A DNA stretch of 64,000 bases from Pseudomonas nicosulfuronedens (GTDB lineage Bacteria > Pseudomonadota > Gammaproteobacteria > Pseudomonadales > Pseudomonadaceae), in contig NZ_SWDV01000013.1 of NCBI RefSeq assembly GCF_005877905.1, forward strand, positions 1 to 64,000, read 5' to 3'. Shown in pieces: positions 1 through 64,000 of the stretch; the stretch's first letter is position 1; the number at the start of each line of letters is the position of its first letter. The translations under genes and the position numbers were made by a program. The notes below the pieces were generated by a model that searched no databases, was not told the DNA's origin, and saw only the letters and a list, made by a program, of their open reading frames with translations.

Positions 1-14
1 AATTTGTTATGTAT

Positions 15-45
15 GAAAAAGGCCGCCCACAAGGCGGCCTTTTTC
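15..45. terminator. Rho-independent terminator after the DUF1329 gene
   Basis: A perfect 12-bp stem (16-27 with 33-44) encloses the 5-nt loop CACAA. Because the arms carry A and T runs at their outer ends, it can terminate in both directions. It lies just past the stop of the minus-strand catabolic unit and so probably ends that transcript. Confidence 0.85.
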
Positions 46-76
46 ATGCAGGTCGGTTTACCCGGTTGGCTGAAAA

Positions 77-1432
77 TCAGCGTATGCCCTGGTTCCTCAG
101 CGCCGTCGGGGTGTAGTCGACGCTGCTGGCCCTGAAGCCGAACTCCACCTGGGACTTCTCCTGATTGGTCAGGCCGGATACGAGGTAACGGCCATTGATC
201 AGGTCGTAGATCGCTTCCACGCCCAGCCAGGGAATCTGCTTGTCGTACAGCGGCGTCATGAAGCTTTCGCCCACGCGCCAGAGGGTGCCGCGGCCGTCGT
301 AGTGGTCGGCGAGCACGGCCTGCCAGGTATCCTCGTCGAGGAACAGCACGCGGCGGGCATAGATGTGCCGCTCGCCAGCGCGCAGGGTGCCCTCGACTTC
401 CCAGACGCGGTGTTTCTCGTAGCGCACCAGCTCCTGGTTGAGATGGCCGGGTTTGACCAGGTCGTCATAGCGGTGGGCGGTGGAGTCGAGGGTGAAGCTG
501 TTGTACGGCACATAGATTTCCTTCTTGCCCAGCAGCTTCCAGTCGTAGCGGTCCGGCGCGCCGTTGAACATGTCCAGGTTGTCCGCCACGCGCAGGCCGT
601 CGGAGGCCGGGTAGGGGCCGTCGTAGGCGATCTGCGGGGCACGGCGTACGCGACGTTGGCCGGCGTTGTAGACCCAGGCCATGCGCGGCTCGCGGACCTG
701 GTCTAGGGTCTCGTGGACCAGCACGACGTCGCCTGCCAGGCGCGCCGGTGCGGTGACCAGTTGCTTGTAGTAGAAAAGGACGTTGTTGTCCTTGTCCGGG
801 CTGTAGTCGGTGAGCTGGTCGCGGTAGCTGAACTGCTGTTGGAAGTAGGTCGGCGTGTAGGTGCCGTTGGCGGTGGGTGTCGCCTGCACGTGCAGGCGCT
901 GGGCGCTGCCACCGCGATAGCGGGTGATGTGGTTCCACAGCGCCTCGACGCCGCTCTGCGGAATGGGGAAGGGAATCGCTGTCTGGAAGTCCTTCAGGCC
1001 GTTGCCGCCTTCGACCAGGCTGGCATGCCGCGCATTGGCGGCCACGGCCTGCAATACGGCGGCCGGGTAGGTCGCCGAGCGGTGCGCGGGGTACACGTTG
1101 AGGTGGTAGTCGGGGTAGCGCTGCAGCATCGCCTGCTGGCCGGGCGTGAGGTTCGCCGCGTACTGCGCCATGTTCTGCGCGGTGATGGTGAACAGCGGCT
1201 TGTCGGCAGCGAAAGGATCGCTCAGGCGGCCGTCGGCGCCGCGGCTGCCCGCATTGGCTGGCAGGCCGCCGTCCCAGGCAGGAATGCTGCCGTCGGCGTT
1301 GCCGGCGCGCTCCGCGCCCAGGGGCGTAAGGACGTTGCCCAGTTTCGCCGCTTCCGCTTCGGGAACGGCGGCCTGGAGGTTGAAAGGCAGGGCCAGGAAC
1401 AGCAGTGAAGCGCACGCAAGTTTCTTGTTCAT
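77..1432 (-). CDS. DUF1329 family envelope protein (copy 1)
   Basis: This 451-residue protein begins with a Sec signal peptide (MNKK, then a hydrophobic stretch ending LQAA) and is predicted to be periplasmic or outer-membrane associated. It matches DUF1329 throughout, including PFPIPQSGVEALWNHITRY, the GQRRVRRAP block and NGAPDRYDW. I chose the ATG at 1432 over an upstream in-frame start because it has the signal peptide and a GGAG ribosome site. It lies 13 nt after the DUF1302 gene, the usual pairing. The family is uncharacterised biochemically, is related to LolA/LolB-type folds and is often found beside genes for hydrophobic substrates. A role in moving the pathway substrate across the envelope is inferred. 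A paralogue lies at 36207-37577. Confidence 0.9.
   Translation of the reverse strand: MNKKLACASLLFLALPFNLQAAVPEAEAAKLGNVLTPLGAERAGNADGSIPAWDGGLPANAGSRGADGRLSDPFAADKPLFTITAQNMAQYAANLTPGQQAMLQRYPDYHLNVYPAHRSATYPAAVLQAVAANARHASLVEGGNGLKDFQTAIPFPIPQSGVEALWNHITRYRGGSAQRLHVQATPTANGTYTPTYFQQQFSYRDQLTDYSPDKDNNVLFYYKQLVTAPARLAGDVVLVHETLDQVREPRMAWVYNAGQRRVRRAPQIAYDGPYPASDGLRVADNLDMFNGAPDRYDWKLLGKKEIYVPYNSFTLDSTAHRYDDLVKPGHLNQELVRYEKHRVWEVEGTLRAGERHIYARRVLFLDEDTWQAVLADHYDGRGTLWRVGESFMTPLYDKQIPWLGVEAIYDLINGRYLVSGLTNQEKSQVEFGFRASSVDYTPTALRNQGIR
1422..1429 (-). promoter_or_regulatory. CA motif (possible Hfq/Crc target) in DUF1329 codons 2-4
   Basis: The sense strand reads AACAAGAA directly after the ATG, matching the AANAANAA pattern bound by Hfq with Crc in Pseudomonas. 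It also encodes Asn-Lys-Lys, common at the start of signal peptides, so it is weaker evidence than the 5'-leader copies. Confidence 0.35.
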
Positions 1433-1445
1433 GGGGTTTCTCCGC

Positions 1446-3296
1446 TTAGAACGACACGCCAAGGCTCAGGGCAAGGAAGTCCCGGTCGGTATTCACGTTG
1501 TACTTACCGCCGAAGAAGTTGGTGTAGGAAAGGCTCAGGTTGTAGGTGTTGAGGTAGGTGGTATCGACGCCGACGCTGATCGCTCGCGCGCCCTGGTTGA
1601 AGCCCGGCTCCGGGGCGTAGCCGTGGACGTCGTGGGACCAGGCCAGGTTGGGCCGTACCGTGGCGCCGTCGATGAGGTCGGCGTACTCCCAGATCGCCCG
1701 CGTCTGGTAGCCCCAGGCGGTGCTGGTGACGAAGCCCGAGTCGTTGCAGTACTGCGGCGTGACGCTGTTGCCGGTGCACAGGCTGTTGTCGGGGTAAAGC
1801 GCGCCCTGGCCGAACACCGGGCTGCGGCCGTAGCGCAGCTCGTCGTCGCCGCCCAGGCCGCCGACATGGGTGACGCCGATCTCGCCGATCAGGGTCAGGC
1901 GGTCGGCGCCCATCACCTGGTCGAAGAAGTGCGTGGCGGTGATCTGTGCCTGGGTCACTTCCTTGCGCCGATAGCCCTTGAGCGTCGCGTCGTTGGCCGG
2001 TGCCGGAGCATCGCCGTAGACCGGTGTGAGCGCAGGGATGCCCAGGGTCGCGGTGACCAGATCGACCGGGTTGATCTGTACCGGCATGTTCGGCCGGTAG
2101 CTGATCTCGCCGGCCAGGGTAGTGCCGGTGGGCAGGCTGGTGCTGAAGCTCAGGCCGTAGAGCTGGATGTCCTCGGGGTAGTCGGCAAAGTACTGGGCGC
2201 TGCCCAGCCGGTAGGCCTGGGTCAGCTGTTGGCCGGCACTGCTGCCGATCACCGCGCCGCAGAGGGCGTCGGGTATGCCGAGGTTGCCGCACAGCTGCGG
2301 CGCGAAACCCAGGTCGGCGGCATGCGGGCCGCTGCGCACGCTGAGGTAGGGCTGGCGGCTGTGGTAGTTGATGAAGTAGCCGGCGAACTCGCTGTCCAGC
2401 TCCGGGGCGAACCAGCGCAATGCGGCACCCCACTGGCCGTCGTCGCGCGCTTCGCGGTCCTTGCCACGGGGGATGACGATGCCCTCGTCGGTCAGGTTGA
2501 TCCCGGCCGGTGCCAGGGCCTGGACCGCCAGCGGGTTCTGGTCGATCACCGGGCCGGCCGCCAGGCCGTTGCAGCCGTCGGCCATCACGTCGGTGGTGGA
2601 GAAGAAGGTGCCGCAGTTATCGATCACCGTCTTCTGCCATTCCAGCTGGTAGAAGGCCTCGGCGGACAGGTGCTCGCTGAAGTTCTGCGACACGTAGAAC
2701 ATGTTGACCGGGATCAGCCCTTCCTTGATCTCCGAGCCGGGCCGGCGGAACGCCGCGACGTCGATCGGGTTGATGGCGTTGATGCCGCCCTGGATGAAGG
2801 TGCTCTCGCCCCAGCTCACCACCTGCTTGCCCAGGCGCACGGTGCCGGGCAGGTCGCCGATGCTGTAGTTGTGGTACAGGAAGGCATCGAGGAACTCCGC
2901 GCCGGAGGCCTTGGCGCCTTCCTCGCGGCCGTGGTCGTCGATGTCCTTGAAGTGCAGGTGCTCGTCCTTGAGCTTGAAGTCGTACCAGTACTTGCCACGG
3001 ACGAAGGCACCGGAGTCGCCGTACTTGAGCTCCAGGTCGTGGATGCCCTTGAACACCTTGGAGAAGGTGTCGCCCTCGCGGAAGTTGCGCTTGCCGTCGT
3101 CGGAGCTGTGGCTGTGCAGCAGGCCGGCGTCGGCGTTGCGCATGGCCCAGCTGGCGCCGACCGACAGGCTGGAGTCGAACTGCCCCTCGATCTCGCCGAG
3201 GGAGAAGGTGAAGGCCTGCGCGCCGTCGCCGTAAAGGGCCAGTCCGATGGCGGCGGGAAGTGCGAGCAGGTGCAAGGCGGGTGATCTGCGGTTCAT
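1446..3296 (-). CDS. DUF1302 family outer-membrane protein (copy 1)
   Basis: This 616-residue protein has a signal peptide ending near GAQA (about residue 28), a body of alternating short strands and loops, and a C-terminal phenylalanine (SLGVSF), all typical of an outer-membrane beta-barrel. The body matches DUF1302, including GKQVVSWGESTFIQGGINAI and the RRPGSEIKEGLIPVNMFY region. The ATG at 3296 gives a good signal peptide. It is translated just before its DUF1329 partner. Substrate and direction of transport cannot be read from sequence; import of a hydrophobic aromatic or terpenoid is inferred from the catabolic neighbours. Confidence 0.9.
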   Translation of the reverse strand: MNRRSPALHLLALPAAIGLALYGDGAQAFTFSLGEIEGQFDSSLSVGASWAMRNADAGLLHSHSSDDGKRNFREGDTFSKVFKGIHDLELKYGDSGAFVRGKYWYDFKLKDEHLHFKDIDDHGREEGAKASGAEFLDAFLYHNYSIGDLPGTVRLGKQVVSWGESTFIQGGINAINPIDVAAFRRPGSEIKEGLIPVNMFYVSQNFSEHLSAEAFYQLEWQKTVIDNCGTFFSTTDVMADGCNGLAAGPVIDQNPLAVQALAPAGINLTDEGIVIPRGKDREARDDGQWGAALRWFAPELDSEFAGYFINYHSRQPYLSVRSGPHAADLGFAPQLCGNLGIPDALCGAVIGSSAGQQLTQAYRLGSAQYFADYPEDIQLYGLSFSTSLPTGTTLAGEISYRPNMPVQINPVDLVTATLGIPALTPVYGDAPAPANDATLKGYRRKEVTQAQITATHFFDQVMGADRLTLIGEIGVTHVGGLGGDDELRYGRSPVFGQGALYPDNSLCTGNSVTPQYCNDSGFVTSTAWGYQTRAIWEYADLIDGATVRPNLAWSHDVHGYAPEPGFNQGARAISVGVDTTYLNTYNLSLSYTNFFGGKYNVNTDRDFLALSLGVSF

Positions 3297-3309
3297 CTGA
3301 AACGACCTC

Positions 3310-3320
3310 TTGTTGTTGTT
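3310..3320 (-). promoter_or_regulatory. CA motif in the DUF1302 leader
   Basis: The sense strand reads AACAACAACAA and runs straight into the ribosome-binding site AAGAGG, ending about 13 nt before the ATG. This is a typical position for Hfq/Crc translational repression in Pseudomonas. Confidence 0.6.
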
Positions 3321-3410
3321 CTGTCGTCTGCCGGCCCTTTTTCGGGCGCAGCGGTTCCCCGCTGGCCCGCGAGGCGCGAGCCAGTTGATGAAGGTGGTGG
3401 GGTGGAGGTG

Positions 3411-4427
3411 CTAGAGGCTCAGGTCGAGGGCGTCCTCCCCGAGCGTGATCTCGCCCGAATACTCATCGGCCATGCCGCTGACGAACATCCGCCGGGCGAG
3501 GAGGTTGTCCGGAGCGGGAATCAGGTGGGTGAGCACCAGGTGGCGCACGCCGGCGCGCTGGGCCAGGCGTGCCAGCTCCAGGGTGTCGGCGTGGTAGTCG
3601 AGCACGCGCACGGCCTGCGCGCCGCGATCCTTCTGCCCGGTGCGTTCGAGCGCGGCGGCGCCCTCGCGGACCAGGTGGGCGTTGATCGCCTCATGCACCA
3701 CCAGGTCGGCATCGCGCATGGCTTCGAGATAACGCTCGCTGACGCGGGTGTCGCCGCTGATGAACAGCTTCCTGCCCTGGTAGCGCAGCACGTAGCCGTA
3801 GGCCGGCTCCACCGGGTGGTGGTCGACGCGGTAGGCATCGATGGTCACGCCGCCCTGGTCATAGACGCGCACCGATTCCTGTCCCTGGGCGATTTCAACC
3901 CGGCGAGGTTTGGCGAACGCCAGCTGCTTGTCGGTCGGAGGCAGGGCATGGGCGCTGCGGTAGCCGGCGTCCTGGGCGTAGACCATGGCCAGTCCCTCGA
4001 CGACCTGTTCGACACCGGGTGGGCCATAGACCAGGAAGGGCGTCTGCCGGCCGTAGATCCAGCTATGGTTGATCAGCGCGCCCAGGCCGTTGAAATGGTC
4101 GGAGTGCCAGTGGGTGATGAACACCTGGTTCAGCGCCTGCATCGGGACGTGGCTGGTCTCCAGGTTGCGCATGGCGTTTTCGCCGGCATCGAAGAGAAAC
4201 AGCCGGCCGCCGGCCGCCACCAGAGTGCAGGCCTGGCCGCGGGTCGCGTTGACCTGCGGCGTACCGGTACCGCAGAGGATGACGCGAATGGCGTTGCCGC
4301 CCTGGATCAGGGACTGGTCGGTGTGGTCCTTGACCATCGCGTCCAGGGCCGCGTGCTGGATGCGTTCGCAGCCGGGGAGTGCGAGGACGAGCAGCAGGGC
4401 AAGGGCTCGGGGCAGTCGGGGTCGCAT
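3411..4427 (-). CDS. MBL-fold metal-dependent hydrolase, predicted lipoprotein
   Basis: This 338-residue protein belongs to the metallo-beta-lactamase superfamily and most resembles the RNase Z/arylsulfatase-like branch. The zinc motif THWHSDH is at residues 105-111, with later ligand candidates in the FISGDTR segment and the VLTHLIP segment. The N-terminus is hydrophobic with a lipobox LPGC (Cys20), so it is predicted to be lipid-anchored in the periplasm. It sits between the DUF1302 and acyl-CoA synthetase genes. It may hydrolyse an ester, lactone or sulfate before uptake, but that is inference. The ATG at 4427 is preceded by GAAGGAAG. Confidence 0.85.
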   Translation of the reverse strand: MRPRLPRALALLLVLALPGCERIQHAALDAMVKDHTDQSLIQGGNAIRVILCGTGTPQVNATRGQACTLVAAGGRLFLFDAGENAMRNLETSHVPMQALNQVFITHWHSDHFNGLGALINHSWIYGRQTPFLVYGPPGVEQVVEGLAMVYAQDAGYRSAHALPPTDKQLAFAKPRRVEIAQGQESVRVYDQGGVTIDAYRVDHHPVEPAYGYVLRYQGRKLFISGDTRVSERYLEAMRDADLVVHEAINAHLVREGAAALERTGQKDRGAQAVRVLDYHADTLELARLAQRAGVRHLVLTHLIPAPDNLLARRMFVSGMADEYSGEITLGEDALDLSL

Positions 4428-4442
4428 GGCACTTCCTTCATC

Positions 4443-4453
4443 TTGTTCTTGTT
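4443..4453 (-). promoter_or_regulatory. CA motif in the MBL hydrolase leader
   Basis: The sense strand reads AACAAGAACAA, three AAN repeats, just upstream of the GAAGGAAG ribosome site. It fits the AANAANAA rule for Hfq/Crc. Confidence 0.5.
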
Positions 4454-4478
4454 CTGGATGCGAGCGGTGCGGTCAGGC

Positions 4479-6380
4479 TCAGCCGTGCCAGTCCACCGCG
4501 AAGCTGTAGCGGCCCAGCGCGCGGGCCAGTTCATCGCGCCCGGAGCCGGCGCGAACCTGCGCCACCAGCCCGCGACGGGCGTCCTGCACCACCTCCACGG
4601 TGATGCCGGCGAGGCCCTGGTTGTCCGCTTCCTGGTGGATCACCCGGGCGATCTCGCGTTGCTGCAGCGCGGGCTTGAAGATCTTGCCCACCGGCGTCAC
4701 CGGCAGGGCGTCGAGAATCTCGATGCGCTTGGGCACCGCGGCGCGTTCGCTGATCCGCTGGTTGGCGAAGTCCAGCAGCGCGGCAGTGTTGGCACGCTGA
4801 CCGGCGGCGAGCTGCACATAGGCCACGGGAATCTCGCCGGCATGCGGATCGGGGCTGCCTACCGCTGCCACAAGCGCTACTGCCGGGTGGGCCTGCAGCG
4901 CCTCCTCGATCTGCTTCGGATCGATGTTGTGGCCACCGCGGATGATCAGCTCCTTCTTGCGCCCGGTGAGCCAGAAGTAGCCCTGGGCGTCCTGCCGCCC
5001 GAGGTCGCCGGTGTTCAGCCAGCGCTGCCCGCCGATGTCGATCCAGAGGCCCCTGTTGTGGCTGGCCTCGAGGTAGCCGAGGAAGACGTTCGGGCCGTGG
5101 ATGGCGATCACCCCGACTTCGTCGGCTTCGGCGTCGCGCAGGTAGTCGCCGTGGTCGTCGAGAATCACCGCGCGCATACCCTGGTAGGCCAGGCGCAGGC
5201 CGATGGAGCCAATCGGGCGCTCGCCGTCGGGCGGGTTGCTCGACGAGACGCAGGCGCCTTCGGTCAGTCCGTAGCCTTCGAGGATGCGCACACCGACCAC
5301 GCGTTCGAACTCGCGGAACAGCTCCACCGGCATCGGCGCGGCGCCACACAATGCGTACTGCAGGCTGGACAGGTCATGGTGGGCGACAGGTTGCTGCAGG
5401 AGCGCCGAATAGACGGTCGGCACGCCGGAGAAGAAGTTGATGCCGAAGTGCTGGACCATTGCCCAGAAGGCCGGGATGACCCCTTCGCCGCGATAGCCCT
5501 GGGGCGTGCCGATGATTACCCGGTCACCATGGGTCCAGGGCATCAGCCCGGTCACCAGCTGGCCGTTGACGTGGAACAGCGGCAGCCCGCAGAAGATCAC
5601 CTGGCCGCTCTGGCGCGGCTGCAGGTTGGCGGCCATGGCCCAGGCGTTGAAGACTTCCGAGCCGTGGCTGCGCTTGGCGATCTTCGGCAGACCGGTGGTG
5701 CCGCCGGTGCAGAAGTAGGAAGAGGCCTCCTCCGCGCGGATCACGCGGCCGCTGCTGAGCTGCTTGCCATTCTCGCGGCGCATCAGGTGGCGCAGGTCGT
5801 GGATGCGCAGACGCGGGTGGCGCCCGCGTTCTCGTCGGGCCATCCAGCGCACCGCCAGGGATGCCACAGTACCGATGTAAGGCGCCATGCTCACCCAGAG
5901 CACGTCGCGCACGCTGGGCAGGCTGTCGAGCTGGCTGACCAGCTTGGGCCACAGGTCGCTGCCGGGTGTCGGCGCCAGGGTCACCACCAGCCGGGCATTG
6001 GCGGCGCGCAGCAGGTCGCCGATCTGCGCGGCTTCCAGCAGCGGGTTGATCGCCAGGACGATGCCCGCGGCTTCACCGCCCCAGATGACGAAATGGGTTT
6101 CCGGCAGGTTCGGCAGGAGGAAGGCGACCACGTCCTTCGGGCCGATACCGAGCCGGTGGAAGGCGTTGGCGGCACGGGTGATGTCGGCGAACAGCTCGGC
6201 GTAGGTCCAGTCGTGGGTACGGCGGAAGTTGCTGGCTTCGAGGAAGAAGCTCAGCGCCGTCGCCTGGCCGTGCTGCACGGCGCAGCGACGCAGGGCCTCG
6301 TAGGTGCTGGCGGGCAGTTCGCGGCGGGCCAGCGGGACGCTTTCCAGCGCCTGGATGTCGGCGAGGGTCTGCACGGCCAT
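4479..6380 (-). CDS. AMP-dependent acyl-CoA synthetase/ligase
   Basis: This 633-residue ANL-superfamily enzyme would activate a carboxylic acid with ATP and CoA. The adenylation P-loop CTGGTTGLPK is at residues 224-233, YGLTEG at 370-375, the TGD motif near 457 and the hinge segment GRKKELIIRGG near 473-483, followed by a C-terminal domain with PVGKIFKP that carries the catalytic lysine. A longer in-frame ORF extends upstream, but the ATG at 6380 shares one base with the stop of the hydrolase gene (TGATG), which suggests translational coupling. The substrate is probably a ring-cleavage product or aromatic acid; feruloyl- or fatty-acid activity cannot be excluded. Confidence 0.92.
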   Translation of the reverse strand: MAVQTLADIQALESVPLARRELPASTYEALRRCAVQHGQATALSFFLEASNFRRTHDWTYAELFADITRAANAFHRLGIGPKDVVAFLLPNLPETHFVIWGGEAAGIVLAINPLLEAAQIGDLLRAANARLVVTLAPTPGSDLWPKLVSQLDSLPSVRDVLWVSMAPYIGTVASLAVRWMARRERGRHPRLRIHDLRHLMRRENGKQLSSGRVIRAEEASSYFCTGGTTGLPKIAKRSHGSEVFNAWAMAANLQPRQSGQVIFCGLPLFHVNGQLVTGLMPWTHGDRVIIGTPQGYRGEGVIPAFWAMVQHFGINFFSGVPTVYSALLQQPVAHHDLSSLQYALCGAAPMPVELFREFERVVGVRILEGYGLTEGACVSSSNPPDGERPIGSIGLRLAYQGMRAVILDDHGDYLRDAEADEVGVIAIHGPNVFLGYLEASHNRGLWIDIGGQRWLNTGDLGRQDAQGYFWLTGRKKELIIRGGHNIDPKQIEEALQAHPAVALVAAVGSPDPHAGEIPVAYVQLAAGQRANTAALLDFANQRISERAAVPKRIEILDALPVTPVGKIFKPALQQREIARVIHQEADNQGLAGITVEVVQDARRGLVAQVRAGSGRDELARALGRYSFAVDWHG

Positions 6381-7333
6381 CAGGCTTGCTCCACCACGCG
6401 GTTGCGCTGCACGCCCAGGTCGATCACGCCGTCGGCGCTGCGGATGCTCGCCTCGACCAGGTCGCCGGCCTTGAGGTACTGGCTGCGCCCCGCCTGCGTC
6501 TTGAGGAAGGCTTTCCACTTGATGTGCTCGGGCAGCAGTGCGGCGATGCGCTGCTTGGCCGGTGAGGGGACCGACAGCGCACAGCCTGCCGGCGTGCCGG
6601 TGGCGATCAGGTCGCCGGCGACGAAATCCTGCACGCCGGACAGCTCGCTCAGGGTCTCCGCCGGGCCGTGCACCAGGTTGGCGGTGCTGTCGCTCTGGCG
6701 TACTTCACCGTTGACCGTCAGACGCAGCTGCAGCTCCTTCAGGTAGCGCATGTCGTTCTTCTGCAACAGACACAGGTAGGGGCCGACCGGGCCGAAGGTG
6801 CGGAAGCTCTTGCCCTTGTAGAACTGCATCTGCGGGATCTGGATGTCGCGCGCCGAATAGTCGTTGACGATCACCACGCCGGCGATGAACTCATGCAGGT
6901 TGGCGTCGGTCACCGCCACCTTGCCGGTGATGTCGCGGCGCAGCACCAGGCCCAGTTCGATCTCGTAGTCGAGGAAGCGTACCTGGCGCGGTTTGATCAG
7001 GTCGCTGTCGGCGGCGACGATGCAGCTCTGTGCCTTGGTGAAGATCATGTTGAAGTGCTTGGCGTCCGGGTCCATGCCCGACTCGATCATGTGCTGGCGG
7101 TAGTTAGCGCCCTGGCAGACAAACTGCTGGTCGCGGGTGATCGGCGAGAGCAGCTTCACCGAGTCCAACGCCAATTCATCCCCGTGCACGTTCGTGAGTT
7201 CCTCGACCTCAACCTGGCGGATCAGCTCCCCGGTGCTGGCGTAGCGGCCGGGCAGGGGGCTGATGCGCCCCTGGCGCAGCACGCCCCAGCGGGTTTCGTT
7301 CTGGTGTTCGAAGCGGACTACGTGCACGGGCAT
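6380..7333 (-). CDS. Fumarylacetoacetate hydrolase family protein
   Basis: This 317-residue protein has the FAH catalytic fold from about residue 70 to the end. Metal ligands are visible as Glu124 and Glu126 (DYEIELG) and Asp158 (NDYSARD), with the conserved FYKGKSFRTFGPVGP segment following. Family members hydrolyse C-C bonds of acylpyruvates, tautomerise or decarboxylate meta-cleavage products, or hydrate dienoates. Sitting just downstream of an extradiol dioxygenase gene, it probably processes the ring-fission product. The ATG at 7333 has AGGAG upstream. The stop overlaps the next start by one base. Confidence 0.9.
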   Translation of the reverse strand: MPVHVVRFEHQNETRWGVLRQGRISPLPGRYASTGELIRQVEVEELTNVHGDELALDSVKLLSPITRDQQFVCQGANYRQHMIESGMDPDAKHFNMIFTKAQSCIVAADSDLIKPRQVRFLDYEIELGLVLRRDITGKVAVTDANLHEFIAGVVIVNDYSARDIQIPQMQFYKGKSFRTFGPVGPYLCLLQKNDMRYLKELQLRLTVNGEVRQSDSTANLVHGPAETLSELSGVQDFVAGDLIATGTPAGCALSVPSPAKQRIAALLPEHIKWKAFLKTQAGRSQYLKAGDLVEASIRSADGVIDLGVQRNRVVEQA

Positions 7334-7377
7334 GGGAGCGACTCCTGGGACTGCGGTGGGCCGCGTCGGGGCGGCGA

Positions 7378-7385
7378 TTGTTGTT
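7378..7385 (-). promoter_or_regulatory. CA motif in the VOC-FAH intergenic gap
   Basis: The sense strand contains AACAACAA between the VOC dioxygenase stop and the FAH start, about 45 nt before that ATG. It is farther from the ribosome site than the other copies, so functional confidence is lower. Confidence 0.35.
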
Positions 7386-7408
7386 GTGCTTTTTGTTGTA
7401 CTGCGGAC

Positions 7409-8512
7409 CTAGCCGAACATCCGCGCCAGCGTGATGAGCTTGCGCAGCGTCAGGTCCGGGCTGTGCCGCAGGTTGTGCAGCAGGATGCGCAGCTTCTGCA
7501 GGTTCATCGCCGGCTTGGTGAAGCTCTTGGGCATGCGCTGGCCCCACTGCGACATGGCCTCGGGGCTGACGCCGTGCAGCCCGGTGGGGCGCTCGGCGGT
7601 GAACAGGTCGCCGTCACAGTAGTGCTCGTGCTTGTCGCCCCATGGGTCCTGCCAGTAGTCGAAGATCTGGCTGCCGAGGATGTGCCGGCCCATGCCCCAG
7701 GCATGCTTCCAGCCGCGCTCGCGCAGTACCCGCTGGCCCATGCCGACGGCGTCGGCATCCACCACTTCGTAGGCGCTGTGGCTGTAGGCGGCCATGAAGC
7801 CCTGGGCCAGCGCCAGGGTGTGGTGGTCGGCGGGCGTATCACCCAGGTCCAGGCGCAGGAAGGCCACCGCCGGGGAGCCATCGGGCAGCACCTGCACGTC
7901 GCTGGGGATGAAGCCGAAATGCTCGGTGTACCAGGCGCAGGTGGCCTGGTAGTCGGCCACTTCGAGTACCACGTGGCCGAGCTTGATGATGTCCGGCGGC
8001 GCCACCGGCGGGCGCTGGGTGGCGTTGATTCGCGGCGCCTCGTCGACCTGGTTCAGTGGCAGCGGCGGGCGGTGCGCCAATTCGCTGGCTGGCTGTTGGC
8101 CGTGGATCGCCTCGACGATGAAGCCGGATGGGTCACGCAGGCTCACGCTTTCGCCGCCGCCGGGTGTGCCCAGCTTCTGGATCGCTGATGCACCCGGCAG
8201 GTGTGCCAGCCGTTGCAGGTCCTCACGTGATGCCACGGCCAGGCCGAAGCCGACAAAGCGTGCCTGCGCCGCCCGTTCCACCCGATAGCAGTAGGGCACC
8301 GGGCCGGTGCCGCGCAGGTACAGGCAGTCGGCATCGCGGCGCGCCAGGGTCAGGCCGAAGTCGCCGAGAAAGCGTTCGGCCTGCTCCAGGTCCGGGCGCT
8401 CGAAGATCAGGTGGGCGAGCGCCCGAGCCCTGACCGTCGGCTGCGGATGGCGCGCCGGCTGCGGCGTGGCCAGGGCGACGGGCTGACTTGTGGAAGGGGG
8501 CTGACGGCTCAT
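7409..8512 (-). CDS. VOC-family extradiol (catechol 2,3-dioxygenase type) ring-cleavage enzyme
   Basis: This 367-residue protein has two vicinal-oxygen-chelate halves (about 30-140 and 175-310). The C-terminal half carries a plausible Fe(II) triad: His180 (LGHVVLEV), His245 (YSHSAYEV) and Glu296 (DKHEHY). The N-terminal half lacks the triad, as in type I extradiol enzymes. It would cleave a catechol next to the hydroxyls in a meta pathway. The proline/alanine-rich first 28 residues and the basic C-terminal tail (after about 320) are extra to the usual core of about 300 residues. The start at 8512 has GGAG and an embedded CA motif. Confidence 0.9.
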   Translation of the reverse strand: MSRQPPSTSQPVALATPQPARHPQPTVRARALAHLIFERPDLEQAERFLGDFGLTLARRDADCLYLRGTGPVPYCYRVERAAQARFVGFGLAVASREDLQRLAHLPGASAIQKLGTPGGGESVSLRDPSGFIVEAIHGQQPASELAHRPPLPLNQVDEAPRINATQRPPVAPPDIIKLGHVVLEVADYQATCAWYTEHFGFIPSDVQVLPDGSPAVAFLRLDLGDTPADHHTLALAQGFMAAYSHSAYEVVDADAVGMGQRVLRERGWKHAWGMGRHILGSQIFDYWQDPWGDKHEHYCDGDLFTAERPTGLHGVSPEAMSQWGQRMPKSFTKPAMNLQKLRILLHNLRHSPDLTLRKLITLARMFG

Positions 8513-8514
8513 GC

Positions 8515-8522
8515 TTGTTGTT
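8515..8522 (-). promoter_or_regulatory. CA motif between ribosome site and ATG of the VOC dioxygenase
   Basis: The sense strand reads GGAGAACAACAAGCATG, so AACAACAA fills the spacer between Shine-Dalgarno and start codon. This is the best-placed Hfq/Crc candidate in the window. Confidence 0.65.
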
Positions 8523-8555
8523 CTCCGTGGCTTTCGTCAGGCAAGGCTTCGCCAT

Positions 8556-8573
8556 CGCCCCTGAAAAGGGGCG
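8556..8573. repeat. 7-bp hairpin with GAAA tetraloop between tetR and the VOC gene
   Basis: CGCCCCT and AGGGGCG flank GAAA. There is no T tract, so it is not a clear terminator. It could be an attenuating or mRNA-stabilising stem in a tetR-VOC transcript. Confidence 0.4.
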
Positions 8574-8591
8574 TTGGCAGGTTCGGGTGGA

Positions 8592-9206
8592 TCAGTCTGC
8601 GGGTGGCAGCATCGGCAGCTCACCGGTGGACAGGCTGCGTGCTTCCTCCGGCGCCACGCCGAGCGCGCGCAGGGTCAGTTCCGCTGCGTCGCTGCCGGCC
8701 TGACGCCAGGCCCGGTGGCCCTCCAGGACCAGGAACATGGAGCTGAGCACGGCGCCGGCGATCATCGAGATCGCCGACGGCAGCTGCTCCTGGCGGAAGC
8801 TGTAGCGGCCGTTGGCGAGCCCGCTGAGCAGATCGGCGGTGGGTGGGCCGAACCACATCCCGCGCAGTGATTCGTCGCTCATCGAGAAGCGGCTGATGAA
8901 GGCGCCCCAGTGCGGCTCCTCGTGGGCCCGGCGGATGAAGAAACGGATGCCGTTGGCCAGGCGCAGGGCCGGGTCCGAGGTCTCGCCGAAGCTCTTCACC
9001 ACGCGCTGGTGCATTTCTGCCGCCAGGTGGCTGGCCACGTGCTGGAAGAGGTCGTCGATGGATTGCAGGTTGTTGTAGATGGTGCCCCGTGCCACACCGG
9101 CTTCCTGGGCGAGGTCGCTGATGTTCACCTGGCTGGCGCCTTTCTCGGCGAACAGGCGCAGGGCGGCCTGGTGGATGCGGCGTTGTACGGGGTTGAGGGT
9201 TTCCAT
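8592..9206 (-). CDS. TetR/AcrR family regulator of the catabolic island
   Basis: This 204-residue protein has an N-terminal TetR helix-turn-helix (about residues 8-55, with ISDLAQEAGVARGTIYNNL as the recognition region) and a divergent C-terminal ligand domain. It lies between the two divergent halves of the island. Two closely similar palindromes with TTGAAC/GTTCAA arms flank the 260-bp gap upstream, one over its own promoter and one over that of the hydroxylase operon. Autoregulation and control of the divergent operon are therefore likely. The inducer is probably a pathway intermediate, which is inference. Confidence 0.92.
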   Translation of the reverse strand: METLNPVQRRIHQAALRLFAEKGASQVNISDLAQEAGVARGTIYNNLQSIDDLFQHVASHLAAEMHQRVVKSFGETSDPALRLANGIRFFIRRAHEEPHWGAFISRFSMSDESLRGMWFGPPTADLLSGLANGRYSFRQEQLPSAISMIAGAVLSSMFLVLEGHRAWRQAGSDAAELTLRALGVAPEEARSLSTGELPMLPPAD

Positions 9207-9238
9207 GAAAAGACGGCTCCAACGTCAAGCGTGGAGTG

Positions 9239-9267
9239 ATTGAACACGTGCGTTCAAAATAAGTCAA
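9239..9267 (-). promoter_or_regulatory. tetR-side promoter with TetR operator O1
   Basis: On the minus strand a -35 TTGACT (9262-9267) is followed after 17 nt by TTCAAT (9239-9244). The 18-bp operator TTGAACACGTGCGTTCAA (9240-9257) fills the spacer and overlaps the -10. A near-copy lies at 9418-9435. Confidence 0.7.
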
Positions 9268-9408
9268 CAGGGTCTATTGCTCGTCATTTCTGCTGCTTTT
9301 CCCTCGGTTTCTCCCGTCCCTCGCGCCTTTTGGGTACTTGGGTGGCTCTTTGGAAAGGCTCTGGACAGGGAGTTTCTGGGGTGAAACCCGATCAAGATTG
9401 ATCTCCAG

Positions 9409-9438
9409 TTGACTGAATTGAACACTGGTGTTCAAAAT
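9409..9438 (+). promoter_or_regulatory. Hydroxylase-operon promoter with TetR operator O2
   Basis: A -35 TTGACT (9409-9414) is followed by an 18-nt spacer and CAAAAT (9433-9438). The operator TTGAACACTGGTGTTCAA (9418-9435) is a palindrome apart from its two central bases and lies between the two hexamers. O1 and O2 share the six outer bases of each arm, plus a trailing AATAA. Confidence 0.7.
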
Positions 9439-9469
9439 AATTCGGCGATGTCTTCCCCTGGAGCAAGCA

Positions 9470-11095
9470 ATGCAAGAGTCCACAACAACAACGACAACCT
9501 GTGACGTGATCATTGTCGGCCTTGGCCCTACCGGGGCGGTGCTGGCCAATCTGCTGGGCCGCTACGGCTGGTCGGTGGTCGGCCTGGAGCGCGACGAGGA
9601 CCTGTACTACGCCCCGCGTGCCGTGCACTTCGACGATGAGATCATGCGTATCTTCCAGTTCGCCGGCCTGGCCGACGACATCGGCCGCACCAGCGAATCG
9701 TTCACCGACATGGAGATCATCCTGCGTCCCGGGCGCAAGCCGGTCACCCGCTCGCGCATCGGCAGCCAGGACCGCCGCTACGGCCATCCCGGCGCCTGGT
9801 GGTTCCACCAGCCGACCCTGGAGCGACATTTCCACGACGGCCTCAAGCGTTACCCCAACGTCACCCCGGTGTATGGCTGCCGTGTCACTGGCGTCGAGCA
9901 GGACGCCGAAGGTGTGCGTGCCACCGCCGTGCAGCGTGACGGCAGCACACGCGTGTTCCAGGGGCGCTACCTGATCGGCTGCGATGGCGGCAAGAGCTTC
10001 GTCCGCCGCGAGGCCGGGCTGCGCCTGGAGTCGGCCGATTTCGACGAGGCCTGGGTAGTGGTCGACACGAAAACCCGTTCCGGTGAGAAGGATGCGTTGC
10101 TGCCGGCGAACCACTCGCAGGTGTGCAACCCGGCACAGCCGGTGACCTACGTGCCGATGGCCGGCCCGTACTACGAATGGCAGTTCATGGTCACCGGCGG
10201 CAAGTCCGAACGCGAGGCCACCGACCCCTATCTGGTGCGCCAGCAACTGCGCGACTTCGTCGATCTCGACAAGATCGAGATCACCCGTATCGCCTACTAC
10301 AAGTTCCACGGCCTGTGGGCCAACGATTGGCGCAATGGCCGGATCATTCTGGCTGGCGACTCGGCGCACCAGATGCCGCCATTCCTCGGTCAAGGCATGT
10401 GTTCGGGCGTGCGCGATGCCAGTAGCCTGTGCTGGCGCCTGGACATGGTGCTGCGCGGCGCGGCGCGGGAAAAACTGTTCGACGACTACGAGGCCGAGCG
10501 CTCGGCCCACGTGCGCGAAATCATCAATGGCGCGATGTTCCTGGGCAACGTCATCCAGACCCGCCACCGCGGCGTGGCCTTCCTGCGCGACTGGCTGCTG
10601 TTCCGCATCGCCGGCATGCTGCCATTCGCCAACAAGGCGTTCGCCGACAAGGCCAACCGCAAGAAGCCGCTGGCCGCCGGCTTCTGTGGCTGGGGGCACC
10701 GGTTGTCCGGTCACCTGGCCCTGCAGCCGAAAGTGTTGCGGGACGAGGAGGGCGAGCGAGTGCTGCTCGACGAGGCGCTGGGCCACGGCTTCGCCTTGCT
10801 CGCCCGACGCGGTTGCCTTGACACCCAGCGCGCCCAGCTGGAGCACCTGGCGCAGCAGGTGGGCCTGCGCGTGCTGGAGTTCGCCGAAGACCCGGACGGC
10901 CCGGTACTGGGCGACCCTACCGGTGCGTTGCAGGACTGGTTCGACGAAGCCGACATGGACTTCGTGCTGATCCGCCCCGACCGCTATGTCTTCGATGCCG
11001 GCCGCGCCGACCAGCTGGGTCGCGTCGCCGAGCGCTTTCTCGCCGGCCTCTCGCTGGTTCGCCACAGCAATCAACCCCAAGGAGTGGCGGCATGA
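9470..11095 (+). CDS. MhpA-like FAD-dependent aromatic hydroxylase (1)
   Basis: This 541-residue group A flavin monooxygenase resembles 3-(3-hydroxyphenyl)propionate hydroxylase. The FAD-binding GLGPTG is at residues 17-22 after a DVIIV strand, and the second FAD motif GDSAHQMPPFLGQG starts near 296. A C-terminal thioredoxin-like domain (after about 420) is typical of the MhpA/PheA group. It would hydroxylate a phenol ring with NAD(P)H and oxygen to give a catechol-type diol. I chose the ATG at 9470 (GGAG eight bases upstream) over a longer in-frame start at 9428 because the longer form would place the operator inside the coding region. It is the first gene of the plus-strand operon and overlaps the next gene by 4 nt. 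Confidence 0.92.
   Translation: MQESTTTTTTCDVIIVGLGPTGAVLANLLGRYGWSVVGLERDEDLYYAPRAVHFDDEIMRIFQFAGLADDIGRTSESFTDMEIILRPGRKPVTRSRIGSQDRRYGHPGAWWFHQPTLERHFHDGLKRYPNVTPVYGCRVTGVEQDAEGVRATAVQRDGSTRVFQGRYLIGCDGGKSFVRREAGLRLESADFDEAWVVVDTKTRSGEKDALLPANHSQVCNPAQPVTYVPMAGPYYEWQFMVTGGKSEREATDPYLVRQQLRDFVDLDKIEITRIAYYKFHGLWANDWRNGRIILAGDSAHQMPPFLGQGMCSGVRDASSLCWRLDMVLRGAAREKLFDDYEAERSAHVREIINGAMFLGNVIQTRHRGVAFLRDWLLFRIAGMLPFANKAFADKANRKKPLAAGFCGWGHRLSGHLALQPKVLRDEEGERVLLDEALGHGFALLARRGCLDTQRAQLEHLAQQVGLRVLEFAEDPDGPVLGDPTGALQDWFDEADMDFVLIRPDRYVFDAGRADQLGRVAERFLAGLSLVRHSNQPQGVAA
9484..9491 (+). promoter_or_regulatory. CA motif in codons 5-8 of the first hydroxylase
   Basis: AACAACAA lies 14 nt inside the coding region and continues as ACGACAA. 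It encodes a run of threonines. It is close enough to the start for Hfq/Crc to block initiation. Confidence 0.5.
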
Positions 11096-12738
11096 TCGAC
11101 ACCCCCGTTCTCATCAGCGGCGCCGGCCCGGTCGGCCTGACCCTGGCGCTGAACCTCAGTCGCCTGGGGATTCGCTCTGTGCTGCTCAACGATCGTCGGC
11201 AGACCACCACGCACCCAAAGCTGGACGTGGTGAACTGCCGCTCGATGGAAATCTTCCGCCAGCTGGGCCTCGCCGAGCGTATCCGCGCGGCGGGCAACCC
11301 GGTCGATGCCAACCAGTATTCGGCGATGGCGGCTTCGGCCAGCGGGCCGTTCTACAGCGTGATGTCCGATCGTCACCTGATCTACCAGCCGGTCAGCCAG
11401 GCCGAGCAGGCCATCCGCGCCTGCCGCGACGGCAGCCTGCCATTGGAGTCGATGCAGCGCATCGCGCAGATGCACCTGGAGCCGGTGCTGATGGCCGAGG
11501 TGGAAGCCGACCCGAACATCGAATTGCGCATGGGCTGGCGCCTGTATGGCTTCGAGCAGAGTTCCACCGGCGTGGTGGCGATGGCCCATGAAGTGGATAG
11601 CGGCGAAGCGCAGCAGTTCTTCGCCCAGTACCTGATAGGCTGCGACGGGCCCAACAGCCGCGTGCGCAACTTCCTCAATATCGATTACGACGGCACCCGC
11701 GACCTGGTTGGCGAGCTGTTCATCATCCACCTGCGCTCCGACGAGATCGCCAGGCTGTTCCCGGACAACCAGCCCTACTGGCACACCTGGCTGACCCGGC
11801 CGGGTTTCGCCGGCCTGCTGGTGTCGCCCGATGCCAGCCGCAACGACTACGTGCTGCACCGGCCCTTTGCGCCGCGTCCCGGCGAGTCGCTGGAAAGCGT
11901 GGTGGACGCCGCCCTCGGTACCCGGCTTAGCTACGAGATCGTCCAGTCTGGCCCCTGGCGCCCGCAGTTCCTGGTGGCCCGCTCGTTCGGCCGGCAGCGG
12001 GTGTTCATCGCCGGCGATGCCACCCACCAGTTCATGCCTACCGGCGGGCTGGGGATGAACACCGGGGTCGCCGAGGCGCACAACCTGGCCTGGAAGCTCG
12101 CCGCCTGCCTGGCCGGCTGGGGCGGACCGCGGCTGCTGGAAAGCTACGAAGCGGAGCGCCTGCCCGTGGCCCGGCGCAACCGCGACCACGTGAAGAAATG
12201 CGCGGCGGCGACCTTCGAGGCGCAGATGCGTCGCGACGATGGGCTGCTCGCCCAGGGAGCAGCCGGTGAGGCGGCGCGCGAGGCCGCCGGGCGCGAGTTC
12301 GAGCGCAAGGTTTCGCGGCTCTACGAGTCGCTGGGTGTGGAAATCGGCTACCGCTACCACGGCTCGCCGGCGATCGAGGCGGACACCGCCAGCGAGCCGG
12401 CGTATGAGGAAATTCGCTACACGCCCACCACCTGGTCCGGCGCGCGCCTGCCCAGCGCTTTCCGCGAGGATGGCACGGCGCTCTTCGATCAGCTTGTACT
12501 GGGTGGCTACACCCTGCTGGCATTCGACACCGATGCCGAGGCCTGCGCACCACTGCAGGAGGCGGCGCAGGAGTGCGGCGTACCGCTGAACGTGCTGCCG
12601 ATCCACGAGAAGTACCTGGCGACCCTCTACGAGCGGCGCTTCGTGCTGGTTCGGCCTGACCAACATGTGTGCTGGCGCGGCGACAGCCTGCCGGTCGATT
12701 GCTATTCGCTGTTCAACCGTCTGCGCGGAGCCCGCTGA
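11092..12738 (+). CDS. FAD-dependent monooxygenase, phenol hydroxylase-like (2)
   Basis: This 548-residue group A flavoprotein has GAGPVG at residues 10-15 and AGDATHQFMPTGGLGMNTG later in the FAD domain. It has a C-terminal extension like the first hydroxylase but is clearly divergent in sequence. It starts in an ATGA overlap with the first hydroxylase, so the two are translationally coupled. Two consecutive flavin hydroxylases suggest two ring hydroxylations, or hydroxylation before and after side-chain removal. The substrate is not identifiable from sequence. Confidence 0.92.
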   Translation: MIDTPVLISGAGPVGLTLALNLSRLGIRSVLLNDRRQTTTHPKLDVVNCRSMEIFRQLGLAERIRAAGNPVDANQYSAMAASASGPFYSVMSDRHLIYQPVSQAEQAIRACRDGSLPLESMQRIAQMHLEPVLMAEVEADPNIELRMGWRLYGFEQSSTGVVAMAHEVDSGEAQQFFAQYLIGCDGPNSRVRNFLNIDYDGTRDLVGELFIIHLRSDEIARLFPDNQPYWHTWLTRPGFAGLLVSPDASRNDYVLHRPFAPRPGESLESVVDAALGTRLSYEIVQSGPWRPQFLVARSFGRQRVFIAGDATHQFMPTGGLGMNTGVAEAHNLAWKLAACLAGWGGPRLLESYEAERLPVARRNRDHVKKCAAATFEAQMRRDDGLLAQGAAGEAAREAAGREFERKVSRLYESLGVEIGYRYHGSPAIEADTASEPAYEEIRYTPTTWSGARLPSAFREDGTALFDQLVLGGYTLLAFDTDAEACAPLQEAAQECGVPLNVLPIHEKYLATLYERRFVLVRPDQHVCWRGDSLPVDCYSLFNRLRGAR

Positions 12739-12740
12739 CC

Positions 12741-13121
12741 ATGAGCCTGTTCATCGATTCGCTGAAACTGCGCCTGCTCCTGCTGGCCTCCATCCCGCTG
12801 CTGCGCCGGGCGGAACGACGCTCGGCGCGCCTGCGCGAACTGCTCCACGAGGACTCGTTCGTGCTGCAGATTCGCACCACCGATGGGGTCGGCGGTTATT
12901 ACCAGCTGCGTGGCGGAGTGCTCAGCCTGCATCGTGGCGAACACCGCCGGCCGGACTTCATCCAGCACTGGCAACGCAGTGCGGATGCGCTGCGGGTGAT
13001 GCTCAGTCGCGACGAAACCGACATGCTGCGCGCCGTCGAAAGCGGGCAGTGCCAGCTGCAGGGGCGCTTCGCGGTGGCCCTGTGGTTCAACGAAGCCATG
13101 AAGATCGCCCGGGCGGCCTAG
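12741..13121 (+). CDS. Small SCP2-like protein
   Basis: This 126-residue protein starts 2 nt after the second monooxygenase stop. After a hydrophobic and basic N-terminal helix (residues 1-30), the pattern VLQIRTTDGVGGYYQLRGG, a central tryptophan-containing helix and a C-terminal GRFAVALWFNEAMKIARAA segment resemble the sterol-carrier-protein-2 fold, which binds hydrophobic ligands. I recognise the fold by pattern only. A role as a substrate or lipid carrier for the flanking monooxygenases is inferred. An in-frame upstream ATG would overlap the preceding gene and is less likely. Confidence 0.75.
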   Translation: MSLFIDSLKLRLLLLASIPLLRRAERRSARLRELLHEDSFVLQIRTTDGVGGYYQLRGGVLSLHRGEHRRPDFIQHWQRSADALRVMLSRDETDMLRAVESGQCQLQGRFAVALWFNEAMKIARAA

Positions 13122-13151
13122 CCCCTCACGGATCACACAAGGACAACAAGC

Positions 13152-14225
13152 ATGACGATCCAACAAGGTCGAATCGACGTGCACCACCACATCATCCCGC
13201 CGGCCTTCGTCGAGGTTATGGCGAACAAGGGCCTGGATAGGGTCGCCGGTGCGCCGCTGCCGAAATGGTCGCCTCAGAAGTCCATCGAGGTGATGGACCT
13301 CAACGGCATCCAGACGGCCATTACCTCGCTGTCGGCGCCGGGCGTGCACTTCGGCGGGGGAGTGGAGCAGGCCCGCGAGCTGGCGATGCGCTGCAACGAC
13401 TTCGCCGCGCAGATGCGTAGTGATCATCCGGGGCGCTTCGGCAACTTCGCCGTGCTGCCCACCCCCTTCACCGAAGCTGCCTGCCGCGAGGCCATCCGTG
13501 CCCTGGATGAACTCAAGGCCGAAGGCGTGGTACTGCTGGGCAGTACCGATGGCGTGTTCCTGGGTGATGAGTGTTTCGACGAACTGATGGCCGAACTGGA
13601 CCGCCGCGCGGCCATCGTCTTCGTCCACCCGAACATGCACGAAAGCAGCGAGAAACTCGGCATCGCCGCGCCGGGATTCCTGGTCGAGTTTCTCTGCGAC
13701 ACCACCCGCGCGGCGGTGAACCTGATCCTCACCGGCACGCTGGAGAAGTACCCGCGCATCCGCTGGATCCTCGCCCACGGTGGCGGTTTCCTGCCCTACG
13801 TGGCCTGGCGCGTGTCCTTGGCCAACGCCCTGCCGCAGTTCCAGGACAAGGCCCCGCAAGGGGTGATGACCTACCTCAGGCGCTTCTACTTCGACACGGC
13901 GCTGTCGCCGTCGCGTTACTCCATGGCGGCGCTCAAGGAACTGGTGGAGCCCTCGCAGATTCTCTTCGGCAGCGACTTCCCCTTCGCCCCGGCGCCGGTC
14001 ACGACCTTGTCCTGCCAGACGCTGGAGCAGAACACCCTGTGGTCGGACACGCAGCGCTACGGGATCAACCGTGGCCACGCGCTGAGCCTGTTCCCGCAGT
14101 ACCGGGACGCCCGCGAGCAGGTGGTGCCCGCGCCGATCCACAGCGGCGAGTCGTTCGCCAGCCGGATCAAACGCAGCCTCACCCGCCCTCTCGGCGCCTA
14201 TGTCGAGCGCGTGCGCAGCCGTTGA
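13152..14225 (+). CDS. Amidohydrolase-family decarboxylase (ACMSD/gamma-resorcylate decarboxylase type)
   Basis: This 357-residue protein belongs to the amidohydrolase superfamily. The metal motif DVHHHIIPP is near residues 9-17, a further conserved WILAHGGGFLPY is near 200, and LFGSDFPFAP near 275 supplies the catalytic aspartate. The pattern fits the non-hydrolytic decarboxylase branch (aminocarboxymuconate-semialdehyde, 6-methylsalicylate or 2,6-dihydroxybenzoate decarboxylases). It probably removes a ring carboxylate. AAGGA precedes the ATG, and a partial CA motif (ACAACAAG) lies next to it. Confidence 0.88.
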   Translation: MTIQQGRIDVHHHIIPPAFVEVMANKGLDRVAGAPLPKWSPQKSIEVMDLNGIQTAITSLSAPGVHFGGGVEQARELAMRCNDFAAQMRSDHPGRFGNFAVLPTPFTEAACREAIRALDELKAEGVVLLGSTDGVFLGDECFDELMAELDRRAAIVFVHPNMHESSEKLGIAAPGFLVEFLCDTTRAAVNLILTGTLEKYPRIRWILAHGGGFLPYVAWRVSLANALPQFQDKAPQGVMTYLRRFYFDTALSPSRYSMAALKELVEPSQILFGSDFPFAPAPVTTLSCQTLEQNTLWSDTQRYGINRGHALSLFPQYRDAREQVVPAPIHSGESFASRIKRSLTRPLGAYVERVRSR

Positions 14226-14255
14226 GCCAGGGCCCACTACCGGAGAAGCGAATTC

Positions 14256-15485
14256 ATGAGCACTCTGTTCGAACCATTGCGCCTGCCCAACGGGCAGGTG
14301 ATCCGCAACCGCATCGCCAAGGCGGCGATGGAAGAGAACCTTGCCGATGCCGACCACGCCCCTGGCGATACCTTGCTGCGCCTCTACCAGCGTTGGGCTG
14401 AAGGCGGCGCCGGGCTGATCATCACCGGTAACGTGATGGTCGATCGCCGCGCTCTGACCGGCCCGGCCGGGGTGGTGCTGGAGGACGACGGCCGGCTGCC
14501 GCGTTTCCGTCGTTGGGCCGAGGTCTGTCGCAGCCAGGGCGCGCAGGCCTGGATGCAGATCAATCACCCCGGTCGCCAACTGATGGCCGATCTCGGCCAA
14601 CCTGCCCTGGGGCCTTCGGCCATCGCCGTGGATATTCCCGGTCTGAAGAACGTCTTCGCCCAGCCGCGAGCGTTGTCCGGCGCGGAAATCGACGGGCTGA
14701 TCCAGCGCTACCTGAACGCCGCCGTGCTGGCTGAGCGTGCCGGTTTCACCGGCGTACAGGTGCACGCTGCGCACGGCTATCTGTTCAGTCAGTTCCTCTC
14801 GCCGCTGAGCAACCGGCGCGACGATGACTGGGGCGGCAGCCTGGAGAATCGCGCACGCATCCTGTTGCGTACGGTGGAGGTGATCCGCGAGCGCGTGGCG
14901 CCGGACTTCTGCGTGGCGGTGAAGCTCAATTCCGCCGACTTCCAGCGTGGCGGTTTCGCGGCGGAGGATGCCGAAGCCGTGGTGCGCCTGCTCAACGAGC
15001 GGGGCGTGGACCTGGTCGAGCTGTCCGGTGGCAGCTATGAAAGCCCGGCGATGCAGGGCCAGACCCGCGACGGCAGCACGCTGGCGCGGGAGGCCTACTT
15101 CCTCGAATTTGCCGAACGCATCGCCGCGACCGCGCGCATGCCGCTGATGGTCACTGGCGGCATTCGCCGGCGTGAGGTCGCCGAGCGCGCGTTGCAGGGG
15201 CCGGTGGCGATGATCGGCATGGCCACGGCGCTGGCGGTCGATCCGACGCTGCCACGGCGCTGGCAGGCGGGCGAGGGTGCGCAGGTCGAGCCGATAGTCG
15301 TGGCCTGGAAGAACAAAGCCTTCGCCGCGGTGGCGACCCAGTCGGTGGTGAAGAAGCAACTGACGCTGCTCAGCGAGGGACGCCCGACCAATCCTCGCAC
15401 GTCGCCGCTGCTGGCGCTGATCGGCAATCAGCTGAAGCTGCGCAGGCTGTCGCGTCGCTACCGGCGCTGGGTCGCGCAGGCCTGA
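14256..15485 (+). CDS. NADH:flavin oxidoreductase, Old Yellow Enzyme family
   Basis: This 409-residue FMN-dependent TIM-barrel enzyme has the active-site block VHAAHGYLFSQFLSPLSN and the phosphate-binding TGGIRRREVAE near the C-terminus. It belongs to the FadH/2,4-dienoyl-CoA reductase side of the family but lacks the extra Fe-S and FAD domains, which makes it a short form. In this operon it could reduce an unsaturated ring or ring-fission intermediate. It is the last gene of the plus-strand operon and converges with the second tetR only 7 nt away. Confidence 0.9.
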   Translation: MSTLFEPLRLPNGQVIRNRIAKAAMEENLADADHAPGDTLLRLYQRWAEGGAGLIITGNVMVDRRALTGPAGVVLEDDGRLPRFRRWAEVCRSQGAQAWMQINHPGRQLMADLGQPALGPSAIAVDIPGLKNVFAQPRALSGAEIDGLIQRYLNAAVLAERAGFTGVQVHAAHGYLFSQFLSPLSNRRDDDWGGSLENRARILLRTVEVIRERVAPDFCVAVKLNSADFQRGGFAAEDAEAVVRLLNERGVDLVELSGGSYESPAMQGQTRDGSTLAREAYFLEFAERIAATARMPLMVTGGIRRREVAERALQGPVAMIGMATALAVDPTLPRRWQAGEGAQVEPIVVAWKNKAFAAVATQSVVKKQLTLLSEGRPTNPRTSPLLALIGNQLKLRRLSRRYRRWVAQA

Positions 15486-15492
15486 TGGGCGT

Positions 15493-16149
15493 TCAGTCGC
15501 CCTGCGGCAAGGGCAGGGCGGCTATCTTCGCGGCCTTGGCGGGCGTGGCGCCGAGGGCGCGAAGGATCATCTCGCCGAGCAGGATGTCCTGGCCCTCCGG
15601 CGCCCGGCCCTCGAGGCTGGCGCGGATGGCACCGGTGGCGCAGGCGATCACCAGGTCCAGGGCAATGTCTTCATTGGCATAGCTGAACACGCCCTCGGCC
15701 AGCCCGCCGCGCAGGTCCTCGCGAACGTGGTTGGCCAGCGTCGAGTGCATGGCCTGGTCGTAGTGGATCACCCGCAACAGCGCACTGGCCCACTGCGGGT
15801 CGGACTGCGCTTGCAGGACGAACATGCGTACCCCGATGGCCAGTCGCCGGGAACCGCTGGAAATACCGGAGCTGAGCTGGCTGATGGTCTCGGAGAAGTC
15901 GCTGGCCAGTGAGATGCCCACGGCCTCGGCCAGCTCCTCCCGCGTCTTGAAGTAGTTGTAGATAGTGCCGGTGGAGACCTGCGCCTCGGCGGCCAGGTCC
16001 TGGAACACCGTGGCCGCGATGTCCTGCCGGGCAAACACCCGCAGCGCCGCATCGAGCAGCCCCTGGCGGGTGCGTGCGCGCTTCTTGTGGCCGCGGGTGA
16101 GCGGTTCGCTGTCGTCTTCGCGGGGCTGGCGGTCGGTCATGGCGGTCAT
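15493..16149 (-). CDS. TetR/AcrR family regulator (second module)
   Basis: This protein of about 218 residues has a TetR helix-turn-helix at about residues 25-75 (VFQDLAAEAQVSTGTIYNYF). I start it at the ATG at 16149 (MTAMTDR); the ATG at 16140 is equally possible because neither has a strong ribosome site. The ORF is open well upstream but would run into the monooxygenase. It follows the hydroxylase by 55 nt in the same direction, so both probably share one transcript, and it likely binds the palindrome in the promoter at 17841-17868. Confidence 0.88.
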   Translation of the reverse strand: MTAMTDRQPREDDSEPLTRGHKKRARTRQGLLDAALRVFARQDIAATVFQDLAAEAQVSTGTIYNYFKTREELAEAVGISLASDFSETISQLSSGISSGSRRLAIGVRMFVLQAQSDPQWASALLRVIHYDQAMHSTLANHVREDLRGGLAEGVFSYANEDIALDLVIACATGAIRASLEGRAPEGQDILLGEMILRALGATPAKAAKIAALPLPQGD

Positions 16150-16204
16150 TCGTCTGCGGAGCTGCGGCGATGATACGGGAAGCCCATGGCCGACCGGTAC
16201 CCGC

Positions 16205-17785
16205 TCATGCCCGCAGCAGCGCCTGACAATGGCGCAGCAGGTCGGCGGCCTGTTCGGGCCTGCCCTGGTGCATGATGATGCGGTCAGGGCGCACCACGGC
16301 CAGCGTCGGGGCAGGCCAGGGCGCCAGCAACGAGCCGTCGAGGGTTTCGGCGAGATCGGCGCGGCTGTCGTCGCGGGCATGGCCGATCTGCAGGAAGCTG
16401 CCGCCCAGTTCCAGCCATTGCTGCTGTTGCGCAGCGTCGAGCCAGCGGCGCGGGTCGGTGCCCAGGCCGACCAGTTGCAGGCGGTCGCCGAGCAACTGGT
16501 CGCTCAGGCAGATGCGCCCGGCATTGCGTACCCAGGCCTGGGGGAACAGCCCGCCGCTGGCCAGCCGCGCACGCCGCGCGCTGCGCACGAACAGGCCGCA
16601 GCGGAAGCGGTGCTTGGGCTTGATGTCCAGCTCCTCGAAGTGCCGTCGTGCTGCCGGGATCAGTCGCAGCGTTTTCATCAGGCCGTGGATCAGTGTTGCC
16701 GCCAGCGCATTGCCGGGCATGACCAGGCGACCCATGAGCTTGGCCAGGTCGATCATCTCCCGTGCGTGGGGCCGGCGCTCCTGATCGTAGCTGTCGAGTA
16801 TCTGCGGTTTGGCGCGGCCCTGCAGGACCCAGGAGAGCTTCCAGGCCAGGTTCGCGACGTCGCGCAAACCGGCCACCAACCCCTGGCCGACGAAGGGCGG
16901 GGTAATGTGCGCGGCGTCGCCGACGAGGAATACCCGTCCCTGCTGGAAGCGCTCGCAGCAGCGGGCGTGGAAGCGATAGACCGCCCGGCGCTCGATCGTC
17001 AGCTGCTGCGGCTCGATCCAGGGTGCGAGCAGGGCGCGGATGCGGTCCTGGTCTTCCATCTCGTCGCGGGTTTCGCCGGGGCGGAGCATGAACTCCCAGC
17101 GCTCGCGGCCACCGGGGGCGGGCATGTGCGGCGTCGGTCGGCGGTGGTCGCAGAGGAATTCGACGTGGTCGATGGCCTTCCCCTGGCGGGATCCGGCATC
17201 GACGATCAGCCAGTCCTCCGAGTAGCTCTGGCCGTTGAACTCCTGGCCGATCAACCCGCGCACCCGCGAACTCGCGCCGTCCGCGCCGACCAGATAGCGA
17301 CAGCGTATCGGGTGCTGTACGCCGGCTTCATCGACCAGGGTGGCGGTGACGCCGCCGCCGTCCTGGGTGAAGTCCTTCAGCTCCAGGCCTCCCAGGCAGC
17401 GCAGGTTTGCATAGTGCCGGGCCTGCCGGCGCATCGCCTGTTCGAGATCCGGTTGATAGAAGGTCACCAGTTTGTGGTGGCCATCGATGCGGCCACTGGT
17501 GTTGGCCTGACCGAACTGGCCGACGATGGGGCAGTGCATCTTCACCTGGGGGATGACCACGGTTTCGAACGCGTCTTCCTCCAGACCGGCGAGCTGGAGG
17601 ATGCGCAGCGCTTCATTGTCCAGGGCAATGGCGCGCGGCATGGGCAGGATGTCGTGGGCCTTGTCGATCACCAGGGCGTCCACGCCATAGCGTCCCAGCA
17701 GGGAAGCCAGCGTCGCGCCGACCGGGCCATTGCCGATCACCAGGACATCGACCGATTCGGGGAGGAGCTCATTGTTGTTATGCAT
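16205..17785 (-). CDS. MhpA-like FAD-dependent aromatic hydroxylase (3)
   Basis: This 526-residue group A flavin monooxygenase has GNGPVG at residues 18-23 and VGDAAHITPPFVGQG as the second FAD motif. It resembles 3-(3-hydroxyphenyl)propionate hydroxylase but differs from the other two flavin hydroxylases of the island. It would add a hydroxyl to a phenolic ring using NAD(P)H. It forms a two-gene unit with its own TetR regulator. The ATG at 17785 has a GGGGGAGA-like site just upstream (read on the minus strand), and codons 3-5 hold a CA motif. Confidence 0.9.
   Translation of the reverse strand: MHNNNELLPESVDVLVIGNGPVGATLASLLGRYGVDALVIDKAHDILPMPRAIALDNEALRILQLAGLEEDAFETVVIPQVKMHCPIVGQFGQANTSGRIDGHHKLVTFYQPDLEQAMRRQARHYANLRCLGGLELKDFTQDGGGVTATLVDEAGVQHPIRCRYLVGADGASSRVRGLIGQEFNGQSYSEDWLIVDAGSRQGKAIDHVEFLCDHRRPTPHMPAPGGRERWEFMLRPGETRDEMEDQDRIRALLAPWIEPQQLTIERRAVYRFHARCCERFQQGRVFLVGDAAHITPPFVGQGLVAGLRDVANLAWKLSWVLQGRAKPQILDSYDQERRPHAREMIDLAKLMGRLVMPGNALAATLIHGLMKTLRLIPAARRHFEELDIKPKHRFRCGLFVRSARRARLASGGLFPQAWVRNAGRICLSDQLLGDRLQLVGLGTDPRRWLDAAQQQQWLELGGSFLQIGHARDDSRADLAETLDGSLLAPWPAPTLAVVRPDRIIMHQGRPEQAADLLRHCQALLRA
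17772..17779 (-). promoter_or_regulatory. CA motif in codons 3-5 of the third hydroxylase
   Basis: The sense strand reads ATGCATAACAACAATGAG, so AACAACAA lies 7 nt from the start codon. This is a plausible Hfq/Crc site. Confidence 0.5.
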
Positions 17786-17840
17786 GGGGGAGATCCGCAG
17801 CCAGAAAGTGGGCCCGGATGCTGCTGATCCGGGTAGGCGG

Positions 17841-17868
17841 AATCTAACAAAAATGACGTTATCGTCAA
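17841..17868 (-). promoter_or_regulatory. Promoter with TetR-type palindrome upstream of the third hydroxylase
   Basis: On the minus strand -35 TTGACG (17863-17868) and -10 TAGATT (17841-17846) are separated by 16 nt. The palindrome TGACGTTATCGTCA (17854-17867) overlaps the -35, a typical repression geometry. It does not resemble the O1/O2 operators, so the second TetR probably has its own specificity. Confidence 0.65.
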
Positions 17869-18046
17869 TATTGGTTTTTTAGTCAGAGACAATCTGGCCT
17901 GATCGGGCCCCGGTTGGGCAATATGGGCGGTGGGTAAGGCTGGAGAATGCACTGCTCTCGACGGCGTAATTCGTGTCTTGAGGGTAGGATCTGGCGTCTA
18001 TCGGCTGCGTACTGACTTCATTCCGTCTCGAATCGCAAGGAAATCC

Positions 18047-18808
18047 ATGACCGACGTCGTCGACCTGTTCGACATCCAGTATTTCTGGAATCTGCTCGCC
18101 ATCCTCTGGTTCGTCTTCTGCTGGATCGGCTACACCCGCTACGCCAAGACCAAGGCCCGCGACACGGCGTGCCTGGCCAGCGTGCTGCACCTCTATCGCC
18201 AGGACTGGATGCGTCGCGTGCTGCTGCGTGACAACCGCGTAGCGGACGCCAGCGTGATCGGCAACCTGGAGCGCAACGCCTCGTTCTTCGCTTCCAGCAC
18301 CCTGATCATCCTGGCGGGCATCCTTACCCTGCTGGGCTCCGCGGAGCGCACGATCTCCGTGCTGGCCGACCTGCCCTTCGTCACGCCACCGACCCGCGGC
18401 CTCTCGGAGCTGAAGCTGCTCTGCCTGGCGGTGGTGTTCGTCTATGCCTTCTTCACCTTCAGCTGGTGCATGCGCCAATACAACTTCGCAGCGGTACTGA
18501 TCGGCTCCGCACCCATGGTAGGGGAGCGCAACGTCGGTGAGCTGGAGCGCAAGTCCTTCGCCGAACGGGCAGCACGCGTGGTGTCGCTGGCGGCACACCA
18601 GTTCAACCAGGGCCTGCGGACGTACTATTTCGCCCTGGCCATGCTGGCCTGGTTCATCAACCCGTGGATCTTCATGCTGGTGACGGCGGGGGTGGTAGGC
18701 GTGCTGTACCAGCGTGAATTCCACTCCAGCGTGCTCCACGTGATGGTTTACACGCCGACGCTGCAGGGCGACGCGCCACGGGACAACGACATTCCCCCCA
18801 GCGGCTGA
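18047..18808 (+). CDS. DUF599 family membrane protein
   Basis: This 253-residue inner-membrane protein has about four hydrophobic segments (near residues 12-32, 85-105, 123-143 and 193-225). It fits DUF599, a widespread proteobacterial family without known function. The longer in-frame ORF is rejected because the ATG at 18047 has AAGGAA upstream and begins the conserved region. It ends before a strong bidirectional terminator. No functional link to its neighbours is visible. Confidence 0.85.
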   Translation: MTDVVDLFDIQYFWNLLAILWFVFCWIGYTRYAKTKARDTACLASVLHLYRQDWMRRVLLRDNRVADASVIGNLERNASFFASSTLIILAGILTLLGSAERTISVLADLPFVTPPTRGLSELKLLCLAVVFVYAFFTFSWCMRQYNFAAVLIGSAPMVGERNVGELERKSFAERAARVVSLAAHQFNQGLRTYYFALAMLAWFINPWIFMLVTAGVVGVLYQREFHSSVLHVMVYTPTLQGDAPRDNDIPPSG

Positions 18809-18828
18809 CCGGCAAACGACAGAAACGA

Positions 18829-18853
18829 CAAGGCCCGCAATCAGCGGGCCTTG
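18829..18853. terminator. Bidirectional terminator between DUF599 and lipoprotein genes
   Basis: CAAGGCCCGC and GCGGGCCTTG form a perfect 10-bp stem around AATCA. The converging genes end on both sides. Confidence 0.8.
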
Positions 18854-18874
18854 TTCTGTGCGGCAAAAGCGCTG

Positions 18875-19099
18875 TTACTGCTGCTTCTGCTCGTCGCCGG
18901 CGGGCTCCTGCGGCGCGGTGGCCGGGGCAGCCGGAGTAGCCGGGGAGGCTTCAGGTGCCGGCGGGGTGGTCGGCGCCGGAGTTGCCGGCTGCTCGGTCGC
19001 GGCGGGTGCGGCCGGCGCTTTCGGCTCTTCTTTCTTGTCGCAGGCGGCAAGGCCGAGACCGGCAACGATCAGCAGAGCGAAGGGAAGGGTTTTTTTCAT
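18875..19099 (-). CDS. Small Ala/Pro-rich lipoprotein
   Basis: This 74-residue protein has a signal peptide with a lipobox LAAC (Cys20), followed by Asp-Lys-Lys and a low-complexity tail of alanine, proline, threonine and glutamate. Asp after the cysteine would favour inner-membrane retention by the E. coli Lol rule, though Pseudomonas rules differ. I do not recognise a named family. It is a single-gene unit between two terminators or promoters. Other in-frame readings of this GC-rich stretch on both strands are shadows. Confidence 0.75.
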   Translation of the reverse strand: MKKTLPFALLIVAGLGLAACDKKEEPKAPAAPAATEQPATPAPTTPPAPEASPATPAAPATAPQEPAGDEQKQQ

Positions 19100-19260
19100 G
19101 CGGAGCCTCCATGTGCGGCTTTCCTGGTGTTAGCCCTTTGAGCCAGGGTTGTGTGAATTAGTTCAACGAATATTCCGCAGGCCCTGTAATCCATCACTGC
19201 AGGAGTGACGACGCACGGGGTATGATGCGGCCCCGTGCAGTCAATCGGTCGACCCCTCCC

Positions 19261-19734
19261 ATGTCCGAAAACCCACTCCTGGAGCGCGCCCAACGCTTCC
19301 TGTCGGCGCTGCGCCACTGCCAGTTGCTGGGCATCAGCGCACACGCGGCGGACGCCTCCGGCCTGACCCTGCGGCTTCCCTACAGCGAAGCCATCGTCGG
19401 CAACCCGGAGACCGGCGTGATCCACGGCGGCGCCATCACCACGCTGATGGATACCACTTGCGGCATCTCCACGGTCTGCGTGCTGCCGCAATTCGAGATC
19501 TGCCCGACCCTGGACCTGCGCATCGACTACATGCACCCGGCGCAGCCGCACAAGGACGTCTACGGGTTCGCCGAGTGCTACCGGGTCACCCCGAACATCA
19601 TCTTTACCCGCGGCTACGCCTACCAGGACGACCCCGCGGAGCCCATCGCCCACGTGGTTGGCACCTTCATGCGCATGGGCAAGGCGGTTTCCGCCGGCAC
19701 TGTGAAGCGTGACGTCGATGGAGGCCAGGGATGA
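19261..19734 (+). CDS. PaaI-family hotdog thioesterase (1)
   Basis: This 157-residue single-hotdog protein has the PaaI motif VIHGGAITTLMDTT, with the catalytic Asp in the last part. Such enzymes hydrolyse acyl- or aryl-CoA esters, often to recover CoA from dead-end thioesters. The ATG at 19261 opens the conserved region; an in-frame ATG 13 codons earlier lacks support. It overlaps the next thioesterase gene by 4 nt, so the two may form a heterodimer or act on paired substrates. Confidence 0.88.
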   Translation: MSENPLLERAQRFLSALRHCQLLGISAHAADASGLTLRLPYSEAIVGNPETGVIHGGAITTLMDTTCGISTVCVLPQFEICPTLDLRIDYMHPAQPHKDVYGFAECYRVTPNIIFTRGYAYQDDPAEPIAHVVGTFMRMGKAVSAGTVKRDVDGGQG

Positions 19735-20177
19735 GCGCGGTGAGCATCGAGGCGATGGTGCGTGCAGCGCACGAGAGCAAGAACTACGATCCGCTGCTGG
19801 AGATGATTCCCTACGCCCGGCTACTGGGCATCCGCTGCCTGCGCCTGGGCGACGACGCCATCTTCCACCTGCCGGCCAACCCGGACAACATCGGCAACCC
19901 AACACTGCCGGCCCTGCATGGTGGCGTGATCGCCGGCTTCATGGAGCAATCGGCGCTGCTGCACCTGCTGATGTTCATGGGCATCCCGCACATGCCCAAG
20001 ATCATCGATTTCTCCATCGATTACCTGCGCGCCGGGCATTTCCGCGATACCTACGCGCAGTGCCAGGTCTGGCGCCAGGGCCGGCGCGTGGCCAACGTCG
20101 CCATCACCGCCTGGCAGACCACCCGTACAGAGCCCATTGCCACCGCCCGCGCGCACTTCAAGGTCGACGGCGCCTGA
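19731..20177 (+). CDS. PaaI-family hotdog thioesterase (2)
   Basis: This 148-residue hotdog-fold protein has the motif ALHGGVIAGFMEQS. A glutamate takes the place of the usual aspartate, as in the 4-hydroxybenzoyl-CoA thioesterase subgroup with Glu. It starts in an ATGA overlap with the first thioesterase and ends directly against the next gene. Coupled translation suggests a complex, but this is inference. Confidence 0.88.
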   Translation: MSAVSIEAMVRAAHESKNYDPLLEMIPYARLLGIRCLRLGDDAIFHLPANPDNIGNPTLPALHGGVIAGFMEQSALLHLLMFMGIPHMPKIIDFSIDYLRAGHFRDTYAQCQVWRQGRRVANVAITAWQTTRTEPIATARAHFKVDGA

Positions 20178-21422
20178 ATGGATACGCTGCTGATCCTGCT
20201 CGGCCTGCTGCTGATCCTCGCCGGGTACGTCTGGCTGATCGCCCGCGCCTTCGAGCGCAGCCTGTTCTGGGGAATTGCCAGCCTGCTGCCGCCGCTGGCG
20301 CTGCTGTTCGTCCTGATTCACTGGCGCCAGGCCCGCAGTGCCGTCGCTCTCGGTGGACTGGGCTGCATTCCGCTGGTGGTCGGCCTGACAATGCTGGCCA
20401 GCCAGGACAGTGCTCGCCTGGAAGCGATCTTCCGCCTGGAATGGCTCAAGCCGGAGCCGGTGGTGAAGCCGGAGCTGGCCATCGACTTGCGCGGTGAGCT
20501 CAACGGCAAGCCCTTCGTGCCCGAGCAGGCCGAGTTCATCGATGGTGTGCTCAGCCTGCGCGAAGGGCAGGACTTCTACGCCCACCGCGAAGTCCAGGTA
20601 CGCCTGGCCGCGCCGGTCAGCGGCCCGGTCCGGCTGGACGTGCTGCCCGACGACAAGGGCCGCCTGCCGGAAATCGAAGTCAGCTGGCTCGCGCCGGGCC
20701 AGGATCTGCCCGAGGCCGTGCGCCTGCAGCGCGGCTACAGCCTGCACCTGGACCTGACGCCCAAGGCGCCCAACCGCATGGAGGGCGCCTTCCACCTGGT
20801 CCTGCCGGCCCAGATGCAGACTACGTTGTCGGGCAGCATCGAAGTCTTCACCGACCGCCTGCGCTACCGTGACGGCGAGGTGGATCCCCGCTTCGACTCC
20901 CGTGATACCCTGCGCTACGTATTGCAGGACTACCTGCAGCGCCGCTTCGCCCGGCGCGACGTCGCCATCACCCGCCTGCCCACCCTGGATACCCAGCGAG
21001 CCTCCCAGGAGGTCCCGTTGACCGTCGAGATGGACGGCCAGGCTCAGGACCTGCAGGTGAAGCTGGAGAAGAGCCCGACGCGCGGCTGGGGTGTGTACGG
21101 CGACCACTATCCGCGATTGAAGGCGGCAAGCGCCTCCGCGGTGCCGTCTCAGACTCCTTCTCCTGCCACGGTCAGCACCTCGGCGCCGCTGGCGAAAGAA
21201 AGCGGCCACCTGTCCCTTGAGCGCCTGTTGGCCGCCCCCCAGCGCTACGTCAACCGCAGCATGCGCGTGACCACCGAGCGCGGGCGTACCGCCGAGGGCG
21301 TCTTCGTCGGGCTGAATGCCGACGGCCGTGTTGTCATTCGTCGGGTTATCGAGGGGCCGGGCGAGGCCAGCTACACGCTGCGCCCCAGCGAAATCACCGA
21401 GATCGAGTTGCCGACACACTGA
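20178..21422 (+). CDS. Membrane-anchored hypothetical protein
   Basis: This 414-residue protein begins immediately after the thioesterase stop. Residues 3-25, 30-50 and 57-72 are hydrophobic (membrane anchor), followed by a long soluble region rich in beta-strand pattern (about 85-330) and a proline/serine linker. The last 60 residues include PQRYVNRSMRVTTERGRTAEG, resembling a small Sm-like fold. I recognise no catalytic motif. It appears to be the conserved hypothetical gene that precedes htpG in other pseudomonads (recalled, not checked). Confidence 0.8.
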   Translation: MDTLLILLGLLLILAGYVWLIARAFERSLFWGIASLLPPLALLFVLIHWRQARSAVALGGLGCIPLVVGLTMLASQDSARLEAIFRLEWLKPEPVVKPELAIDLRGELNGKPFVPEQAEFIDGVLSLREGQDFYAHREVQVRLAAPVSGPVRLDVLPDDKGRLPEIEVSWLAPGQDLPEAVRLQRGYSLHLDLTPKAPNRMEGAFHLVLPAQMQTTLSGSIEVFTDRLRYRDGEVDPRFDSRDTLRYVLQDYLQRRFARRDVAITRLPTLDTQRASQEVPLTVEMDGQAQDLQVKLEKSPTRGWGVYGDHYPRLKAASASAVPSQTPSPATVSTSAPLAKESGHLSLERLLAAPQRYVNRSMRVTTERGRTAEGVFVGLNADGRVVIRRVIEGPGEASYTLRPSEITEIELPTH

Positions 21423-21472
21423 CCTTTGGCCGGTGCTCCGGCGCCTGGGCTCCGGCTATTTTTCTCCAACCC

Positions 21473-21500
21473 CTTGAATTGGTTCGGGAAGCCCCCATCT
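21473..21500 (+). promoter_or_regulatory. Sigma-32 (RpoH) heat-shock promoter of htpG
   Basis: CTTGAAT (21473-21479) and CCCCATCT (21493-21500) are separated by 13 nt, an almost exact match to the RpoH consensus CTTGAAA-N13-CCCCATNT. It lies about 53 nt upstream of the htpG start. Confidence 0.9.
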
Positions 21501-21552
21501 CGCTGACATCGGCCGCATGACGCGGCATTTGTCATCCTCGGAGCGAGAAACA

Positions 21553-23451
21553 ATGAGCGCGGAGACTCAAAAAGAAACACTGGGCTTCCAGACCGAAGTG
21601 AAGCAGCTGCTTCACCTGATGATTCATTCCCTGTATTCGAACAAGGAAATCTTCCTTCGCGAACTGATTTCCAACGCTTCCGACGCCGCCGACAAGCTGC
21701 GTTTCGAAGCCCTGGCCAAGCCGGAGCTGCTCGAAGGCGGCGCCGAGCTGAAAATCCGTGTGAGCTTCGACAAGGACGCCAAGACCGTCACCCTCGAAGA
21801 CAACGGCATCGGCATGAGCCGCGAGGAAGTCATCGCGCACCTGGGCACCATCGCCAAGTCCGGCACCGCCGACTTCCTGAAGAATCTCTCGGGTGACCAG
21901 AAGAAGGATTCCCACCTGATCGGCCAGTTCGGCGTGGGCTTCTACAGTGCCTTCATCGTTGCCGACAAGGTCGACGTGTTCACCCGCCGCGCCGGTGCTC
22001 CGGCCAGCGAGGGCGTGCACTGGTCGTCGAAAGGCGAGGGCGAGTTCGATGTATCGAGCATCGACAAGGCCGAGCGCGGCACCCGTATCGTCCTGCACCT
22101 GAAGGACGGCGAGGACGAGTTCGCCGACGGCTGGCGCCTGCGCAACATCGTCAAGAAGTACTCCGACCACATCGCGCTGCCCATCGAGTTGCCGAAAGAG
22201 TCGGTTGGCGAAGAGGCCCCGGCCGAGACCGAGTGGGAAGTGGTCAACCGTGCCAGCGCCCTTTGGACCCGTCCGCGCACCGAGGTGAAGGACGAGGAGT
22301 ACCAGGAGTTCTACAAGCACATCGCCCATGACTTCGAGAACCCGCTGACCTGGAGCCACAACAAGGTCGAGGGCAAGCTCGAGTACACCTCGCTGCTCTA
22401 CGTACCGGCCCGCGCGCCGTTCGACCTGTACCACCGCGAGGCCCCACGCGGCCTGAAACTGTACGTGCAGCGCGTGTTCATCATGGACCAGGCCGACCAG
22501 TTCCTGCCGCTGTACCTGCGCTTCATCAAGGGCGTGGTGGACTCCAACGACCTGTCGCTGAACGTCTCCCGCGAGATCCTGCAGTCCGGCCCCATCGTCG
22601 ATTCGATGAAGTCCGCGCTGACCAAGCGCTCCCTGGACATGCTGGAGAAGCTGGCGAGCAACGACGCCGAGGCCTACAAGGGCTTCTGGAAGAACTTCGG
22701 CCAGGTGCTGAAGGAAGGCCCGGCCGAGGACTTCGCCAACAAGGACAAGATCGCCGGCCTGCTGCGTTTCTCTTCCACCAGCGACGAGAGCGGCGAGCAG
22801 AGCGTTTCCCTGGCCGACTACATCGGTCGCCTGAAGGAAGGCCAGGACAAGATCTACTACCTCACCGGCGAAAGCTTCGCCCAGGTGAAGAACAGCCCGC
22901 ACCTGGAAGTCTTCCGCAAGAAAGGCATCGAAGTGCTGCTGCTCACCGACCGCATCGACGAGTGGCTGATGAGCTACCTGCCGGAGTTCGACGGCAAGCA
23001 GCTGGTCGACGTCGCCCGTGGTGACCTGGACCTGGGCAGCCTGGACTCCGAAGAGGACAAGAAGGCCCAGGAAGAGATCGCCAAGGCCAAAGAGGGCCTG
23101 GCCGAGCGCCTGAAGGCCGCGCTGGGCGATGAAGTCGCCGAGGTGCGCGTGTCCCATCGCCTGACCGATTCGCCGGCGATCCTCGCCATCGGCGAACAGG
23201 ACCTGGGCCTGCAGATGCGGCAGATCCTCGAGGCCAGCGGGCAGAAGGTGCCGGAAGCCAAGCCGATCTTCGAATTCAACCCGGCCCACCCGCTGATCGA
23301 GAAGCTCGACGCGGAAGCCGACGAAGACCGCTTCGGCGAGCTGACCCACATCCTCTTCGACCAGGCCGCCCTGGCCGCGGGGGACAGCCTGAAGGACCCG
23401 GCCGCCTATGTGCGCCGCCTGAACAAGCTGCTGGTGGAGCTTTCCGCCTGA
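21553..23451 (+). CDS. htpG: Molecular chaperone HtpG (Hsp90 family)
   Basis: This 632-residue cytosolic ATP-dependent chaperone has the N-terminal GHKL ATPase motifs [27 protein letters not shown] and GQFGVGFYS, then the middle and dimerisation domains of normal Hsp90 length. The start at 21553 has GGAG ten bases upstream; an in-frame ATG 12 codons earlier is less likely. A sigma-32 promoter and a strong downstream terminator frame it as a single-gene heat-shock unit. Confidence 0.98.
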
Positions 23452-23470
23452 GTCCTGTGAAGGCTTGAAC

Positions 23471-23507
23471 AAACGCCACGATTTCAGTGCTGAAGTCGTG
23501 GCGTTTT
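23471..23507. terminator. Rho-independent terminator of htpG
   Basis: AAACGCCACGA pairs with TCGTGGCGTTT and is followed by a T tract. A secondary TCA/TGA pairing extends the stem inward. Confidence 0.9.
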
Positions 23508-23622
23508 TCATTGCACAGGCATGTCAAAGACCCCATGCAAGGATAGGCCGATGCAACCGATGGATTGCTTGGCAAGCTGACTCGGCGCGGACACGAGCTT
23601 CTGCGCCCCAAGGGAGAGTGGA

Positions 23623-24669
23623 ATGACGCAACCTGCCGGTAGAACCACGGGAGCCTTCGAGGGCTTCGATCTTGAAGGCTTCTGGGACGATGGCGACTAT
23701 TCGACCAGCCACTACACCGAGCCTGCGCCCAGCGACGAACTGATTGCGCAGATCGAGGCGGAGTGCGGCTATCGACTACCGGATGCCTACGTGGAGCTGG
23801 CGCGCCTGCGCAATGGTGGGGGCGTCGAGCGCTGCTGCTACCCGATGACCGAGCCAACGGGCTGGGCCGAGGACCACATCGCGATCAGCGGCCTCTACGC
23901 CATCGGGCGCACTGCCACCTATTCGCTGTGCGGTGATCTCGGCTCCGCGTTCATGCGTGCCGAGTGGGGCTATCCCGACATCGGCATCGCCATTGCCAAT
24001 ACCCCCAGTGCCGGGCACGAACTGGTCATGCTCGACTACCGCGATTGCGGGCCGCAGGGTGAGCCGCGGGTCGTCCATGTCGACCAGGAAGCCGACTACG
24101 CGATTACCGAGGTCGCGCCGGACTTCGCGACCTTCATTCGCGGGCTGGTCAGTGAAGACGAGTTCAACGACGACGAGGAAACCCTTGAAGCCGACCTCGC
24201 CACGGTGCAGCGCGGCACGCTGTCGCCCATCCTGCGTCGCGCACTGGATGCAGCGGCGGCCGAACTGCCCGATGGCGAGCGGAGCATCCGGCGCCTGGCC
24301 GAGCGAATCGTGCGCGCCAAGGGCTTCTTCGCCCTGCATGCCGACGCGGATTCGCATCTGATGTACGACGCCATGTTCTGGCTGTTCTCCCATCTCAAGC
24401 TCGCCGAGTCGTACGAGGACTTCCATGACTGCTCCCGGGAGCAGAGCGACTACCGGCGCCCGTGCTACACGCTGATGCTGACCACCCGCTATGTGACCGA
24501 TCCTTACGGATTCTGCACGGGCGGCTATGCCCCCGGTTTTCTGAGTGACTGGTGGGACGCGCGGCTCGCCGCCGGCAGCATCGTTCACGCCGGTGGTGGT
24601 TACCGCTTCGATGCGCACTACGCCGCCCGACTGGTTCGTAGCTTGCTGGCGATCGACGAGCCGTCATGA
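23623..24669 (+). CDS. SMI1/KNR4 (SUKH) domain protein
   Basis: This 348-residue protein has a SUKH/SMI1-KNR4-like core at about residues 30-185: an IEAECGYRLPDAYVELARLR helix-turn, then beta-strands ending in TFIRGLVS. The C-terminal half (about 190-348) is a separate helical region that I cannot assign. SUKH proteins are best known as immunity proteins against polymorphic toxins, but many are orphan. The next gene encodes a DUF4303-like protein, another immunity-type family. No toxin gene is seen nearby. Confidence 0.75.
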   Translation: MTQPAGRTTGAFEGFDLEGFWDDGDYSTSHYTEPAPSDELIAQIEAECGYRLPDAYVELARLRNGGGVERCCYPMTEPTGWAEDHIAISGLYAIGRTATYSLCGDLGSAFMRAEWGYPDIGIAIANTPSAGHELVMLDYRDCGPQGEPRVVHVDQEADYAITEVAPDFATFIRGLVSEDEFNDDEETLEADLATVQRGTLSPILRRALDAAAAELPDGERSIRRLAERIVRAKGFFALHADADSHLMYDAMFWLFSHLKLAESYEDFHDCSREQSDYRRPCYTLMLTTRYVTDPYGFCTGGYAPGFLSDWWDARLAAGSIVHAGGGYRFDAHYAARLVRSLLAIDEPS

Positions 24670-24715
24670 CAGCCACCCGGTATGTTCTGCGTGTCGGCAA
24701 CTGCGGAGAGTAAGG

Positions 24716-25906
24716 ATGCCCTCAGAGAAGAAGTTCGACTGGAAAGCCCTTGAAGACGTCGCCGTGGGCCAGGTCGTGAACGCGGTGCGGAAGATTCGCC
24801 AAACCTGTCCGGACGAGACCGTCTACGGCGCGATGTTTCACGAGTTCTACGGCGATGGTTCGGTGCTCTATTGGCCGATGGTGACGGTCGGTACCGAGGA
24901 GGTCCTGGCCCGGGTGGCCACAGACTACGGCGATGAGAGCGAGGACTTGCGCTGGTCCGGCCCGGATCTGGGCCAGTACGCCGATGACCATGGCTTCGAG
25001 CCGGGCGACGAGCAGGACCAGTGGGCGACGCAGTGCGCCGAGTTCGCGCAAGCCACCGCCAAGGGCAGCTTCAGCGCCTGGGAGGCGGTCTATGAACGCT
25101 TCCTGCACTGTTTCCCCCGGGCGGCCAAGCGGGCTCGTGCTCAGTTGCTCAAGGAAGGTCTGGTCGACAAGCACTTCATCGTCGTCGCCACGGATGAAGC
25201 CGGTGAGCTGGTGCCGCTCAGCCTGACTCGCGCACAGCTGCTGCGCCACTTCCCGATGTACGACGAGGCTGAACGCGAGCGTGCCCGCATCGCTGCATTG
25301 CCGCTGACGGAGCGGATCGCAGAGGTGGTGTCGCAAGCCGTGCGGGCCGCTCCGCCTGGACCGCTGCTTGGCGAGTACGACGCACTCGCCCGCGTTCTGG
25401 GCGAAGCAGCCGTACCGGCCCTGCTCGATGTGGTTGCCGGGCGCAGCGCTGGCGAAGCATGGCAGGCAAGCATGCTGCTTGCCGAGATCAACCACTCGAG
25501 TCCCGACGTCATCAGCACGCTTGAGGCTACCCTGTGCAACGCGGCGGCCAGCGAGAGCGAGCGGGCCTGGGCCGCATCAGCTCTGGCACGACTCGAGCGC
25601 ATGGACCTGATTGCCGCGCATCTGAGCGAGCTGCCCAGCGAGGTGGCTGCGCGTGGGCTCAGCGCTCCCTATCGCTCCTTCCGCGATCGTGGCAAGCACC
25701 GCCCCCTTGACTACCGCCCACTCGAAGCAGTGCTGGCGCAGTACCCGGATATGGCGCCAGCTGTCGCCGAGGCCTTGGCGCCCGGCTGTGGCTTCTGCAC
25801 GCTCGAGGCCGACGAAGTGGAGGCCGCGCAACAGGGTTTGACGTCGAAGTGGGCCTTCATCCGCGAACATGCCCGCGATGTGCTGGAGGAGTTCGAGCAG
25901 CGATGA
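24716..25906 (+). CDS. DUF4303-like protein with HEAT-like C-terminal half
   Basis: This 396-residue protein has an N-terminal DUF4303-like domain (about 1-165, with YGAMFHEFYGDGSVLYWPMV) and a C-terminal helical half with repeat character (LLAEINHSSPDVISTLEATL and later helices). The start at 24716 has AAGG just before the ATG; an in-frame upstream extension overlaps the preceding gene and lacks family similarity. It lies 46 nt after the SUKH gene, so they are probably cotranscribed. Function is unknown; immunity-like by family context. Confidence 0.7.
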   Translation: MPSEKKFDWKALEDVAVGQVVNAVRKIRQTCPDETVYGAMFHEFYGDGSVLYWPMVTVGTEEVLARVATDYGDESEDLRWSGPDLGQYADDHGFEPGDEQDQWATQCAEFAQATAKGSFSAWEAVYERFLHCFPRAAKRARAQLLKEGLVDKHFIVVATDEAGELVPLSLTRAQLLRHFPMYDEAERERARIAALPLTERIAEVVSQAVRAAPPGPLLGEYDALARVLGEAAVPALLDVVAGRSAGEAWQASMLLAEINHSSPDVISTLEATLCNAAASESERAWAASALARLERMDLIAAHLSELPSEVAARGLSAPYRSFRDRGKHRPLDYRPLEAVLAQYPDMAPAVAEALAPGCGFCTLEADEVEAAQQGLTSKWAFIREHARDVLEEFEQR

Positions 25907-26078
25907 TGCTCGGCAATTCACAGCGATATGTGCTCGTCAGCATCTACTGAAAGGGGGCAGGGGCGGTTGCTTGTCTTCCGCTGGCCCTGATTGGATTTTC
26001 TGTCGAATCCCGAGATCGTTGGTTAAGGTTACTCTCGGTTCGACAGGCTTCTCCGGCATTTACTAGAGGAATACCCGA

Positions 26079-26810
26079 ATGAGTCAGATCAGCGTGCAAC
26101 CTGTGGCCTACAGCCTCGATGGCGTGGCTTTCGAAGGCCAACTGGTGTTCGATGCTGCCAGCACCGCTTCGCGGCCCGGCCTGCTGATGGCGCCCAACTG
26201 GATGGGCGTCAGCCAGGGCGCAGTGGACATCGCCCGCAAGGTCGCCGAGCGCGGCTATGTGGTGCTGGTCGCCGATCTCTATGGCAAGGACGTCCGGCCC
26301 AATGGCCCGGAGCAGGCCGGCGCCGCCATGATGCCGCTGAAGAACGACCGTGCGTTGCTGCGCAAGCGTATGCAGCTTTCGCTCAAGACCCTGCTTGACC
26401 AGGCCGACAAGGCGCCGATCGATACCGCGAAACTCGCCACCTTCGGCTTCTGCTTCGGCGGCTGCTGTGCCCTGGAGCTGGCCCGTGACGGTGCTCCATT
26501 GGCCGCCGCCGTGTCTTTCCATGGCACCCTGGATACGCCGAATCCGGCCGATGCGCAGAACATCAAGGGCTCGGTGCTGGTCCTCGACGGCGCCATCGAC
26601 CCCTTCGTGCCGCGAGAGCAACTGACCGAGTTCGCCAGGGAAATGATCGACGCCAAGGTTGACTGGGCCCTGACCAGCTACGGCGGCGCCGCGCATTCCT
26701 TCACCGATCCGCATGCGCAGATCCCAGGCAAGATGCAGTACGACGCCAAGGTGGCGCGCCGCGCCTTCGCTGCGATGTTCGATCTGCTGGACGAGCGCTT
26801 CGACGCCTGA
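26079..26810 (+). CDS. Dienelactone hydrolase family protein
   Basis: This 243-residue alpha/beta-hydrolase has the nucleophile motif GFCFGGCCAL (cysteine in the elbow, as in dienelactone hydrolase), an Asp in LDGAIDPFVP and a His in GGAAHSFTDP. These form the Cys-Asp-His triad. It would hydrolyse lactones or small esters. AGAGGA lies upstream of the ATG. In P. aeruginosa PAO1, from memory, its counterpart is next to htpG, so the two immunity-like genes look inserted here. Confidence 0.9.
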   Translation: MSQISVQPVAYSLDGVAFEGQLVFDAASTASRPGLLMAPNWMGVSQGAVDIARKVAERGYVVLVADLYGKDVRPNGPEQAGAAMMPLKNDRALLRKRMQLSLKTLLDQADKAPIDTAKLATFGFCFGGCCALELARDGAPLAAAVSFHGTLDTPNPADAQNIKGSVLVLDGAIDPFVPREQLTEFAREMIDAKVDWALTSYGGAAHSFTDPHAQIPGKMQYDAKVARRAFAAMFDLLDERFDA

Positions 26811-26819
26811 GCGGGTCGG

Positions 26820-26845
26820 GGGGGAGGGTATCGCGCCGCTCCCCC
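26820..26845. terminator. Weak hairpin between converging genes
   Basis: GGGGGAG and CTCCCCC form a 7-bp stem with a 12-nt loop between the dienelactone hydrolase and cytochrome c stops. There is no T tract, so termination is uncertain. Confidence 0.35.
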
Positions 26846-26854
26846 GTGCCGGAC

Positions 26855-28135
26855 TCAACGCAGCTTGGCCACCTTGAACTCCAGGTCCGGCCAGGCTGGC
26901 AGGCCGGCAAAGTCCTCCCGCAGATAGCGTGCCAGCGCGATGATCTGCTCGTTGTTCAGACTATTGCGGAAAGCCGGCATGTAGCCCAGCTCCGGCCGCG
27001 CCGGATGGCCGATGCCGTCCAGGATCACCCGCAGCAGATTGTCCGGCGCAGCCGCATACAGGTTGTTGCTCACCGCCAGCGACGGTCGCACCCCATTGAG
27101 CTTCGGGCTGTCGCCGTCATGGTGGCAGACCATGCAGGCGCCATTGAATATCCGCCCACCGCTGCCACTGACGGGTTGTAGCGTGCCGTAGGTGCGCTGC
27201 TCCAGTTCGACGGCGCGTTTCTCTGGTGAGAAGTCGCCGACCTGTTCCGGAAGGAAGGTCGCGAGGTAGCGCGCCATGGCCTGCAGGTCCGCGTCCGGTT
27301 GCTGGGTGAGCCCGGTGGCCACCGGCGCCATCGGGCCGGCGGCGGCGCCGTGGTAGCGCGAGTAACCGTTGCGCAGGTAGTCGTACAGGGTTGCCTGGGT
27401 CCATGGGACGGCGGGCTTGCTGTCACCATTGAGCGGCGGGACCTGCCAGCCGTCCACGGTCGCGCCGGCGAAGCGATGCTTGCCGGTACGTTCGGCACCC
27501 AAGGCGTTGCGAGGTGAGTGGCAGGCACTGCAATGGCCCAGCCCTTCCACCAGATAGGCGCCGCGATTCCAGGCCGCATCACGCTGCGGCTGGGGCTGGA
27601 AAGGGCCCTTGTCGAAGAACAGGAAGTTCCATCCCGCCATGATCTGGCGCTGGTCGTAGGGGAAGGGCAGGCGGTCGTCCGGGGTATCTGCCTCGACGGC
27701 CGGGCGGCTCATCAGGTAGGCATAGAGGTCGCGCAGGTCCTCGTCGTCGACTCGGGTGAAGGCGGTGTAGGGGAAGGCGGGGTAGAGGTAGTCGCCCTCG
27801 CGTGAGACGCCTTCCCGCATGGCGCGCTTGAAGGCCTCGAAGGACCAGACGCCAAGACCGGTCTCGCGATCCGGGGTGAGGTTGGAGGTGTAGAGCGTGC
27901 CGAACGGCGTCACCATGGCGCGGCCGCCCGTCAGCGGCGTGCCACCCTCGCGGGTGTGGCAGACCGCACAATCACCCAGGGCCGCCAGTTGTCGCCCGCG
28001 GGCGATGGATTCGACACTGAAACTGTCGGGGTCAGGTGGGTCGATCGGCGCAATGCGCGGTTGCCAGGAGACGGCAAGGCCCACTGCAACGAGAGCGGCC
28101 AGCCCACCGATGACGGCCAGAGAGAGGTTCTTCAT
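26855..28135 (-). CDS. Triheme cytochrome c subunit of a molybdenum oxidoreductase
   Basis: This 426-residue protein has an N-terminal membrane anchor or signal (residues 5-22) and three CxxCH heme sites: CAVCH (56-60), CSACH (202-206) and CMVCH (334-338). It is the usual electron acceptor subunit for alcohol or aldehyde dehydrogenases and would pass electrons from the neighbouring molybdoenzyme to the respiratory chain. The start overlaps the molybdoenzyme stop by 4 nt (ATGA); a longer in-frame ORF upstream is rejected. It is third in the operon. Confidence 0.92.
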   Translation of the reverse strand: MKNLSLAVIGGLAALVAVGLAVSWQPRIAPIDPPDPDSFSVESIARGRQLAALGDCAVCHTREGGTPLTGGRAMVTPFGTLYTSNLTPDRETGLGVWSFEAFKRAMREGVSREGDYLYPAFPYTAFTRVDDEDLRDLYAYLMSRPAVEADTPDDRLPFPYDQRQIMAGWNFLFFDKGPFQPQPQRDAAWNRGAYLVEGLGHCSACHSPRNALGAERTGKHRFAGATVDGWQVPPLNGDSKPAVPWTQATLYDYLRNGYSRYHGAAAGPMAPVATGLTQQPDADLQAMARYLATFLPEQVGDFSPEKRAVELEQRTYGTLQPVSGSGGRIFNGACMVCHHDGDSPKLNGVRPSLAVSNNLYAAAPDNLLRVILDGIGHPARPELGYMPAFRNSLNNEQIIALARYLREDFAGLPAWPDLEFKVAKLR

Positions 28136-30369
28136 GCGGAATGGTTCTCCTGCAGTGCGGCACGAACTCGCTCTGGTGTGAACGGCGGGCGAGTGAAACG
28201 CACACCGGTGGCGTCGTGCAGCGCATTGGCGATGGCGGCGGCGCTGGGCACCGAGGTGGATTCGCCGGCTCCCAGCGGCGGGGTGCCGGGACGGTCGAGC
28301 AGGAGCGCGGTGATCTTCGGTACCTGCGGGAATCCGAGGATCGGGTAGCCGCCCCATTCGAGGCTGGTGACGCCGCTGCGATCAAAGGTCGCGTACTCCA
28401 GCAGAGCCCGGCTGGTGGCCTGGATCACGTTGCCGTGGACCTGGTGGCGCACGCCGTCGGGGTTGACCATCTGCCCGCAGTCTTGCGCTACGTGGACGTC
28501 GGTCACGCGGACCGCGCCGGTGTGCGGCTCGACCTCGACGTCCACTATCCAGGCGGCCCAGGCCGAACCGAACCCCGGGAAATCGCTGTGGAAATAGCGT
28601 GCGTAGGCGAAGCCGCGGCCGACCAGCAGGTTGCCCTGGCGCGCCTGCGGGTTGGGGGAGATGCGCGGCTGCCAGTGGGCGGAAGCAGCCAGCGCCTTGA
28701 TCAGCGCAATGGCGCGCTCATCGTGCAGGTAGCGCAGGCGGAACTCGATGGGGTCGGCGCCGGCCATCTGCGCCAGTTCGTCGATATAGGATTCGTGGGC
28801 GAAGACGTTGGGCAAGGCCGACACGCCGCGCATCCAGGACGCCCGGACGATGGGAGCTGCGTCGTTGCATACCACGCGCAGGTGTGGGTAGGCGTATTGC
28901 GGCACGGCGGTGCGATCACCCATCCGCGTCACCTGGGGCTTCGCATCTACCCGCGAGGTGAGCAGCAACGCCAGGTTGATGCCGTTGTTGGAGGGGTAGC
29001 AGGTGGCGAAGTCGTAGGCGGCCACGTTGCCGTCCTTGTCCAGTCCGCCACGGACATCGATCAGTTGCGCCGAGCCCTTGGGTTCCCAGCCATGCTCCTG
29101 TTCGCGCATCAGCTGCACTCGTACCGGCTGGCCCACAGCCACGGCCAGCAGGGCAGCATCGGCGGCCACGTCGTCGGCACAATTGCGGCCATAGCAACCG
29201 GAGGCTTCCATCCGTATGACTTCGACCTGTTCTGGCGGCATGCCCAACAGTGTTATCAGGTCGGCGCGCAGGTCGTGGGGGTTCTGGCTGCCGGACCAGA
29301 CCTTCATCACGCCATCTTCGAGGTGCGCGAGTGCGCAGGACGGACCGATGGAGGCGTGCTGCTGGTAGGGCCAGACGTAGGTGCGTTGCAGCGGACGGTC
29401 GAGCTGCTTGAGAACGGCGTCCATCTGCGTGTCGTCCTGCAGCATGCGCGGCTGCTTGGGGTGGGCGCGCAGGGTCGCCGCCAGGTCGTCGAGGCCCAGG
29501 GGCGGCAGGTCGCTCCAGCCTTTCCAGCGCACCTTCAGCGCCCGAGCGATGCGAATCGCCTGCTCCTCGCGCTCGGCCACCACGCCGATGAAATCACCGA
29601 TCACCAGCAGGCGGACGAAGCCGGGCAAATGGGCCACGGATTGTTCGTCGACTTCCAGCAGGCTTCGGCCCACGGGAGCGTTGACGTCGGCGCCGGTGTA
29701 GGGCGGGCGCACCACGCGGCCGTGGAGCATGCCCGGCAGACGCATGTCGTGCACGTAGGTCAGCCCTCCGGTGACCTTGGCAGGGATGTCCAGGCGCGGC
29801 ACCGAATGGCCGACCACCTGGTATGTGCTGTGGGGTTTGAGCGGCGCGCTGGCATCGATCTTCAGCTCGAAGCGTTGCCCTTGCAGCAACTCGCCATAGC
29901 CGATGCGGCGGGCCGGTTTGCGTTTGACGAAGATGGCACCGTCGGCGCAGTCGAGTTGGCGGATGTCGATCTTCAGGGCCTGCGCCGCACGCTGCATCAG
30001 GAACTCCCGCGCTTCGGCCGCAGCACGGCGCAGGGGAATGGCGCTGACCTGGATGCTGGAGCTGGCGATGGTTGGCCCCTGGTTGGGGGTGTAGCGGGTA
30101 TCGCCGAGCAGCAGGGTCACCTGCCGGATGTCGACATTCAGCTCTTCCGCGACGATCTGGCTCAGGGCGGTGCGGATGCCGGTTCCGAGGTCGACATGGC
30201 CGCAGGCCGCGGTGATGGTGCCGTTGCCGGCGATGGCGATGAAGCTGTCGACCTGATCGAGCGGCAGCGTGGCGTCGGTGCCCTGTGCGAGCAACGGACG
30301 CGGCAACTGGACACTGACCAGCAGCACCCCGCCGGCCTTGAGGAAGTTGCGACGGCTGAGTGGAGTCAT
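28132..30369 (-). CDS. Molybdopterin-binding subunit, xanthine dehydrogenase/aldehyde oxidase family
   Basis: This 745-residue large subunit has a twin-arginine signal (SRRNFLKAGG, residues 5-14), so it is exported folded to the periplasm. It resembles IorB-type isoquinoline or aldehyde oxidoreductases in length and layout. With the 2Fe-2S and cytochrome subunits it would oxidise an aldehyde or N-heterocycle by hydroxylation. The substrate is unknown. It overlaps both flanking genes by 4 nt, so all three are tightly coupled. Confidence 0.9.
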   Translation of the reverse strand: MTPLSRRNFLKAGGVLLVSVQLPRPLLAQGTDATLPLDQVDSFIAIAGNGTITAACGHVDLGTGIRTALSQIVAEELNVDIRQVTLLLGDTRYTPNQGPTIASSSIQVSAIPLRRAAAEAREFLMQRAAQALKIDIRQLDCADGAIFVKRKPARRIGYGELLQGQRFELKIDASAPLKPHSTYQVVGHSVPRLDIPAKVTGGLTYVHDMRLPGMLHGRVVRPPYTGADVNAPVGRSLLEVDEQSVAHLPGFVRLLVIGDFIGVVAEREEQAIRIARALKVRWKGWSDLPPLGLDDLAATLRAHPKQPRMLQDDTQMDAVLKQLDRPLQRTYVWPYQQHASIGPSCALAHLEDGVMKVWSGSQNPHDLRADLITLLGMPPEQVEVIRMEASGCYGRNCADDVAADAALLAVAVGQPVRVQLMREQEHGWEPKGSAQLIDVRGGLDKDGNVAAYDFATCYPSNNGINLALLLTSRVDAKPQVTRMGDRTAVPQYAYPHLRVVCNDAAPIVRASWMRGVSALPNVFAHESYIDELAQMAGADPIEFRLRYLHDERAIALIKALAASAHWQPRISPNPQARQGNLLVGRGFAYARYFHSDFPGFGSAWAAWIVDVEVEPHTGAVRVTDVHVAQDCGQMVNPDGVRHQVHGNVIQATSRALLEYATFDRSGVTSLEWGGYPILGFPQVPKITALLLDRPGTPPLGAGESTSVPSAAAIANALHDATGVRFTRPPFTPERVRAALQENHSA

Positions 30370-30857
30370 GCCGGATTCCCCTCTGCGTCATCACTGCTTC
30401 TGCCGGCAGCCCTGCGCACGGCGTTGAGGATTTCGATATGCGTACCGCAGCGGCAGAGGTTGTAGGCCAGTTCCTGGCGAATCTCGTCGTCGCTCGGGTT
30501 GGGGGTGCGGGCGAGCAGGGCGGCGCTGGTCATGACCATGCCGTTGGTGCAGTAGCCGCACTGCGCGGCCTGCTCGTCGATGAAGGCCTGCTGGACCGGG
30601 TGCGGGGCATCCAGCGTGCCGAGGCCCTCCAGGGTGGTGACCTGGCGCCCCAGGGCTGCGGAGACCGGCGTGATGCAGGATCGGGTAGCGACGCCATCGA
30701 GGTGGACGGTGCAGGCGCCGCACTCTCCCAGGCCGCAGCCGAACTTGGGGCCGTTGAGCTGCAGGTCATTGCGCAGGACGTACAGCAGGGGCGTATCGGT
30801 TGCCACGGCAAGCGGCCAGGACTGGCCGTTGACGACCAGCGAGAGGGGATCAGCCAT
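30366..30857 (-). CDS. 2Fe-2S ferredoxin-type subunit of the molybdoenzyme
   Basis: This 163-residue small subunit has two [2Fe-2S] sites: Cys41, Cys46, Cys49 and Cys61 (CGLGECGAC) in the N-terminal ferredoxin domain, and Cys100, Cys103, Cys135 and Cys137 (CGYC, CRC) in the helical domain. It has no signal peptide and would be co-exported with the Tat-signalled large subunit. It is first in the operon, and its ATG at 30857 has AAGGAG upstream (on the minus strand GGAAGGAGTCCCCC). Confidence 0.93.
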   Translation of the reverse strand: MADPLSLVVNGQSWPLAVATDTPLLYVLRNDLQLNGPKFGCGLGECGACTVHLDGVATRSCITPVSAALGRQVTTLEGLGTLDAPHPVQQAFIDEQAAQCGYCTNGMVMTSAALLARTPNPSDDEIRQELAYNLCRCGTHIEILNAVRRAAGRSSDDAEGNPA

Positions 30858-31029
30858 GGGGGACTCCTTCCAGAGAGTGTCATGCCCGACACCCTGACTA
30901 TGGCCGGGTGTAGGGAAAAGGAAGGAAGTCTTCGGGAGCAGCGTGACGCCAGCTAGGGCGAGCAGGCCGAAAGGGCGGTAGGAATCAGGTGATAGGGACG
31001 CAGGTACTGCGCCCCGTCAGGGTTCAGCG

Positions 31030-32283
31030 TCAGACACTGCCAGCAGGGGCCGTGGCGGGTTGGTCGGCGCGGTAGCCGCGTGCGCCGAACCAGATGATGT
31101 ACAGGTAGCACACCAGCGGCACGGCGAAGGAGGGCAGCAGGCCGATGCGGTCGGCGAAGAAGGCCTGCACCAGCGGCATCAGGGCGCCGCCGACGATGGC
31201 CATGCAGAGCAGGCCGGAGCCCTTGCTGGTGAGGTTGCCCAGGCCTTCCAGGGCGAGGGAGAAGATGGTCGGGAACATGATCGAGTTGAACAGGCCGATC
31301 AGGATCAGCGCCCACATCGCCACATGCCCGCCGACGCTCAGCGCGATGCCGATCAGCACGGCGATGACCACGGCGTTGAAGGCCAGCAGGCGGTTCGGCG
31401 CGATGGCGCGCATCAGGGCGCTGCCGATGAAGCGGCCGACCATGGCGCCGCCCCAGTAGAACGACAGGTACTTGCCGGCCTGGTCCGCCGGCAGCCCGGC
31501 GATGTCCGGCTGGCCCATCAGGCTGACCAGGTAGCTGCCGATGGACACTTCGGCGCCGACGTAGCAGAAGATCGCGATGACCCCGAAGATCAGGTGGCGG
31601 TGGGCGAAGATCGACTGGCGTCCGGCCACACCGTCGGTGGGTTCGCCGTGGTGGATCTTTGGCAGGCGGAACAGGGCGATCAGCACCGCGATGGCGAACA
31701 GCAGGCCAGCCAGGACCAGGTAGGGTGCCTTCACCGAGTCCGCTTCGCTGGCGGCGGAGCTGCCGATCTGCGAGGCGGCACCGGCGCCAATGGCGAGTAT
31801 GGTCACCGAGCCCACCAGCGGGCCGACGGTGGTGCCCAGGGCGTTGAACGCCTGGGTCAGGTTCAGCCGGCTGGCGGCGGTGGCCGCCGGGCCGAGTATG
31901 TTCACGTAGGGGTTGGCTGCGACCTGCAGGAGGGTGATGCCCGAGGCGAGGATGAACAGCGCGGCGAGGAAGAACGGGTAGGACTGCGCGCCGGCCGCCG
32001 GGTAGAACAACAGGCAGCCGATACCCGCGGTGGCCAGGCCGACGATGATGCCGCTCTTGTAGCCGACCTTCTCCACCAGCCGTCCGGCGGGGAAGGACAT
32101 GATGAAGTAGGCGCCGAAGAAGCAGAACTGCACCAGAGAGGCCTGGACATAGGACAGCGTGAACACTGCCTTGAGGTGCGGCACGAGGATGTCGTTCAGC
32201 GAGGTGATCAGGCCCCACATGAAGAACAGCAGGGTCAGTACGGTGAGGGCGCTGGTGTGGCGGTTGGTGGTCGACTGGTCCAT
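31030..32283 (-). CDS. Sugar MFS transporter, FucP/GluP type
   Basis: This 417-residue major facilitator has about 12 hydrophobic segments and the FucP-like features LFFMWGLITSLNDILVPHLK near the start and GITLLQVAANPY midway. Members import fucose, glucose, galactose or related sugars with protons. The ATG at 32283 has AAGGAG upstream; a longer in-frame ORF adds an unconvincing 27 residues. It stands alone between the molybdoenzyme operon and the pirin gene. Confidence 0.88.
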   Translation of the reverse strand: MDQSTTNRHTSALTVLTLLFFMWGLITSLNDILVPHLKAVFTLSYVQASLVQFCFFGAYFIMSFPAGRLVEKVGYKSGIIVGLATAGIGCLLFYPAAGAQSYPFFLAALFILASGITLLQVAANPYVNILGPAATAASRLNLTQAFNALGTTVGPLVGSVTILAIGAGAASQIGSSAASEADSVKAPYLVLAGLLFAIAVLIALFRLPKIHHGEPTDGVAGRQSIFAHRHLIFGVIAIFCYVGAEVSIGSYLVSLMGQPDIAGLPADQAGKYLSFYWGGAMVGRFIGSALMRAIAPNRLLAFNAVVIAVLIGIALSVGGHVAMWALILIGLFNSIMFPTIFSLALEGLGNLTSKGSGLLCMAIVGGALMPLVQAFFADRIGLLPSFAVPLVCYLYIIWFGARGYRADQPATAPAGSV

Positions 32284-32429
32284 CACGGACTCCTTGGGCC
32301 AGAAGTAGCGGGCTTGCCGTCGGCAAGGGTTCGGGGCACGCGATGCTGCGGCAAGCCGCTGCACGGGGCCTCAAGCATTCGCCGGTTTCGACAGCGGGGC
32401 GGCGATTTCTGATCGACTTCTTTGTACGG

Positions 32430-33296
32430 CTAGCGCGGCAATTCGATACGTTCCAGTTCGCCCGGCACCGTTGGCCAGTCGCGGGCGGCCCAGCGTTCGC
32501 GGGCGCTGTCGATCAGGCCCGGGTCGCTGGCGACGAAGTTCCAGTTCATCCGCCGGGGCCCGTCGAGCGGGTCGCCACCAATGATCACTGCATGGCAGTC
32601 GCCGCAGGCGGAGAGGGTGAAGTTTTCGCCTTCAGGCAGTACCACCAGTTGGTGCAGCGGCAGCGGCTCGTCGTCCAGCAGCGCTTCGCCTTCGATCAGG
32701 TATAGCGCGCGTTCGGGGTGCTCGTCCGGGATTGCCAGGGTCGCACCGGCACTGAGTTGCAGGTCGGCGTAAAGCGTCTTCGAGCGAACCGGCACCGGCG
32801 ACTCCAGGCAGAAGCCGGCGCCGGCGATCATGCGGATACGCACGCCCAGGCTTTCGCTTTCCGGCAGGCTGGCGCTGGCGTGGTGGCTGTAGCTGGGCTC
32901 GCAGCCTTCCAGCTCGCGCGGCAGCGCCAGCCATACTTGCAGGCCGTGCAGGCGCGAGCCGCTGTGCAGCAGATCGGCCGGGGTCCGCTCGACGTGGGCG
33001 ACGCCACGCCCGGCGGTCATCCAGCTGACGTCGCCGGGCAGCACGAGTTGGTCCGAGCCGAGGCTGTCCTTGTGCTGAACCTGGCCTTCGAACAGGTAGG
33101 TGAGGGTGGACAGGCCGATGTGCGGATGCTGGCGGATGTCCATGCCATGCTCCGGCGCGAAGCGGCTTTCGAGCATATGGTCGAAGAACACGAAGGGCCC
33201 GACGCTGCGGCGCTGTGCCGAGGGCAGGGGGCGCAGGATGGGCACGCCCTCGACGTCTTCGGCGCGTGGGCGGATGGTCAGCAGGCTGTCGCTCAT
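32430..33296 (-). CDS. Pirin family protein
   Basis: This 288-residue bicupin has the N-terminal pirin metal site FFDHML, then GMDIRQHPHIGLSTLTYLFEG with the His ligands, and a C-terminal cupin. Bacterial pirins are metal-binding and some have quercetinase activity; the biological role here is unknown. The ATG at 33296 starts the conserved region; an ATG 20 codons earlier is less likely. Confidence 0.9.
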   Translation of the reverse strand: MSDSLLTIRPRAEDVEGVPILRPLPSAQRRSVGPFVFFDHMLESRFAPEHGMDIRQHPHIGLSTLTYLFEGQVQHKDSLGSDQLVLPGDVSWMTAGRGVAHVERTPADLLHSGSRLHGLQVWLALPRELEGCEPSYSHHASASLPESESLGVRIRMIAGAGFCLESPVPVRSKTLYADLQLSAGATLAIPDEHPERALYLIEGEALLDDEPLPLHQLVVLPEGENFTLSACGDCHAVIIGGDPLDGPRRMNWNFVASDPGLIDSARERWAARDWPTVPGELERIELPR

Positions 33297-33426
33297 GATG
33301 GTGTCCAGTGGTCCGATCCACGCATGATAGACGCTTGGCGCCCGGCCGACCCGCACGGCGTCAAGCTGTCATCAGGCTGTCACGGCGATGTCATAGCCTC
33401 GCGCGGACCCCAACAAGGAGCGCGAC

Positions 33427-33900
33427 ATGTCCATTTCCCGCCTGCCAGCAGTCCTGGCTCTCTCCCTGGCTTCCGCCTTCGCTTCCTCGGCCTTTGCCGA
33501 AGTGCGCGTCAACGGCCCGGTCGAGTACGGCGTCTTCGTCAGCAACTACAAGGACTATCAGCCGGGCGAGCGCGTGCTCACGCGCAGCGAGCAGGAGATC
33601 GAAGCCACGACCCGTGTGCCGGCCAAGCTGGGCACCAAGTTCGGCATGCGCTACCAGCTCAGCGGCAAGCAGGAAGGCGACGCCCCGCTGACCTTGCTGT
33701 ACTTCACTCCCGGCGTGGTAACCCCGGACGGCCAGCGTCACGACAAGTTCGAGGTCGTACAGAAGCTGGTGGTGGGCGCGCCCACCGACGTGATGGCCTA
33801 TCAGTTCACCGAGAATCACGAGGTGGTGCAGGGCCAGTGGCGCTTCATGGTGTTCCAGGGCGACCGCCTGCTGGCGGAGAAGACCTTCACCGTCGAGTAA
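33427..33900 (+). CDS. DUF3859 periplasmic protein
   Basis: This 157-residue protein has a clear Sec signal peptide (cleaved near SAFA, residue 24) and a beta-rich body consistent with DUF3859. The family has no known function. The ATG has AAGGAG upstream. It is a single-gene unit ending at a strong terminator and diverges from the pirin gene. Confidence 0.85.
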   Translation: MSISRLPAVLALSLASAFASSAFAEVRVNGPVEYGVFVSNYKDYQPGERVLTRSEQEIEATTRVPAKLGTKFGMRYQLSGKQEGDAPLTLLYFTPGVVTPDGQRHDKFEVVQKLVVGAPTDVMAYQFTENHEVVQGQWRFMVFQGDRLLAEKTFTVE

Positions 33901-33940
33901 GTCTCGCGGTCAGAAATCCCCGTACGAACTCGCTATACGA

Positions 33941-33970
33941 AAGAGCCCGGCCATGTGCCGGGCTTTTCTT
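33941..33970. terminator. Rho-independent terminator after the DUF3859 gene
   Basis: AGCCCGGC pairs with GCCGGGCT around CATGT and is followed by TTTCTT. Confidence 0.85.
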
Positions 33971-34231
33971 TGCCTGTTGAAAGGCACGGATTACATCCTT
34001 TCCATTGGCAGGGGAGAAACAGTTTGTTACTTTGCCTGCACGATAGTCCCAACTCCCGGCATGCAAGCAGAAGAGGAGAGGGGGCCAAAGCGCCCGCAAG
34101 CGCTCTGGCAGGAGTGTTACTGCACGGTAGCCCGGCTTGTCCGAGGCCACCGGCAGCCGAGAAACGAATAAGAACAGCACCGGCCGCAACGACCGGAGCG
34201 ATAAATCTTGGCCATGGAGGTAATGCTGTCT
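33971..34231 (+). other. Non-coding leader upstream of the second DUF1302 gene
   Basis: This stretch after the terminator has no convincing gene. It probably holds the promoter and leader of the DUF1302/DUF1329 pair. AATAAGAA at 34167-34174 fits the AANAANAA pattern but lies about 60 nt from the start. I see no strong promoter hexamers. Confidence 0.4.
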
Positions 34232-36193
34232 ATGAACAGTCGATTGGGTGCGCGTTCGTCCATTTTCTGGGCGCCGCGGCGGGCGGGGGCGTTGATGGGA
34301 CTCTTGCCGCTGTTGGTGGCGGGGTCGGCCCAGGCCCTGGAGTTCAAGCTGGCCGAGAACGAGATCACCGGCTCGCTGGACAGCACGCTGTCCTACGGCG
34401 CCATGTGGCGGGTACAGGGCCGCGACAAGAACAACATCAGCGACATCAACGCCGACGACGGCAACCGCAACTTCGATACCGGCCTGGTTTCCCAGGTCTT
34501 CAAGCTCACCTCCGACCTGTCGGCCAAGTACCAGAACTATGGCCTGTTCATGCGTGGCACTGCCTATTACGACACGCAGATCATGGACAAGCGCAACGAC
34601 TACTACAGCACCACCAACGGCGTGGAGCGTCCCAGTCAGTCGTACCCGCAGGACGATCATTTCACCGACGACACCCGCCACATTGCCGGGCGCAAGGCCG
34701 AGCTGCTGGATGCCTACCTGTCCGGTAGCTGGGACGTCGACGAGCATCCGCTGACCGGCCGCGTCGGTCGCCAGGTGCTGAACTGGGGCGAGGGCGTGTT
34801 CTACCGGGGCGGGGTCAACACCATCAACCCGGTCGACGCCGCGCGCTTCCACCTGCCGGGCTCGGAACTCAAGGAAGTGCTGGTGCCGGTGGAGGCGCTG
34901 AGCTTCAACCTTGGCCTCACCGACGACCTGTCCATGGAGGCCTTCTACCAATGGAAGTGGAAGGAAACCCGCCTGGACTCGGTGGGTACCTACTTCTCCG
35001 ACACCGACCTGTTCAGCGACGGCGGTGAAACGGCCTACACCACCGAAACCGACCCGCTGATCAAGGAGCTGCTGGCCGGCTACCCGACCGTCGCTTCCCT
35101 CGGTCTGCTCGGCAATGGTCCCCATGGTCCCAATGCCTTCCTCGATCCGAACACCGGCACCTTCAAGGTGGCCAACGTCGGCAAGGACATCGAGGCTCGC
35201 GACGACGGCCAATTCGGCGTCGCCTTCCGCTACATCGCCGAGGAACTCAACTCCACCGAGTTCGGCTTCTACTTCGTCAACTACCACGCCAAGGAGCCCC
35301 AGGTCGCTGTCGATCTGCGCAACTACCAGGGCGTGGACGTCGACGCACTGAACAACCTGCTCGGTCCGCTGGGCCTGGGCGAAGCGGTGCCAGGCCTGGC
35401 CACGCTGGACATGGCCAGCAACGCCGAAGCCCGTCGTGACTATGTCGAAGACATCCGCATGTACGGCTTCAGCTTCAACACCACCCTGGGCGATGCCTCG
35501 GTGTCCGGCGAGATCGCCTACCGGCCGAACATGCCCATCAGCATCTCGGCGACCGACGACCTGCTCGGCGACCTGCTGACCCAGGGCGTGCTGGGCCAGA
35601 CCAACCTCTACGACGGCAATGTCGCCGCTGGCCAGGCCTGCGCCGAAGTGGCCGGCAAGCAGCTGTGCCGTGGCAGCCTGTTCGAGAACTATGAGCGCGC
35701 CGAGACCTACAACATCTCGTTGTCGACCATCTACAACTTCGGCCCGCACCTCACCTTCGACTCCATGACCGGCGTGGCGGAACTGGCCTCCGAGCACATC
35801 CGCGGCAGCAGCCTGAAGTACACCGCCTGGGACGGCACAGAGCGCAAGTTCGTCGGCGCCCAGGACAAGGCCTACGTCGGCGGCAACGACGACGATGTGC
35901 AGATCAGCCGCGACAGCTACGGCTACACCCTGCTGCTCACCGGTAGCTGGAACGACGTCTACGCTGGGGTGAAGCTTTCGCCCTACGCCGTCTACCAGGA
36001 GGACTTCAGCGGCAACTCCGACCGCACCGGCAACTTCATCGAAGGCCGCAAGGCCTACACCCTCGGTATCGACGCCAGCTACCTGAACACCTTCGAGGTC
36101 GGCACCCAGTACACCAACTACTACGGCGCCGGCTCCAGCAACTCCATGCGTGACCGTGACAACGTCTCGATCACCGCGAAATACTCGTTCTGA
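34232..36193 (+). CDS. DUF1302 family outer-membrane protein (copy 2)
   Basis: This 653-residue protein has a signal peptide (basic start, hydrophobic core, cleavage near AQA at about residue 37), a beta-barrel-like body and a C-terminal phenylalanine (KYSF). It shares DUF1302 landmarks with copy 1, such as GRQVLNWGEGVFYRGGVNTI and the following INPVDAARF. I chose the ATG at 34232 because GGAGG lies about 11 nt upstream; upstream in-frame starts at 34214 and 34223 sit on or against that ribosome site. It is followed after 13 nt by its DUF1329 partner. No catabolic enzymes flank it. Confidence 0.88.
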   Translation: MNSRLGARSSIFWAPRRAGALMGLLPLLVAGSAQALEFKLAENEITGSLDSTLSYGAMWRVQGRDKNNISDINADDGNRNFDTGLVSQVFKLTSDLSAKYQNYGLFMRGTAYYDTQIMDKRNDYYSTTNGVERPSQSYPQDDHFTDDTRHIAGRKAELLDAYLSGSWDVDEHPLTGRVGRQVLNWGEGVFYRGGVNTINPVDAARFHLPGSELKEVLVPVEALSFNLGLTDDLSMEAFYQWKWKETRLDSVGTYFSDTDLFSDGGETAYTTETDPLIKELLAGYPTVASLGLLGNGPHGPNAFLDPNTGTFKVANVGKDIEARDDGQFGVAFRYIAEELNSTEFGFYFVNYHAKEPQVAVDLRNYQGVDVDALNNLLGPLGLGEAVPGLATLDMASNAEARRDYVEDIRMYGFSFNTTLGDASVSGEIAYRPNMPISISATDDLLGDLLTQGVLGQTNLYDGNVAAGQACAEVAGKQLCRGSLFENYERAETYNISLSTIYNFGPHLTFDSMTGVAELASEHIRGSSLKYTAWDGTERKFVGAQDKAYVGGNDDDVQISRDSYGYTLLLTGSWNDVYAGVKLSPYAVYQEDFSGNSDRTGNFIEGRKAYTLGIDASYLNTFEVGTQYTNYYGAGSSNSMRDRDNVSITAKYSF

Positions 36194-36206
36194 TCCGGAG
36201 AGAACC

Positions 36207-37577
36207 ATGTACAAGAAGAGTTCCCTGATCGCCCTTGCCACGCTGGCGGCCCTGGCCGTCACCGATGCGCGTGCAGCGGTTTCGGCCGACCAGGCCGCCC
36301 AGTTGAAGAGCAGCCTCACCCCCATGGGCGCGGAAAAGGCCGGCAATGCCGCCGGCAGCATTCCTGCCTGGAGTGGTGGCCTGACGTCGGCGCCTGCCGG
36401 CTACAAGGGACCGGGCGCGCACCACGTCGATCCTTATGCCGGCGAGAAGCCCAAGTTCGTCATCACCAAGGCCAACCTTGACCAGTACAAGGGCAACCTG
36501 ACACCGGGGCAGATCGCGCTGTTCAACGCTTACCCCGATACCTACCAGATGCCGGTCTATGAGACCCACCGCAGCGGTTCGGCGCCGCAGTGGATCTACG
36601 ACAACATCTACAAGAACGCCACCAGCGCCAAGCTGGTGGAGGGCGGCAACGGCTTCTCCGATGCCTATGGCGGCGTACCGTTCCCGATTCCGCAGAGCGG
36701 CGTGGAGGCGGTGTGGAACCACATCGCCCGCTACCGTGGCACCTACATCGTGCGCCGCTCGTCCCAGGCCGGTGTGCAGCGCAATGGCGCGTACTCGCTG
36801 GTGACCTCCCAGGACGAGGCGCTGTTCCGCTTCTACGACCCCAAGGGCAGCTTCGAGAAGCTCGGCAACACCATGTTCTACTACATGACCTTCACCACCG
36901 CCCCAGCCCGTCTGGCCGGTAACGGAGCACTGGTGCAGGAGACCCTCGACCAGGTCAAGGAACCGCGCCAGGCCTGGGGCTACAACCCCGGCCAGCGCCG
37001 CGTGCGCCGCGCCCCTACGCTGGCGTACGACACCCCGATCGAAGACTCCGATGGCCTGCGCACCGCCGACGACACCGACATGTACAACGGTGCGCCGGAC
37101 CGCTACGACTGGACCCTGGTGGGCAAGAAGGAAATCTACATTCCTTACAACAACTACCAGATCACCAGCCCGGAGGTTAAGTACAAGGACCTGCTCACGC
37201 CCGGCCACGTCAATCCCAAGTACACCCGTTACGAGCTGCACCGTGTGTGGGTCGTGGATGGCAAGCTGAAACCCGGAGCACGGCACATCTACTCGCGCCG
37301 TACCCTGTACCTCGACGAGGACAGCTGGGGTGCCGCCGTGGTGGACCAGTACGACGGCCGTGGTGAGCTGTGGCGTGTGTCGCTGGCGTACCTGAAGAGC
37401 TTCTACGAGCAGCCGATGGTGTGGACCGCGCTGGACACCTTCCATGACCTCCAGGCACACCGCTATAGCATCCAGTGGCTGGACAACGAGGAGCCCGGCA
37501 CCGCCGACTTCAGCCAGCCGGCGCCGGACGATTCAAACTTCAGCCCGTCGGCGCTGCGCCGCAAGGCATCGCGCTGA
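36207..37577 (+). CDS. DUF1329 family envelope protein (copy 2)
   Basis: This 456-residue protein has a signal peptide (MYKK start, cleavage near ARA) and full-length similarity to copy 1, sharing PFPIPQSGVEAVWNHIARY, NPGQRRVRRAP and NGAPDRYDW. The ATG at 36207 has GGAG eight bases upstream. Gene order and the 13-nt spacing to DUF1302 equal those of copy 1, so this is a duplicated functional module. Periplasmic partner function for the barrel is inferred. Confidence 0.9.
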   Translation: MYKKSSLIALATLAALAVTDARAAVSADQAAQLKSSLTPMGAEKAGNAAGSIPAWSGGLTSAPAGYKGPGAHHVDPYAGEKPKFVITKANLDQYKGNLTPGQIALFNAYPDTYQMPVYETHRSGSAPQWIYDNIYKNATSAKLVEGGNGFSDAYGGVPFPIPQSGVEAVWNHIARYRGTYIVRRSSQAGVQRNGAYSLVTSQDEALFRFYDPKGSFEKLGNTMFYYMTFTTAPARLAGNGALVQETLDQVKEPRQAWGYNPGQRRVRRAPTLAYDTPIEDSDGLRTADDTDMYNGAPDRYDWTLVGKKEIYIPYNNYQITSPEVKYKDLLTPGHVNPKYTRYELHRVWVVDGKLKPGARHIYSRRTLYLDEDSWGAAVVDQYDGRGELWRVSLAYLKSFYEQPMVWTALDTFHDLQAHRYSIQWLDNEEPGTADFSQPAPDDSNFSPSALRRKASR

Positions 37578-37595
37578 GTTCGCCCTGATAGGACA

Positions 37596-37620
37596 AAGGC
37601 CCCGCAAGGGGCCTTTTCTT
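37596..37620. terminator. Rho-independent terminator after the second DUF1329 gene
   Basis: AAGGCCCC and GGGGCCTT surround GCAA and are followed by a T-rich run. Confidence 0.88.
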
Positions 37621-37632
37621 TTTCTGTCCCGG

Positions 37633-37715
37633 GTTCGCGAGCAAGCTCGCTCCTACGAAAAACGCAGTGGCATACCTGTAGGCGCGAGGGGGACGCCTAG
37701 TCCTTGCTCGCGAAC
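37633..37715. repeat. REP/BIME-like element, copy 1
   Basis: GTTCGCGAGCAAG at 37633-37645 pairs perfectly with CTTGCTCGCGAAC at 37703-37715. The left half also contains an inner GCGAGC/GCTCGC hairpin ending CTCCTAC, like the common Pseudomonas REP. The right half (37678-37715) matches the element at 45680-45717 with one difference over 38 bases. Confidence 0.8.
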
Positions 37716-37739
37716 CGCCGCCTGCCCCCAGAAACCGTT

Positions 37740-38177
37740 TCACGCCATCGGCGGCAACCGCCGCTTCACCGGGCTCTTCTTGACGATGGCGGTGTTGGTT
37801 TCGGCGAAGCCATTGAGGTGGTCGAGTATCTCGTCCAACTGCTCCATGGAGCGCACGCACATCCGCGCGTAGAAGCAGTCCTCACCGGTGACCTTGTCGC
37901 ACTCGGTGAACTCGGGGATCGCCAGGATCTGTTTCTCTACTTCCTGCAGTTTTCCCGGCAGCGGGCGAACCCGGACGATGGCCTGCAACTGGTAGCCAAA
38001 GGCGCGTGGATCGACATTTACCGTGTAGCCGGTAATCACCTGGCGCTCTTCCAGCTTGCGCAGCCGCTCGGCAACGCTGGGCGAGCTCAGGCCGCTGACT
38101 TGCGCCAGTGCCTTGAGGGACAGGCGCGAGTCATCCATCAGCGCGGCAATCAGCAACTGGTCGATTTCATCGGTCAT
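37740..38177 (-). CDS. Lrp/AsnC family transcriptional regulator
   Basis: This 145-residue regulator has an N-terminal winged HTH (ALAQVSGLSSPSVAERLRKLE, about residues 24-44) and a C-terminal RAM ligand domain. The ATG at 38177 begins the conserved MTDEIDQLL; the ORF is open further upstream but without similarity. It diverges from the EamA exporter gene across 130 bp and probably controls it in response to an amino acid, as is common for Lrp-exporter pairs. Confidence 0.92.
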   Translation of the reverse strand: MTDEIDQLLIAALMDDSRLSLKALAQVSGLSSPSVAERLRKLEERQVITGYTVNVDPRAFGYQLQAIVRVRPLPGKLQEVEKQILAIPEFTECDKVTGEDCFYARMCVRSMEQLDEILDHLNGFAETNTAIVKKSPVKRRLPPMA

Positions 38178-38307
38178 CTTGGCCTCGAAAGGTGAAGTCG
38201 GGTAATTGCCTTGATAGTAAAGGTGATGGCCGAGATTTGCCTGCGCCAGGCGATGGAGTGCACGAATCCGCCTGTTCATACTGGTCGCCAACGAGTGGAG
38301 GTGAGCC

Positions 38308-39201
38308 ATGAACGAGCAGATCAAACGCGGCACCCTGGAGATGATCAGCGCCATGCTGATCTGCGGCACCATCGGCTGGTTGGTGGTGGTCTCGGGTCAA
38401 CCGGTGCTGGACGTGGTGTTCTGGCGCTGTGTGTTCGGCGCCGCGACGCTCCTGGCGATCTGCGCGGCCATGGGCTTACTGCGCCCCGGTATTCTCACCC
38501 CCGCCACGTTCGGCCTGGCGCTGCTCAGTGGCGCAGCTATCGTCGGCAACTGGGTGCTGCTGTTCGGCTCCTATTCGCGAGCATCCATTGCCATCGGTAC
38601 GGCGGTCTACAACGTGCAGCCGTTCCTGCTGGTGTTGCTGGGCGCGCTGTTCCTCGGCGAGAAAGTGACGGCGCAGAAACTCGTCTGGTTGGGCGTTTCC
38701 TTCGTCGGGATGCTGGCGATCGTCAGCGCGCACGGCGAGGCAGGGCAGGTGGGTAGCGACTATCTGGGCGGCATCGCCCTCGCTCTGGGTGCGGCTGCCC
38801 TGTATGCACTGGCGGCGCTGATCATCAAGCGTCTGACCGGCGTGCCGCCGCACCTGATCGCGCTGATCCAGGCGGTGACCGGTGTCCTGCTGCTGGCGCC
38901 CTGGGCGAACCTGTCGCCGTTGCCGCAGGCCACCAGCGCGTGGGCCAGCCTGGCGACCCTGGGGATCGTGCACACCGGCATCATGTATGTGCTGCTCTAT
39001 GGCGCGATCCAGAAGCTGCCGACGGCGCTGACCGGCGCACTGTCGTTCATCTACCCGATCGCCGCGATCTTCGTCGACTGGTTCGCCTTCGGCCACCGCC
39101 TGACCCCGTTGCAATGGTTGGGTGTGGTCGCCATCCTGTTGGCCGCCGCCGGCATGCAGCGTGGCTGGAGCCTGAACCTGCGACGCCTGGCCTGGCGCTG
39201 A
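38308..39201 (+). CDS. EamA/DMT-family exporter
   Basis: This 297-residue inner-membrane protein has ten hydrophobic segments in two EamA repeats. DMT proteins export amino acids or metabolites. GGAGGTG precedes the ATG at 38308. Divergence from an Lrp-type regulator points to an amino acid or a related compound as substrate. Confidence 0.88.
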   Translation: MNEQIKRGTLEMISAMLICGTIGWLVVVSGQPVLDVVFWRCVFGAATLLAICAAMGLLRPGILTPATFGLALLSGAAIVGNWVLLFGSYSRASIAIGTAVYNVQPFLLVLLGALFLGEKVTAQKLVWLGVSFVGMLAIVSAHGEAGQVGSDYLGGIALALGAAALYALAALIIKRLTGVPPHLIALIQAVTGVLLLAPWANLSPLPQATSAWASLATLGIVHTGIMYVLLYGAIQKLPTALTGALSFIYPIAAIFVDWFAFGHRLTPLQWLGVVAILLAAAGMQRGWSLNLRRLAWR

Positions 39202-39284
39202 AATCCGTGCTTGCCTGACAATGCCGGGGAACCTGTGCCGCTGCGCACCGGTCCTGTAGGCGGACTTCAAGCAAGGAACGGACT

Positions 39285-40427
39285 ATGACTGCGGCTGCCC
39301 TGACGGCGGATTCATTCAGCCTGAAAAGGCCATCATCACGATTCATTCAGCTGCTGGGTGCGGCTGCGCTACTGGCGCTGGCCGGCTGCGGAACCCGTGC
39401 ACCCAGCGTGCCGGAGCCGACGCCGGACGAGGTGCGCGGCACGTTGGCCAAGCTGATTCCCGCTGGCGCGTCCGACCGCCAGGGCTGGGCGAAGGACATC
39501 CAGGTCGCCTTCACCACCCAGCGCATTCCGGCAACCACCGAGAACCTCTGCTCGGTGGTGGCGATCACCGAGCAGGAGTCCAACTTCAAGGCTGATCCGT
39601 CTGTGCCAGGGCTGGGCAAGATCGCCCGCGCCGAGATCGATCGGCGTGCAAGCAAGGTGCATGTGCCGGGTTTCCTCATCGATACCGCGCTGGCACTGAA
39701 ATCGCCGAACGGCCGCACCTACAGCCAACGCCTGGCGAGTGCGAAAACCGAGCGGGAGCTTAGCGCGATCTTCGATGACTTCATCGGCGGCGTACCGCTG
39801 GGGCAGCAGCTGTTCGGCCGCTTCAACCCGGTGCACACCGGTGGGCCGATGCAGGTCAGCATCGAGTTCGCCCAGGCACATGCCGAAGGCTATCCGTATC
39901 CGGTGGACGGCAGTATTCGCCGCGAAGTGTTCAGCCGCCGTGGCGGCATGTACTTCGGCATCGCCCACCTGCTGGGCTACCCGGTGAACTACCCGCGCCA
40001 GCTCTACCGCTTCGCCGACTTCAACGCCGGCTGGTACGCCAGCCGCAACGCGGCGTTCCAGCGTGTGGTGGCGGATCTCACCGGCATCACCCTGGCACTG
40101 GACGGGGACGTGATCCTTTACGGCAGTTACGACGCCGGCAGCACCGAGAAGGCGGTGCGCACCCTGGGGCCGAAGCTGGGCATGAGCGAGCGGGAAATCC
40201 GTCGTGACCTGGAACTGGGTGACAAACCGGAGTTCACCAAGTCGGAGCTCTACACCAAGGTCTTCGCGCTGGCCGAACGTTCCGCGGGCAAGTCGATGCC
40301 GCGGGCGATGCTGCCGGGCATCACGCTGCACAGCCCGAAGATCACCCGCCAGCTCACCACTGCCTGGTTCGCCCAGCGCGTGGACGAGCGTTACCAACGT
40401 TGCCTGGGGCGCGCGCCGAAGAACTGA
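39285..40427 (+). CDS. DUF1615 family lipoprotein
   Basis: This 380-residue protein has a long N-terminus with a lipobox LAGC (cysteine near residue 35) and a DUF1615 body. The segment TEQESNFKADPSVPGLG and the catalytic-looking glutamates suggest a lytic-transglycosylase-like fold, but the family is uncharacterised. A shorter start cannot be excluded. Its stop is 1 nt from the stop of the converging small gene. Confidence 0.85.
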   Translation: MTAAALTADSFSLKRPSSRFIQLLGAAALLALAGCGTRAPSVPEPTPDEVRGTLAKLIPAGASDRQGWAKDIQVAFTTQRIPATTENLCSVVAITEQESNFKADPSVPGLGKIARAEIDRRASKVHVPGFLIDTALALKSPNGRTYSQRLASAKTERELSAIFDDFIGGVPLGQQLFGRFNPVHTGGPMQVSIEFAQAHAEGYPYPVDGSIRREVFSRRGGMYFGIAHLLGYPVNYPRQLYRFADFNAGWYASRNAAFQRVVADLTGITLALDGDVILYGSYDAGSTEKAVRTLGPKLGMSEREIRRDLELGDKPEFTKSELYTKVFALAERSAGKSMPRAMLPGITLHSPKITRQLTTAWFAQRVDERYQRCLGRAPKN

Positions 40428-40428
40428 A

Positions 40429-40725
40429 TCAGTCGCCCTCGGCGGGCTGACAGATGCCGTTTGCGCCTTTGGGCCCGGTATAGGAAACGGTGGCGCTGCC
40501 GTCGTCATTGAGGCTGATGGAGACGGTTACGCCTTCGCCCTTGGCCTCGATGTACTTGTCGTTCTTCTGTTTGATCTTGGCTTCCTTGCCATTGATGTAG
40601 ATGGGCCCGCCCTCGTCGGTGTGGACCTGGACATCGTTCGGGCAGTCGTAGTTGAGCATGGGGATGGCGGCAACAGCGGGCTGCACGGCGATCAGCAACA
40701 ACGAAGCGATCAGTAGCGGTTTCAT
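40429..40725 (-). CDS. Small periplasmic hypothetical protein
   Basis: This 98-residue protein has a signal peptide (cleaved near VAA, residue 19) and a short mature part with two cysteines and a beta-strand pattern, ending in NGICQPAEGD. I do not recognise a family. The ATG at 40725 opens the signal peptide; a longer ORF upstream adds an implausible arginine-rich extension. Confidence 0.7.
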   Translation of the reverse strand: MKPLLIASLLLIAVQPAVAAIPMLNYDCPNDVQVHTDEGGPIYINGKEAKIKQKNDKYIEAKGEGVTVSISLNDDGSATVSYTGPKGANGICQPAEGD

Positions 40726-40801
40726 GGCGTCTCCCGGACGGGTACGAGCGCGGTGCAAGGCCGCGCGGACTCCCACAGCTTAGTGCAGACGCCGCCGTAC
40801 G

Positions 40802-41482
40802 CTACAGCGGGAGAGGGCGCAGGCGTGCGGCCGGCTCCGGTTCGGTGCCGCGCAGGACGAGGCGGGTGATGGTCATCGCCGCTGCTTCGAAGTCATCGGC
40901 GGCGGGCTGCGCCTTGCCGGTGATCATCGCGATCTGCCAATCGAAATCGACGTAGGTGCGGGTGGCGGCCCAGATACTCAGCAGCAGGTGCTGCGGGTCC
41001 ACCGGGGCGAGCAGGCCGCGGTCGATCCAGGCGGCGATGCACTCGACGTTGCGGCGCGATTCCGCGCGCAGGCGCTGCAGCCATTCCGACGGCAGATGCG
41101 GCGCCCCGTGGAGCATCTCGCTGGCGAATACCTTGTAGGCGTGCGGCCATTGGCGGGCGATGTGCAGGCGCGCGCGGATGTGCGCAGGCAGCGCCCAGGC
41201 AGGATCGTCGCACTCGCGCAGCAGGGCTGAGGCCTCCAGTACTGCATCCACTACGTTCTCCAGCAGGCGCAGGTAAAGGTTCTCCTTACTCTGGAAGTAG
41301 TAGTAGACGTTGGACTTGGGCAGCTCGGCGCGGCTGGCGATGTCCTGGGTCTTGGCGGCGGTGAAGCCTTTCTCGGCGAACTCTTCGCCAGCGGCCAGCA
41401 GGATGCGCTGGCGGTTGCGGTCACGGATGCTGAGGGCAGGACGCTTTCGGCGGCGCGTCGGGGTAGGCGCGGTCTGGGGCAT
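40802..41482 (-). CDS. TetR family regulator (RutR-like)
   Basis: This 226-residue regulator has an HTH at about residues 25-70 (TQDIASRAELPKSNVYYYF) and a C-terminal domain like that of the RutR/YcdC group (AWIDRGLLAPVDPQHLL). RutR responds to pyrimidines, but a ligand cannot be assigned here. It diverges from the DUF1543 gene; an inverted repeat lies between them. Confidence 0.88.
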   Translation of the reverse strand: MPQTAPTPTRRRKRPALSIRDRNRQRILLAAGEEFAEKGFTAAKTQDIASRAELPKSNVYYYFQSKENLYLRLLENVVDAVLEASALLRECDDPAWALPAHIRARLHIARQWPHAYKVFASEMLHGAPHLPSEWLQRLRAESRRNVECIAAWIDRGLLAPVDPQHLLLSIWAATRTYVDFDWQIAMITGKAQPAADDFEAAAMTITRLVLRGTEPEPAARLRPLPL

Positions 41483-41558
41483 GGGAAAACATCGGGGCAG
41501 TGAAACGAAGGATCAGAATATAACTTTCTATATAGCGATTGCCCACCCACTGGACGCA

Positions 41559-41584
41559 CTGGCGGATGGCCATTTATCCGCCAG
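41559..41584. repeat. 9-bp inverted repeat between the tetR and DUF1543 genes
   Basis: CTGGCGGAT and ATCCGCCAG are separated by 8 nt. It has no T tract. It could be an operator for the adjacent TetR protein or a leader hairpin. Confidence 0.45.
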
Positions 41585-41647
41585 TAGATTGAACCTGCCA
41601 TATGACGAATCTGTCAGAGCCAGTCTGAAACCTGGGAAGGGCCTGAA

Positions 41648-42139
41648 ATGCTGTTCGTAGTCATGCTGGGCGGACGCCATCCGCGTGCCCGGATCGAAGT
41701 CCACGATGTGGCCTTCGTCATCGGCGACAACCTGAAGTCCACTTATGCGCAACTGCGCGAGGCCTGGTTCGGCAGCCCGGACGGCCTGCACATCGACTCC
41801 TGGCTGGAGGTGGATGGCGTCGAGGCCTATCGTGTCGAGTTCAGCGAGGCGATGCCGGCTCCGGGCGAGCAGCGGCTGTTCTTCGTCAACCTGGGCGGCT
41901 ACGAGCTGGGCAGTTTCGGCGAGGCGCACCAATATGTGCTGGTGGCCGCGCGCGACGCCGCCGACGCGAAGGTACGCGCCAAGCGCCGCATGCCGCGCAG
42001 CTGGGACAAGGCGCACACCGACGCGGTGATCGACGTCGACGACTGCATCGCCATCGACCAGGTCGGCGGGCGCTACGTGCACCTGGTGGAGGGCGAGAGC
42101 CGCGGCATCGTGCAGCGCAGCGACTACATCGTGTTGTGA
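41648..42139 (+). CDS. DUF1543 family protein
   Basis: This 163-residue cytosolic protein matches DUF1543, with LFVVMLGGRHPRARIEVHD at the N-terminus and a duplicated alpha/beta pattern. The family has no known function. A GGAAGGGC-like site precedes the ATG. It is short and lies between a TetR gene and a phosphatase-like gene, with no obvious operon link. Confidence 0.85.
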   Translation: MLFVVMLGGRHPRARIEVHDVAFVIGDNLKSTYAQLREAWFGSPDGLHIDSWLEVDGVEAYRVEFSEAMPAPGEQRLFFVNLGGYELGSFGEAHQYVLVAARDAADAKVRAKRRMPRSWDKAHTDAVIDVDDCIAIDQVGGRYVHLVEGESRGIVQRSDYIVL

Positions 42140-42218
42140 GCCTTCATGGTACTGACACGGCCCTGTCATAAAGCCTGACGTATAAGGGGCGCATTGCCGA
42201 CCCCGTGCCGAGGTAAAG

Positions 42219-42632
42219 ATGACCGAGAAACGCCGAGTCCTGTTCGTCTGCGTCGCCAATGACGCCCGCTCGCCGATGGCCGAGGCGCTGCTGCGGCACA
42301 CCGATGGCGAGCACTTCGAAGCCTTCAGCGCGGGTATCCGTCCGACCGCCATCGACCCCCGCGCGCGCAACGTACTGGAGCACGCCGGGATATCCGTCGA
42401 AGGCCTGCGCAGCAAGTCCATCGACGAATTCCGCGGCCAGCATTTCGATTACCTGATCGACCTGTGCGACAAGTCCACCGACGAGGGCGACGAGCTGCCG
42501 ACTTCCAGCGAGGTGATCGTGTGGAACTTCGTCGACCCGGCCCACAGCGAGCAGCACGACCCGTTCCGCCACACCCTGCAGGAAATCAGCGACCGCCTGA
42601 AACTCTTCGAAATGGTGAAGAACCGCGACTGA
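42219..42632 (+). CDS. Low-molecular-weight phosphatase/arsenate-reductase-like protein
   Basis: This 137-residue protein has the LMW-PTP P-loop C-X5-R-S at Cys11 to Ser18 (FVCVANDARSPMAEAL) and the fold of thioredoxin-coupled ArsC. Family members are tyrosine phosphatases or arsenate reductases. There is no ars operon nearby, so I leave the exact role open. GAGG precedes the ATG, and a strong terminator follows. Confidence 0.85.
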   Translation: MTEKRRVLFVCVANDARSPMAEALLRHTDGEHFEAFSAGIRPTAIDPRARNVLEHAGISVEGLRSKSIDEFRGQHFDYLIDLCDKSTDEGDELPTSSEVIVWNFVDPAHSEQHDPFRHTLQEISDRLKLFEMVKNRD

Positions 42633-42651
42633 GGTTTCCGGCGATGACAAA

Positions 42652-42684
42652 GCAAAAAGCCCGCATGGAGGCGGGCTTTTTGCT
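42652..42684. terminator. Rho-independent terminator after the phosphatase-like gene
   Basis: AAAAAGCCCGC pairs with GCGGGCTTTTT (11 bp) around ATGGAG. Confidence 0.9.
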
Positions 42685-42974
42685 TTGTAGGCCACAGGAT
42701 TCGCCGTTGCCTGGGGAGGATTGGCGGCGGATTCCTGTAGAGATGGGGCGCTGGTCCTTCAGCGCAAGGGCATTCTGGCCGCCCCGCATGACAGAGCGGT
42801 GACCGCCTCGTGAACAGGTGATGGCAATGGGTAGGCAACCCTTTATCACTCGGCGGCATGAGCACTATCGATCCCGACAAGTGGTCAGGCGGGGAGTGCC
42901 TCGCTAGAGTCACGCTCAAAGTCATGTCCGCGGCGTTGCATGCTGGCGCCTGCGTGACCCGAATCGGAGTGCCT
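42685..42974. other. Non-coding stretch before the luciferase-like gene
   Basis: No gene with coding character was seen here. It probably holds the promoter and leader of the downstream oxidoreductase. An in-frame extension of that ORF into this region lacks family similarity. Confidence 0.4.
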
Positions 42975-43973
42975 ATGAAGTCCCTGTCAGATATTGCCTT
43001 CTCCATGCTCGACCTGGTGCCCGTGCGCGACCAGGGCACTGCCGCCGAGGCGTTGAACAATGCCGTTGCAGTTGCCCGGCACGTCGAGCGCCTGGGCTTT
43101 ACCCGCTACTGGCTGGCGGAGCACCACAACATGGACGGCATCGCCAGTTCGGCCACCGCCGTACTGATCGGCCACATCGCCGGCAAGACCGAGCGCATCC
43201 GCGTCGGCTCCGGTGGGGTGATGCTGCCCAACCACCCACCGCTGGTGGTGGCGGAGAACTTCGGTACCCTGGAAACACTTTATCCTGGCCGCATCGATCT
43301 GGGCCTGGGCCGCGCGCCCGGCGCTGACCAGGCGACCATGCGCGCGCTGCGTCGTGATCGACTGGGCGATGGCGCAGACTTCCCCGAGCAGGTTGACGAG
43401 CTGGAAATGCTCCTCGGCCCGCGCCGTTCCCAGCAGTCGCTGCTGGCGATTCCGGGGGAGGGCACCAACGTGCCGATCTGGCTTCTGGGCTCCAGCCTGT
43501 TCAGTGCGCATCTGGCGGCGCAGAAGGGCCTGCCCTACGCCTTCGCCTCGCACTTCGCGCCGCGCTACCTGCACGACGCGCTACGCATCTACCGCGAGAA
43601 CTTCCAGCCCTCGGCGGTGCTCGACAAGCCCTATGCCATGATTGGCGTGCCGCTGGTAGCCGCGCCGACCGACGAGGAAGCCGAATACCTGGCGACCACC
43701 GCCTTCCAGCGTGTGCTGGCGCTGATCCGTGGCGACAGCCTCAAGCAAAAGCCGCCCGTGAAGAGCATGGCTGGCCTGTGGCTGCCCCATGAGCAGGATG
43801 CCGTGGGCAATTTCTTCGGCCTGGCGGTGATCGGCGGTCCGGAAAAGGTGCGCAGCCGTCTGGAAATCCTGCTGGAGCAGACCGGCGTGGACGAGATCAT
43901 CTTCACCAGCGACATCTACGACCATGAGCTGCGCCTACGCTCGCTGGAGATCGTTGCCGGCCTGCGTGGATAG
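42975..43973 (+). CDS. LLM-class flavin-dependent oxidoreductase (luciferase-like, YhbW type)
   Basis: This 332-residue TIM-barrel protein has the bacterial-luciferase-family features [10 protein letters not shown] and the FMN/F420-binding [10 protein letters not shown] region. The subgroup that includes E. coli YhbW oxidises unknown substrates with FMNH2. The ATG at 42975 (GGAG upstream) begins the conserved part; a start 39 codons earlier is rejected. It is a single-gene unit. Confidence 0.88.
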
Positions 43974-43982
43974 ACGTTCTTC

Positions 43983-44064
43983 GTAGGATGGTGTGGAGCG
44001 AAGCGATACCCATCGCAATCGTTCGGAAACGGCTGATGGTTATCGCAGGCTCCAGCCATCCTAC
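43983..44064. repeat. Palindromic intergenic element GTAGGATGG, copy 1
   Basis: GTAGGATGG (43983-43991) pairs with CCATCCTAC (44056-44064). An inner arm GCGATACCCATC (44003-44014) pairs with GATGGTTATCGC (44035-44046) with one mismatch. The same family occurs at 57842-57922. Confidence 0.75.
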
Positions 44065-44078
44065 GCAAGGGCAGCGCC

Positions 44079-44447
44079 TCAGGCCTGCTCGTCGTCCTTC
44101 TTCTTCAGCAGGTCCGCCAGCCCGGCCAGCCCCTTGTGGGTGACCTTCGGCCCTTTTGCGCCTGCATCGTTGCTGTTCTGGTAATGCAGGTCGACCTGCC
44201 GCTGGTGTTCGTTGTCGTGGCAGAACAGGCACAGCAGTTCCCAGTTGGAGCCATCCTCGGGGTTGTTGTCGTGGTTGTGGTCACGGTGGTGGACGGTCAG
44301 TTCGCGCAGGCGCACGCCGCTGAACTCGCGAGCGCAGCGGCCGCAGATCCAGGGGTACATCTTCAGGGCTTTTTCGCGGTAGCTGGTTTCGCGGCGGCGC
44401 TGGGCTTCGGCGAGGACGGCATCGACTTTACTGGTGGGCTGGTTCAT
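44079..44447 (-). CDS. yajD: HNH nuclease family protein YajD
   Basis: This 122-residue protein has paired zinc-knuckle cysteines (CGRC and CLFC) around an HNH core (VHHRDHNHDNNPEDG...NWELLC). It matches E. coli YajD in length and motif order. Nuclease activity is expected from the fold; the role is unknown. The lysine/aspartate-rich C-terminal tail is typical of the family. Confidence 0.9.
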   Translation of the reverse strand: MNQPTSKVDAVLAEAQRRRETSYREKALKMYPWICGRCAREFSGVRLRELTVHHRDHNHDNNPEDGSNWELLCLFCHDNEHQRQVDLHYQNSNDAGAKGPKVTHKGLAGLADLLKKKDDEQA

Positions 44448-44505
44448 GGCTCGTGGCAGAGGTGCGGAATCGGACCTTCAGCATAAGTCCGCTACCGCGC
44501 GCTGG

Positions 44506-44955
44506 CTACGGCCGGGGCATGTCCGGGCGCGACCAGATCCACAGATTGCCAACCGCCATGCCGAGGATCACCGCGTACAGCCAGAGGCCGTGGGGCAGGG
44601 TGATCAGCATGATCGCCAGGGCGGCGAGCATCGCCAGGCTGGCGCTGATCTTGGCGCGGCGGGCGACGGCGCGGCCGTTGCGCCAGTTGTGCAGGATGGG
44701 TCCGAACAGCCGGTGGTTCTCCAGCCAGGCAGACAGCCGCGGAGAACTCTTTGACGCGGCCCAGGCGGCGAGCAGGACGAACTCGGTGGTCGGCAACCCC
44801 GGCACCACCAATCCCACCATGCCTACTCCGAGGCTGGTATAAGCCAGCAACGCAAACGCCAGTCGGGCCAGCCGCGAACGCGCGGGGCCGAAGGGATTGG
44901 CGCGCGCCGCATTGGCAGGCGCGCGCTCGAGAGCGTCAGACGGCGGCGGGAGCAC
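44506..44955 (-). CDS. YbaN-type DUF454 membrane protein
   Basis: This inner-membrane protein has the DUF454 core GMVGLVVPGLPTTEFVLLAAW and further hydrophobic segments near its C-terminus. The start is uncertain: the only in-frame ATG (45024) would overlap the heme oxygenase gene by about 90 nt, while a GTG at 44955 gives a 149-residue protein with a 20-nt overlap. I use the GTG. It is downstream of heme oxygenase and may share its transcript. Confidence 0.72.
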   Translation of the reverse strand: MLPPPSDALERAPANAARANPFGPARSRLARLAFALLAYTSLGVGMVGLVVPGLPTTEFVLLAAWAASKSSPRLSAWLENHRLFGPILHNWRNGRAVARRAKISASLAMLAALAIMLITLPHGLWLYAVILGMAVGNLWIWSRPDMPRP

Positions 44956-45535
44956 TGTCGTAGCTGTGTTGCAGCAGGTGGGAGAAGCGCTCGAAAGCAG
45001 CGATGGCGCCGGCTTCGGCTTCACGCTCTTCGGCCTCGCTCAGCTCCAGGGCATCGAGGGTACGGGTGAAGCGTTTCCAACCCTCGGCACGGCCGCCTTC
45101 GGGCTCGCCCAGGTGGCGCGCGCCAGTGTTCTCGTCCAGGCCCATCGCGGCGACGCGCTTGATCAGGAAGGCAGCGCCGAGCTTGGAGCCTTCGGAAACG
45201 AACAGCCAGCCCAGGGCATGGGCCAGGCTCGGTTTATCGACGGCGCCGGCAACCGGGGCGGGCACTTCGGTGTCGAGGTCGGCCAGGTCCAGGCGGGCCT
45301 GTTCGGCGCGGCAGCGTTGGGGCAGGTCAGGGAAGATCTTGCCCAGCTCGGCGTCCTGGTACAGGGCCTGCAACTCGGACTGGAACAGGTACTGGGCGAC
45401 CACGAAGCGGGCGAAACGCTCGCGGCTGGAGAAGGGCTCGTGGGCCTTCACAGCGTGGTCGAGACGCTCGTGGGGGGCGTGGGTCAGCGCGTTCAGGCGC
45501 TGCGAGCGCAGGGCGGGGAGTTCCAGGGTGGTCAT
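44936..45535 (-). CDS. hemO: Biliverdin-producing heme oxygenase (HemO/PigA family)
   Basis: This 199-residue cytosolic enzyme opens heme to biliverdin, CO and iron. The proximal heme ligand is His22 in THAPHERLD, and the distal-helix glycine-rich segment GWLFVSEGSKLGAAF is present. The ATG at 45535 has AAGGAA upstream. A phytochrome-linked BphO is the alternative, but no phytochrome gene is present and a heme receptor with its ECF sigma system lies immediately upstream. Confidence 0.88.
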   Translation of the reverse strand: MTTLELPALRSQRLNALTHAPHERLDHAVKAHEPFSSRERFARFVVAQYLFQSELQALYQDAELGKIFPDLPQRCRAEQARLDLADLDTEVPAPVAGAVDKPSLAHALGWLFVSEGSKLGAAFLIKRVAAMGLDENTGARHLGEPEGGRAEGWKRFTRTLDALELSEAEEREAEAGAIAAFERFSHLLQHSYDSAPAAV

Positions 45536-45638
45536 GTCCAATTCCTTGAAATTACAGGGCTTTACAGACGAGACGAATCAGCGTTGGGAAAGCGTAAAGA
45601 TTGTCGGATGTTCAATGGGTGATGCCGGAGCGAAGCGA

Positions 45639-45717
45639 GTTCGCGAGCAAGCTCGCTCCTACAGGGTTTGATGCTCTTCGTAGGCCCGAGGGGGACGCCT
45701 AGTCCTTGCTCGCGAAC
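45639..45717. repeat. REP/BIME-like element, copy 2
   Basis: The same structure as the element at 37633-37715: a REP-like left half (45639-45662) and a 38-base right half (45680-45717), with outer arms GTTCGCGAGCAAG and CTTGCTCGCGAAC. It separates the receptor gene from heme oxygenase. Confidence 0.8.
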
Positions 45718-45762
45718 AGAGCTGGCACGGGGCTCATCAGTAATCCCGGGCCAGTCAGTGCA

Positions 45763-48366
45763 TCAGATATCCCACACCAGGTTGATCGCGAAGTTGCGGC
45801 CCGGCTGGGTCAGGCGATCGAGGTTGGCCGGTGCCAGAACCGAGGCTTCGCCGACACCGTCGTAGCCGCGCACGTCATCCCACAGCCAGTACTTCTTGTC
45901 GGTGAGGTTGTACAGGCCGGCGTTGAGGGTCAGGTCGTCGGTCAGCTTGTAGTAGCCGGTCAGGTCGAGGATGCCGAAGCCCGGGGTCTTGAACTGGCTG
46001 CTGGTGCCGTCCGGGGCGTTGAACTGGCTGTCGTCCACGCGGTTCTTGCGCTTGACGAGGGTCCAGTCGAGCAGGGCGCCGTAGCGGCCGGCCTGCTCGT
46101 CGTAGCCCAGGCCGAACACGCCGGTGAGCGGGTTGACGCTGTTGATCGGCTCGCCGGTGTCCTTGTTGCGGCCGTAGGCGTAGGCCACCGAGCCCTTGGT
46201 GTAGAGGCCTTGTGGTGCGCCGAAGGCACCCAGTTCCAGGCGGCCCTTCAGCTCCACGCCCTTGATGATGGCGTGCTTGATGTTGTTGCTGGTGAAGGTC
46301 GGTTCATCGTAGCCGGGGGTGATGGCATCTTCGTTGATGAAGTCGCGGTACTTGTTATAGAAGACCGCGACGTCGAACGAGCCTTCCTCGAAGTTGCCGC
46401 GCAGGCCGGTCTCGTAGCTCTGGCTGCGTTCCGGGTCCAGGTCCGGGTTGGGCTCCACGCGGTAGCCGCTGGTGGGGTTGTCGAAGCGGCCGTACAGCGC
46501 CTTGGCGGTCGGGGTGCGGAAGCCCTGGGCGTACTGGCCGTACCACAGGTAGTTGTCGTTGAACGCGTAGGTCACGCCGAGCTTGGGCGAGAGCTGGTGC
46601 CAGGTCTTGCTTTCGCTGCTCACTTCGCCATCGCCGCTCTGGTCGACGGTGTTGAGGAATTCTTCGGTGACGTGCGGCTTCAGGCGGGTGTGGTCATAGC
46701 GCAGGCCGGGCAGGAAGGTCCAGTCGTTCCAGCGGATCTCGTCCTGGGCGAAGAGGGCATAGGTGTCGATGGTCGGATCGGGAAAGTCGCTGCTGCGCGC
46801 CAGTTGGTCGCTGGCCACGGTGCTCGGGCCGCCAATGGTGGGGCAGGTGCGGCTGACGGCCAGGCAGGTGGCGCCGCCTTCACGGTAGCCGGTGACTTTC
46901 TGGCGCTTGAGGGTGGTGCCGTAGGTCAGCAGGTGGTCGGTGTCGCCCAGGGCGAAGGCCTTGTCCATCTGCAGGTCGAGCACCCACTGGCGTTCCTTGT
47001 ACTGGGTCTCGCGGGTGCGCAGTATCTGCCGGGTGATGGGGTAGTAGAACTCGTCGGTGCTTTGGTCGGTCTTGGCGATCTGGTAGTTGAAGGTCCACTT
47101 CAGGTGATCGGCCACCGCGCTGTCCAGCAGCATCTGGTGTTCCAGGCCGTAGCGTTCGCGGGTGATGGTGTCGTTGCCGGTACGCCACTGGTACATGCCG
47201 CCGGGCAGTACGGAGTCGGGGATGGTCGGCGCGCCATTGAAGTACGGGCCGCCGTAGGCGCTCTTCTGGTCGGTATCGACGTCGTCCTTGTACTTCTCGT
47301 AGACCAGGCCGAAGCGGCTGCCATCGGCGTAGTTCCAACCCAGCTTGGCCAGCACGTTGGTGGTGCGCACGTCTTCCGGGTTGGCTTCGGTGCGCGACAG
47401 GCCGGTGCCGCCGTCGCTGCCGTAGGACTCGGTCTCATGGCCGTTGCGTTGGCTCAGGTGCAGCAGGCCGTCGAAGTCGTCGTGGCGGCCGGCGACGGTG
47501 GCGGAAGTCAGCCAGCTGTCATCCGCGGAGCTGTAGCCGGTCTTCAGGCGCGCGCCGACATCCTGGCCGTCCTTGATGATGTCGTCCGGGTCGAGGGTGA
47601 AGTAGCTCACCGCGCCACCGATGGCGTTGCTGCCGTACAGGGCCGAAGCCGGACCACGGAGAATTTCCACGCGCTTGACGATTTCCGGGTCGACGTAGTT
47701 GCGCTCGGTCTGCGCGTACGGGCCATTGAAGAAACTGTTGGGAATCTCGACGCCGTCCACCTGCGTCAGCACGCGGTCGCCGTCGATGCCGCGGATGTTG
47801 TAGCCGGTGATGCCGGCACGGTTGCCGGTGCCGCCGACGGAGACGCCGGGCATGTCGCGCACCAGTTCCTTGATGGTGTTGACGTTCTTGCGGTCCAGCT
47901 CTTCGCGGCCGACGACGTTCACCGTGGAGGGCACCGAGGTGACGCTCTGCGCCTGGCGGGTAGCGGTGACGGTGAGCGGCTGCATCTCGGAGACCGAGGA
48001 CAGGTTGCGCTCCAGCACCACGTTGCGCGGCCCGAGCTGGCGCACGGTGAGGCCGGTGCCGCCGAGCAGGGTCTTCAACGCGCGCTCCGCCGGTAGGCGG
48101 CCGCTGACACCCGGAGATACCACGCCGTCGGCCAGGTCGCCGGCAACGCCTACCTGCCAGCCTGTCACCGCGCTGAACTGGTTCAGTGCCTGGGGCAGCG
48201 GCTGACGGGCGATGTCGAAGCTGTAGCCGGCCTGGGTCTGGCTGGCTTCGGCCGCGAGGGCGGAAGTGGCCGGGAGGCTGGCGAGGCCGATGGACAGGGC
48301 GAGCAGCGAGATGCTGGCCGGCGCGGACAGCCGGCGCAGAGGGGCACGCGAAGAAGCAATGGTCAT
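45763..48366 (-). CDS. hxuA: TonB-dependent heme/hemoglobin receptor with signalling domain (HxuA-like)
   Basis: This 867-residue outer-membrane receptor has a signal peptide (to about residue 38), an N-terminal secretin/STN signalling domain (about 45-100), a plug with TVTATRQAQSVTSVPSTVNV and a 22-strand barrel with the receptor features of the hemoglobin/transferrin class (FRTPTAKALYGRF). The STN domain signals to FecR and the ECF sigma encoded just upstream. It fits P. aeruginosa HxuA by gene order (recalled). Function: heme or heme-protein iron uptake. Confidence 0.88.
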   Translation of the reverse strand: MTIASSRAPLRRLSAPASISLLALSIGLASLPATSALAAEASQTQAGYSFDIARQPLPQALNQFSAVTGWQVGVAGDLADGVVSPGVSGRLPAERALKTLLGGTGLTVRQLGPRNVVLERNLSSVSEMQPLTVTATRQAQSVTSVPSTVNVVGREELDRKNVNTIKELVRDMPGVSVGGTGNRAGITGYNIRGIDGDRVLTQVDGVEIPNSFFNGPYAQTERNYVDPEIVKRVEILRGPASALYGSNAIGGAVSYFTLDPDDIIKDGQDVGARLKTGYSSADDSWLTSATVAGRHDDFDGLLHLSQRNGHETESYGSDGGTGLSRTEANPEDVRTTNVLAKLGWNYADGSRFGLVYEKYKDDVDTDQKSAYGGPYFNGAPTIPDSVLPGGMYQWRTGNDTITRERYGLEHQMLLDSAVADHLKWTFNYQIAKTDQSTDEFYYPITRQILRTRETQYKERQWVLDLQMDKAFALGDTDHLLTYGTTLKRQKVTGYREGGATCLAVSRTCPTIGGPSTVASDQLARSSDFPDPTIDTYALFAQDEIRWNDWTFLPGLRYDHTRLKPHVTEEFLNTVDQSGDGEVSSESKTWHQLSPKLGVTYAFNDNYLWYGQYAQGFRTPTAKALYGRFDNPTSGYRVEPNPDLDPERSQSYETGLRGNFEEGSFDVAVFYNKYRDFINEDAITPGYDEPTFTSNNIKHAIIKGVELKGRLELGAFGAPQGLYTKGSVAYAYGRNKDTGEPINSVNPLTGVFGLGYDEQAGRYGALLDWTLVKRKNRVDDSQFNAPDGTSSQFKTPGFGILDLTGYYKLTDDLTLNAGLYNLTDKKYWLWDDVRGYDGVGEASVLAPANLDRLTQPGRNFAINLVWDI

Positions 48367-48392
48367 CGAAGGGCTCTCTTAGTCAGTCTTTG

Positions 48393-48421
48393 TTCGCATT
48401 CGTAAATGCGAATCTATTGCA
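48393..48421 (-). promoter_or_regulatory. Inverted repeats in the receptor promoter region
   Basis: TTCGCATT and AATGCGAA flank CGTA (48393-48412), a perfect 8-bp inverted repeat. Overlapping it, TGCGAATCTATTGCA (48407-48421) has weak Fur-box symmetry. These may be an iron or ECF control site for the receptor gene; assignment is tentative. Confidence 0.4.
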
Positions 48422-48487
48422 TTGGCTTCTGACTAAACGAACGAGCCTTTCGAATCGCGTAAAAATATTTTCCGTGCTGGAAGGCGA

Positions 48488-49522
48488 TCAGTTGAGGATC
48501 AGCAATTTCGGGTATTCGTGCAGCTCGGCGGAGGTGATCTGGGCCAGCGAGCGGGCCACGCCCAGCGGGTCGTCCAGGCGCCAGTTGCCGGTGACGCTGA
48601 CGTTGTCCAGGCGCTCGTTGGTGTTCACGATCCAGCCGGGGTAGTAACGGCGCAACTCGGCCAACACCTGGCTCATCGGGCAGTTCTCGAACACCATGCG
48701 GCCCTTCACCCAGGCCAGTTGGGATTCGGCCTCGGTGCCGTGCTGGCGTTCGCCGAAACCTTGCGGGCCGACGCGGATGCTGTCGCCAGCGCCAAGGCTG
48801 ACGCGGGCGTCGTCCAGGCGCGTGCGCAGGTCCACCTCTCCGCGCTGCACGCTGACTTCCGCCTCGTTGCCCAGGTAGCGCACGGCGAACGCCGTGCCGC
48901 GCACGGTGACCTGCACCGGCCCGGCTTCCACCTCGAACGGGCGGCTGCGGTCGTGGGCAACGTCGAAGAAGGCTTCGCCGCGGTAGAGGCGGGCGACGCG
49001 CTGCTGGTCATCGACCCGGCTGGAGAACGCGGTGTTGGTATTGAGCAGCACGTTCGATCCATCGGCCAACTGGACTTTCTGCCGTTCGCCCACGGCGGTC
49101 AGATGGTCGGCGCGCAGGCGCGTCAGCAGGTCGCCCTGAACCACGATACCGATGGCGAGCACCAGCGCCGCGGCCGTGGCGACCGGCTTCCAGAAGCGGT
49201 GCTGGCGACGCAGTGGCTGAACCATGGCCTGCCCCCGCTTGCGCTCCAGGCGCGCGGCAGCGACCGGCAGCAGTGGCGATTGCCACGCATCACGTACACG
49301 CTGGTACGCCCGTGCGTTGCCTTCGCTGGCAGCGAGCCAGGCATCGAAGCGCGCGCGGGTGGCGGCGTCCATGTCGTCCTCGAGGATCAGCCAGTCGAGG
49401 GCTTCGGCCATCTGCTGGTCGTCGGGTGGGGCGGCGTGGGGCAAGGGGCGATCCTCGGGGCGGTGCTGAGAGGGTGAGCCGCGCATTGTTGTCGAATCGG
49501 CCGGCGAACGGTAGTCCGTCAT
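48488..49522 (-). CDS. hxuR: FecR-family anti-sigma factor (HxuR-like)
   Basis: This 344-residue single-pass inner-membrane protein has a cytoplasmic N-terminus with the DUF4880-type helical motif (ALDWLILEDDMDAATRARFD), a membrane helix at about residues 113-130 and a periplasmic FecR domain that contacts the receptor's signalling domain. It transmits receptor occupancy to the sigma factor. It overlaps the sigma gene by 4 nt (ATGA). Confidence 0.92.
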   Translation of the reverse strand: MTDYRSPADSTTMRGSPSQHRPEDRPLPHAAPPDDQQMAEALDWLILEDDMDAATRARFDAWLAASEGNARAYQRVRDAWQSPLLPVAAARLERKRGQAMVQPLRRQHRFWKPVATAAALVLAIGIVVQGDLLTRLRADHLTAVGERQKVQLADGSNVLLNTNTAFSSRVDDQQRVARLYRGEAFFDVAHDRSRPFEVEAGPVQVTVRGTAFAVRYLGNEAEVSVQRGEVDLRTRLDDARVSLGAGDSIRVGPQGFGERQHGTEAESQLAWVKGRMVFENCPMSQVLAELRRYYPGWIVNTNERLDNVSVTGNWRLDDPLGVARSLAQITSAELHEYPKLLILN

Positions 49523-50040
49523 ACCGTTTCCTCAAGGCGGCTGACCAGTCCGACACAGATCGCCATGATCAGTTTCAGTTCCTTCTGCACCGTGCTGGCC
49601 GAAACATCGAGCTGCTCGGCGATCTCCGCGTAGCCGCAGCCATGCAGGCGGCTGAGGATGAAGATGCGCTGCTGGCGCTCGCTGAGTTCTTCGAGGGTGG
49701 CACCCAGGCGTTCGAGCAGTTTCTCCGCGTGCAACTGGTCTTCGGCGCTGGAGCCCGGCGCCGGCACAGCCTGCACCACATCGAAAGGCACGTCCTCGAG
49801 CATGGTCCGCGACTGCATGCGCAAGTGGCGCAGGTGGTCCAGGGCAAGGTTGCGGCCGGTCTGGAAGAGGAAAGGTTCCAGGTGATCGATGCGGCGTTCG
49901 AGCAGGGTGCGGGCGACGCGCAGGTAGGTTTCCTGCACCAGGTCTTCGGCGATGCTCGGGTTCTTCACCATCCGAACGAGCGTGCGCAGCAGAGGCAGGC
50001 GCTGGGCCAGAAAGACCGCGTCGAGGTTGGAAGTGCTCAC
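49519..50040 (-). CDS. hxuI: FecI-type ECF RNA polymerase sigma factor (HxuI-like)
   Basis: This 173-residue ECF sigma has region 2 (EDLVQETYLRVARTLL) and region 4 (SERQQRIFILSRLHGCGYAEI) with an HTH (VSASTVQKELKLI). The start is a GTG at 50040. It would direct transcription of the heme receptor gene when the receptor is occupied, while its own expression is iron-controlled by the Fur-box candidate just upstream. Confidence 0.92.
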   Translation of the reverse strand: MSTSNLDAVFLAQRLPLLRTLVRMVKNPSIAEDLVQETYLRVARTLLERRIDHLEPFLFQTGRNLALDHLRHLRMQSRTMLEDVPFDVVQAVPAPGSSAEDQLHAEKLLERLGATLEELSERQQRIFILSRLHGCGYAEIAEQLDVSASTVQKELKLIMAICVGLVSRLEETV

Positions 50041-50064
50041 AAGGGCGTCCAGCAGGAATAATTT

Positions 50065-50083
50065 TCAAATGATAATCAATGTT
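50065..50083 (-). promoter_or_regulatory. Fur-box candidate upstream of the ECF sigma gene
   Basis: The 19-mer TCAAATGATAATCAATGTT matches the GATAATGATAATCATTATC consensus at 13 of 19 positions, with the central AATGATAATCA intact. It lies within 45 nt of the start, where Fur would block transcription when iron is plentiful. Confidence 0.7.
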
Positions 50084-50142
50084 ATTCAGCTGCGACTGAT
50101 GGCACAAGCCCATCCGTGGTTCCGCTGGTGTAAGGGGAAATG

Positions 50143-50175
50143 AAAAAAGGGCGAGGCGCGCGGGGCGCCTCGCCC
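50143..50175 (-). terminator. Rho-independent terminator after the MFS gene
   Basis: GGGCGAGGCGC pairs with GCGCCTCGCCC around GCGGG. An A run on the plus strand gives the T tract for the minus-strand MFS transcript. Confidence 0.88.
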
Positions 50176-50210
50176 ATTCCCTCAGCCGGCTGGTGAGGGG
50201 CAAGCGGGAC

Positions 50211-51569
50211 TCAGGAGCGCACGGGGCGTGCGTTCAGGCGGGGTTCGTCGTTGCCGGAGTGTGCCTGGTTGGCCGCTTCCGGACGGCTGTTCCAATGCGG
50301 AATGAGGATGCCGGCGGCGATCAGCGCGGTGACGGTGAAACCGATGAACACGGTGTAGGTGTCGAAGTAGCCCGGCAGCAGACCACCGAGGATCGCTCCG
50401 ATGGAACCGCAGCCGTTGACGAAACCTGCTGCCGTGCCGGCTGCTTCGCCGGTGCCGAAGTCCACGGCAGCGGCGCCGCTGATCATGGAGTCCGGTCCGT
50501 ACAGGGTCAGGCCCATCATGAACAGCAGGGCCAGTACCAACAGGCTGCTGCCGGTCTGCATGGCCGGGACGAACAGCGCCAGGCACACCGTCAGGCCGAG
50601 CAGGCTGATCACGCAGGCCGGCATGCGCCGCGCGCCGAAGATGCGGTCCGAGGCGTAGCCGATCAGGATCGGACCGAGCAACCCGGCGACTTCGAAGGCC
50701 GACGGCAGGATTGCCGCGCCGACCTTGCCCAGCCCCGGCATGCGTTCATAGACGATCACCGGGCCCCAAAGCAGGATCGCGTAGCGCGCCGGCTTGAGCA
50801 GGAAGTAGGCAAGGCCCAGGGTCAGCACGGTGCGATTGCGCAACACCTTGCCGAGGATGCGCAGGGACTTGCCGTTCTCGCCCTCGTGCTTGAAGCCGGC
50901 GTAGTTCACCGCCTCGGGCTGCTGCACATCGGCTTCCACCGGCGGCAGGCCGACGTCCTGCGGGCGGTTGCGTTGCAGCAGCAGGAACAGGATGGCGACG
51001 GCGCCGACCACAGCGGCGGTGGAGTAGAACGCTGCATGCCAGGTGCCGAATACTTCATAGGCCCACCAGCCGGCGAAGGGCGAGGCGACCAGCCCGCCGA
51101 AGGCGTAACAGGTGCTCCACAGCCCGAGCACCCGGCCGCGCTCATGGGTGGCGAAGAAGCTGCCGATGTTCTTGCACAGCCCCGACCAGCCGGTGGATTG
51201 CGCCAGGCCCTGGACCACCATGCAGGTGGCGAAGATCGGCAGGGTGGCGAAGCTGCCCATCACCAGGGCGGCAGCGGCGGAGATCAGCAGGCCGCCGAAC
51301 ACCACCACGCGCGGGCCGTAGCGGTCGGCGAAGACGCCCCAGGTGAACTGGCCCACGGCGTAGGCCGTGAGGTAGATGGCGTCGAGGTTGGCCATCGCGA
51401 TCTTGTCGAGATGGAAGGTCGGGTCTTCGGCGATGCCGAGCTTGGCCACCGAGAAGGCTTTGCGGGTGAAGTAGAAGGCCGCGTAGGCCAGCCAGGTGAT
51501 GGCGAAGATCTGCCATTTCCAGCGCGCCAGGGAGGCGCGCGGCGAAGCGGTGCCGTGAGGGTTGAGCAT
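50211..51569 (-). CDS. MFS transporter, organophosphate:phosphate antiporter (UhpC/GlpT) type
   Basis: This 452-residue protein has about 12 membrane segments and OPA-family features: YAAFYFTRKAFSVAK near the first helix and GLCKNIGSFFATHERGRVLG midway. OPA porters take up phosphorylated compounds such as glycerol-3-phosphate or hexose phosphates. It diverges from a LysR gene and lies 2.4 kb from phnW/phnX, so an organophosphonate such as 2-aminoethylphosphonate is a reasonable but untested substrate. Two CA motifs lie in its leader. Confidence 0.88.
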   Translation of the reverse strand: MLNPHGTASPRASLARWKWQIFAITWLAYAAFYFTRKAFSVAKLGIAEDPTFHLDKIAMANLDAIYLTAYAVGQFTWGVFADRYGPRVVVFGGLLISAAAALVMGSFATLPIFATCMVVQGLAQSTGWSGLCKNIGSFFATHERGRVLGLWSTCYAFGGLVASPFAGWWAYEVFGTWHAAFYSTAAVVGAVAILFLLLQRNRPQDVGLPPVEADVQQPEAVNYAGFKHEGENGKSLRILGKVLRNRTVLTLGLAYFLLKPARYAILLWGPVIVYERMPGLGKVGAAILPSAFEVAGLLGPILIGYASDRIFGARRMPACVISLLGLTVCLALFVPAMQTGSSLLVLALLFMMGLTLYGPDSMISGAAAVDFGTGEAAGTAAGFVNGCGSIGAILGGLLPGYFDTYTVFIGFTVTALIAAGILIPHWNSRPEAANQAHSGNDEPRLNARPVRS

Positions 51570-51581
51570 GGTCTGACCTCG

Positions 51582-51589
51582 TTGTTGTT
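51582..51589 (-). promoter_or_regulatory. CA motif at the MFS ribosome site
   Basis: The sense strand reads AACAACAACGAGGT, so AACAACAA lies against the GAGGT ribosome site, 13 nt before the ATG. This is a good Hfq/Crc position. Confidence 0.55.
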
Positions 51590-51621
51590 GTGCTGTGCCG
51601 GCAGTCAGTGAGTAACGCCTG

Positions 51622-51636
51622 TTTCTTGTTGTTGTT
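51622..51636 (-). promoter_or_regulatory. Second, longer CA motif in the MFS leader
   Basis: The sense strand reads AACAACAACAAGAAA (AACAACAA plus AAGAAA). It lies about 55 nt upstream of the start, in the leader or promoter. Confidence 0.4.
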
Positions 51637-51904
51637 CTGGAAGCACGTCGCGCCGTCTTTGCGGTGCGGGTCAGAATCGCTGCAGCTGTTCTGTGCCGCC
51701 GTTCCTCGCAGGTGTTGAGAAGCGGCGGTGGAGCGATGGAAACAATTTCGAATAAATAACTGAAATCGATTTATCAGATTTCAAAAATAAGCTGGGCTTG
51801 TATGACAGAGCGCCATGACGCTAGTGTTCTGCGCGAATGACCTTTCAGTCGTGTTCTGTCCGATGGCGGATGACGGGTCAGAACCTTCCCGCAGAGGCGC
51901 GCCC
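51637..51904. other. Divergent promoter region between the MFS and LysR genes
   Basis: No gene is seen. An AT-rich part (about 51740-51795) contains the perfect palindrome AAATCGATTT (51763-51772) within CTGAAATCGATTTATCAG, which could be a LysR-type operator between the two genes. The AT-rich stretch is a likely promoter. Confidence 0.45.
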
Positions 51905-52783
51905 ATGTCCGTTTCCCACGCCCAGCTCAAGGCCTTCCATGCCGTCGCGGTACACGGCAGTTTCACCCGCGCCGCCGAGCGCCTGTTCCTCACCCAGCCG
52001 GCGGTGTCCGACCAGGTGCGCAAGCTGGAGGAGCGCTACGGCGTGTTGTTGTTCCACCGCAACAAGCGTTCGGTGCGCCTGACCGAACTGGGCGAACGCT
52101 TGCTGGCGGTGACCCAGCGGCTTTTCGTGATCGAGGCTGAGGCGCAAGAGCTGCTGCAGGAATCCAGCGCGCTGCAGACCGGCAGCCTGACCCTCGCGGT
52201 GGATGCACCGGTGCACGTGTTGCCGCAGATCGCGCGCTTCTGCCAGCGCCATCCGGGCATCCGCGTGAAGCTGGAGACGGGCAACACCGACGAATCCCTG
52301 CAGCGCCTGTTCGACTACCAGGCGGACCTGGCGTTGCTGGGGCGCGAGGTGCAGGACGAGCGCCTGCTGACCTTCACCTTGCGCAGCGATCCCATCGTTG
52401 CCTTCGTCGGCCGCAGTCACCCGTGGGCCGGGCGCGCATCCATCGAGCTGGCTGATCTCGACGACACGCCGCTGGTGTTGCGCGAGCAGGGCTCGGTGAC
52501 CCGGCAGATGCTCGAAGCGGAAATGGCCCGCGCCGGCCTGCGCATCCGTCCAGCCATCGAAGTGGAAGGTCGCGAGGCATCGCTGGAAGCGGTGGCAGTG
52601 GGGATTGGTGTGGGTGTGGTTTCGGCTGCTGAACTGGGCGCGGATGCGCGCGTGCATGCGCTGCCGATCCTCGACTGCCACTGGCGCATGAGCGAGACAT
52701 TGGTGTGCCTGCGTGAGCAGAGCACGCGGCGGATCGTGGCGACCTTTCTCGATCTGGTGAAGGAAGATTTACCGACGGAGTAG
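51905..52783 (+). CDS. LysR-family transcriptional regulator (1)
   Basis: This 292-residue LTTR has an N-terminal HTH (FTRAAERLFLTQPAVSDQVRKLE, about residues 18-40) and a periplasmic-binding-like effector domain. The ATG at 51905 opens the conserved VSHAQLKAFHAV; an earlier in-frame start is rejected. It diverges from the OPA-type MFS and probably regulates it. It is related in sequence to the second LysR near phnW. Confidence 0.9.
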   Translation: MSVSHAQLKAFHAVAVHGSFTRAAERLFLTQPAVSDQVRKLEERYGVLLFHRNKRSVRLTELGERLLAVTQRLFVIEAEAQELLQESSALQTGSLTLAVDAPVHVLPQIARFCQRHPGIRVKLETGNTDESLQRLFDYQADLALLGREVQDERLLTFTLRSDPIVAFVGRSHPWAGRASIELADLDDTPLVLREQGSVTRQMLEAEMARAGLRIRPAIEVEGREASLEAVAVGIGVGVVSAAELGADARVHALPILDCHWRMSETLVCLREQSTRRIVATFLDLVKEDLPTE

Positions 52784-52820
52784 GGCGGCTGTTCGCATTC
52801 ATCCGAAGGTTCCGTCGGCA

Positions 52821-52897
52821 CCTGTAGGGCGAATAACCCGGAACGGGTTATCCGCCAGGACGGCGGATAACGCCCTAGGCGTTATGCGCCCTACAGG
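52821..52897. repeat. Cloverleaf-like palindromic element GTAGGGCG, copy 1
   Basis: Outer arms CCTGTAGGGCG (52821-52831) and CGCCCTACAGG (52887-52897) are perfect. Inside, ATAACCCG/CGGGTTAT (52833-52851) and ATAACGCC/GGCGTTAT (52867-52885) form two hairpins around a central CCGCC/GGCGG. A competing 10-bp pairing GTTATCCGCC/GGCGGATAAC (52847-52871) would melt both. A related element is at 59520-59595. Confidence 0.75.
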
Positions 52898-52945
52898 GGA
52901 TATCGGCGCGCGGCGATCCTAAAGTCGATTCACAGGCGATGACTA

Positions 52946-53806
52946 TCAGCCCTCCGCCAACTCCAGGAACGCACTCACCACCCGCAACCCCCGGCGCCGT
53001 TCCAGGCAGCCGATGGCGTGGCGGTTGAGCAGCCCATCGCCGCTCAGCGGAATCGCCTTTACCCGCGGGTCCGGGCTGACCTCCAGTGATGACACGATGC
53101 CGATTCCCAGCTCCGCCGCCACCGCTTCGGTGACCGCCTCGCGACTGTCCAGTTCCAGCAGCACGCGGGGCTCCACCGAGGCCGTCGAGCAGGCTGCATC
53201 GAAGGTCCGGCGGGTAATCGAATCGGGCTCGCGCAGCACCATGATCTGCTGGTCCAGCTCGCCCAGCGGCAGCTCGCCAGCGTGCCCGCTCCAGGCATGG
53301 CTGGCTGGCACCAGGGCGCAGATGCGTGACTCCACCAGCTCGCGCAGGAACAGCCCGGCGCGCGGCTCCACCTCGGTCAGCACGGCGATATCGACGTGTT
53401 CGTCCATCAGCGCGGCGAGGGTTTCCTGCGCGTTGCCCAGGCGCAGGTTGACGGTGATGCCGGGGTAGCGTGCACGCAACCGGGCTAGCATCGGCATCAC
53501 CAGGTGTGGGCCGTCGGCGGCCACTTCGATACGCCCGGTCACCAGCTCGCGGCTGGCGTCGAGCATGGCCTCTGCTTCCTCTTCCAGGGCGAACAGCGTG
53601 CGACTGATGGCTGAAAGGCGTACGCCATCTTCTGTCAGCTCTACACCACGCGCAGTGCGGCGGAACAGGTTGACCTGGTAGTGCTCCTCCAGCGCCTTCA
53701 CATGCCCGGTCACCGCCGGCTGGCTGATGAACAGGCGATCGGCGGCGCGGGTGAAGCTGCGTTCGCGGGCGACGGCGTCGAAGGCGCGGAGCTGGAAGAG
53801 GTTCAT
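52946..53806 (-). CDS. LysR-family transcriptional regulator (2), divergent to phnW
   Basis: This 286-residue LTTR has an HTH at about residues 17-40 (FTRAADRLFISQPAVTGHVKALE) and a substrate-binding-like effector domain. It diverges from phnW across 148 bp, a layout in which an LTTR commonly activates the adjacent operon. It is likely the 2-aminoethylphosphonate pathway regulator, corresponding by position to the LysR gene next to phnW in PAO1 (recalled). Confidence 0.9.
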   Translation of the reverse strand: MNLFQLRAFDAVARERSFTRAADRLFISQPAVTGHVKALEEHYQVNLFRRTARGVELTEDGVRLSAISRTLFALEEEAEAMLDASRELVTGRIEVAADGPHLVMPMLARLRARYPGITVNLRLGNAQETLAALMDEHVDIAVLTEVEPRAGLFLRELVESRICALVPASHAWSGHAGELPLGELDQQIMVLREPDSITRRTFDAACSTASVEPRVLLELDSREAVTEAVAAELGIGIVSSLEVSPDPRVKAIPLSGDGLLNRHAIGCLERRRGLRVVSAFLELAEG

Positions 53807-53833
53807 GAGGTATATGTCCGGCTTATGCAGTGC

Positions 53834-53857
53834 ATCGTGATAAACAATTTGAACGAT
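53834..53857. promoter_or_regulatory. Possible LysR operator upstream of phnW
   Basis: ATCGT (53834-53838) and ACGAT (53853-53857) flank an AT-rich 14-nt stretch in the divergent gap. The inner bases are partly symmetric (GTGATAAA versus TTTGAAC). It sits where an LTTR activator would bind. Confidence 0.4.
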
Positions 53858-53954
53858 ATCTGCCCGGCCGGCAAGTTATGCCCAGGCCACGGCGAACCCG
53901 CCCGGCCCAACCGAATTCAGCCCTGACGACGTTCCCAAGAAAGAGGAATCGAGC

Positions 53955-55070
53955 ATGAGCACTGCCGAGCGAGCCCCCATCCTGCTGACTCCCGGTCCGC
54001 TGACCACGTCCCCCCGCACCCGTCGCGCCATGATGGTCGACTGGGGTTCCTGGGACCGCGATTTCAACGACCTGACCGCCGACGTCTGTAAGCGCCTGCT
54101 GGCGATCATTCACGGCGAAGCGACCCACACCTGCGTTCCTCTGCAGGGCAGCGGTACCTTTTCCGTCGAAGCCGCCATCGGCACCCTGGTGCCGCGTGAC
54201 GGCAAGGTGCTGGTGCTGATCAACGGCGCCTATGGCAAGCGCCTGGCGAAGATCTGCCAGGTGATCGGCCGCGAGTTCAGCACCTTCGAAACCGAAGAGG
54301 ACGTGCCGACCACCGCCGCCGACGTCGATCGCCTGCTCACTGAAGACCCCAGTGTTACCCACGTCGCCCTGATCCACTGCGAGACCAGCACCGGCATCCT
54401 CAACCCGCTGCAGGACATCGCCAGGGTCATCGAGTCCCACGGCAAGCGCCTGATCATCGATGCCATGAGTTCCTTCGGCGCGCTGGACATCGACGCTCGC
54501 CACATTCCCTTCGATGCGCTGATCGCCGCTTCTGGCAAATGCCTGGAAGGCGTGCCAGGCATGGGCTTCGTCTTCGCCCGCAGCTCCGCCCTGAATGCCA
54601 GCACCGGCAACTGCCACTCGCTGTCCATGGACCTGCAGGACCAGCACGCCTACATGGCCAAGACTGGCCAGTGGCGCTTCACTCCGCCTACCCACGTGGT
54701 GGCTGCGCTGCACGAAGCGCTGAGCCAGTACGAGGAAGAGGGCGGTCTCGCGGCCCGTCATCAGCGTTACGCAAACAATTGCCAGACTCTGCTGGCGGAG
54801 ATGGCAGAGCTCGGGTTCCGCAGCTTCCTGCCGGCGGAAATCCAGGCGCCGATCATCGTCACCTTCCACGCCCCGAGTGATGCTCGCTACAGCTTCACCG
54901 AGTTCTACAACCGGGTGCGCGAGAAGGGCTTCATCCTCTACCCGGGCAAGCTGACCCAGGTAGAAACCTTCCGCGTCGGTTGCATCGGCCAGGTCGACGC
55001 CAGCGGCATGCGCGCTGCAGTCGCGGCCATCGCCGAAACGCTGAAGGAAATGGAAGTCTTCGAAATCTGA
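53955..55070 (+). CDS. phnW: 2-Aminoethylphosphonate:pyruvate aminotransferase
   Basis: This 371-residue PLP enzyme converts 2-aminoethylphosphonate and pyruvate to phosphonoacetaldehyde and alanine. The N-terminal [17 protein letters not shown] and the PLP lysine Lys195 in [14 protein letters not shown] fit PhnW rather than other class V aminotransferases. AAGAGGA lies upstream of the ATG. It is followed after 32 nt by phnX, with which it forms the 2-AEP degradation operon. Confidence 0.97.
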
Positions 55071-55102
55071 CGCCCGCCCGAATTCTCACAGGATTGAACG
55101 CC

Positions 55103-55930
55103 ATGAATTACGAACAACCCAAGCAACTGCAAGCTGTCATCCTCGACTGGGCCGGCACCGTGGTCGACTTCGGCTCCTTCGCGCCGACCCAGATCTTCGT
55201 CGAGGCCTTCGCCGAGTTCGGCGTGCAGGTCAGCCTGGAAGAAGCCCGCGGCCCGATGGGCATGGGCAAGTGGGACCACATCCGTACCCTGTGCGATATC
55301 CCGGCCATCGCCGAGCGCTACAAGGCCAAGTTCGGCCGTGTGCCGAGCGACGACGACGTCACTGCCATCTACGAGCGTTTCATGCCGCTGCAGATCGAGA
55401 AGATCGCCGAGCACTCGGCGCTGATTCCCGGCGCACTGGATGCCATTGCTGCCGTACGCAAAGGCGGGCTGAAGGTCGGTTCCTGCTCCGGTTACCCGGC
55501 GGTGGTGATGGAGAAGGTCGTTGCCCTGGCCAAGACCAACGGCTACGTCGCCGACCACGTGGTCGCCACTGATGAAGTGCCCAACGGCCGTCCGCACCCG
55601 GCGCAGGCGCTGGCCAACGTGATCGCCCTGGGCATCAACGACGTGGCAGCCTGCGTGAAGGTCGACGATACCTGGCCGGGCATCCTCGAAGGCCGCAGCG
55701 CCGGCATGTGGACCGTGGCGCTGACCTGCTCGGGCAACGCCCTGGGCCTGACCTACGAGCAGTACAAGGCGCTGCCGGCCGAGAAGCTGGAGCAGGAGCG
55801 TCGGCGCATCGGGCAGATGTTCGAGGGCTCGCGGCCGCACTACCTGATCGACACCATCGTCGAACTGCCGGCGGTGATCGCCGATATCAATGCGCGCCTG
55901 GCGCGGGGTGAGATGCCACAGGGCAGCTGA
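55103..55930 (+). CDS. phnX: Phosphonoacetaldehyde hydrolase (phosphonatase)
   Basis: This 275-residue HAD-superfamily enzyme cleaves phosphonoacetaldehyde to acetaldehyde and phosphate. The HAD nucleophile is Asp15 in [13 protein letters not shown], and the Schiff-base lysine is Lys56 in [14 protein letters not shown], both diagnostic for PhnX. The ATG at 55103 is preferred to a longer ORF that runs into phnW. A strong terminator follows. Confidence 0.97.
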
Positions 55931-55946
55931 CCGTTTGCTCCAGCCC

Positions 55947-55976
55947 AAAAAGCCCGCTCGATGCGGGCTTTTTTCT
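55947..55976. terminator. Rho-independent terminator of phnWX
   Basis: AAAAAGCCCGC pairs with GCGGGCTTTTT around TCGAT, followed by a longer T run. Confidence 0.9.
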
Positions 55977-56037
55977 TTTGGCTCCAGAGGTCTTCCAGAG
56001 AAATGTCCGCACACTCCGAACTGCCCCTTTCAGGAGG

Positions 56038-56146
56038 CCTCGTTGATTCGGAGTTTCAGGGGTTGAGCGACATGGATGTCGCGAGAGCCGCGATGGGCCA
56101 GGGATGGCCCTTCGCGGCGTGCCCCTGAAACTTCGAATCAACGAGG
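56038..56146. repeat. Three-stem structured intergenic element
   Basis: A 25-bp outer stem (56038-56062 with 56122-56146, one mismatch) encloses two hairpins. The first is GCGACAT-GG-ATGTCGC (56067-56082). The second, 56087-56118, has a 13-bp stem (GCCGCGA-T-GGGCCA and its partner) and a GGGA tetraloop. The design is a three-way junction. No ORF fits. It resembles a known class of repeated Pseudomonas intergenic DNA (recalled). Confidence 0.85.
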
Positions 56147-56149
56147 GCA

Positions 56150-56238
56150 TTTTTCGCCCCAAGCGAAAAACCGGATGGAGGGGCAAGACTTTTTGGTTCC
56201 TTTTGTGGCGTTTGACAAAAGGGACTCGCCGAGAGGCG
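56150..56238. repeat. Second hairpin-rich block downstream of the three-stem element
   Basis: TTTTTCGC/GCGAAAAA (56150-56170), CCTTTTGT/ACAAAAGG (56199-56222) and CGCC/GGCG with a GAGA loop (56227-56238) form three small stems. The motif around the middle stem is common in Pseudomonas intergenic repeats. It may be part of one larger element with the preceding stem block. Confidence 0.7.
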
Positions 56239-56292
56239 AAACCAGAACTACCAGCACGCGCCGATGCGGCGCTTAAACATTGATCGCGACAT

Positions 56293-56865
56293 TCAATTCA
56301 CCACGTTCCGCACAAACCGCACCAGGACATCCCCATGGTTCTGGTAGGAAAACGGCTGGTTGCTCTTGAACACATGGAAGCCACCGGCCTCGACGTCCAC
56401 TGTCTCTTCGGCGAGGACGATGGTCAGCCGGCCTTCGATCACGTAGGCCATGTCGTACCAGCCTTCGGCATCGGGCTCGGCGTTGTAGCGGTCGCCGGGT
56501 GCCAGGGACCAATGCCACAGCTCGGCCTGGCGGGTCGCGGGGGTGCTGGCGAGGAGGGTGCCGCGGCTGTCGGCCTGCTGGCCGCCCCAGGCTACCGCGT
56601 CGACACGGGTCAGGCCGCCGGTGGAGGGCGGACGCACCAGGTCGGCGAAGGTCACGCGCAGGGCGGCGGCGATGCGGTCAAGGGTGGCGAGGCTGACATT
56701 GGTGTCGCCGCTCTCGATGCCAACCAGCATCCGCCGGCTGACGCCCGAGGCCTTGGCCAGCGCGTCCTGGCTGAAGCCGGCGCTACGGCGGTGAGTCTTC
56801 ACGTTATCGGCGACGTGCACCAGGACGCTGGGACGTTCGGAAGGAGTGGGCAGTATATTGCTCAT
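56293..56865 (-). CDS. HTH (XRE)-cupin transcriptional regulator
   Basis: This 190-residue regulator has an N-terminal XRE-type HTH (FSQDALAKASGVSRRMLVGIE, about residues 31-51) and a C-terminal cupin sensor domain (about 115-190). Starts 6 or more codons upstream are possible. It diverges from an RhtA-type exporter over an 82-bp gap containing direct repeats, and probably controls itself and the exporter. The effector is unknown, perhaps an amino acid. Confidence 0.88.
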   Translation of the reverse strand: MSNILPTPSERPSVLVHVADNVKTHRRSAGFSQDALAKASGVSRRMLVGIESGDTNVSLATLDRIAAALRVTFADLVRPPSTGGLTRVDAVAWGGQQADSRGTLLASTPATRQAELWHWSLAPGDRYNAEPDAEGWYDMAYVIEGRLTIVLAEETVDVEAGGFHVFKSNQPFSYQNHGDVLVRFVRNVVN

Positions 56866-56875
56866 TCTGGCCTTT

Positions 56876-56897
56876 TTGCGCATTATGTTGCGCATAA
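56876..56897. promoter_or_regulatory. Operator candidate between the HTH-cupin and RhtA-like genes
   Basis: Two direct repeats TTGCGCATTA (56876-56885) and TTGCGCATAA (56888-56897) are spaced 12 bp apart, roughly one helix turn. An inverted repeat TTATG-N5-CATAA overlaps them. A dimeric HTH regulator could bind here. Confidence 0.55.
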
Positions 56898-56947
56898 CAG
56901 TCAACCAAGAAATCCCAACCGTTGCAACGCCTGTTCAGGTCCGCATC

Positions 56948-57823
56948 ATGCCTCGCTCTCGCTTCATTTCCACTGCCTTCCCCATTCTCATCCTGATCGT
57001 GTCCATGGCCTCGATCCAGACCGGCGCGTCGGTCGCCAAGAGCCTGTTCCCGGTGCTCGGCGCCGAAGGCGTGACCTCCATGCGTCTGATCTTCGCGGCT
57101 ATCCTCCTGCTGGCGATCCTTCGACCGTGGCGCACTTCGCTGCGTGGCAAGCCGCTCAAGCCGCTGTTCATCTATGGCGTGACCCTGGGCCTGATGAACC
57201 TGACCTTCTACATGGCGCTGCAGACCATCCCGCTGGGCGTCGCCGTGGCGCTGGAGTTCACCGGGCCGCTGGCGGTGGCGCTGTTCTATTCGCGCAAACC
57301 CATCGATTTCCTGTGGATCGCCATCGCCGTGGTCGGCCTCGGCCTGCTGCTGCCCATCGCCGACTTCGGCAACGGCATCGATCCCAAGGGCGCCGCCCTG
57401 GCGCTGGGTGCGGGTGTCTGCTGGGGGCTCTACATCATCTTCGGCCAGCGTGCCGGTAATGACCTGGGCGCGCAGGGTGCGGCGCTGGGCATCAGCATCG
57501 CGGCGATCTGCGTGGCGCCGATCGGCCTCGTGCACAGTGGCATGGCGCTGTTCGATGTCAGCCTGTTCCCGGCTTTGCTGGGCGTGGCGATCCTCTCCAG
57601 TGCCTTGCCCTATACCCTCGAGATGGTCGCCCTGACCCGTCTGCCGGCGCGCACCTTCGGCACCCTGATGAGCATCGAGCCGGCGTTCGGCGCGCTGTCC
57701 GGCCTGGTGTTCCTCGGCGAGCAACTGACGTCGCACCAGTGGATCGCCATCGGCGCCATCATTGTCGCCTCGGTGGGCACTACGCTGAGCAGCCGGCCGA
57801 AGCCGGCGCTGGTCACCGACTGA
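56948..57823 (+). CDS. RhtA-like EamA threonine/homoserine exporter
   Basis: This 291-residue DMT-family exporter has ten membrane segments in two EamA repeats, with features of RhtA (SIQTGASVAKSLFPVLGAEG and the LEFTGPLAVAL segment). RhtA exports threonine and homoserine; the exact substrate here is unproven. The ATG at 56948 begins the conserved part. It diverges from the HTH-cupin regulator. Confidence 0.9.
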   Translation: MPRSRFISTAFPILILIVSMASIQTGASVAKSLFPVLGAEGVTSMRLIFAAILLLAILRPWRTSLRGKPLKPLFIYGVTLGLMNLTFYMALQTIPLGVAVALEFTGPLAVALFYSRKPIDFLWIAIAVVGLGLLLPIADFGNGIDPKGAALALGAGVCWGLYIIFGQRAGNDLGAQGAALGISIAAICVAPIGLVHSGMALFDVSLFPALLGVAILSSALPYTLEMVALTRLPARTFGTLMSIEPAFGALSGLVFLGEQLTSHQWIAIGAIIVASVGTTLSSRPKPALVTD

Positions 57824-57841
57824 GCGCGAAAGGGGCTGTTC

Positions 57842-57922
57842 GTAGGATGGGTGGAGCGAAGCGATACCCATGCTGTCCGTGCACGAAATTGATGGGTATC
57901 GCTGCGCTCCACGCCATCCTAC
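57842..57922. repeat. Palindromic intergenic element GTAGGATGG, copy 2
   Basis: GTAGGATGG (57842-57850) pairs with CCATCCTAC (57914-57922), and GTGGAGCG plus GCGATACCCAT pair with ATGGGTATCGC plus CGCTCCAC (57892-57912). It shares the left-half sequence with the element at 43983. Confidence 0.8.
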
Positions 57923-57953
57923 CCGTTGCTTTTCCTGCAGGATTTCCTCAAGT

Positions 57954-57978
57954 AAAAGCCGCCCTCGGGCGGCTTTTT
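57954..57978. terminator. Rho-independent terminator between rhtA-like and norM genes
   Basis: AAAAGCCGCCC and GGGCGGCTTTT surround TC, an 11-bp stem with A/T runs at both ends that can serve both converging genes. Confidence 0.88.
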
Positions 57979-57995
57979 GCGTCATGGGACGTTCG

Positions 57996-59399
57996 TTATC
58001 CCGCTGTGCGCATTTCCTTCAGCACGATCTGCCGTCTGGCGCTGCGCGACAGGCGAATGCACAGCATCACCGCCGCGCAGGTCAGGCCGACGATCAGGCC
58101 TTCCCAGAGACCCCGCGGCCCGGTGGGCTCCTGCAGCCAGTCGGTGAGGCCGAGGCTGTAGCCGACCGGCAGGCCGATGCCCCAGTAGGCGAACAGGGTC
58201 ATGATCATGGTCGCGCGGGTGTCCTGGTAGCCGCGCAGCGCGCCGGCGGCGGTGACCTGCACCGCGTCGGAGAACTGGAACAGCGCCGAGAACACCAGCA
58301 GCGTGGCGGCCAGCGCCAGTACCTCAGGATCCTGGGTATAGAGCCCGGCGATGTGTTCGCGCATCAGCAGCATGCCGCTGGCGGAAACGCAGGCGTACGC
58401 CAGCGCGGCTCCCATGCCCACGCCGGCAGCGAAGCGCGCATCGCGCGGTGCGCCGGCGCCGAGGGACTGGCCCACGCGCACGGTCACCGCCATGGCCAGC
58501 GAGTAGGGGATCATGAACACCAGTGCACTGAAGTTCAGCGCCACCTGGTGGCCCGCCACCACTTTCTCGCCAAGTTCGCCGATCAGCAGCGCGATCACCG
58601 AGAAGATGCTGGACTCGGCAAACACTGCAATGCCGATGGGCAGGCCGACGGCGACCAGACTGCCGATCACCTTCGGTTGCGGCAGCTCCCAGTGGCTGAA
58701 CAGCTGGCTCGGCTTGTAGACCTTGGCCCCGTTCACCCACACCAGCATGCCCAGCAGCATGAACCACATCACCGAGCCGGTGGCCCAGCCGCAGCCGGGG
58801 CCGCCCAGGGCCGGGAAGCCGAGGTGGCCGTAGATCAGCACGTAGTTGATCGGGATGTTCAGCATCAGCCCGCAGATGCCCAGCACCATGCTCGGCCGGG
58901 TGCGCCCCAGGCCGTCGCTGAAGCAGCGCAGCACATGGTACAGCGCCACCGCCGGCAGGCCGCAGGCGATGCCGCGCAGGTAGAAGCAGCTGGGTTCGAT
59001 CAGGGCTTCCTCGACCTTCATCGCCCGCAGGATCGGCTCGGACAGCAGCCACAATGTCGCGCCCGCCAGCGGGCCAACCAGCAGCGCCAGCCACAGCGCC
59101 TGGCGCACCAGTGGGCCGGTGCCGGCCTGGTCGCCCGCGCCATAGCGCTGGGCCACCTTGGCGGTGGTGGCGAGCAGGGTGCCGGTCATCAGCAGGAACA
59201 CCGGAATCCAGATCGAGTTGCCCAGCGCCACTGCGGCCAGGTCGCGCGGCCCCACGCTGCCAGCCATCACCGCATCGACGAAGCCCATGGCGGTGGTCGC
59301 CAGCTGGGCGATCATGATGGGTGCTGCGAGGGTCAGCAGTTCCTTGAGTTCGATGGCGGTGCGCCGTCCGCGAGAGACGGGCTGGGTGAGGCTGGTCAC
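57996..59399 (-). CDS. norM: MATE-family multidrug efflux protein NorM/PmpM
   Basis: This 467-residue inner-membrane antiporter has 12 predicted helices in two MATE repeats and the NorM features LAAPIMIAQLATTAMGFVDA and VFAESSIFSVIALLIG. NorM proteins export cationic drugs, fluoroquinolones and dyes with protons or sodium. The GTG at 59399 has AAGGA seven bases upstream; a TTG five codons earlier is the alternative. Homologous to PmpM (PA1361, recalled). Confidence 0.9.
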   Translation of the reverse strand: MTSLTQPVSRGRRTAIELKELLTLAAPIMIAQLATTAMGFVDAVMAGSVGPRDLAAVALGNSIWIPVFLLMTGTLLATTAKVAQRYGAGDQAGTGPLVRQALWLALLVGPLAGATLWLLSEPILRAMKVEEALIEPSCFYLRGIACGLPAVALYHVLRCFSDGLGRTRPSMVLGICGLMLNIPINYVLIYGHLGFPALGGPGCGWATGSVMWFMLLGMLVWVNGAKVYKPSQLFSHWELPQPKVIGSLVAVGLPIGIAVFAESSIFSVIALLIGELGEKVVAGHQVALNFSALVFMIPYSLAMAVTVRVGQSLGAGAPRDARFAAGVGMGAALAYACVSASGMLLMREHIAGLYTQDPEVLALAATLLVFSALFQFSDAVQVTAAGALRGYQDTRATMIMTLFAYWGIGLPVGYSLGLTDWLQEPTGPRGLWEGLIVGLTCAAVMLCIRLSRSARRQIVLKEMRTAG

Positions 59400-59519
59400 G
59401 GCTTTCCTTGGCAAGAAGAATTGGCGGGAAGCCGGCCAGTTTAAGGGCTGACGCGTCAGTCAGGAAGTCTTGCCTGTGTCGCGCGGGACCGCGCGCAGGG
59501 CTGAAGGATCGGCGCTGAC

Positions 59520-59595
59520 GTAGGGCGCATAACGCGCCAGCGTTATCCGCCTTGAAGGGAGCGGCGCATAACCTGTTCCAGGTTATGCGCCCTGC
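59520..59595. repeat. Cloverleaf-like palindromic element GTAGGGCG, copy 2
   Basis: GCGCATAACCTG (59564-59575) and CAGGTTATGCGC (59579-59590) are a perfect 12-bp pair with a TTC loop, and ATAACGC/GCGTTAT form a hairpin at 59529-59546. Outer arms GTAGGGCGCATAAC and GTTATGCGCCCTGC pair in 13 of 14 bases as an alternative fold. It lies between norM and pdxB. Confidence 0.75.
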
Positions 59596-59662
59596 ATGGC
59601 TGTGCGGGACCGCGCGCAGCAGCGCTGGTAAAGTACCCGCAGCCGATTTCTGGAGCCTGCCC

Positions 59663-60811
59663 ATGCGTATCCTTGCCGATGAAAACATCCCCCTGGTCGA
59701 AGCCTTCTTCGGCGCCCATGGCGACATCCGTCGCCTGCCCGGACGCAGCATCGATCGCGCCGCCCTGGGCGACGCCGAAGTCCTGCTGGTTCGCTCGGTG
59801 ACCGATGTCAGCCGCGAGCTGCTCGCAGGCAGCCAGGTGAAATTCGTCGGCACCTGCACCATCGGTACCGATCACCTGGACCTCGACTACTTCGCCAAGG
59901 CCGGCATCGTCTGGTCCAGTGCGCCCGGCTGCAATGCGCGCGGTGTGGTGGACTGGGTGCTGGGCAGCCTGCTGGCGCTGGCCGAAGTGCACGGCGCCAA
60001 GCTGTCCGAACGCCGTTATGGCGTGGTCGGCGCAGGACAGGTGGGCGGCCGCCTGGTGGATGTGCTGCGCGGCCTGGGGTGGGACGTGCGCGTGTGCGAC
60101 CCGCCGCGTGCCGCCGCTGAAGGCGGTGATTTCCGCAGCCTGGAAGAAGTACTGCGCGAGTGCGACGTCATCAGCCTGCATACGCCGCTGACCCGCGACG
60201 GTGAAAACCCGACGCGCCACCTGATCGACGCGCAGCGTCTCAAGGCGCTGCGTCCCGGCACCTGGCTGATCAACGCCAGCCGGGGCGGCGTGGTCGACAA
60301 CACGGCGCTGCGCATCCACCTGGAATCCGGCGCCGACATCGACGTCGCGCTGGATGTCTGGGAAGGCGAACCGGAAGTGAACGTACGTCTGGCCGAACTC
60401 TGCCGCATTGCCACCCCGCACATCGCCGGCTACAGCCTGGACGGCAAGCTGCGCGGCACGGCGCAGATCTACGAGGCTTTCTGCGCCTGGCAGCAAAGCG
60501 CACCGGCCGTCGACCTGGACGACCTGCTGCCCACGCAATGGCTGGCCGAATTGAGCCTGAAGGAAGAATGCGACCCGGAGTGGGCGCTGGCGATGCTCTG
60601 CCGTGCGGTGTACGACCCGCGCAGCGATGACGCCAATTTCCGCCGTAGCCTGGCAGGGGACACCCAGACCCGGCGGGCAGCCTTTGACGCGTTACGCAAG
60701 CACTACCCGCCGCGCCGGGAGATCACCGGGCTGTGGGTAGACATCCAGGGCGACTCTCCGCGCCTGGAAAGCCTGCTGACCGCGCTGGGCGCCAACCGGG
60801 TCGGGGAGTAG
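59663..60811 (+). CDS. pdxB: 4-Phosphoerythronate dehydrogenase
   Basis: This 382-residue NAD-dependent 2-hydroxyacid-type dehydrogenase oxidises 4-phosphoerythronate in pyridoxal phosphate synthesis. The Rossmann [12 protein letters not shown] motif is near residue 118, and the C-terminal PdxB-specific dimerisation region follows the catalytic domain, giving the longer PdxB length rather than that of generic dehydrogenases. GGAG lies upstream of the ATG. Confidence 0.96.
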
Positions 60812-60841
60812 GGCGCACGCGTCGCCGTGCTTTGAGTCCGC

Positions 60842-61015
60842 TCAGCGGCGCGGCGGCTCGCAGGTCTTGTCCAGTTCCTGGCAGGCACGCTGGATCATGT
60901 CTTCGGTGATCGGGACTTCACGGCCCTGAGCATCGATGATCGAGCCGCCGACTGGTTGCTGCGGATTGCGCGGAGCGGGGCGGGGAGTGGATTCACGGTG
61001 GGTTTGCAGGCTCAT
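60842..61015 (-). CDS. 57-residue conserved small protein
   Basis: This small ORF translates to a 57-residue protein starting MSLQTHRESTPRP and containing GGSIIDAQGREVPITEDMIQ, with two cysteines near the C-terminus. AGGAG lies upstream of the ATG at 61015. It resembles the PA1571-type small Pseudomonas proteins (family recalled, not checked), for which no function is known. It converges with pdxB 30 nt away. Confidence 0.7.
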   Translation of the reverse strand: MSLQTHRESTPRPAPRNPQQPVGGSIIDAQGREVPITEDMIQRACQELDKTCEPPRR

Positions 61016-61265
61016 GGCCAATCTCCTCTACATCAGTGCATTGCAGTCTAGGCAGATCAGATGAAACCCCGGTGACAGAGGCTGCGCAGGGCAGCGCCGA
61101 AGAACCGTCACCGAAGACAGACGACCGTAATGCCCTCGCAGATTGCGTGCCAATCGCGAAGTCCCCGGTCGTTTGCTTGTCGTTATAGTGGTTCGGGATT
61201 TGCCGCTCCTTGGTCCGACCCGGCGTTGCACCGGTGGTTCGAAGAAGTTTCCCTCGAGGATGAGT

Positions 61266-62405
61266 ATGGACAGGATTCGCATAGGGTTGATCATCAATCC
61301 GCTGGCCGGTATCGGCGGCCCGACCGCGCTCAAGGGCAGTGACGGCGTCGCGGAGCTGGCTTTGGCGCGCGGCGCCGAACCTCGGGCGGCAGAGCGCACG
61401 CGTGTTGCCCTGGAGTACCTGCTGCCGGTGTGCGAGCGCCTGGAGTTCCTCTCCTTCCCCGGCGCCATGGGGGCTGATCTGCTGGCGGACATGGGCTTTG
61501 CCCATCGTCTGGTGGGCGAACTGGAGCAGGCGCAGACCAGCGCGGCAGATACCCGTCACGCCGTGCAGGCGTTGCAGGAGGCCGGCGTGGCGCTGATTCT
61601 CTTTGCTGGCGGCGATGGCACCGCGCGGGATGTGGCCGAGGTGGCCCGCGAAGGCCAGCCCGTGCTGGGCATTCCGGCCGGCGTGAAAATCCATTCCGGG
61701 GTCTATACCATCAGCCCGCGCGCCGCCGGAGAACTGGCGCGGCGGCTGGTGGACGGCGGGCTGGTGCGCCTGACCCAGGGCGAAGTGCGCGACCTTGACG
61801 AAGCGGCGCTGCGCGAGGGTCGTGTCGCTGCGCGCTGGTATGCCGAACTGACGGTGCCCGAGGAAGGTCACTTCATGCAGCATGTGAAGCAGGCCGGCAT
61901 GGAGACCGAGGAACTGGTGCTGGCCGATCTTGCCGCCTGGCTGGAAGACAGCTGGGAAGACGACGTGCGTTACGTCTTCGGGCCCGGTTCGACCCTGCAC
62001 GGGCTGGCCGCCGACCTGCACCTGGACACTACGTTGCTGGGCGTCGACGTGATCGAGAACGGCGAAGTGATCGCCCGTGATGTCACCGAGGCGCAGTTGT
62101 TCGAGCTGGTGAGCGGGCATCCAGCCTTCCTGCTGGTCACCGCCATCGGCGGGCAAGGACACATCCTCGGACGCGGCAACCAGCAGATCAGCCCGCGTGT
62201 GCTGCGCGCCATCGGTATCGAGCGCCTGCGGGTGATCGCCACCAAGCGCAAGCTCGGCACCCTCGAAGGCCGGCCGCTGCTGGTGGACAGCGGGGATACC
62301 GAACTGGACGCGAGCTTCCCGGCGGCCGTGAGGGTGTGGGCCGGCTACAAGGAAGAACTGCTCTATCCGCTGGGCTGGGGCAGCGACGACCAGCCGTCCG
62401 TGTAG
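61266..62405 (+). CDS. ATP-NAD kinase family protein (AcoX-like)
   Basis: This 379-residue protein has the NAD/diacylglycerol kinase motif FAGGDGTARDVAEV (GGDGT at 115-119) and a C-terminal sandwich domain. The subgroup resembles AcoX, distinct from the essential NadK. It probably phosphorylates a small molecule or NAD; the substrate is open. GAGGA lies just before the ATG at 61266; ATG at 61260 is an alternative start. Confidence 0.88.
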   Translation: MDRIRIGLIINPLAGIGGPTALKGSDGVAELALARGAEPRAAERTRVALEYLLPVCERLEFLSFPGAMGADLLADMGFAHRLVGELEQAQTSAADTRHAVQALQEAGVALILFAGGDGTARDVAEVAREGQPVLGIPAGVKIHSGVYTISPRAAGELARRLVDGGLVRLTQGEVRDLDEAALREGRVAARWYAELTVPEEGHFMQHVKQAGMETEELVLADLAAWLEDSWEDDVRYVFGPGSTLHGLAADLHLDTTLLGVDVIENGEVIARDVTEAQLFELVSGHPAFLLVTAIGGQGHILGRGNQQISPRVLRAIGIERLRVIATKRKLGTLEGRPLLVDSGDTELDASFPAAVRVWAGYKEELLYPLGWGSDDQPSV

Positions 62406-62568
62406 CGCGTTATCCGCCGCGTCGGCACCGCTGGTGCTGGCGTCTGCCATGGCCATCTGTAGTGAGGCGGCAGCCGCGAAAGCCGAACCACCCCTCAGTA
62501 CGGTGGTGCATGTCACCGGGCCTGATCTAGACTCCATCGCTTCGTGAAACTGGGCGGGGAGCAGGGCC

Positions 62569-62970
62569 ATGCATACCGGCGGTTGTCTGTGCGGCGCGGT
62601 GCGCTACGAGATCAGCGGCGAGCTGGCGCCAATCCAGGTCTGCCATTGCGGCCAGTGCCGCAAGGCGCAGGGCGGGCCGTTCGCCACCAACCTTCCCGTG
62701 GATCGCGTGGCGTTTCGCCTGCTCAGCGGTGAGTCCGAGCTGGCCGAGTACCGCGCTACGCCAGAGAAGAAACGCGTGTTCTGCCGCACCTGCGGATCGC
62801 CGATCTACAGCGCCCGCGATGCGTTGCCGGAAACTTTGCGGGTGCGTGCGGGAACCCTGGACGAGCCCGTGCGGACAAAGCTCGAAGCACATTACTACGT
62901 CGATTCCCGCGCCACCTGGTGGCCGCTGGAGGACAATCTGCCCCGCTACGGGGGCGCAAAGCCGGGATGA
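62569..62970 (+). CDS. GFA-family (glutathione-dependent formaldehyde-activating) protein
   Basis: This 133-residue Mss4-like zinc protein has cysteine ligands Cys6, Cys8, Cys25, Cys27, Cys30, Cys72 and Cys75 (GGCLCGAVRY, CHCGQC, FCRTCG), the standard GFA pattern. Family members bind zinc, and some bind glutathione adducts. GGGGAG lies upstream of the ATG. The role here is unknown. Confidence 0.9.
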   Translation: MHTGGCLCGAVRYEISGELAPIQVCHCGQCRKAQGGPFATNLPVDRVAFRLLSGESELAEYRATPEKKRVFCRTCGSPIYSARDALPETLRVRAGTLDEPVRTKLEAHYYVDSRATWWPLEDNLPRYGGAKPG

Positions 62971-63019
62971 AGGAGCTGGCACCGCCAGCAGCAGTCAGGG
63001 AGCAACAGGGTCAGTGGCA

Positions 63020-64000
63020 ATGGAACGGAAATTTCGCGTGCTGGTGTTGGGCGGCTACGGCAACTTCGGCAGCCTGATCGTGCGCCGCCTCAGCGGCATC
63101 GACGGCATCCGCGTGCTGGTGGGCGGGCGCGACCAACGGCGCGCCAATGAGCTGGCCGCGCAGGTAGGCGGCGAGGCGGTTTGCCTGGACATGAACCAGC
63201 CGACGCTGGCCGGCCGCCTCAACGACCTGAAAGTCGACCTGGTGATCTCCACCGCCGGCCCTTTCCAGGGGCAGGATTACCGCGTCGCCCGCGCCGCCAT
63301 CGGCGCCCGCGCGCACTACATCGACCTGGCCGACGCTCGCCAGTTCGTCTGCGGCATCCACGAACTCGATCGTGCCGCGCGCAGCGCCGGGGTGCTGGTC
63401 TGTAGCGGCGCCAGTTCGGTGCCTGCGCTGGCCGCCTCGGTGATCGACGATTTGCTGCCGCGCTTCCAGCGCCTGGACAGCATCCACCACGGCATCAGTT
63501 CCTCGGCGAAGATTCCCGGCCAGGCCACGGTATCCGCGGTGCTGGGCTACTGTGGCAAGCCGTTGCGCCAGTGGCGCCAGGGTCGCTGGCAGGACGTGCA
63601 CGGCTGGCAGGGGCTGAATCGCCACCGTTTTCCGGCTCCCTTGGGGCAACGCTGGCTGGCCCACTGTGACGTACCGGACCTCGACCTGTTCCCGCAGCGC
63701 TACCCCGGCGTGCAGGACGTGCGTTTCTCCGCCGGCCTTGGCCTGGGCCTTACCCAGTTCGGCACCTGGGGCCTGTCCTGGCTGGTGCGTGCCGGGTTGG
63801 TGAAGGATGCCGCGCGCCTGGGCGCCGGCCTGCACCGCATCGCTGTGGCGATGGAGCCCTTGGGCGACGGGCGCAGTGGCATGTTCGTCCAGTTGCAGGG
63901 CGTCGATGGCGACGGCAAGCCGCTGGCGCTGTGCTGGGAAATGCTCGCGCAGCAAGACCACGGCCCGAACATTCCCTGTATGGCGGCGGTGGCTTTGGCG
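63020..64000 (+). CDS. Saccharopine dehydrogenase NADP-binding domain protein (partial)
   Basis: The gene starts at 63020 and is still open at the window edge, giving 327 residues so far. The N-terminal Rossmann motif LVLGGYGNFGSLI and later ISTAGPFQGQDYRVARAAI fit the saccharopine-dehydrogenase-like family, which also includes trans-acting enoyl reductases. Substrate and C-terminus cannot be judged. No strong GGAG site is seen at the ATG. Confidence 0.82.
   Translation, partial: MERKFRVLVLGGYGNFGSLIVRRLSGIDGIRVLVGGRDQRRANELAAQVGGEAVCLDMNQPTLAGRLNDLKVDLVISTAGPFQGQDYRVARAAIGARAHYIDLADARQFVCGIHELDRAARSAGVLVCSGASSVPALAASVIDDLLPRFQRLDSIHHGISSSAKIPGQATVSAVLGYCGKPLRQWRQGRWQDVHGWQGLNRHRFPAPLGQRWLAHCDVPDLDLFPQRYPGVQDVRFSAGLGLGLTQFGTWGLSWLVRAGLVKDAARLGAGLHRIAVAMEPLGDGRSGMFVQLQGVDGDGKPLALCWEMLAQQDHGPNIPCMAAVALA

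Follow-up and report, generated by a model that had tools for sequence, protein, structure and literature searches.

A conserved Pseudomonas gene cluster that may degrade hydrophobic resorcinol-type phenols

The window, a 64,000-nucleotide stretch of the Pseudomonas nicosulfuronedens genome, carries a cluster of catabolic genes at positions 77-17785. All genes named in a preliminary description of this DNA were located there, some with corrected starts, and are arranged as two divergent operons flanking a TetR-type regulator, plus an additional hydroxylase-regulator unit. The reverse-strand row is headed by this regulator, TetR1 (8592-9206; Pfam TetR_N and TetR_C_40). It continues with EDO (7409-8512), a type I extradiol dioxygenase whose C-terminal tail is cationic and amphipathic; FAH (6380-7333), an FAA-family hydrolase (Pfam E 3.8e-47); and ACS (4479-6380), a PRK07529-type acyl-CoA synthetase (NCBIfam 937 bits, cut-off 632; longer ORF 4479-6518). 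Beyond these lie MBL (3411-4427), an MBL-fold hydrolase (Pfam Lactamase_B_2) with an apparent lipoprotein signal peptide whose lipobox was recognized by eye, a DUF1302 protein (1446-3296; Pfam E 2.3e-172) that is a putative outer-membrane channel, and a DUF1329 protein (77-1432; Pfam E 3.9e-152, with a weak LolA-like match), probably its periplasmic partner. The window begins at the first base of the contig, and the left flank of DUF1329 lies outside view; in two related loci (L001 and L003) the row likewise ends with DUF1329, beyond which genes run on the opposite strand.

The forward-strand operon encodes FMO1 (9470-11095), an MhpA-type flavin hydroxylase (FAD_binding_3 E 3.2e-62, scored over the longer ORF 9428-11095); FMO2 (11092-12738), a RebC-like flavin hydroxylase (PDB 4eip, E 7e-66; 2r0c, E 1.3e-65); SCP (12741-13121), an SCP2-fold, lipid-carrier-like protein recognized by predicted model and profile comparison; AMH (13152-14225), an amidohydrolase-2 family protein (Pfam Amidohydro_2 E 3.6e-27) and candidate decarboxylase resembling gamma-resorcylate decarboxylase and ACMSD; and OYE (14256-15485), an Old Yellow Enzyme-family reductase carrying a cationic tail at its C-terminus. 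The gap between TetR1 and FMO1 holds two palindromes of the form TTGAAC-N6-GTTCAA, at 9240-9257 (TTGAACACGTGCGTTCAA) and 9418-9435 (TTGAACACTGGTGTTCAA), which have no strand and are candidate TetR1 operators; there is no further copy in the 64 kb. On the reverse strand follow a second repressor gene, TetR2 (15493-16149; Pfam TetR), and FMO3 (16205-17785), an MhpA-type flavin hydroxylase that proves to be the conserved core ring hydroxylase.

The starts of DUF1329, ACS, SCP, and TetR2 given above were corrected with a codon-based caller; it was trained on the genes of the same window, so the corrected starts are a consistency check only. For FMO1 the caller placed the start at 9539, and the ATG at 9470 was chosen by reading the sequence. 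Pfam backs all the named families except SCP2, with MBL fold, AMP-binding, FAA hydrolase, Amidohydro_2, and OYE domains, three FAD_binding_3 domains, and two TetR proteins (TetR_C_40). NCBIfam cut-offs were exceeded only by ACS (PRK07529), FMO1 and FMO3 (PRK06183.1-3), and FMO2 (PRK06126). The functions given below for MBL, OYE, FMO1, and FMO2 are guesses.

Relatives of EDO are encoded in 178 candidate stretches, of which 80 were kept as named loci for comparison, from Pseudomonas, Paraburkholderia, Ralstonia, Solimonas, Alcanivorax, and MAGs. The cluster had been called apparently undescribed; its gene set does appear to be uncharacterized, but with 178 candidate stretches, the 80 kept ones in several genera, it is no one-off. 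Gene calling was trained separately for each locus, as training on the window only had missed genes in lower-GC genomes. The gene-order comparison proposed in the preliminary description, run over the 80 loci, separates a core of FMO3, EDO, FAH, and ACS from a local add-on of FMO1, FMO2, and SCP. Specifically, FAH occurs in all 80 loci, ACS in 73 (it was not called in 7), OYE in 34, and MBL in 6. EDO, FAH, and ACS are found together in 73/80 loci, 58 of which also have a called FMO3. FMO3 was called in 62/80 loci overall, and tblastn adds two that the gene caller missed (L026 and L078). It had been regarded as part of a merely adjacent module, with FMO1 and FMO2 as the main-line hydroxylases. 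These roles are reversed: FMO3 is the conserved partner, and the occurrence of FMO1 in only 5/80 loci (one a 35% match) and of FMO2 in 4/80 led us to reject these two as the main ring hydroxylases.

The gene after the adjacent FAH-ACS pair in the 73 loci encodes FadL in 40, DUF1302 in 14, OmpW in 4, MBL in 6, and another protein in 9. All six MBL genes are themselves followed by DUF1302, so a channel-type outer-membrane gene occupies this position in 64/73 loci; 11 of the 80 loci lack any of FadL, DUF1302, and OmpW. The sharing of one slot by three unrelated outer-membrane families argues for a hydrophobic substrate.

Some of the same parts also occur in more distant relatives. An Agrobacterium plasmid groups relatives of FMO3 (49%), TetR1 (51%), ACS (57%), FAH (53%), OYE (62%), and AMH (58%, adjoining the core); two short VOC proteins in that row have no match to EDO. 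A Peribacillus row of FMO, FAH, VOC, and a beta-keto acid cleavage enzyme (BKACE) contains a 27% relative of MBL, and its VOC protein matches EDO weakly (25%, E 1e-8). A relative of FMO2 occurs in an FMO-EDO-FAH row of Sphingopyxis (L115; 37% over 1-547). In Streptomyces, Rhodococcus, Microvirga, and Peribacillus, the FMOs resemble FMO1 and FMO3 to about the same degree (29-35%).

The assignment of EDO as an extradiol dioxygenase stands: Pfam detects one VOC/extradiol domain above cut-off, and both domains of the predicted model (pLDDT 77.8) align with extradiol dioxygenases (3b59, E 1.7e-21; 3lm4, E 2.2e-19). The Foldseek matches, including these two and 1mpy, extend over about 300-355 columns, a two-domain VOC fold. 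Residues H180, H245, and E296, which we take to be the His-His-Glu metal ligands, are invariant in 22/22 alignment rows. The cationic amphipathic C-terminal tail is present in all 80 EDO proteins examined. Alkylcatechol and biphenyl dioxygenases are among the best fold matches; these do not point to a trihydroxybenzene substrate.

FAH is predicted to hydrolyze a 1,3-diketone ring-cleavage product. Hydratases, isomerases, and decarboxylases belong to the FAA family as well, so membership in it does not dictate a 1,3-diketone substrate. ACS is predicted to activate a beta-keto-acyl or acyl substrate. A Streptomyces relative carries an acetoacetate-CoA-ligase-type enzyme, and BKACE lies inside the Peribacillus row and nearby in Sphingopyxis; the best model for the Peribacillus protein is 3,5-dioxohexanoate:acetyl-CoA acetone transferase, at 396 bits, below the cut-off of 430. 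The presence of these enzymes in some distant relatives fits a beta-keto acid product. Together with the FAH-type hydrolase, they point to a resorcinol-type ring yielding a 1,3-diketone, and away from a simple phenolic acid or catechol. For AMH the nearest PDB entry is an uncharacterized hydrolase (2f6k, E 3e-39), followed by gamma-resorcylate decarboxylase (3.5e-22), 5-carboxyvanillate decarboxylase (3.8e-21), and ACMSD (2.4e-20).

The description of SCP as SCP2-like holds at the level of a predicted fold, but not of a Pfam SCP2 match above cut-off. Its model (pLDDT 89.6) matches SCP2 folds, including 3bn8 (E 1.8e-5) and UbiJ (6h6p, E 3.9e-5, TM 0.68). UbiJ, an SCP2 domain protein of ubiquinone synthesis, assists flavin hydroxylases whose ring substrates carry a lipid tail. 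Identity to UbiJ is 16% and the neighborhood of SCP is catabolic; moreover, the resemblance is not exclusive, as other SCP2 proteins and a domain of the alkylsulfatase SdsA1 match about equally well. Evidence on chain length is limited to the channel families, the SCP2 fold, and the tails.

A molybdoenzyme resembling pyrogallol transhydroxylase is encoded in 10/80 loci and is absent from this window. The large subunit of a representative (L077) matches pyrogallol hydroxytransferase AhtLS (PDB 4v4c) with E 8e-272 over residues 138-982. Unlike AhtLS, the molybdoenzyme of the relatives has an extra N-terminal SCP2-like domain and adjoins aerobic extradiol genes. BLASTP of SCP against this N-terminus gave nothing even at E 100. 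Profile comparison links the two directly (E 9e-7, probability 91%) and by way of a third family (E 2.4e-14 and 3.5e-14), in both cases from shallow alignments of 9-10 rows. Four of the 10 draft genomes with the molybdoenzyme, whose completeness is not given, have no FMO3 relative above 38%, and the other 6 have FMO3 orthologs. Because both enzymes are present in these 6 genomes, we rejected the idea that the molybdoenzyme has taken over from FMO3 entirely; replacement would be only partial.

Overall, we propose that the cluster encodes a TetR-regulated peripheral pathway for a resorcinol-type phenol that partitions into membranes and bears a hydrophobic group at C5, a reading from sequence to which we give a probability of about 0.45; 5-alkyl(enyl)resorcinols, together with carboxylated (alkylresorcylic) derivatives, are the best guess. 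The resorcinol-type ring with a hydrophobic substituent is suggested by the molybdoenzyme, the beta-keto-acid enzymes, the SCP2 fold, and a parallel to HcdABC considered below. The DUF1302 and DUF1329 proteins would pass the substrate through the envelope, and AMH would remove a ring carboxylate. FMO3 would hydroxylate the ring to a 2,3,5-trihydroxyalkylbenzene; here FMO2 or FMO1 would do so too, and to these SCP would present the lipid-tailed ring. EDO could then cleave this compound to a 2,4,6-trioxo acid, from which FAH would most likely release pyruvate and a beta-keto fatty acid, or alternatively a fatty acid and acetylpyruvate. ACS would form the CoA ester, feeding beta-oxidation. A possible role of OYE is to reduce quinone or enone by-products, and TetR1 may repress both divergent operons via the two operators. 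The earlier outline, in which a hydrophobic compound is imported, decarboxylated, hydroxylated, opened by meta cleavage, hydrolyzed, and activated with CoA, fits, but the hydroxylase roles and the substrate class have changed.

An unlikely alternative is an Mhp-type pathway for 3-alkylphenols or 3-alkylcatechols (cardanol- or urushiol-like) or for arylpropionates, in which FMO3 would form a catechol, EDO cleave it, FAH act on the product, and ACS activate the released acid. FMO3 and FMO1 do fall in the MhpA (PRK06183) group, EDO scores weakly with HpaD, BphC, and catechol dioxygenase models and shares its fold with catechol, alkylcatechol, and biphenyl dioxygenases, and one locus (L045) has a separate Mhp-like FMO, BphC-type EDO, alpha/beta hydrolase, and acetaldehyde dehydrogenase adjoining its TetR1 relative. 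However, the core carries an FAA-family enzyme, whereas MhpC is an alpha/beta hydrolase, and BKACE or acetoacetate-CoA-ligase-type partners and a transhydroxylase-like alternative are unexpected for catechols. In the available part of the HcdABC study, plain catechol meta-cleavage products were also not decolorized by HcdC extracts (PMC6222606).

The substrate could instead be a bulky polyphenol of plant origin that contains a resorcinol or phloroglucinol ring (a stilbene, flavonoid, bibenzyl, or resorcylic lactone), to which we give a similarly low weight. Its core chemistry would be identical to that of an alkyl lipid, and methoxylated substrates are suggested by the P450 and formaldehyde-detoxifying genes that adjoin the copy in Sphingopyxis. 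A flavin hydroxylase and a VOC (glyoxalase-family) dioxygenase also serve in the ifc isoflavone cluster and, judging by similarity, in fde (PMC11069340), but the alpha/beta hydrolase and cupins of ifc were not seen among the cluster genes, and SCP2 and fatty-acid-type outer-membrane channels suit lipids better. A pathway for phenolic steroids or terpenoids, for example the estrogen A-ring, appears very improbable. The SCP2 fold, the steroid dioxygenase HsaC among the EDO fold matches, and the presence of the core in Solimonas and Alcanivorax are in keeping with it, but no steroid-ring genes were found among the scanned cluster proteins and EDO scores just 32 bits against the HsaC model (cut-off 450). 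A further point against it is that, to our knowledge, the 4,5-seco route of estrogens has no FAA-type hydrolysis step.

A broader reading of the alkylresorcinol proposal is doubtful but would have wider consequences. The cluster may represent the genetic basis of bacterial resorcinolic (phenolic) lipid catabolism, in which unrelated flavin (FMO2) and molybdenum hydroxylases would each have recruited the same SCP2-type domain, separate or fused, to lift the lipid-tailed ring from the membrane, in a catabolic parallel to the UbiJ-assisted hydroxylases of ubiquinone synthesis; the cationic amphipathic tails of EDO, OYE, and AMH would hold these enzymes at the membrane. Alkylresorcinols of cereals, cashew, and microbes are abundant antimicrobial soil chemicals. 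The core, present in many soil pseudomonads and their relatives, would give a marker for the trait of alkylresorcinol catabolism, and the SCP2 domain, common to a flavin-hydroxylase operon and a molybdenum hydroxylase, suggests one way in which soluble enzymes may gain access to aromatics dissolved in the membrane. In the literature searched, whose scope excluded most subscription journals and all preprints, we found no paper describing this gene set and none giving genes for bacterial alkylresorcinol catabolism. The preliminary view that no described pathway has this gene combination thus holds for the whole set within that literature, but the core chemistry has already been described, in HcdABC and the methylhydroquinone/orcinol route.

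Among known systems, the MhpABC pathway for 3-(3-hydroxyphenyl)propionate shares the MhpA group with FMO3 and FMO1. MhpB and the alpha/beta-fold C-C hydrolase MhpC are replaced here by a VOC-type EDO and by FAH, which Pfam places in the FAA family. The fde/ifc flavonoid pathway name was rejected because the hydrolase and cupin types differ: the available part of the ifc account describes an alpha/beta hydrolase and cupins (PMC11069340), and Pfam found neither among the scanned cluster proteins. HcdABC of Pseudomonas mandelii 7HK4, acting on 3-(2,4-dihydroxyphenyl)propionate from 7-hydroxycoumarin, comprises a class A flavin hydroxylase, a type I EDO, and an FAA hydrolase, all three types being present here too; per the part of the report available, the resorcinol-ring acid is converted to a 2,4-dihydroxy-6-oxo-dienedioate that HcdC consumes (PMC6222606). 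Those are three adjacent genes on one strand, and the same part names no ACS, outer-membrane channel, SCP2, AMH, or TetR (PMC6222606). Here FMO3 lies ~7.7 kb from EDO, with TetR1, FMO1, FMO2, SCP, AMH, OYE, and TetR2 between. The name HcdABC was rejected for this difference in layout, in a comparison by description. The orcinol/methylhydroquinone (Mhq) route was likewise compared by description; it handles a one-carbon side chain, and the available part of its account names no CoA ligase or lipid uptake (PMC8571283). Its intermediates, trihydroxytoluene and 2,4,6-trioxoheptanoate, are nevertheless of the same types as those proposed here (PMC8571283).

The minus-strand row of the cluster (window 77-17785) encodes a TetR repressor (TetR1), an extradiol dioxygenase (EDO), an FAA-family hydrolase (FAH), an acyl-CoA synthetase (ACS), an MBL-fold hydrolase (MBL), DUF1302 and DUF1329; neighbouring genes overlap by 1 base at the tightest junction and lie 114 bases apart at the widest. 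The plus-strand row, with junctions between a 4-base overlap and a 30-base gap, encodes two flavin hydroxylases (FMO1 and FMO2), a small protein (SCP), a candidate amidohydrolase-2 decarboxylase (AMH) and an Old Yellow Enzyme (OYE). A third flavin hydroxylase (FMO3) and a second repressor (TetR2) form a unit of their own. Pfam bears out every family named in the preliminary description except SCP2. By mean base composition the cluster does not stand out as a foreign island: its G+C is 67.1%, versus 65.3% elsewhere in the window. Other features of the window include a TwoAYGGAY RNA (Rfam RF01731; 56031-56153, plus strand; 60 bits versus a gathering score of 43) and a cytochrome c ORF adjoining a molybdopterin (MoCoBD) dehydrogenase ORF (26855-30369, minus strand). 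Just downstream of htpG, an SMI1_KNR4/SUKH-type gene is followed by a DUF4303 gene (23623-25906, plus strand), possibly an immunity-type pair.

Scanning a single genome for each species gave 178 stretches encoding an EDO relative; the best 80, with up to 10 kb on each side, form our locus set. Most are from Pseudomonas, with others from Paraburkholderia, Ralstonia, Solimonas, Alcanivorax and MAGs. By script-called genes, which may be missed near contig ends and in genomes of odd composition, EDO and FAH occur at all 80 loci, followed by ACS (73), TetR1 (64), FMO3 (62, plus two by tblastn), TetR2 (57), the channel FadL (42), OYE (34), DUF1302 (26), DUF1329 (23), AMH (13), a molybdoenzyme large subunit (MoL, 10), MBL (6), FMO1 (5), and FMO2, SCP and OmpW (4 each). 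For FadL, OmpW and MoL, the Pfam identification comes from a single representative of each. The gene following the adjacent FAH-ACS pair (73 loci) is FadL in 40 cases, DUF1302 in 14, MBL in 6, OmpW in 4 and another gene in 9. Two outer-membrane channel families (FadL, DUF1302, OmpW) occur together at 3 of the 80 loci, and none was seen among the called genes of 11. Of 25 genomes in the genus to which the window belongs, 13 encode EDO at 73% identity or more; SCP (at least 86%) is found in 10 of these, and the 12 without such an EDO all lack an SCP at that level.

Perfect palindromes, TTGAAC-N6-GTTCAA, lie at 9240 and 9418 in the TetR1-FMO1 gap, the only two in the window. Across the 80 loci the exact motif has 42 copies at 29 loci (0 in one base-shuffled set) and is absent from 51. 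TetR1 genes adjoin 39 copies; the remaining three precede EDO, FadL and DUF1302. A large AAA_16/TPR regulator with a Trans_reg_C domain occurs at 22 loci (e.g., L056:2194-5091), directly adjoining FMO3 at 20, and by eye is often followed by efflux-type genes. Sulfatase genes, perhaps acting on sulfated phenols, adjoin the core in P. kuykendallii and Solimonas marina (L010:2-4400, L072:4492-6171).

At the 10 MoL loci, the core is adjoined by the molybdopterin large subunit (about 990 aa) and an Fe-S subunit. The representative from locus L077 is AhtL-like by Pfam and matches pyrogallol hydroxytransferase (residues 138-982, E 8e-272). By called genes, FMO3 and MoL co-occur at 2 loci, FMO3 alone at 60, MoL alone at 8 and neither at 10; among the last, tblastn recovers FMO3 at L026 and L078, and L033 and L060 end early on that side. 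Genome-wide, 6 of the 10 MoL genomes encode a relative of FMO3 at 57% or more, and the other four (L012, L040, L070, L077; completeness not given) have none above 38%. In a Sphingopyxis FMO-EDO-FAH row the hydroxylase is FMO2-like (37% over 1-547), not FMO3-like. So EDO-FAH can stand with at least three hydroxylase types. Resorcinol hydroxylase belongs to the pyrogallol-transhydroxylase molybdoenzyme family. Because known relatives of MoL act on polyhydroxybenzenes (e.g., pyrogallol transhydroxylase), the analogy favours resorcinol or a similar ring as substrate. The molybdoenzyme genes of L012, L027, L040 and L052 have as an immediate neighbour a second gene resembling extradiol dioxygenases (304 aa, about 37% to EDO).

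SCP has no Pfam match above cut-off. The SCP2-like fold first proposed for it is backed by an AlphaFold model (17 sequences, pLDDT 89.6), whose best Foldseek matches in the PDB are SCP2 proteins, UbiJ and the SCP2-like domain of the alkylsulfatase SdsA1. At E 0.001, SCP has one or more matches in 217 of 298 Pseudomonadaceae genomes, among which a distant relative (about 27%) is common. One such SCP2-like relative (L146:1713-2120; about 130 aa, basic tail) has matches in many of these genomes. In profile comparisons, this widespread family matches both SCP (E 2.4e-14) and the N-terminal domain of MoL (E 3.5e-14). SCP matches MoL directly at E 9e-7 (probability 91%, alignment A1), and plain BLASTP gave no match between them.

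Nine loci with distant relatives on plasmids were read. Burkholderia multivorans carries FMO3-EDO-FAH-ACS-OmpW; Rhodococcus, EDO-FAH-FMO; Microvirga, FMO-EDO-ACS with FAH on the opposite strand; and Streptomyces NBC_01136, EDO-FAH-FMO with an acetoacetate-CoA-ligase type (Pfam ACAS_N and AMP-binding). Near the Sphingopyxis row lie P450s, genes for formaldehyde detoxification and, at a distance of about 6 kb on the other strand, a BKACE gene. Peribacillus carries FMO-FAH-VOC-BKACE-MBL, its VOC protein weakly EDO-like (25%); its BKACE scores 396 bits against the 3,5-dioxohexanoate:acetyl-CoA acetone transferase model, below the cut-off of 430. The Streptomyces, Microvirga, Rhodococcus and Peribacillus hydroxylases are 29-35% identical to FMO1 and FMO3 alike, and are thus MhpA-type with no clear counterpart. 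In Agrobacterium, FMO3 lies opposite TetR1-ACS-FAH-OYE-VOC-VOC-AMH (identities 49-62%), an arrangement linking OYE and AMH with the core in a distantly related group; neither VOC protein matches EDO. An EDO relative is present in L147 (Caballeronia) and L148 (another Streptomyces), where the core is lacking.

The predicted EDO model (18 sequences, pLDDT 77.8) matches 3b59 (a Novosphingobium protein deposited as a glyoxalase), Rhodococcus 2,3-dihydroxybiphenyl dioxygenase, AphC, catechol 2,3-dioxygenase, LapB, homoprotocatechuate dioxygenase and HsaC. The modelled fold thus says extradiol dioxygenase, and does not distinguish catechols from trihydroxybenzenes. The C-terminal tail, modelled as two helices (338-349 and 356-366), is of equal length at all 80 loci, with one protein taken from each. 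For the tail's hydrophobic moment, the median best value (0.615) exceeds the 95% point of random windows (0.530); net charge over the final 30 residues is +5 at the median and never below +3. OYE (+6, 33 proteins) and AMH (+4, 17 proteins) carry a similar charge; FAH (-1), ACS (+1) and FMO3 (0) are near neutral. Charge alone is unexceptional, because +6 is the 95% point for the C-termini of every called protein longer than 300 aa, with the proteins above included. We infer that the EDO, OYE and AMH tails may associate with membranes.

Literature coverage without preprints and most subscription journals yielded no published description of the whole gene set; a sorgoleone-degradation preprint, cited in an excerpt of PMC12642758, could describe similar genes. 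We favour resorcinol-type core chemistry, with a probability of about 0.6; an alkyl-lipid substrate is a tentative proposal, at somewhat under even odds. AMH as a resorcylate decarboxylase would account for its family membership.

One of the closest comparisons is the 7-hydroxycoumarin pathway of Pseudomonas mandelii 7HK4, as excerpted from PMC6222606. HcdA (class A flavin hydroxylase) converts 3-(2,4-dihydroxyphenyl)propionate to 3-(2,3,5-trihydroxyphenyl)propionate, and HcdB (type I extradiol dioxygenase) forms 2,4-dihydroxy-6-oxonona-2,4-dienedioate, which is consumed by HcdC (FAA-family protein); the products succinate and 2-hydroxy-4-oxopent-2-enoate were proposed and undetected. HcdC extracts failed to decolorise the usual meta-cleavage products of catechols (PMC6222606). 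In the methylhydroquinone (Mhq) pathway, compounds include trihydroxytoluene and 2,4,6-trioxoheptanoate, according to an excerpt of PMC8571283, which for orcinol refers to Chapman and Ribbons 1976. Hcd- or Mhq-like steps on a ring with a long alkyl chain would yield R-CO-CH2-CO-CH2-CO-COOH which, hydrolysed as an acylpyruvate, would give pyruvate and a beta-keto acid. Such a product would account for the CoA ligase of Pseudomonas, the acetoacetate-type ligase of Streptomyces and the BKACE proteins of Peribacillus and Sphingopyxis.
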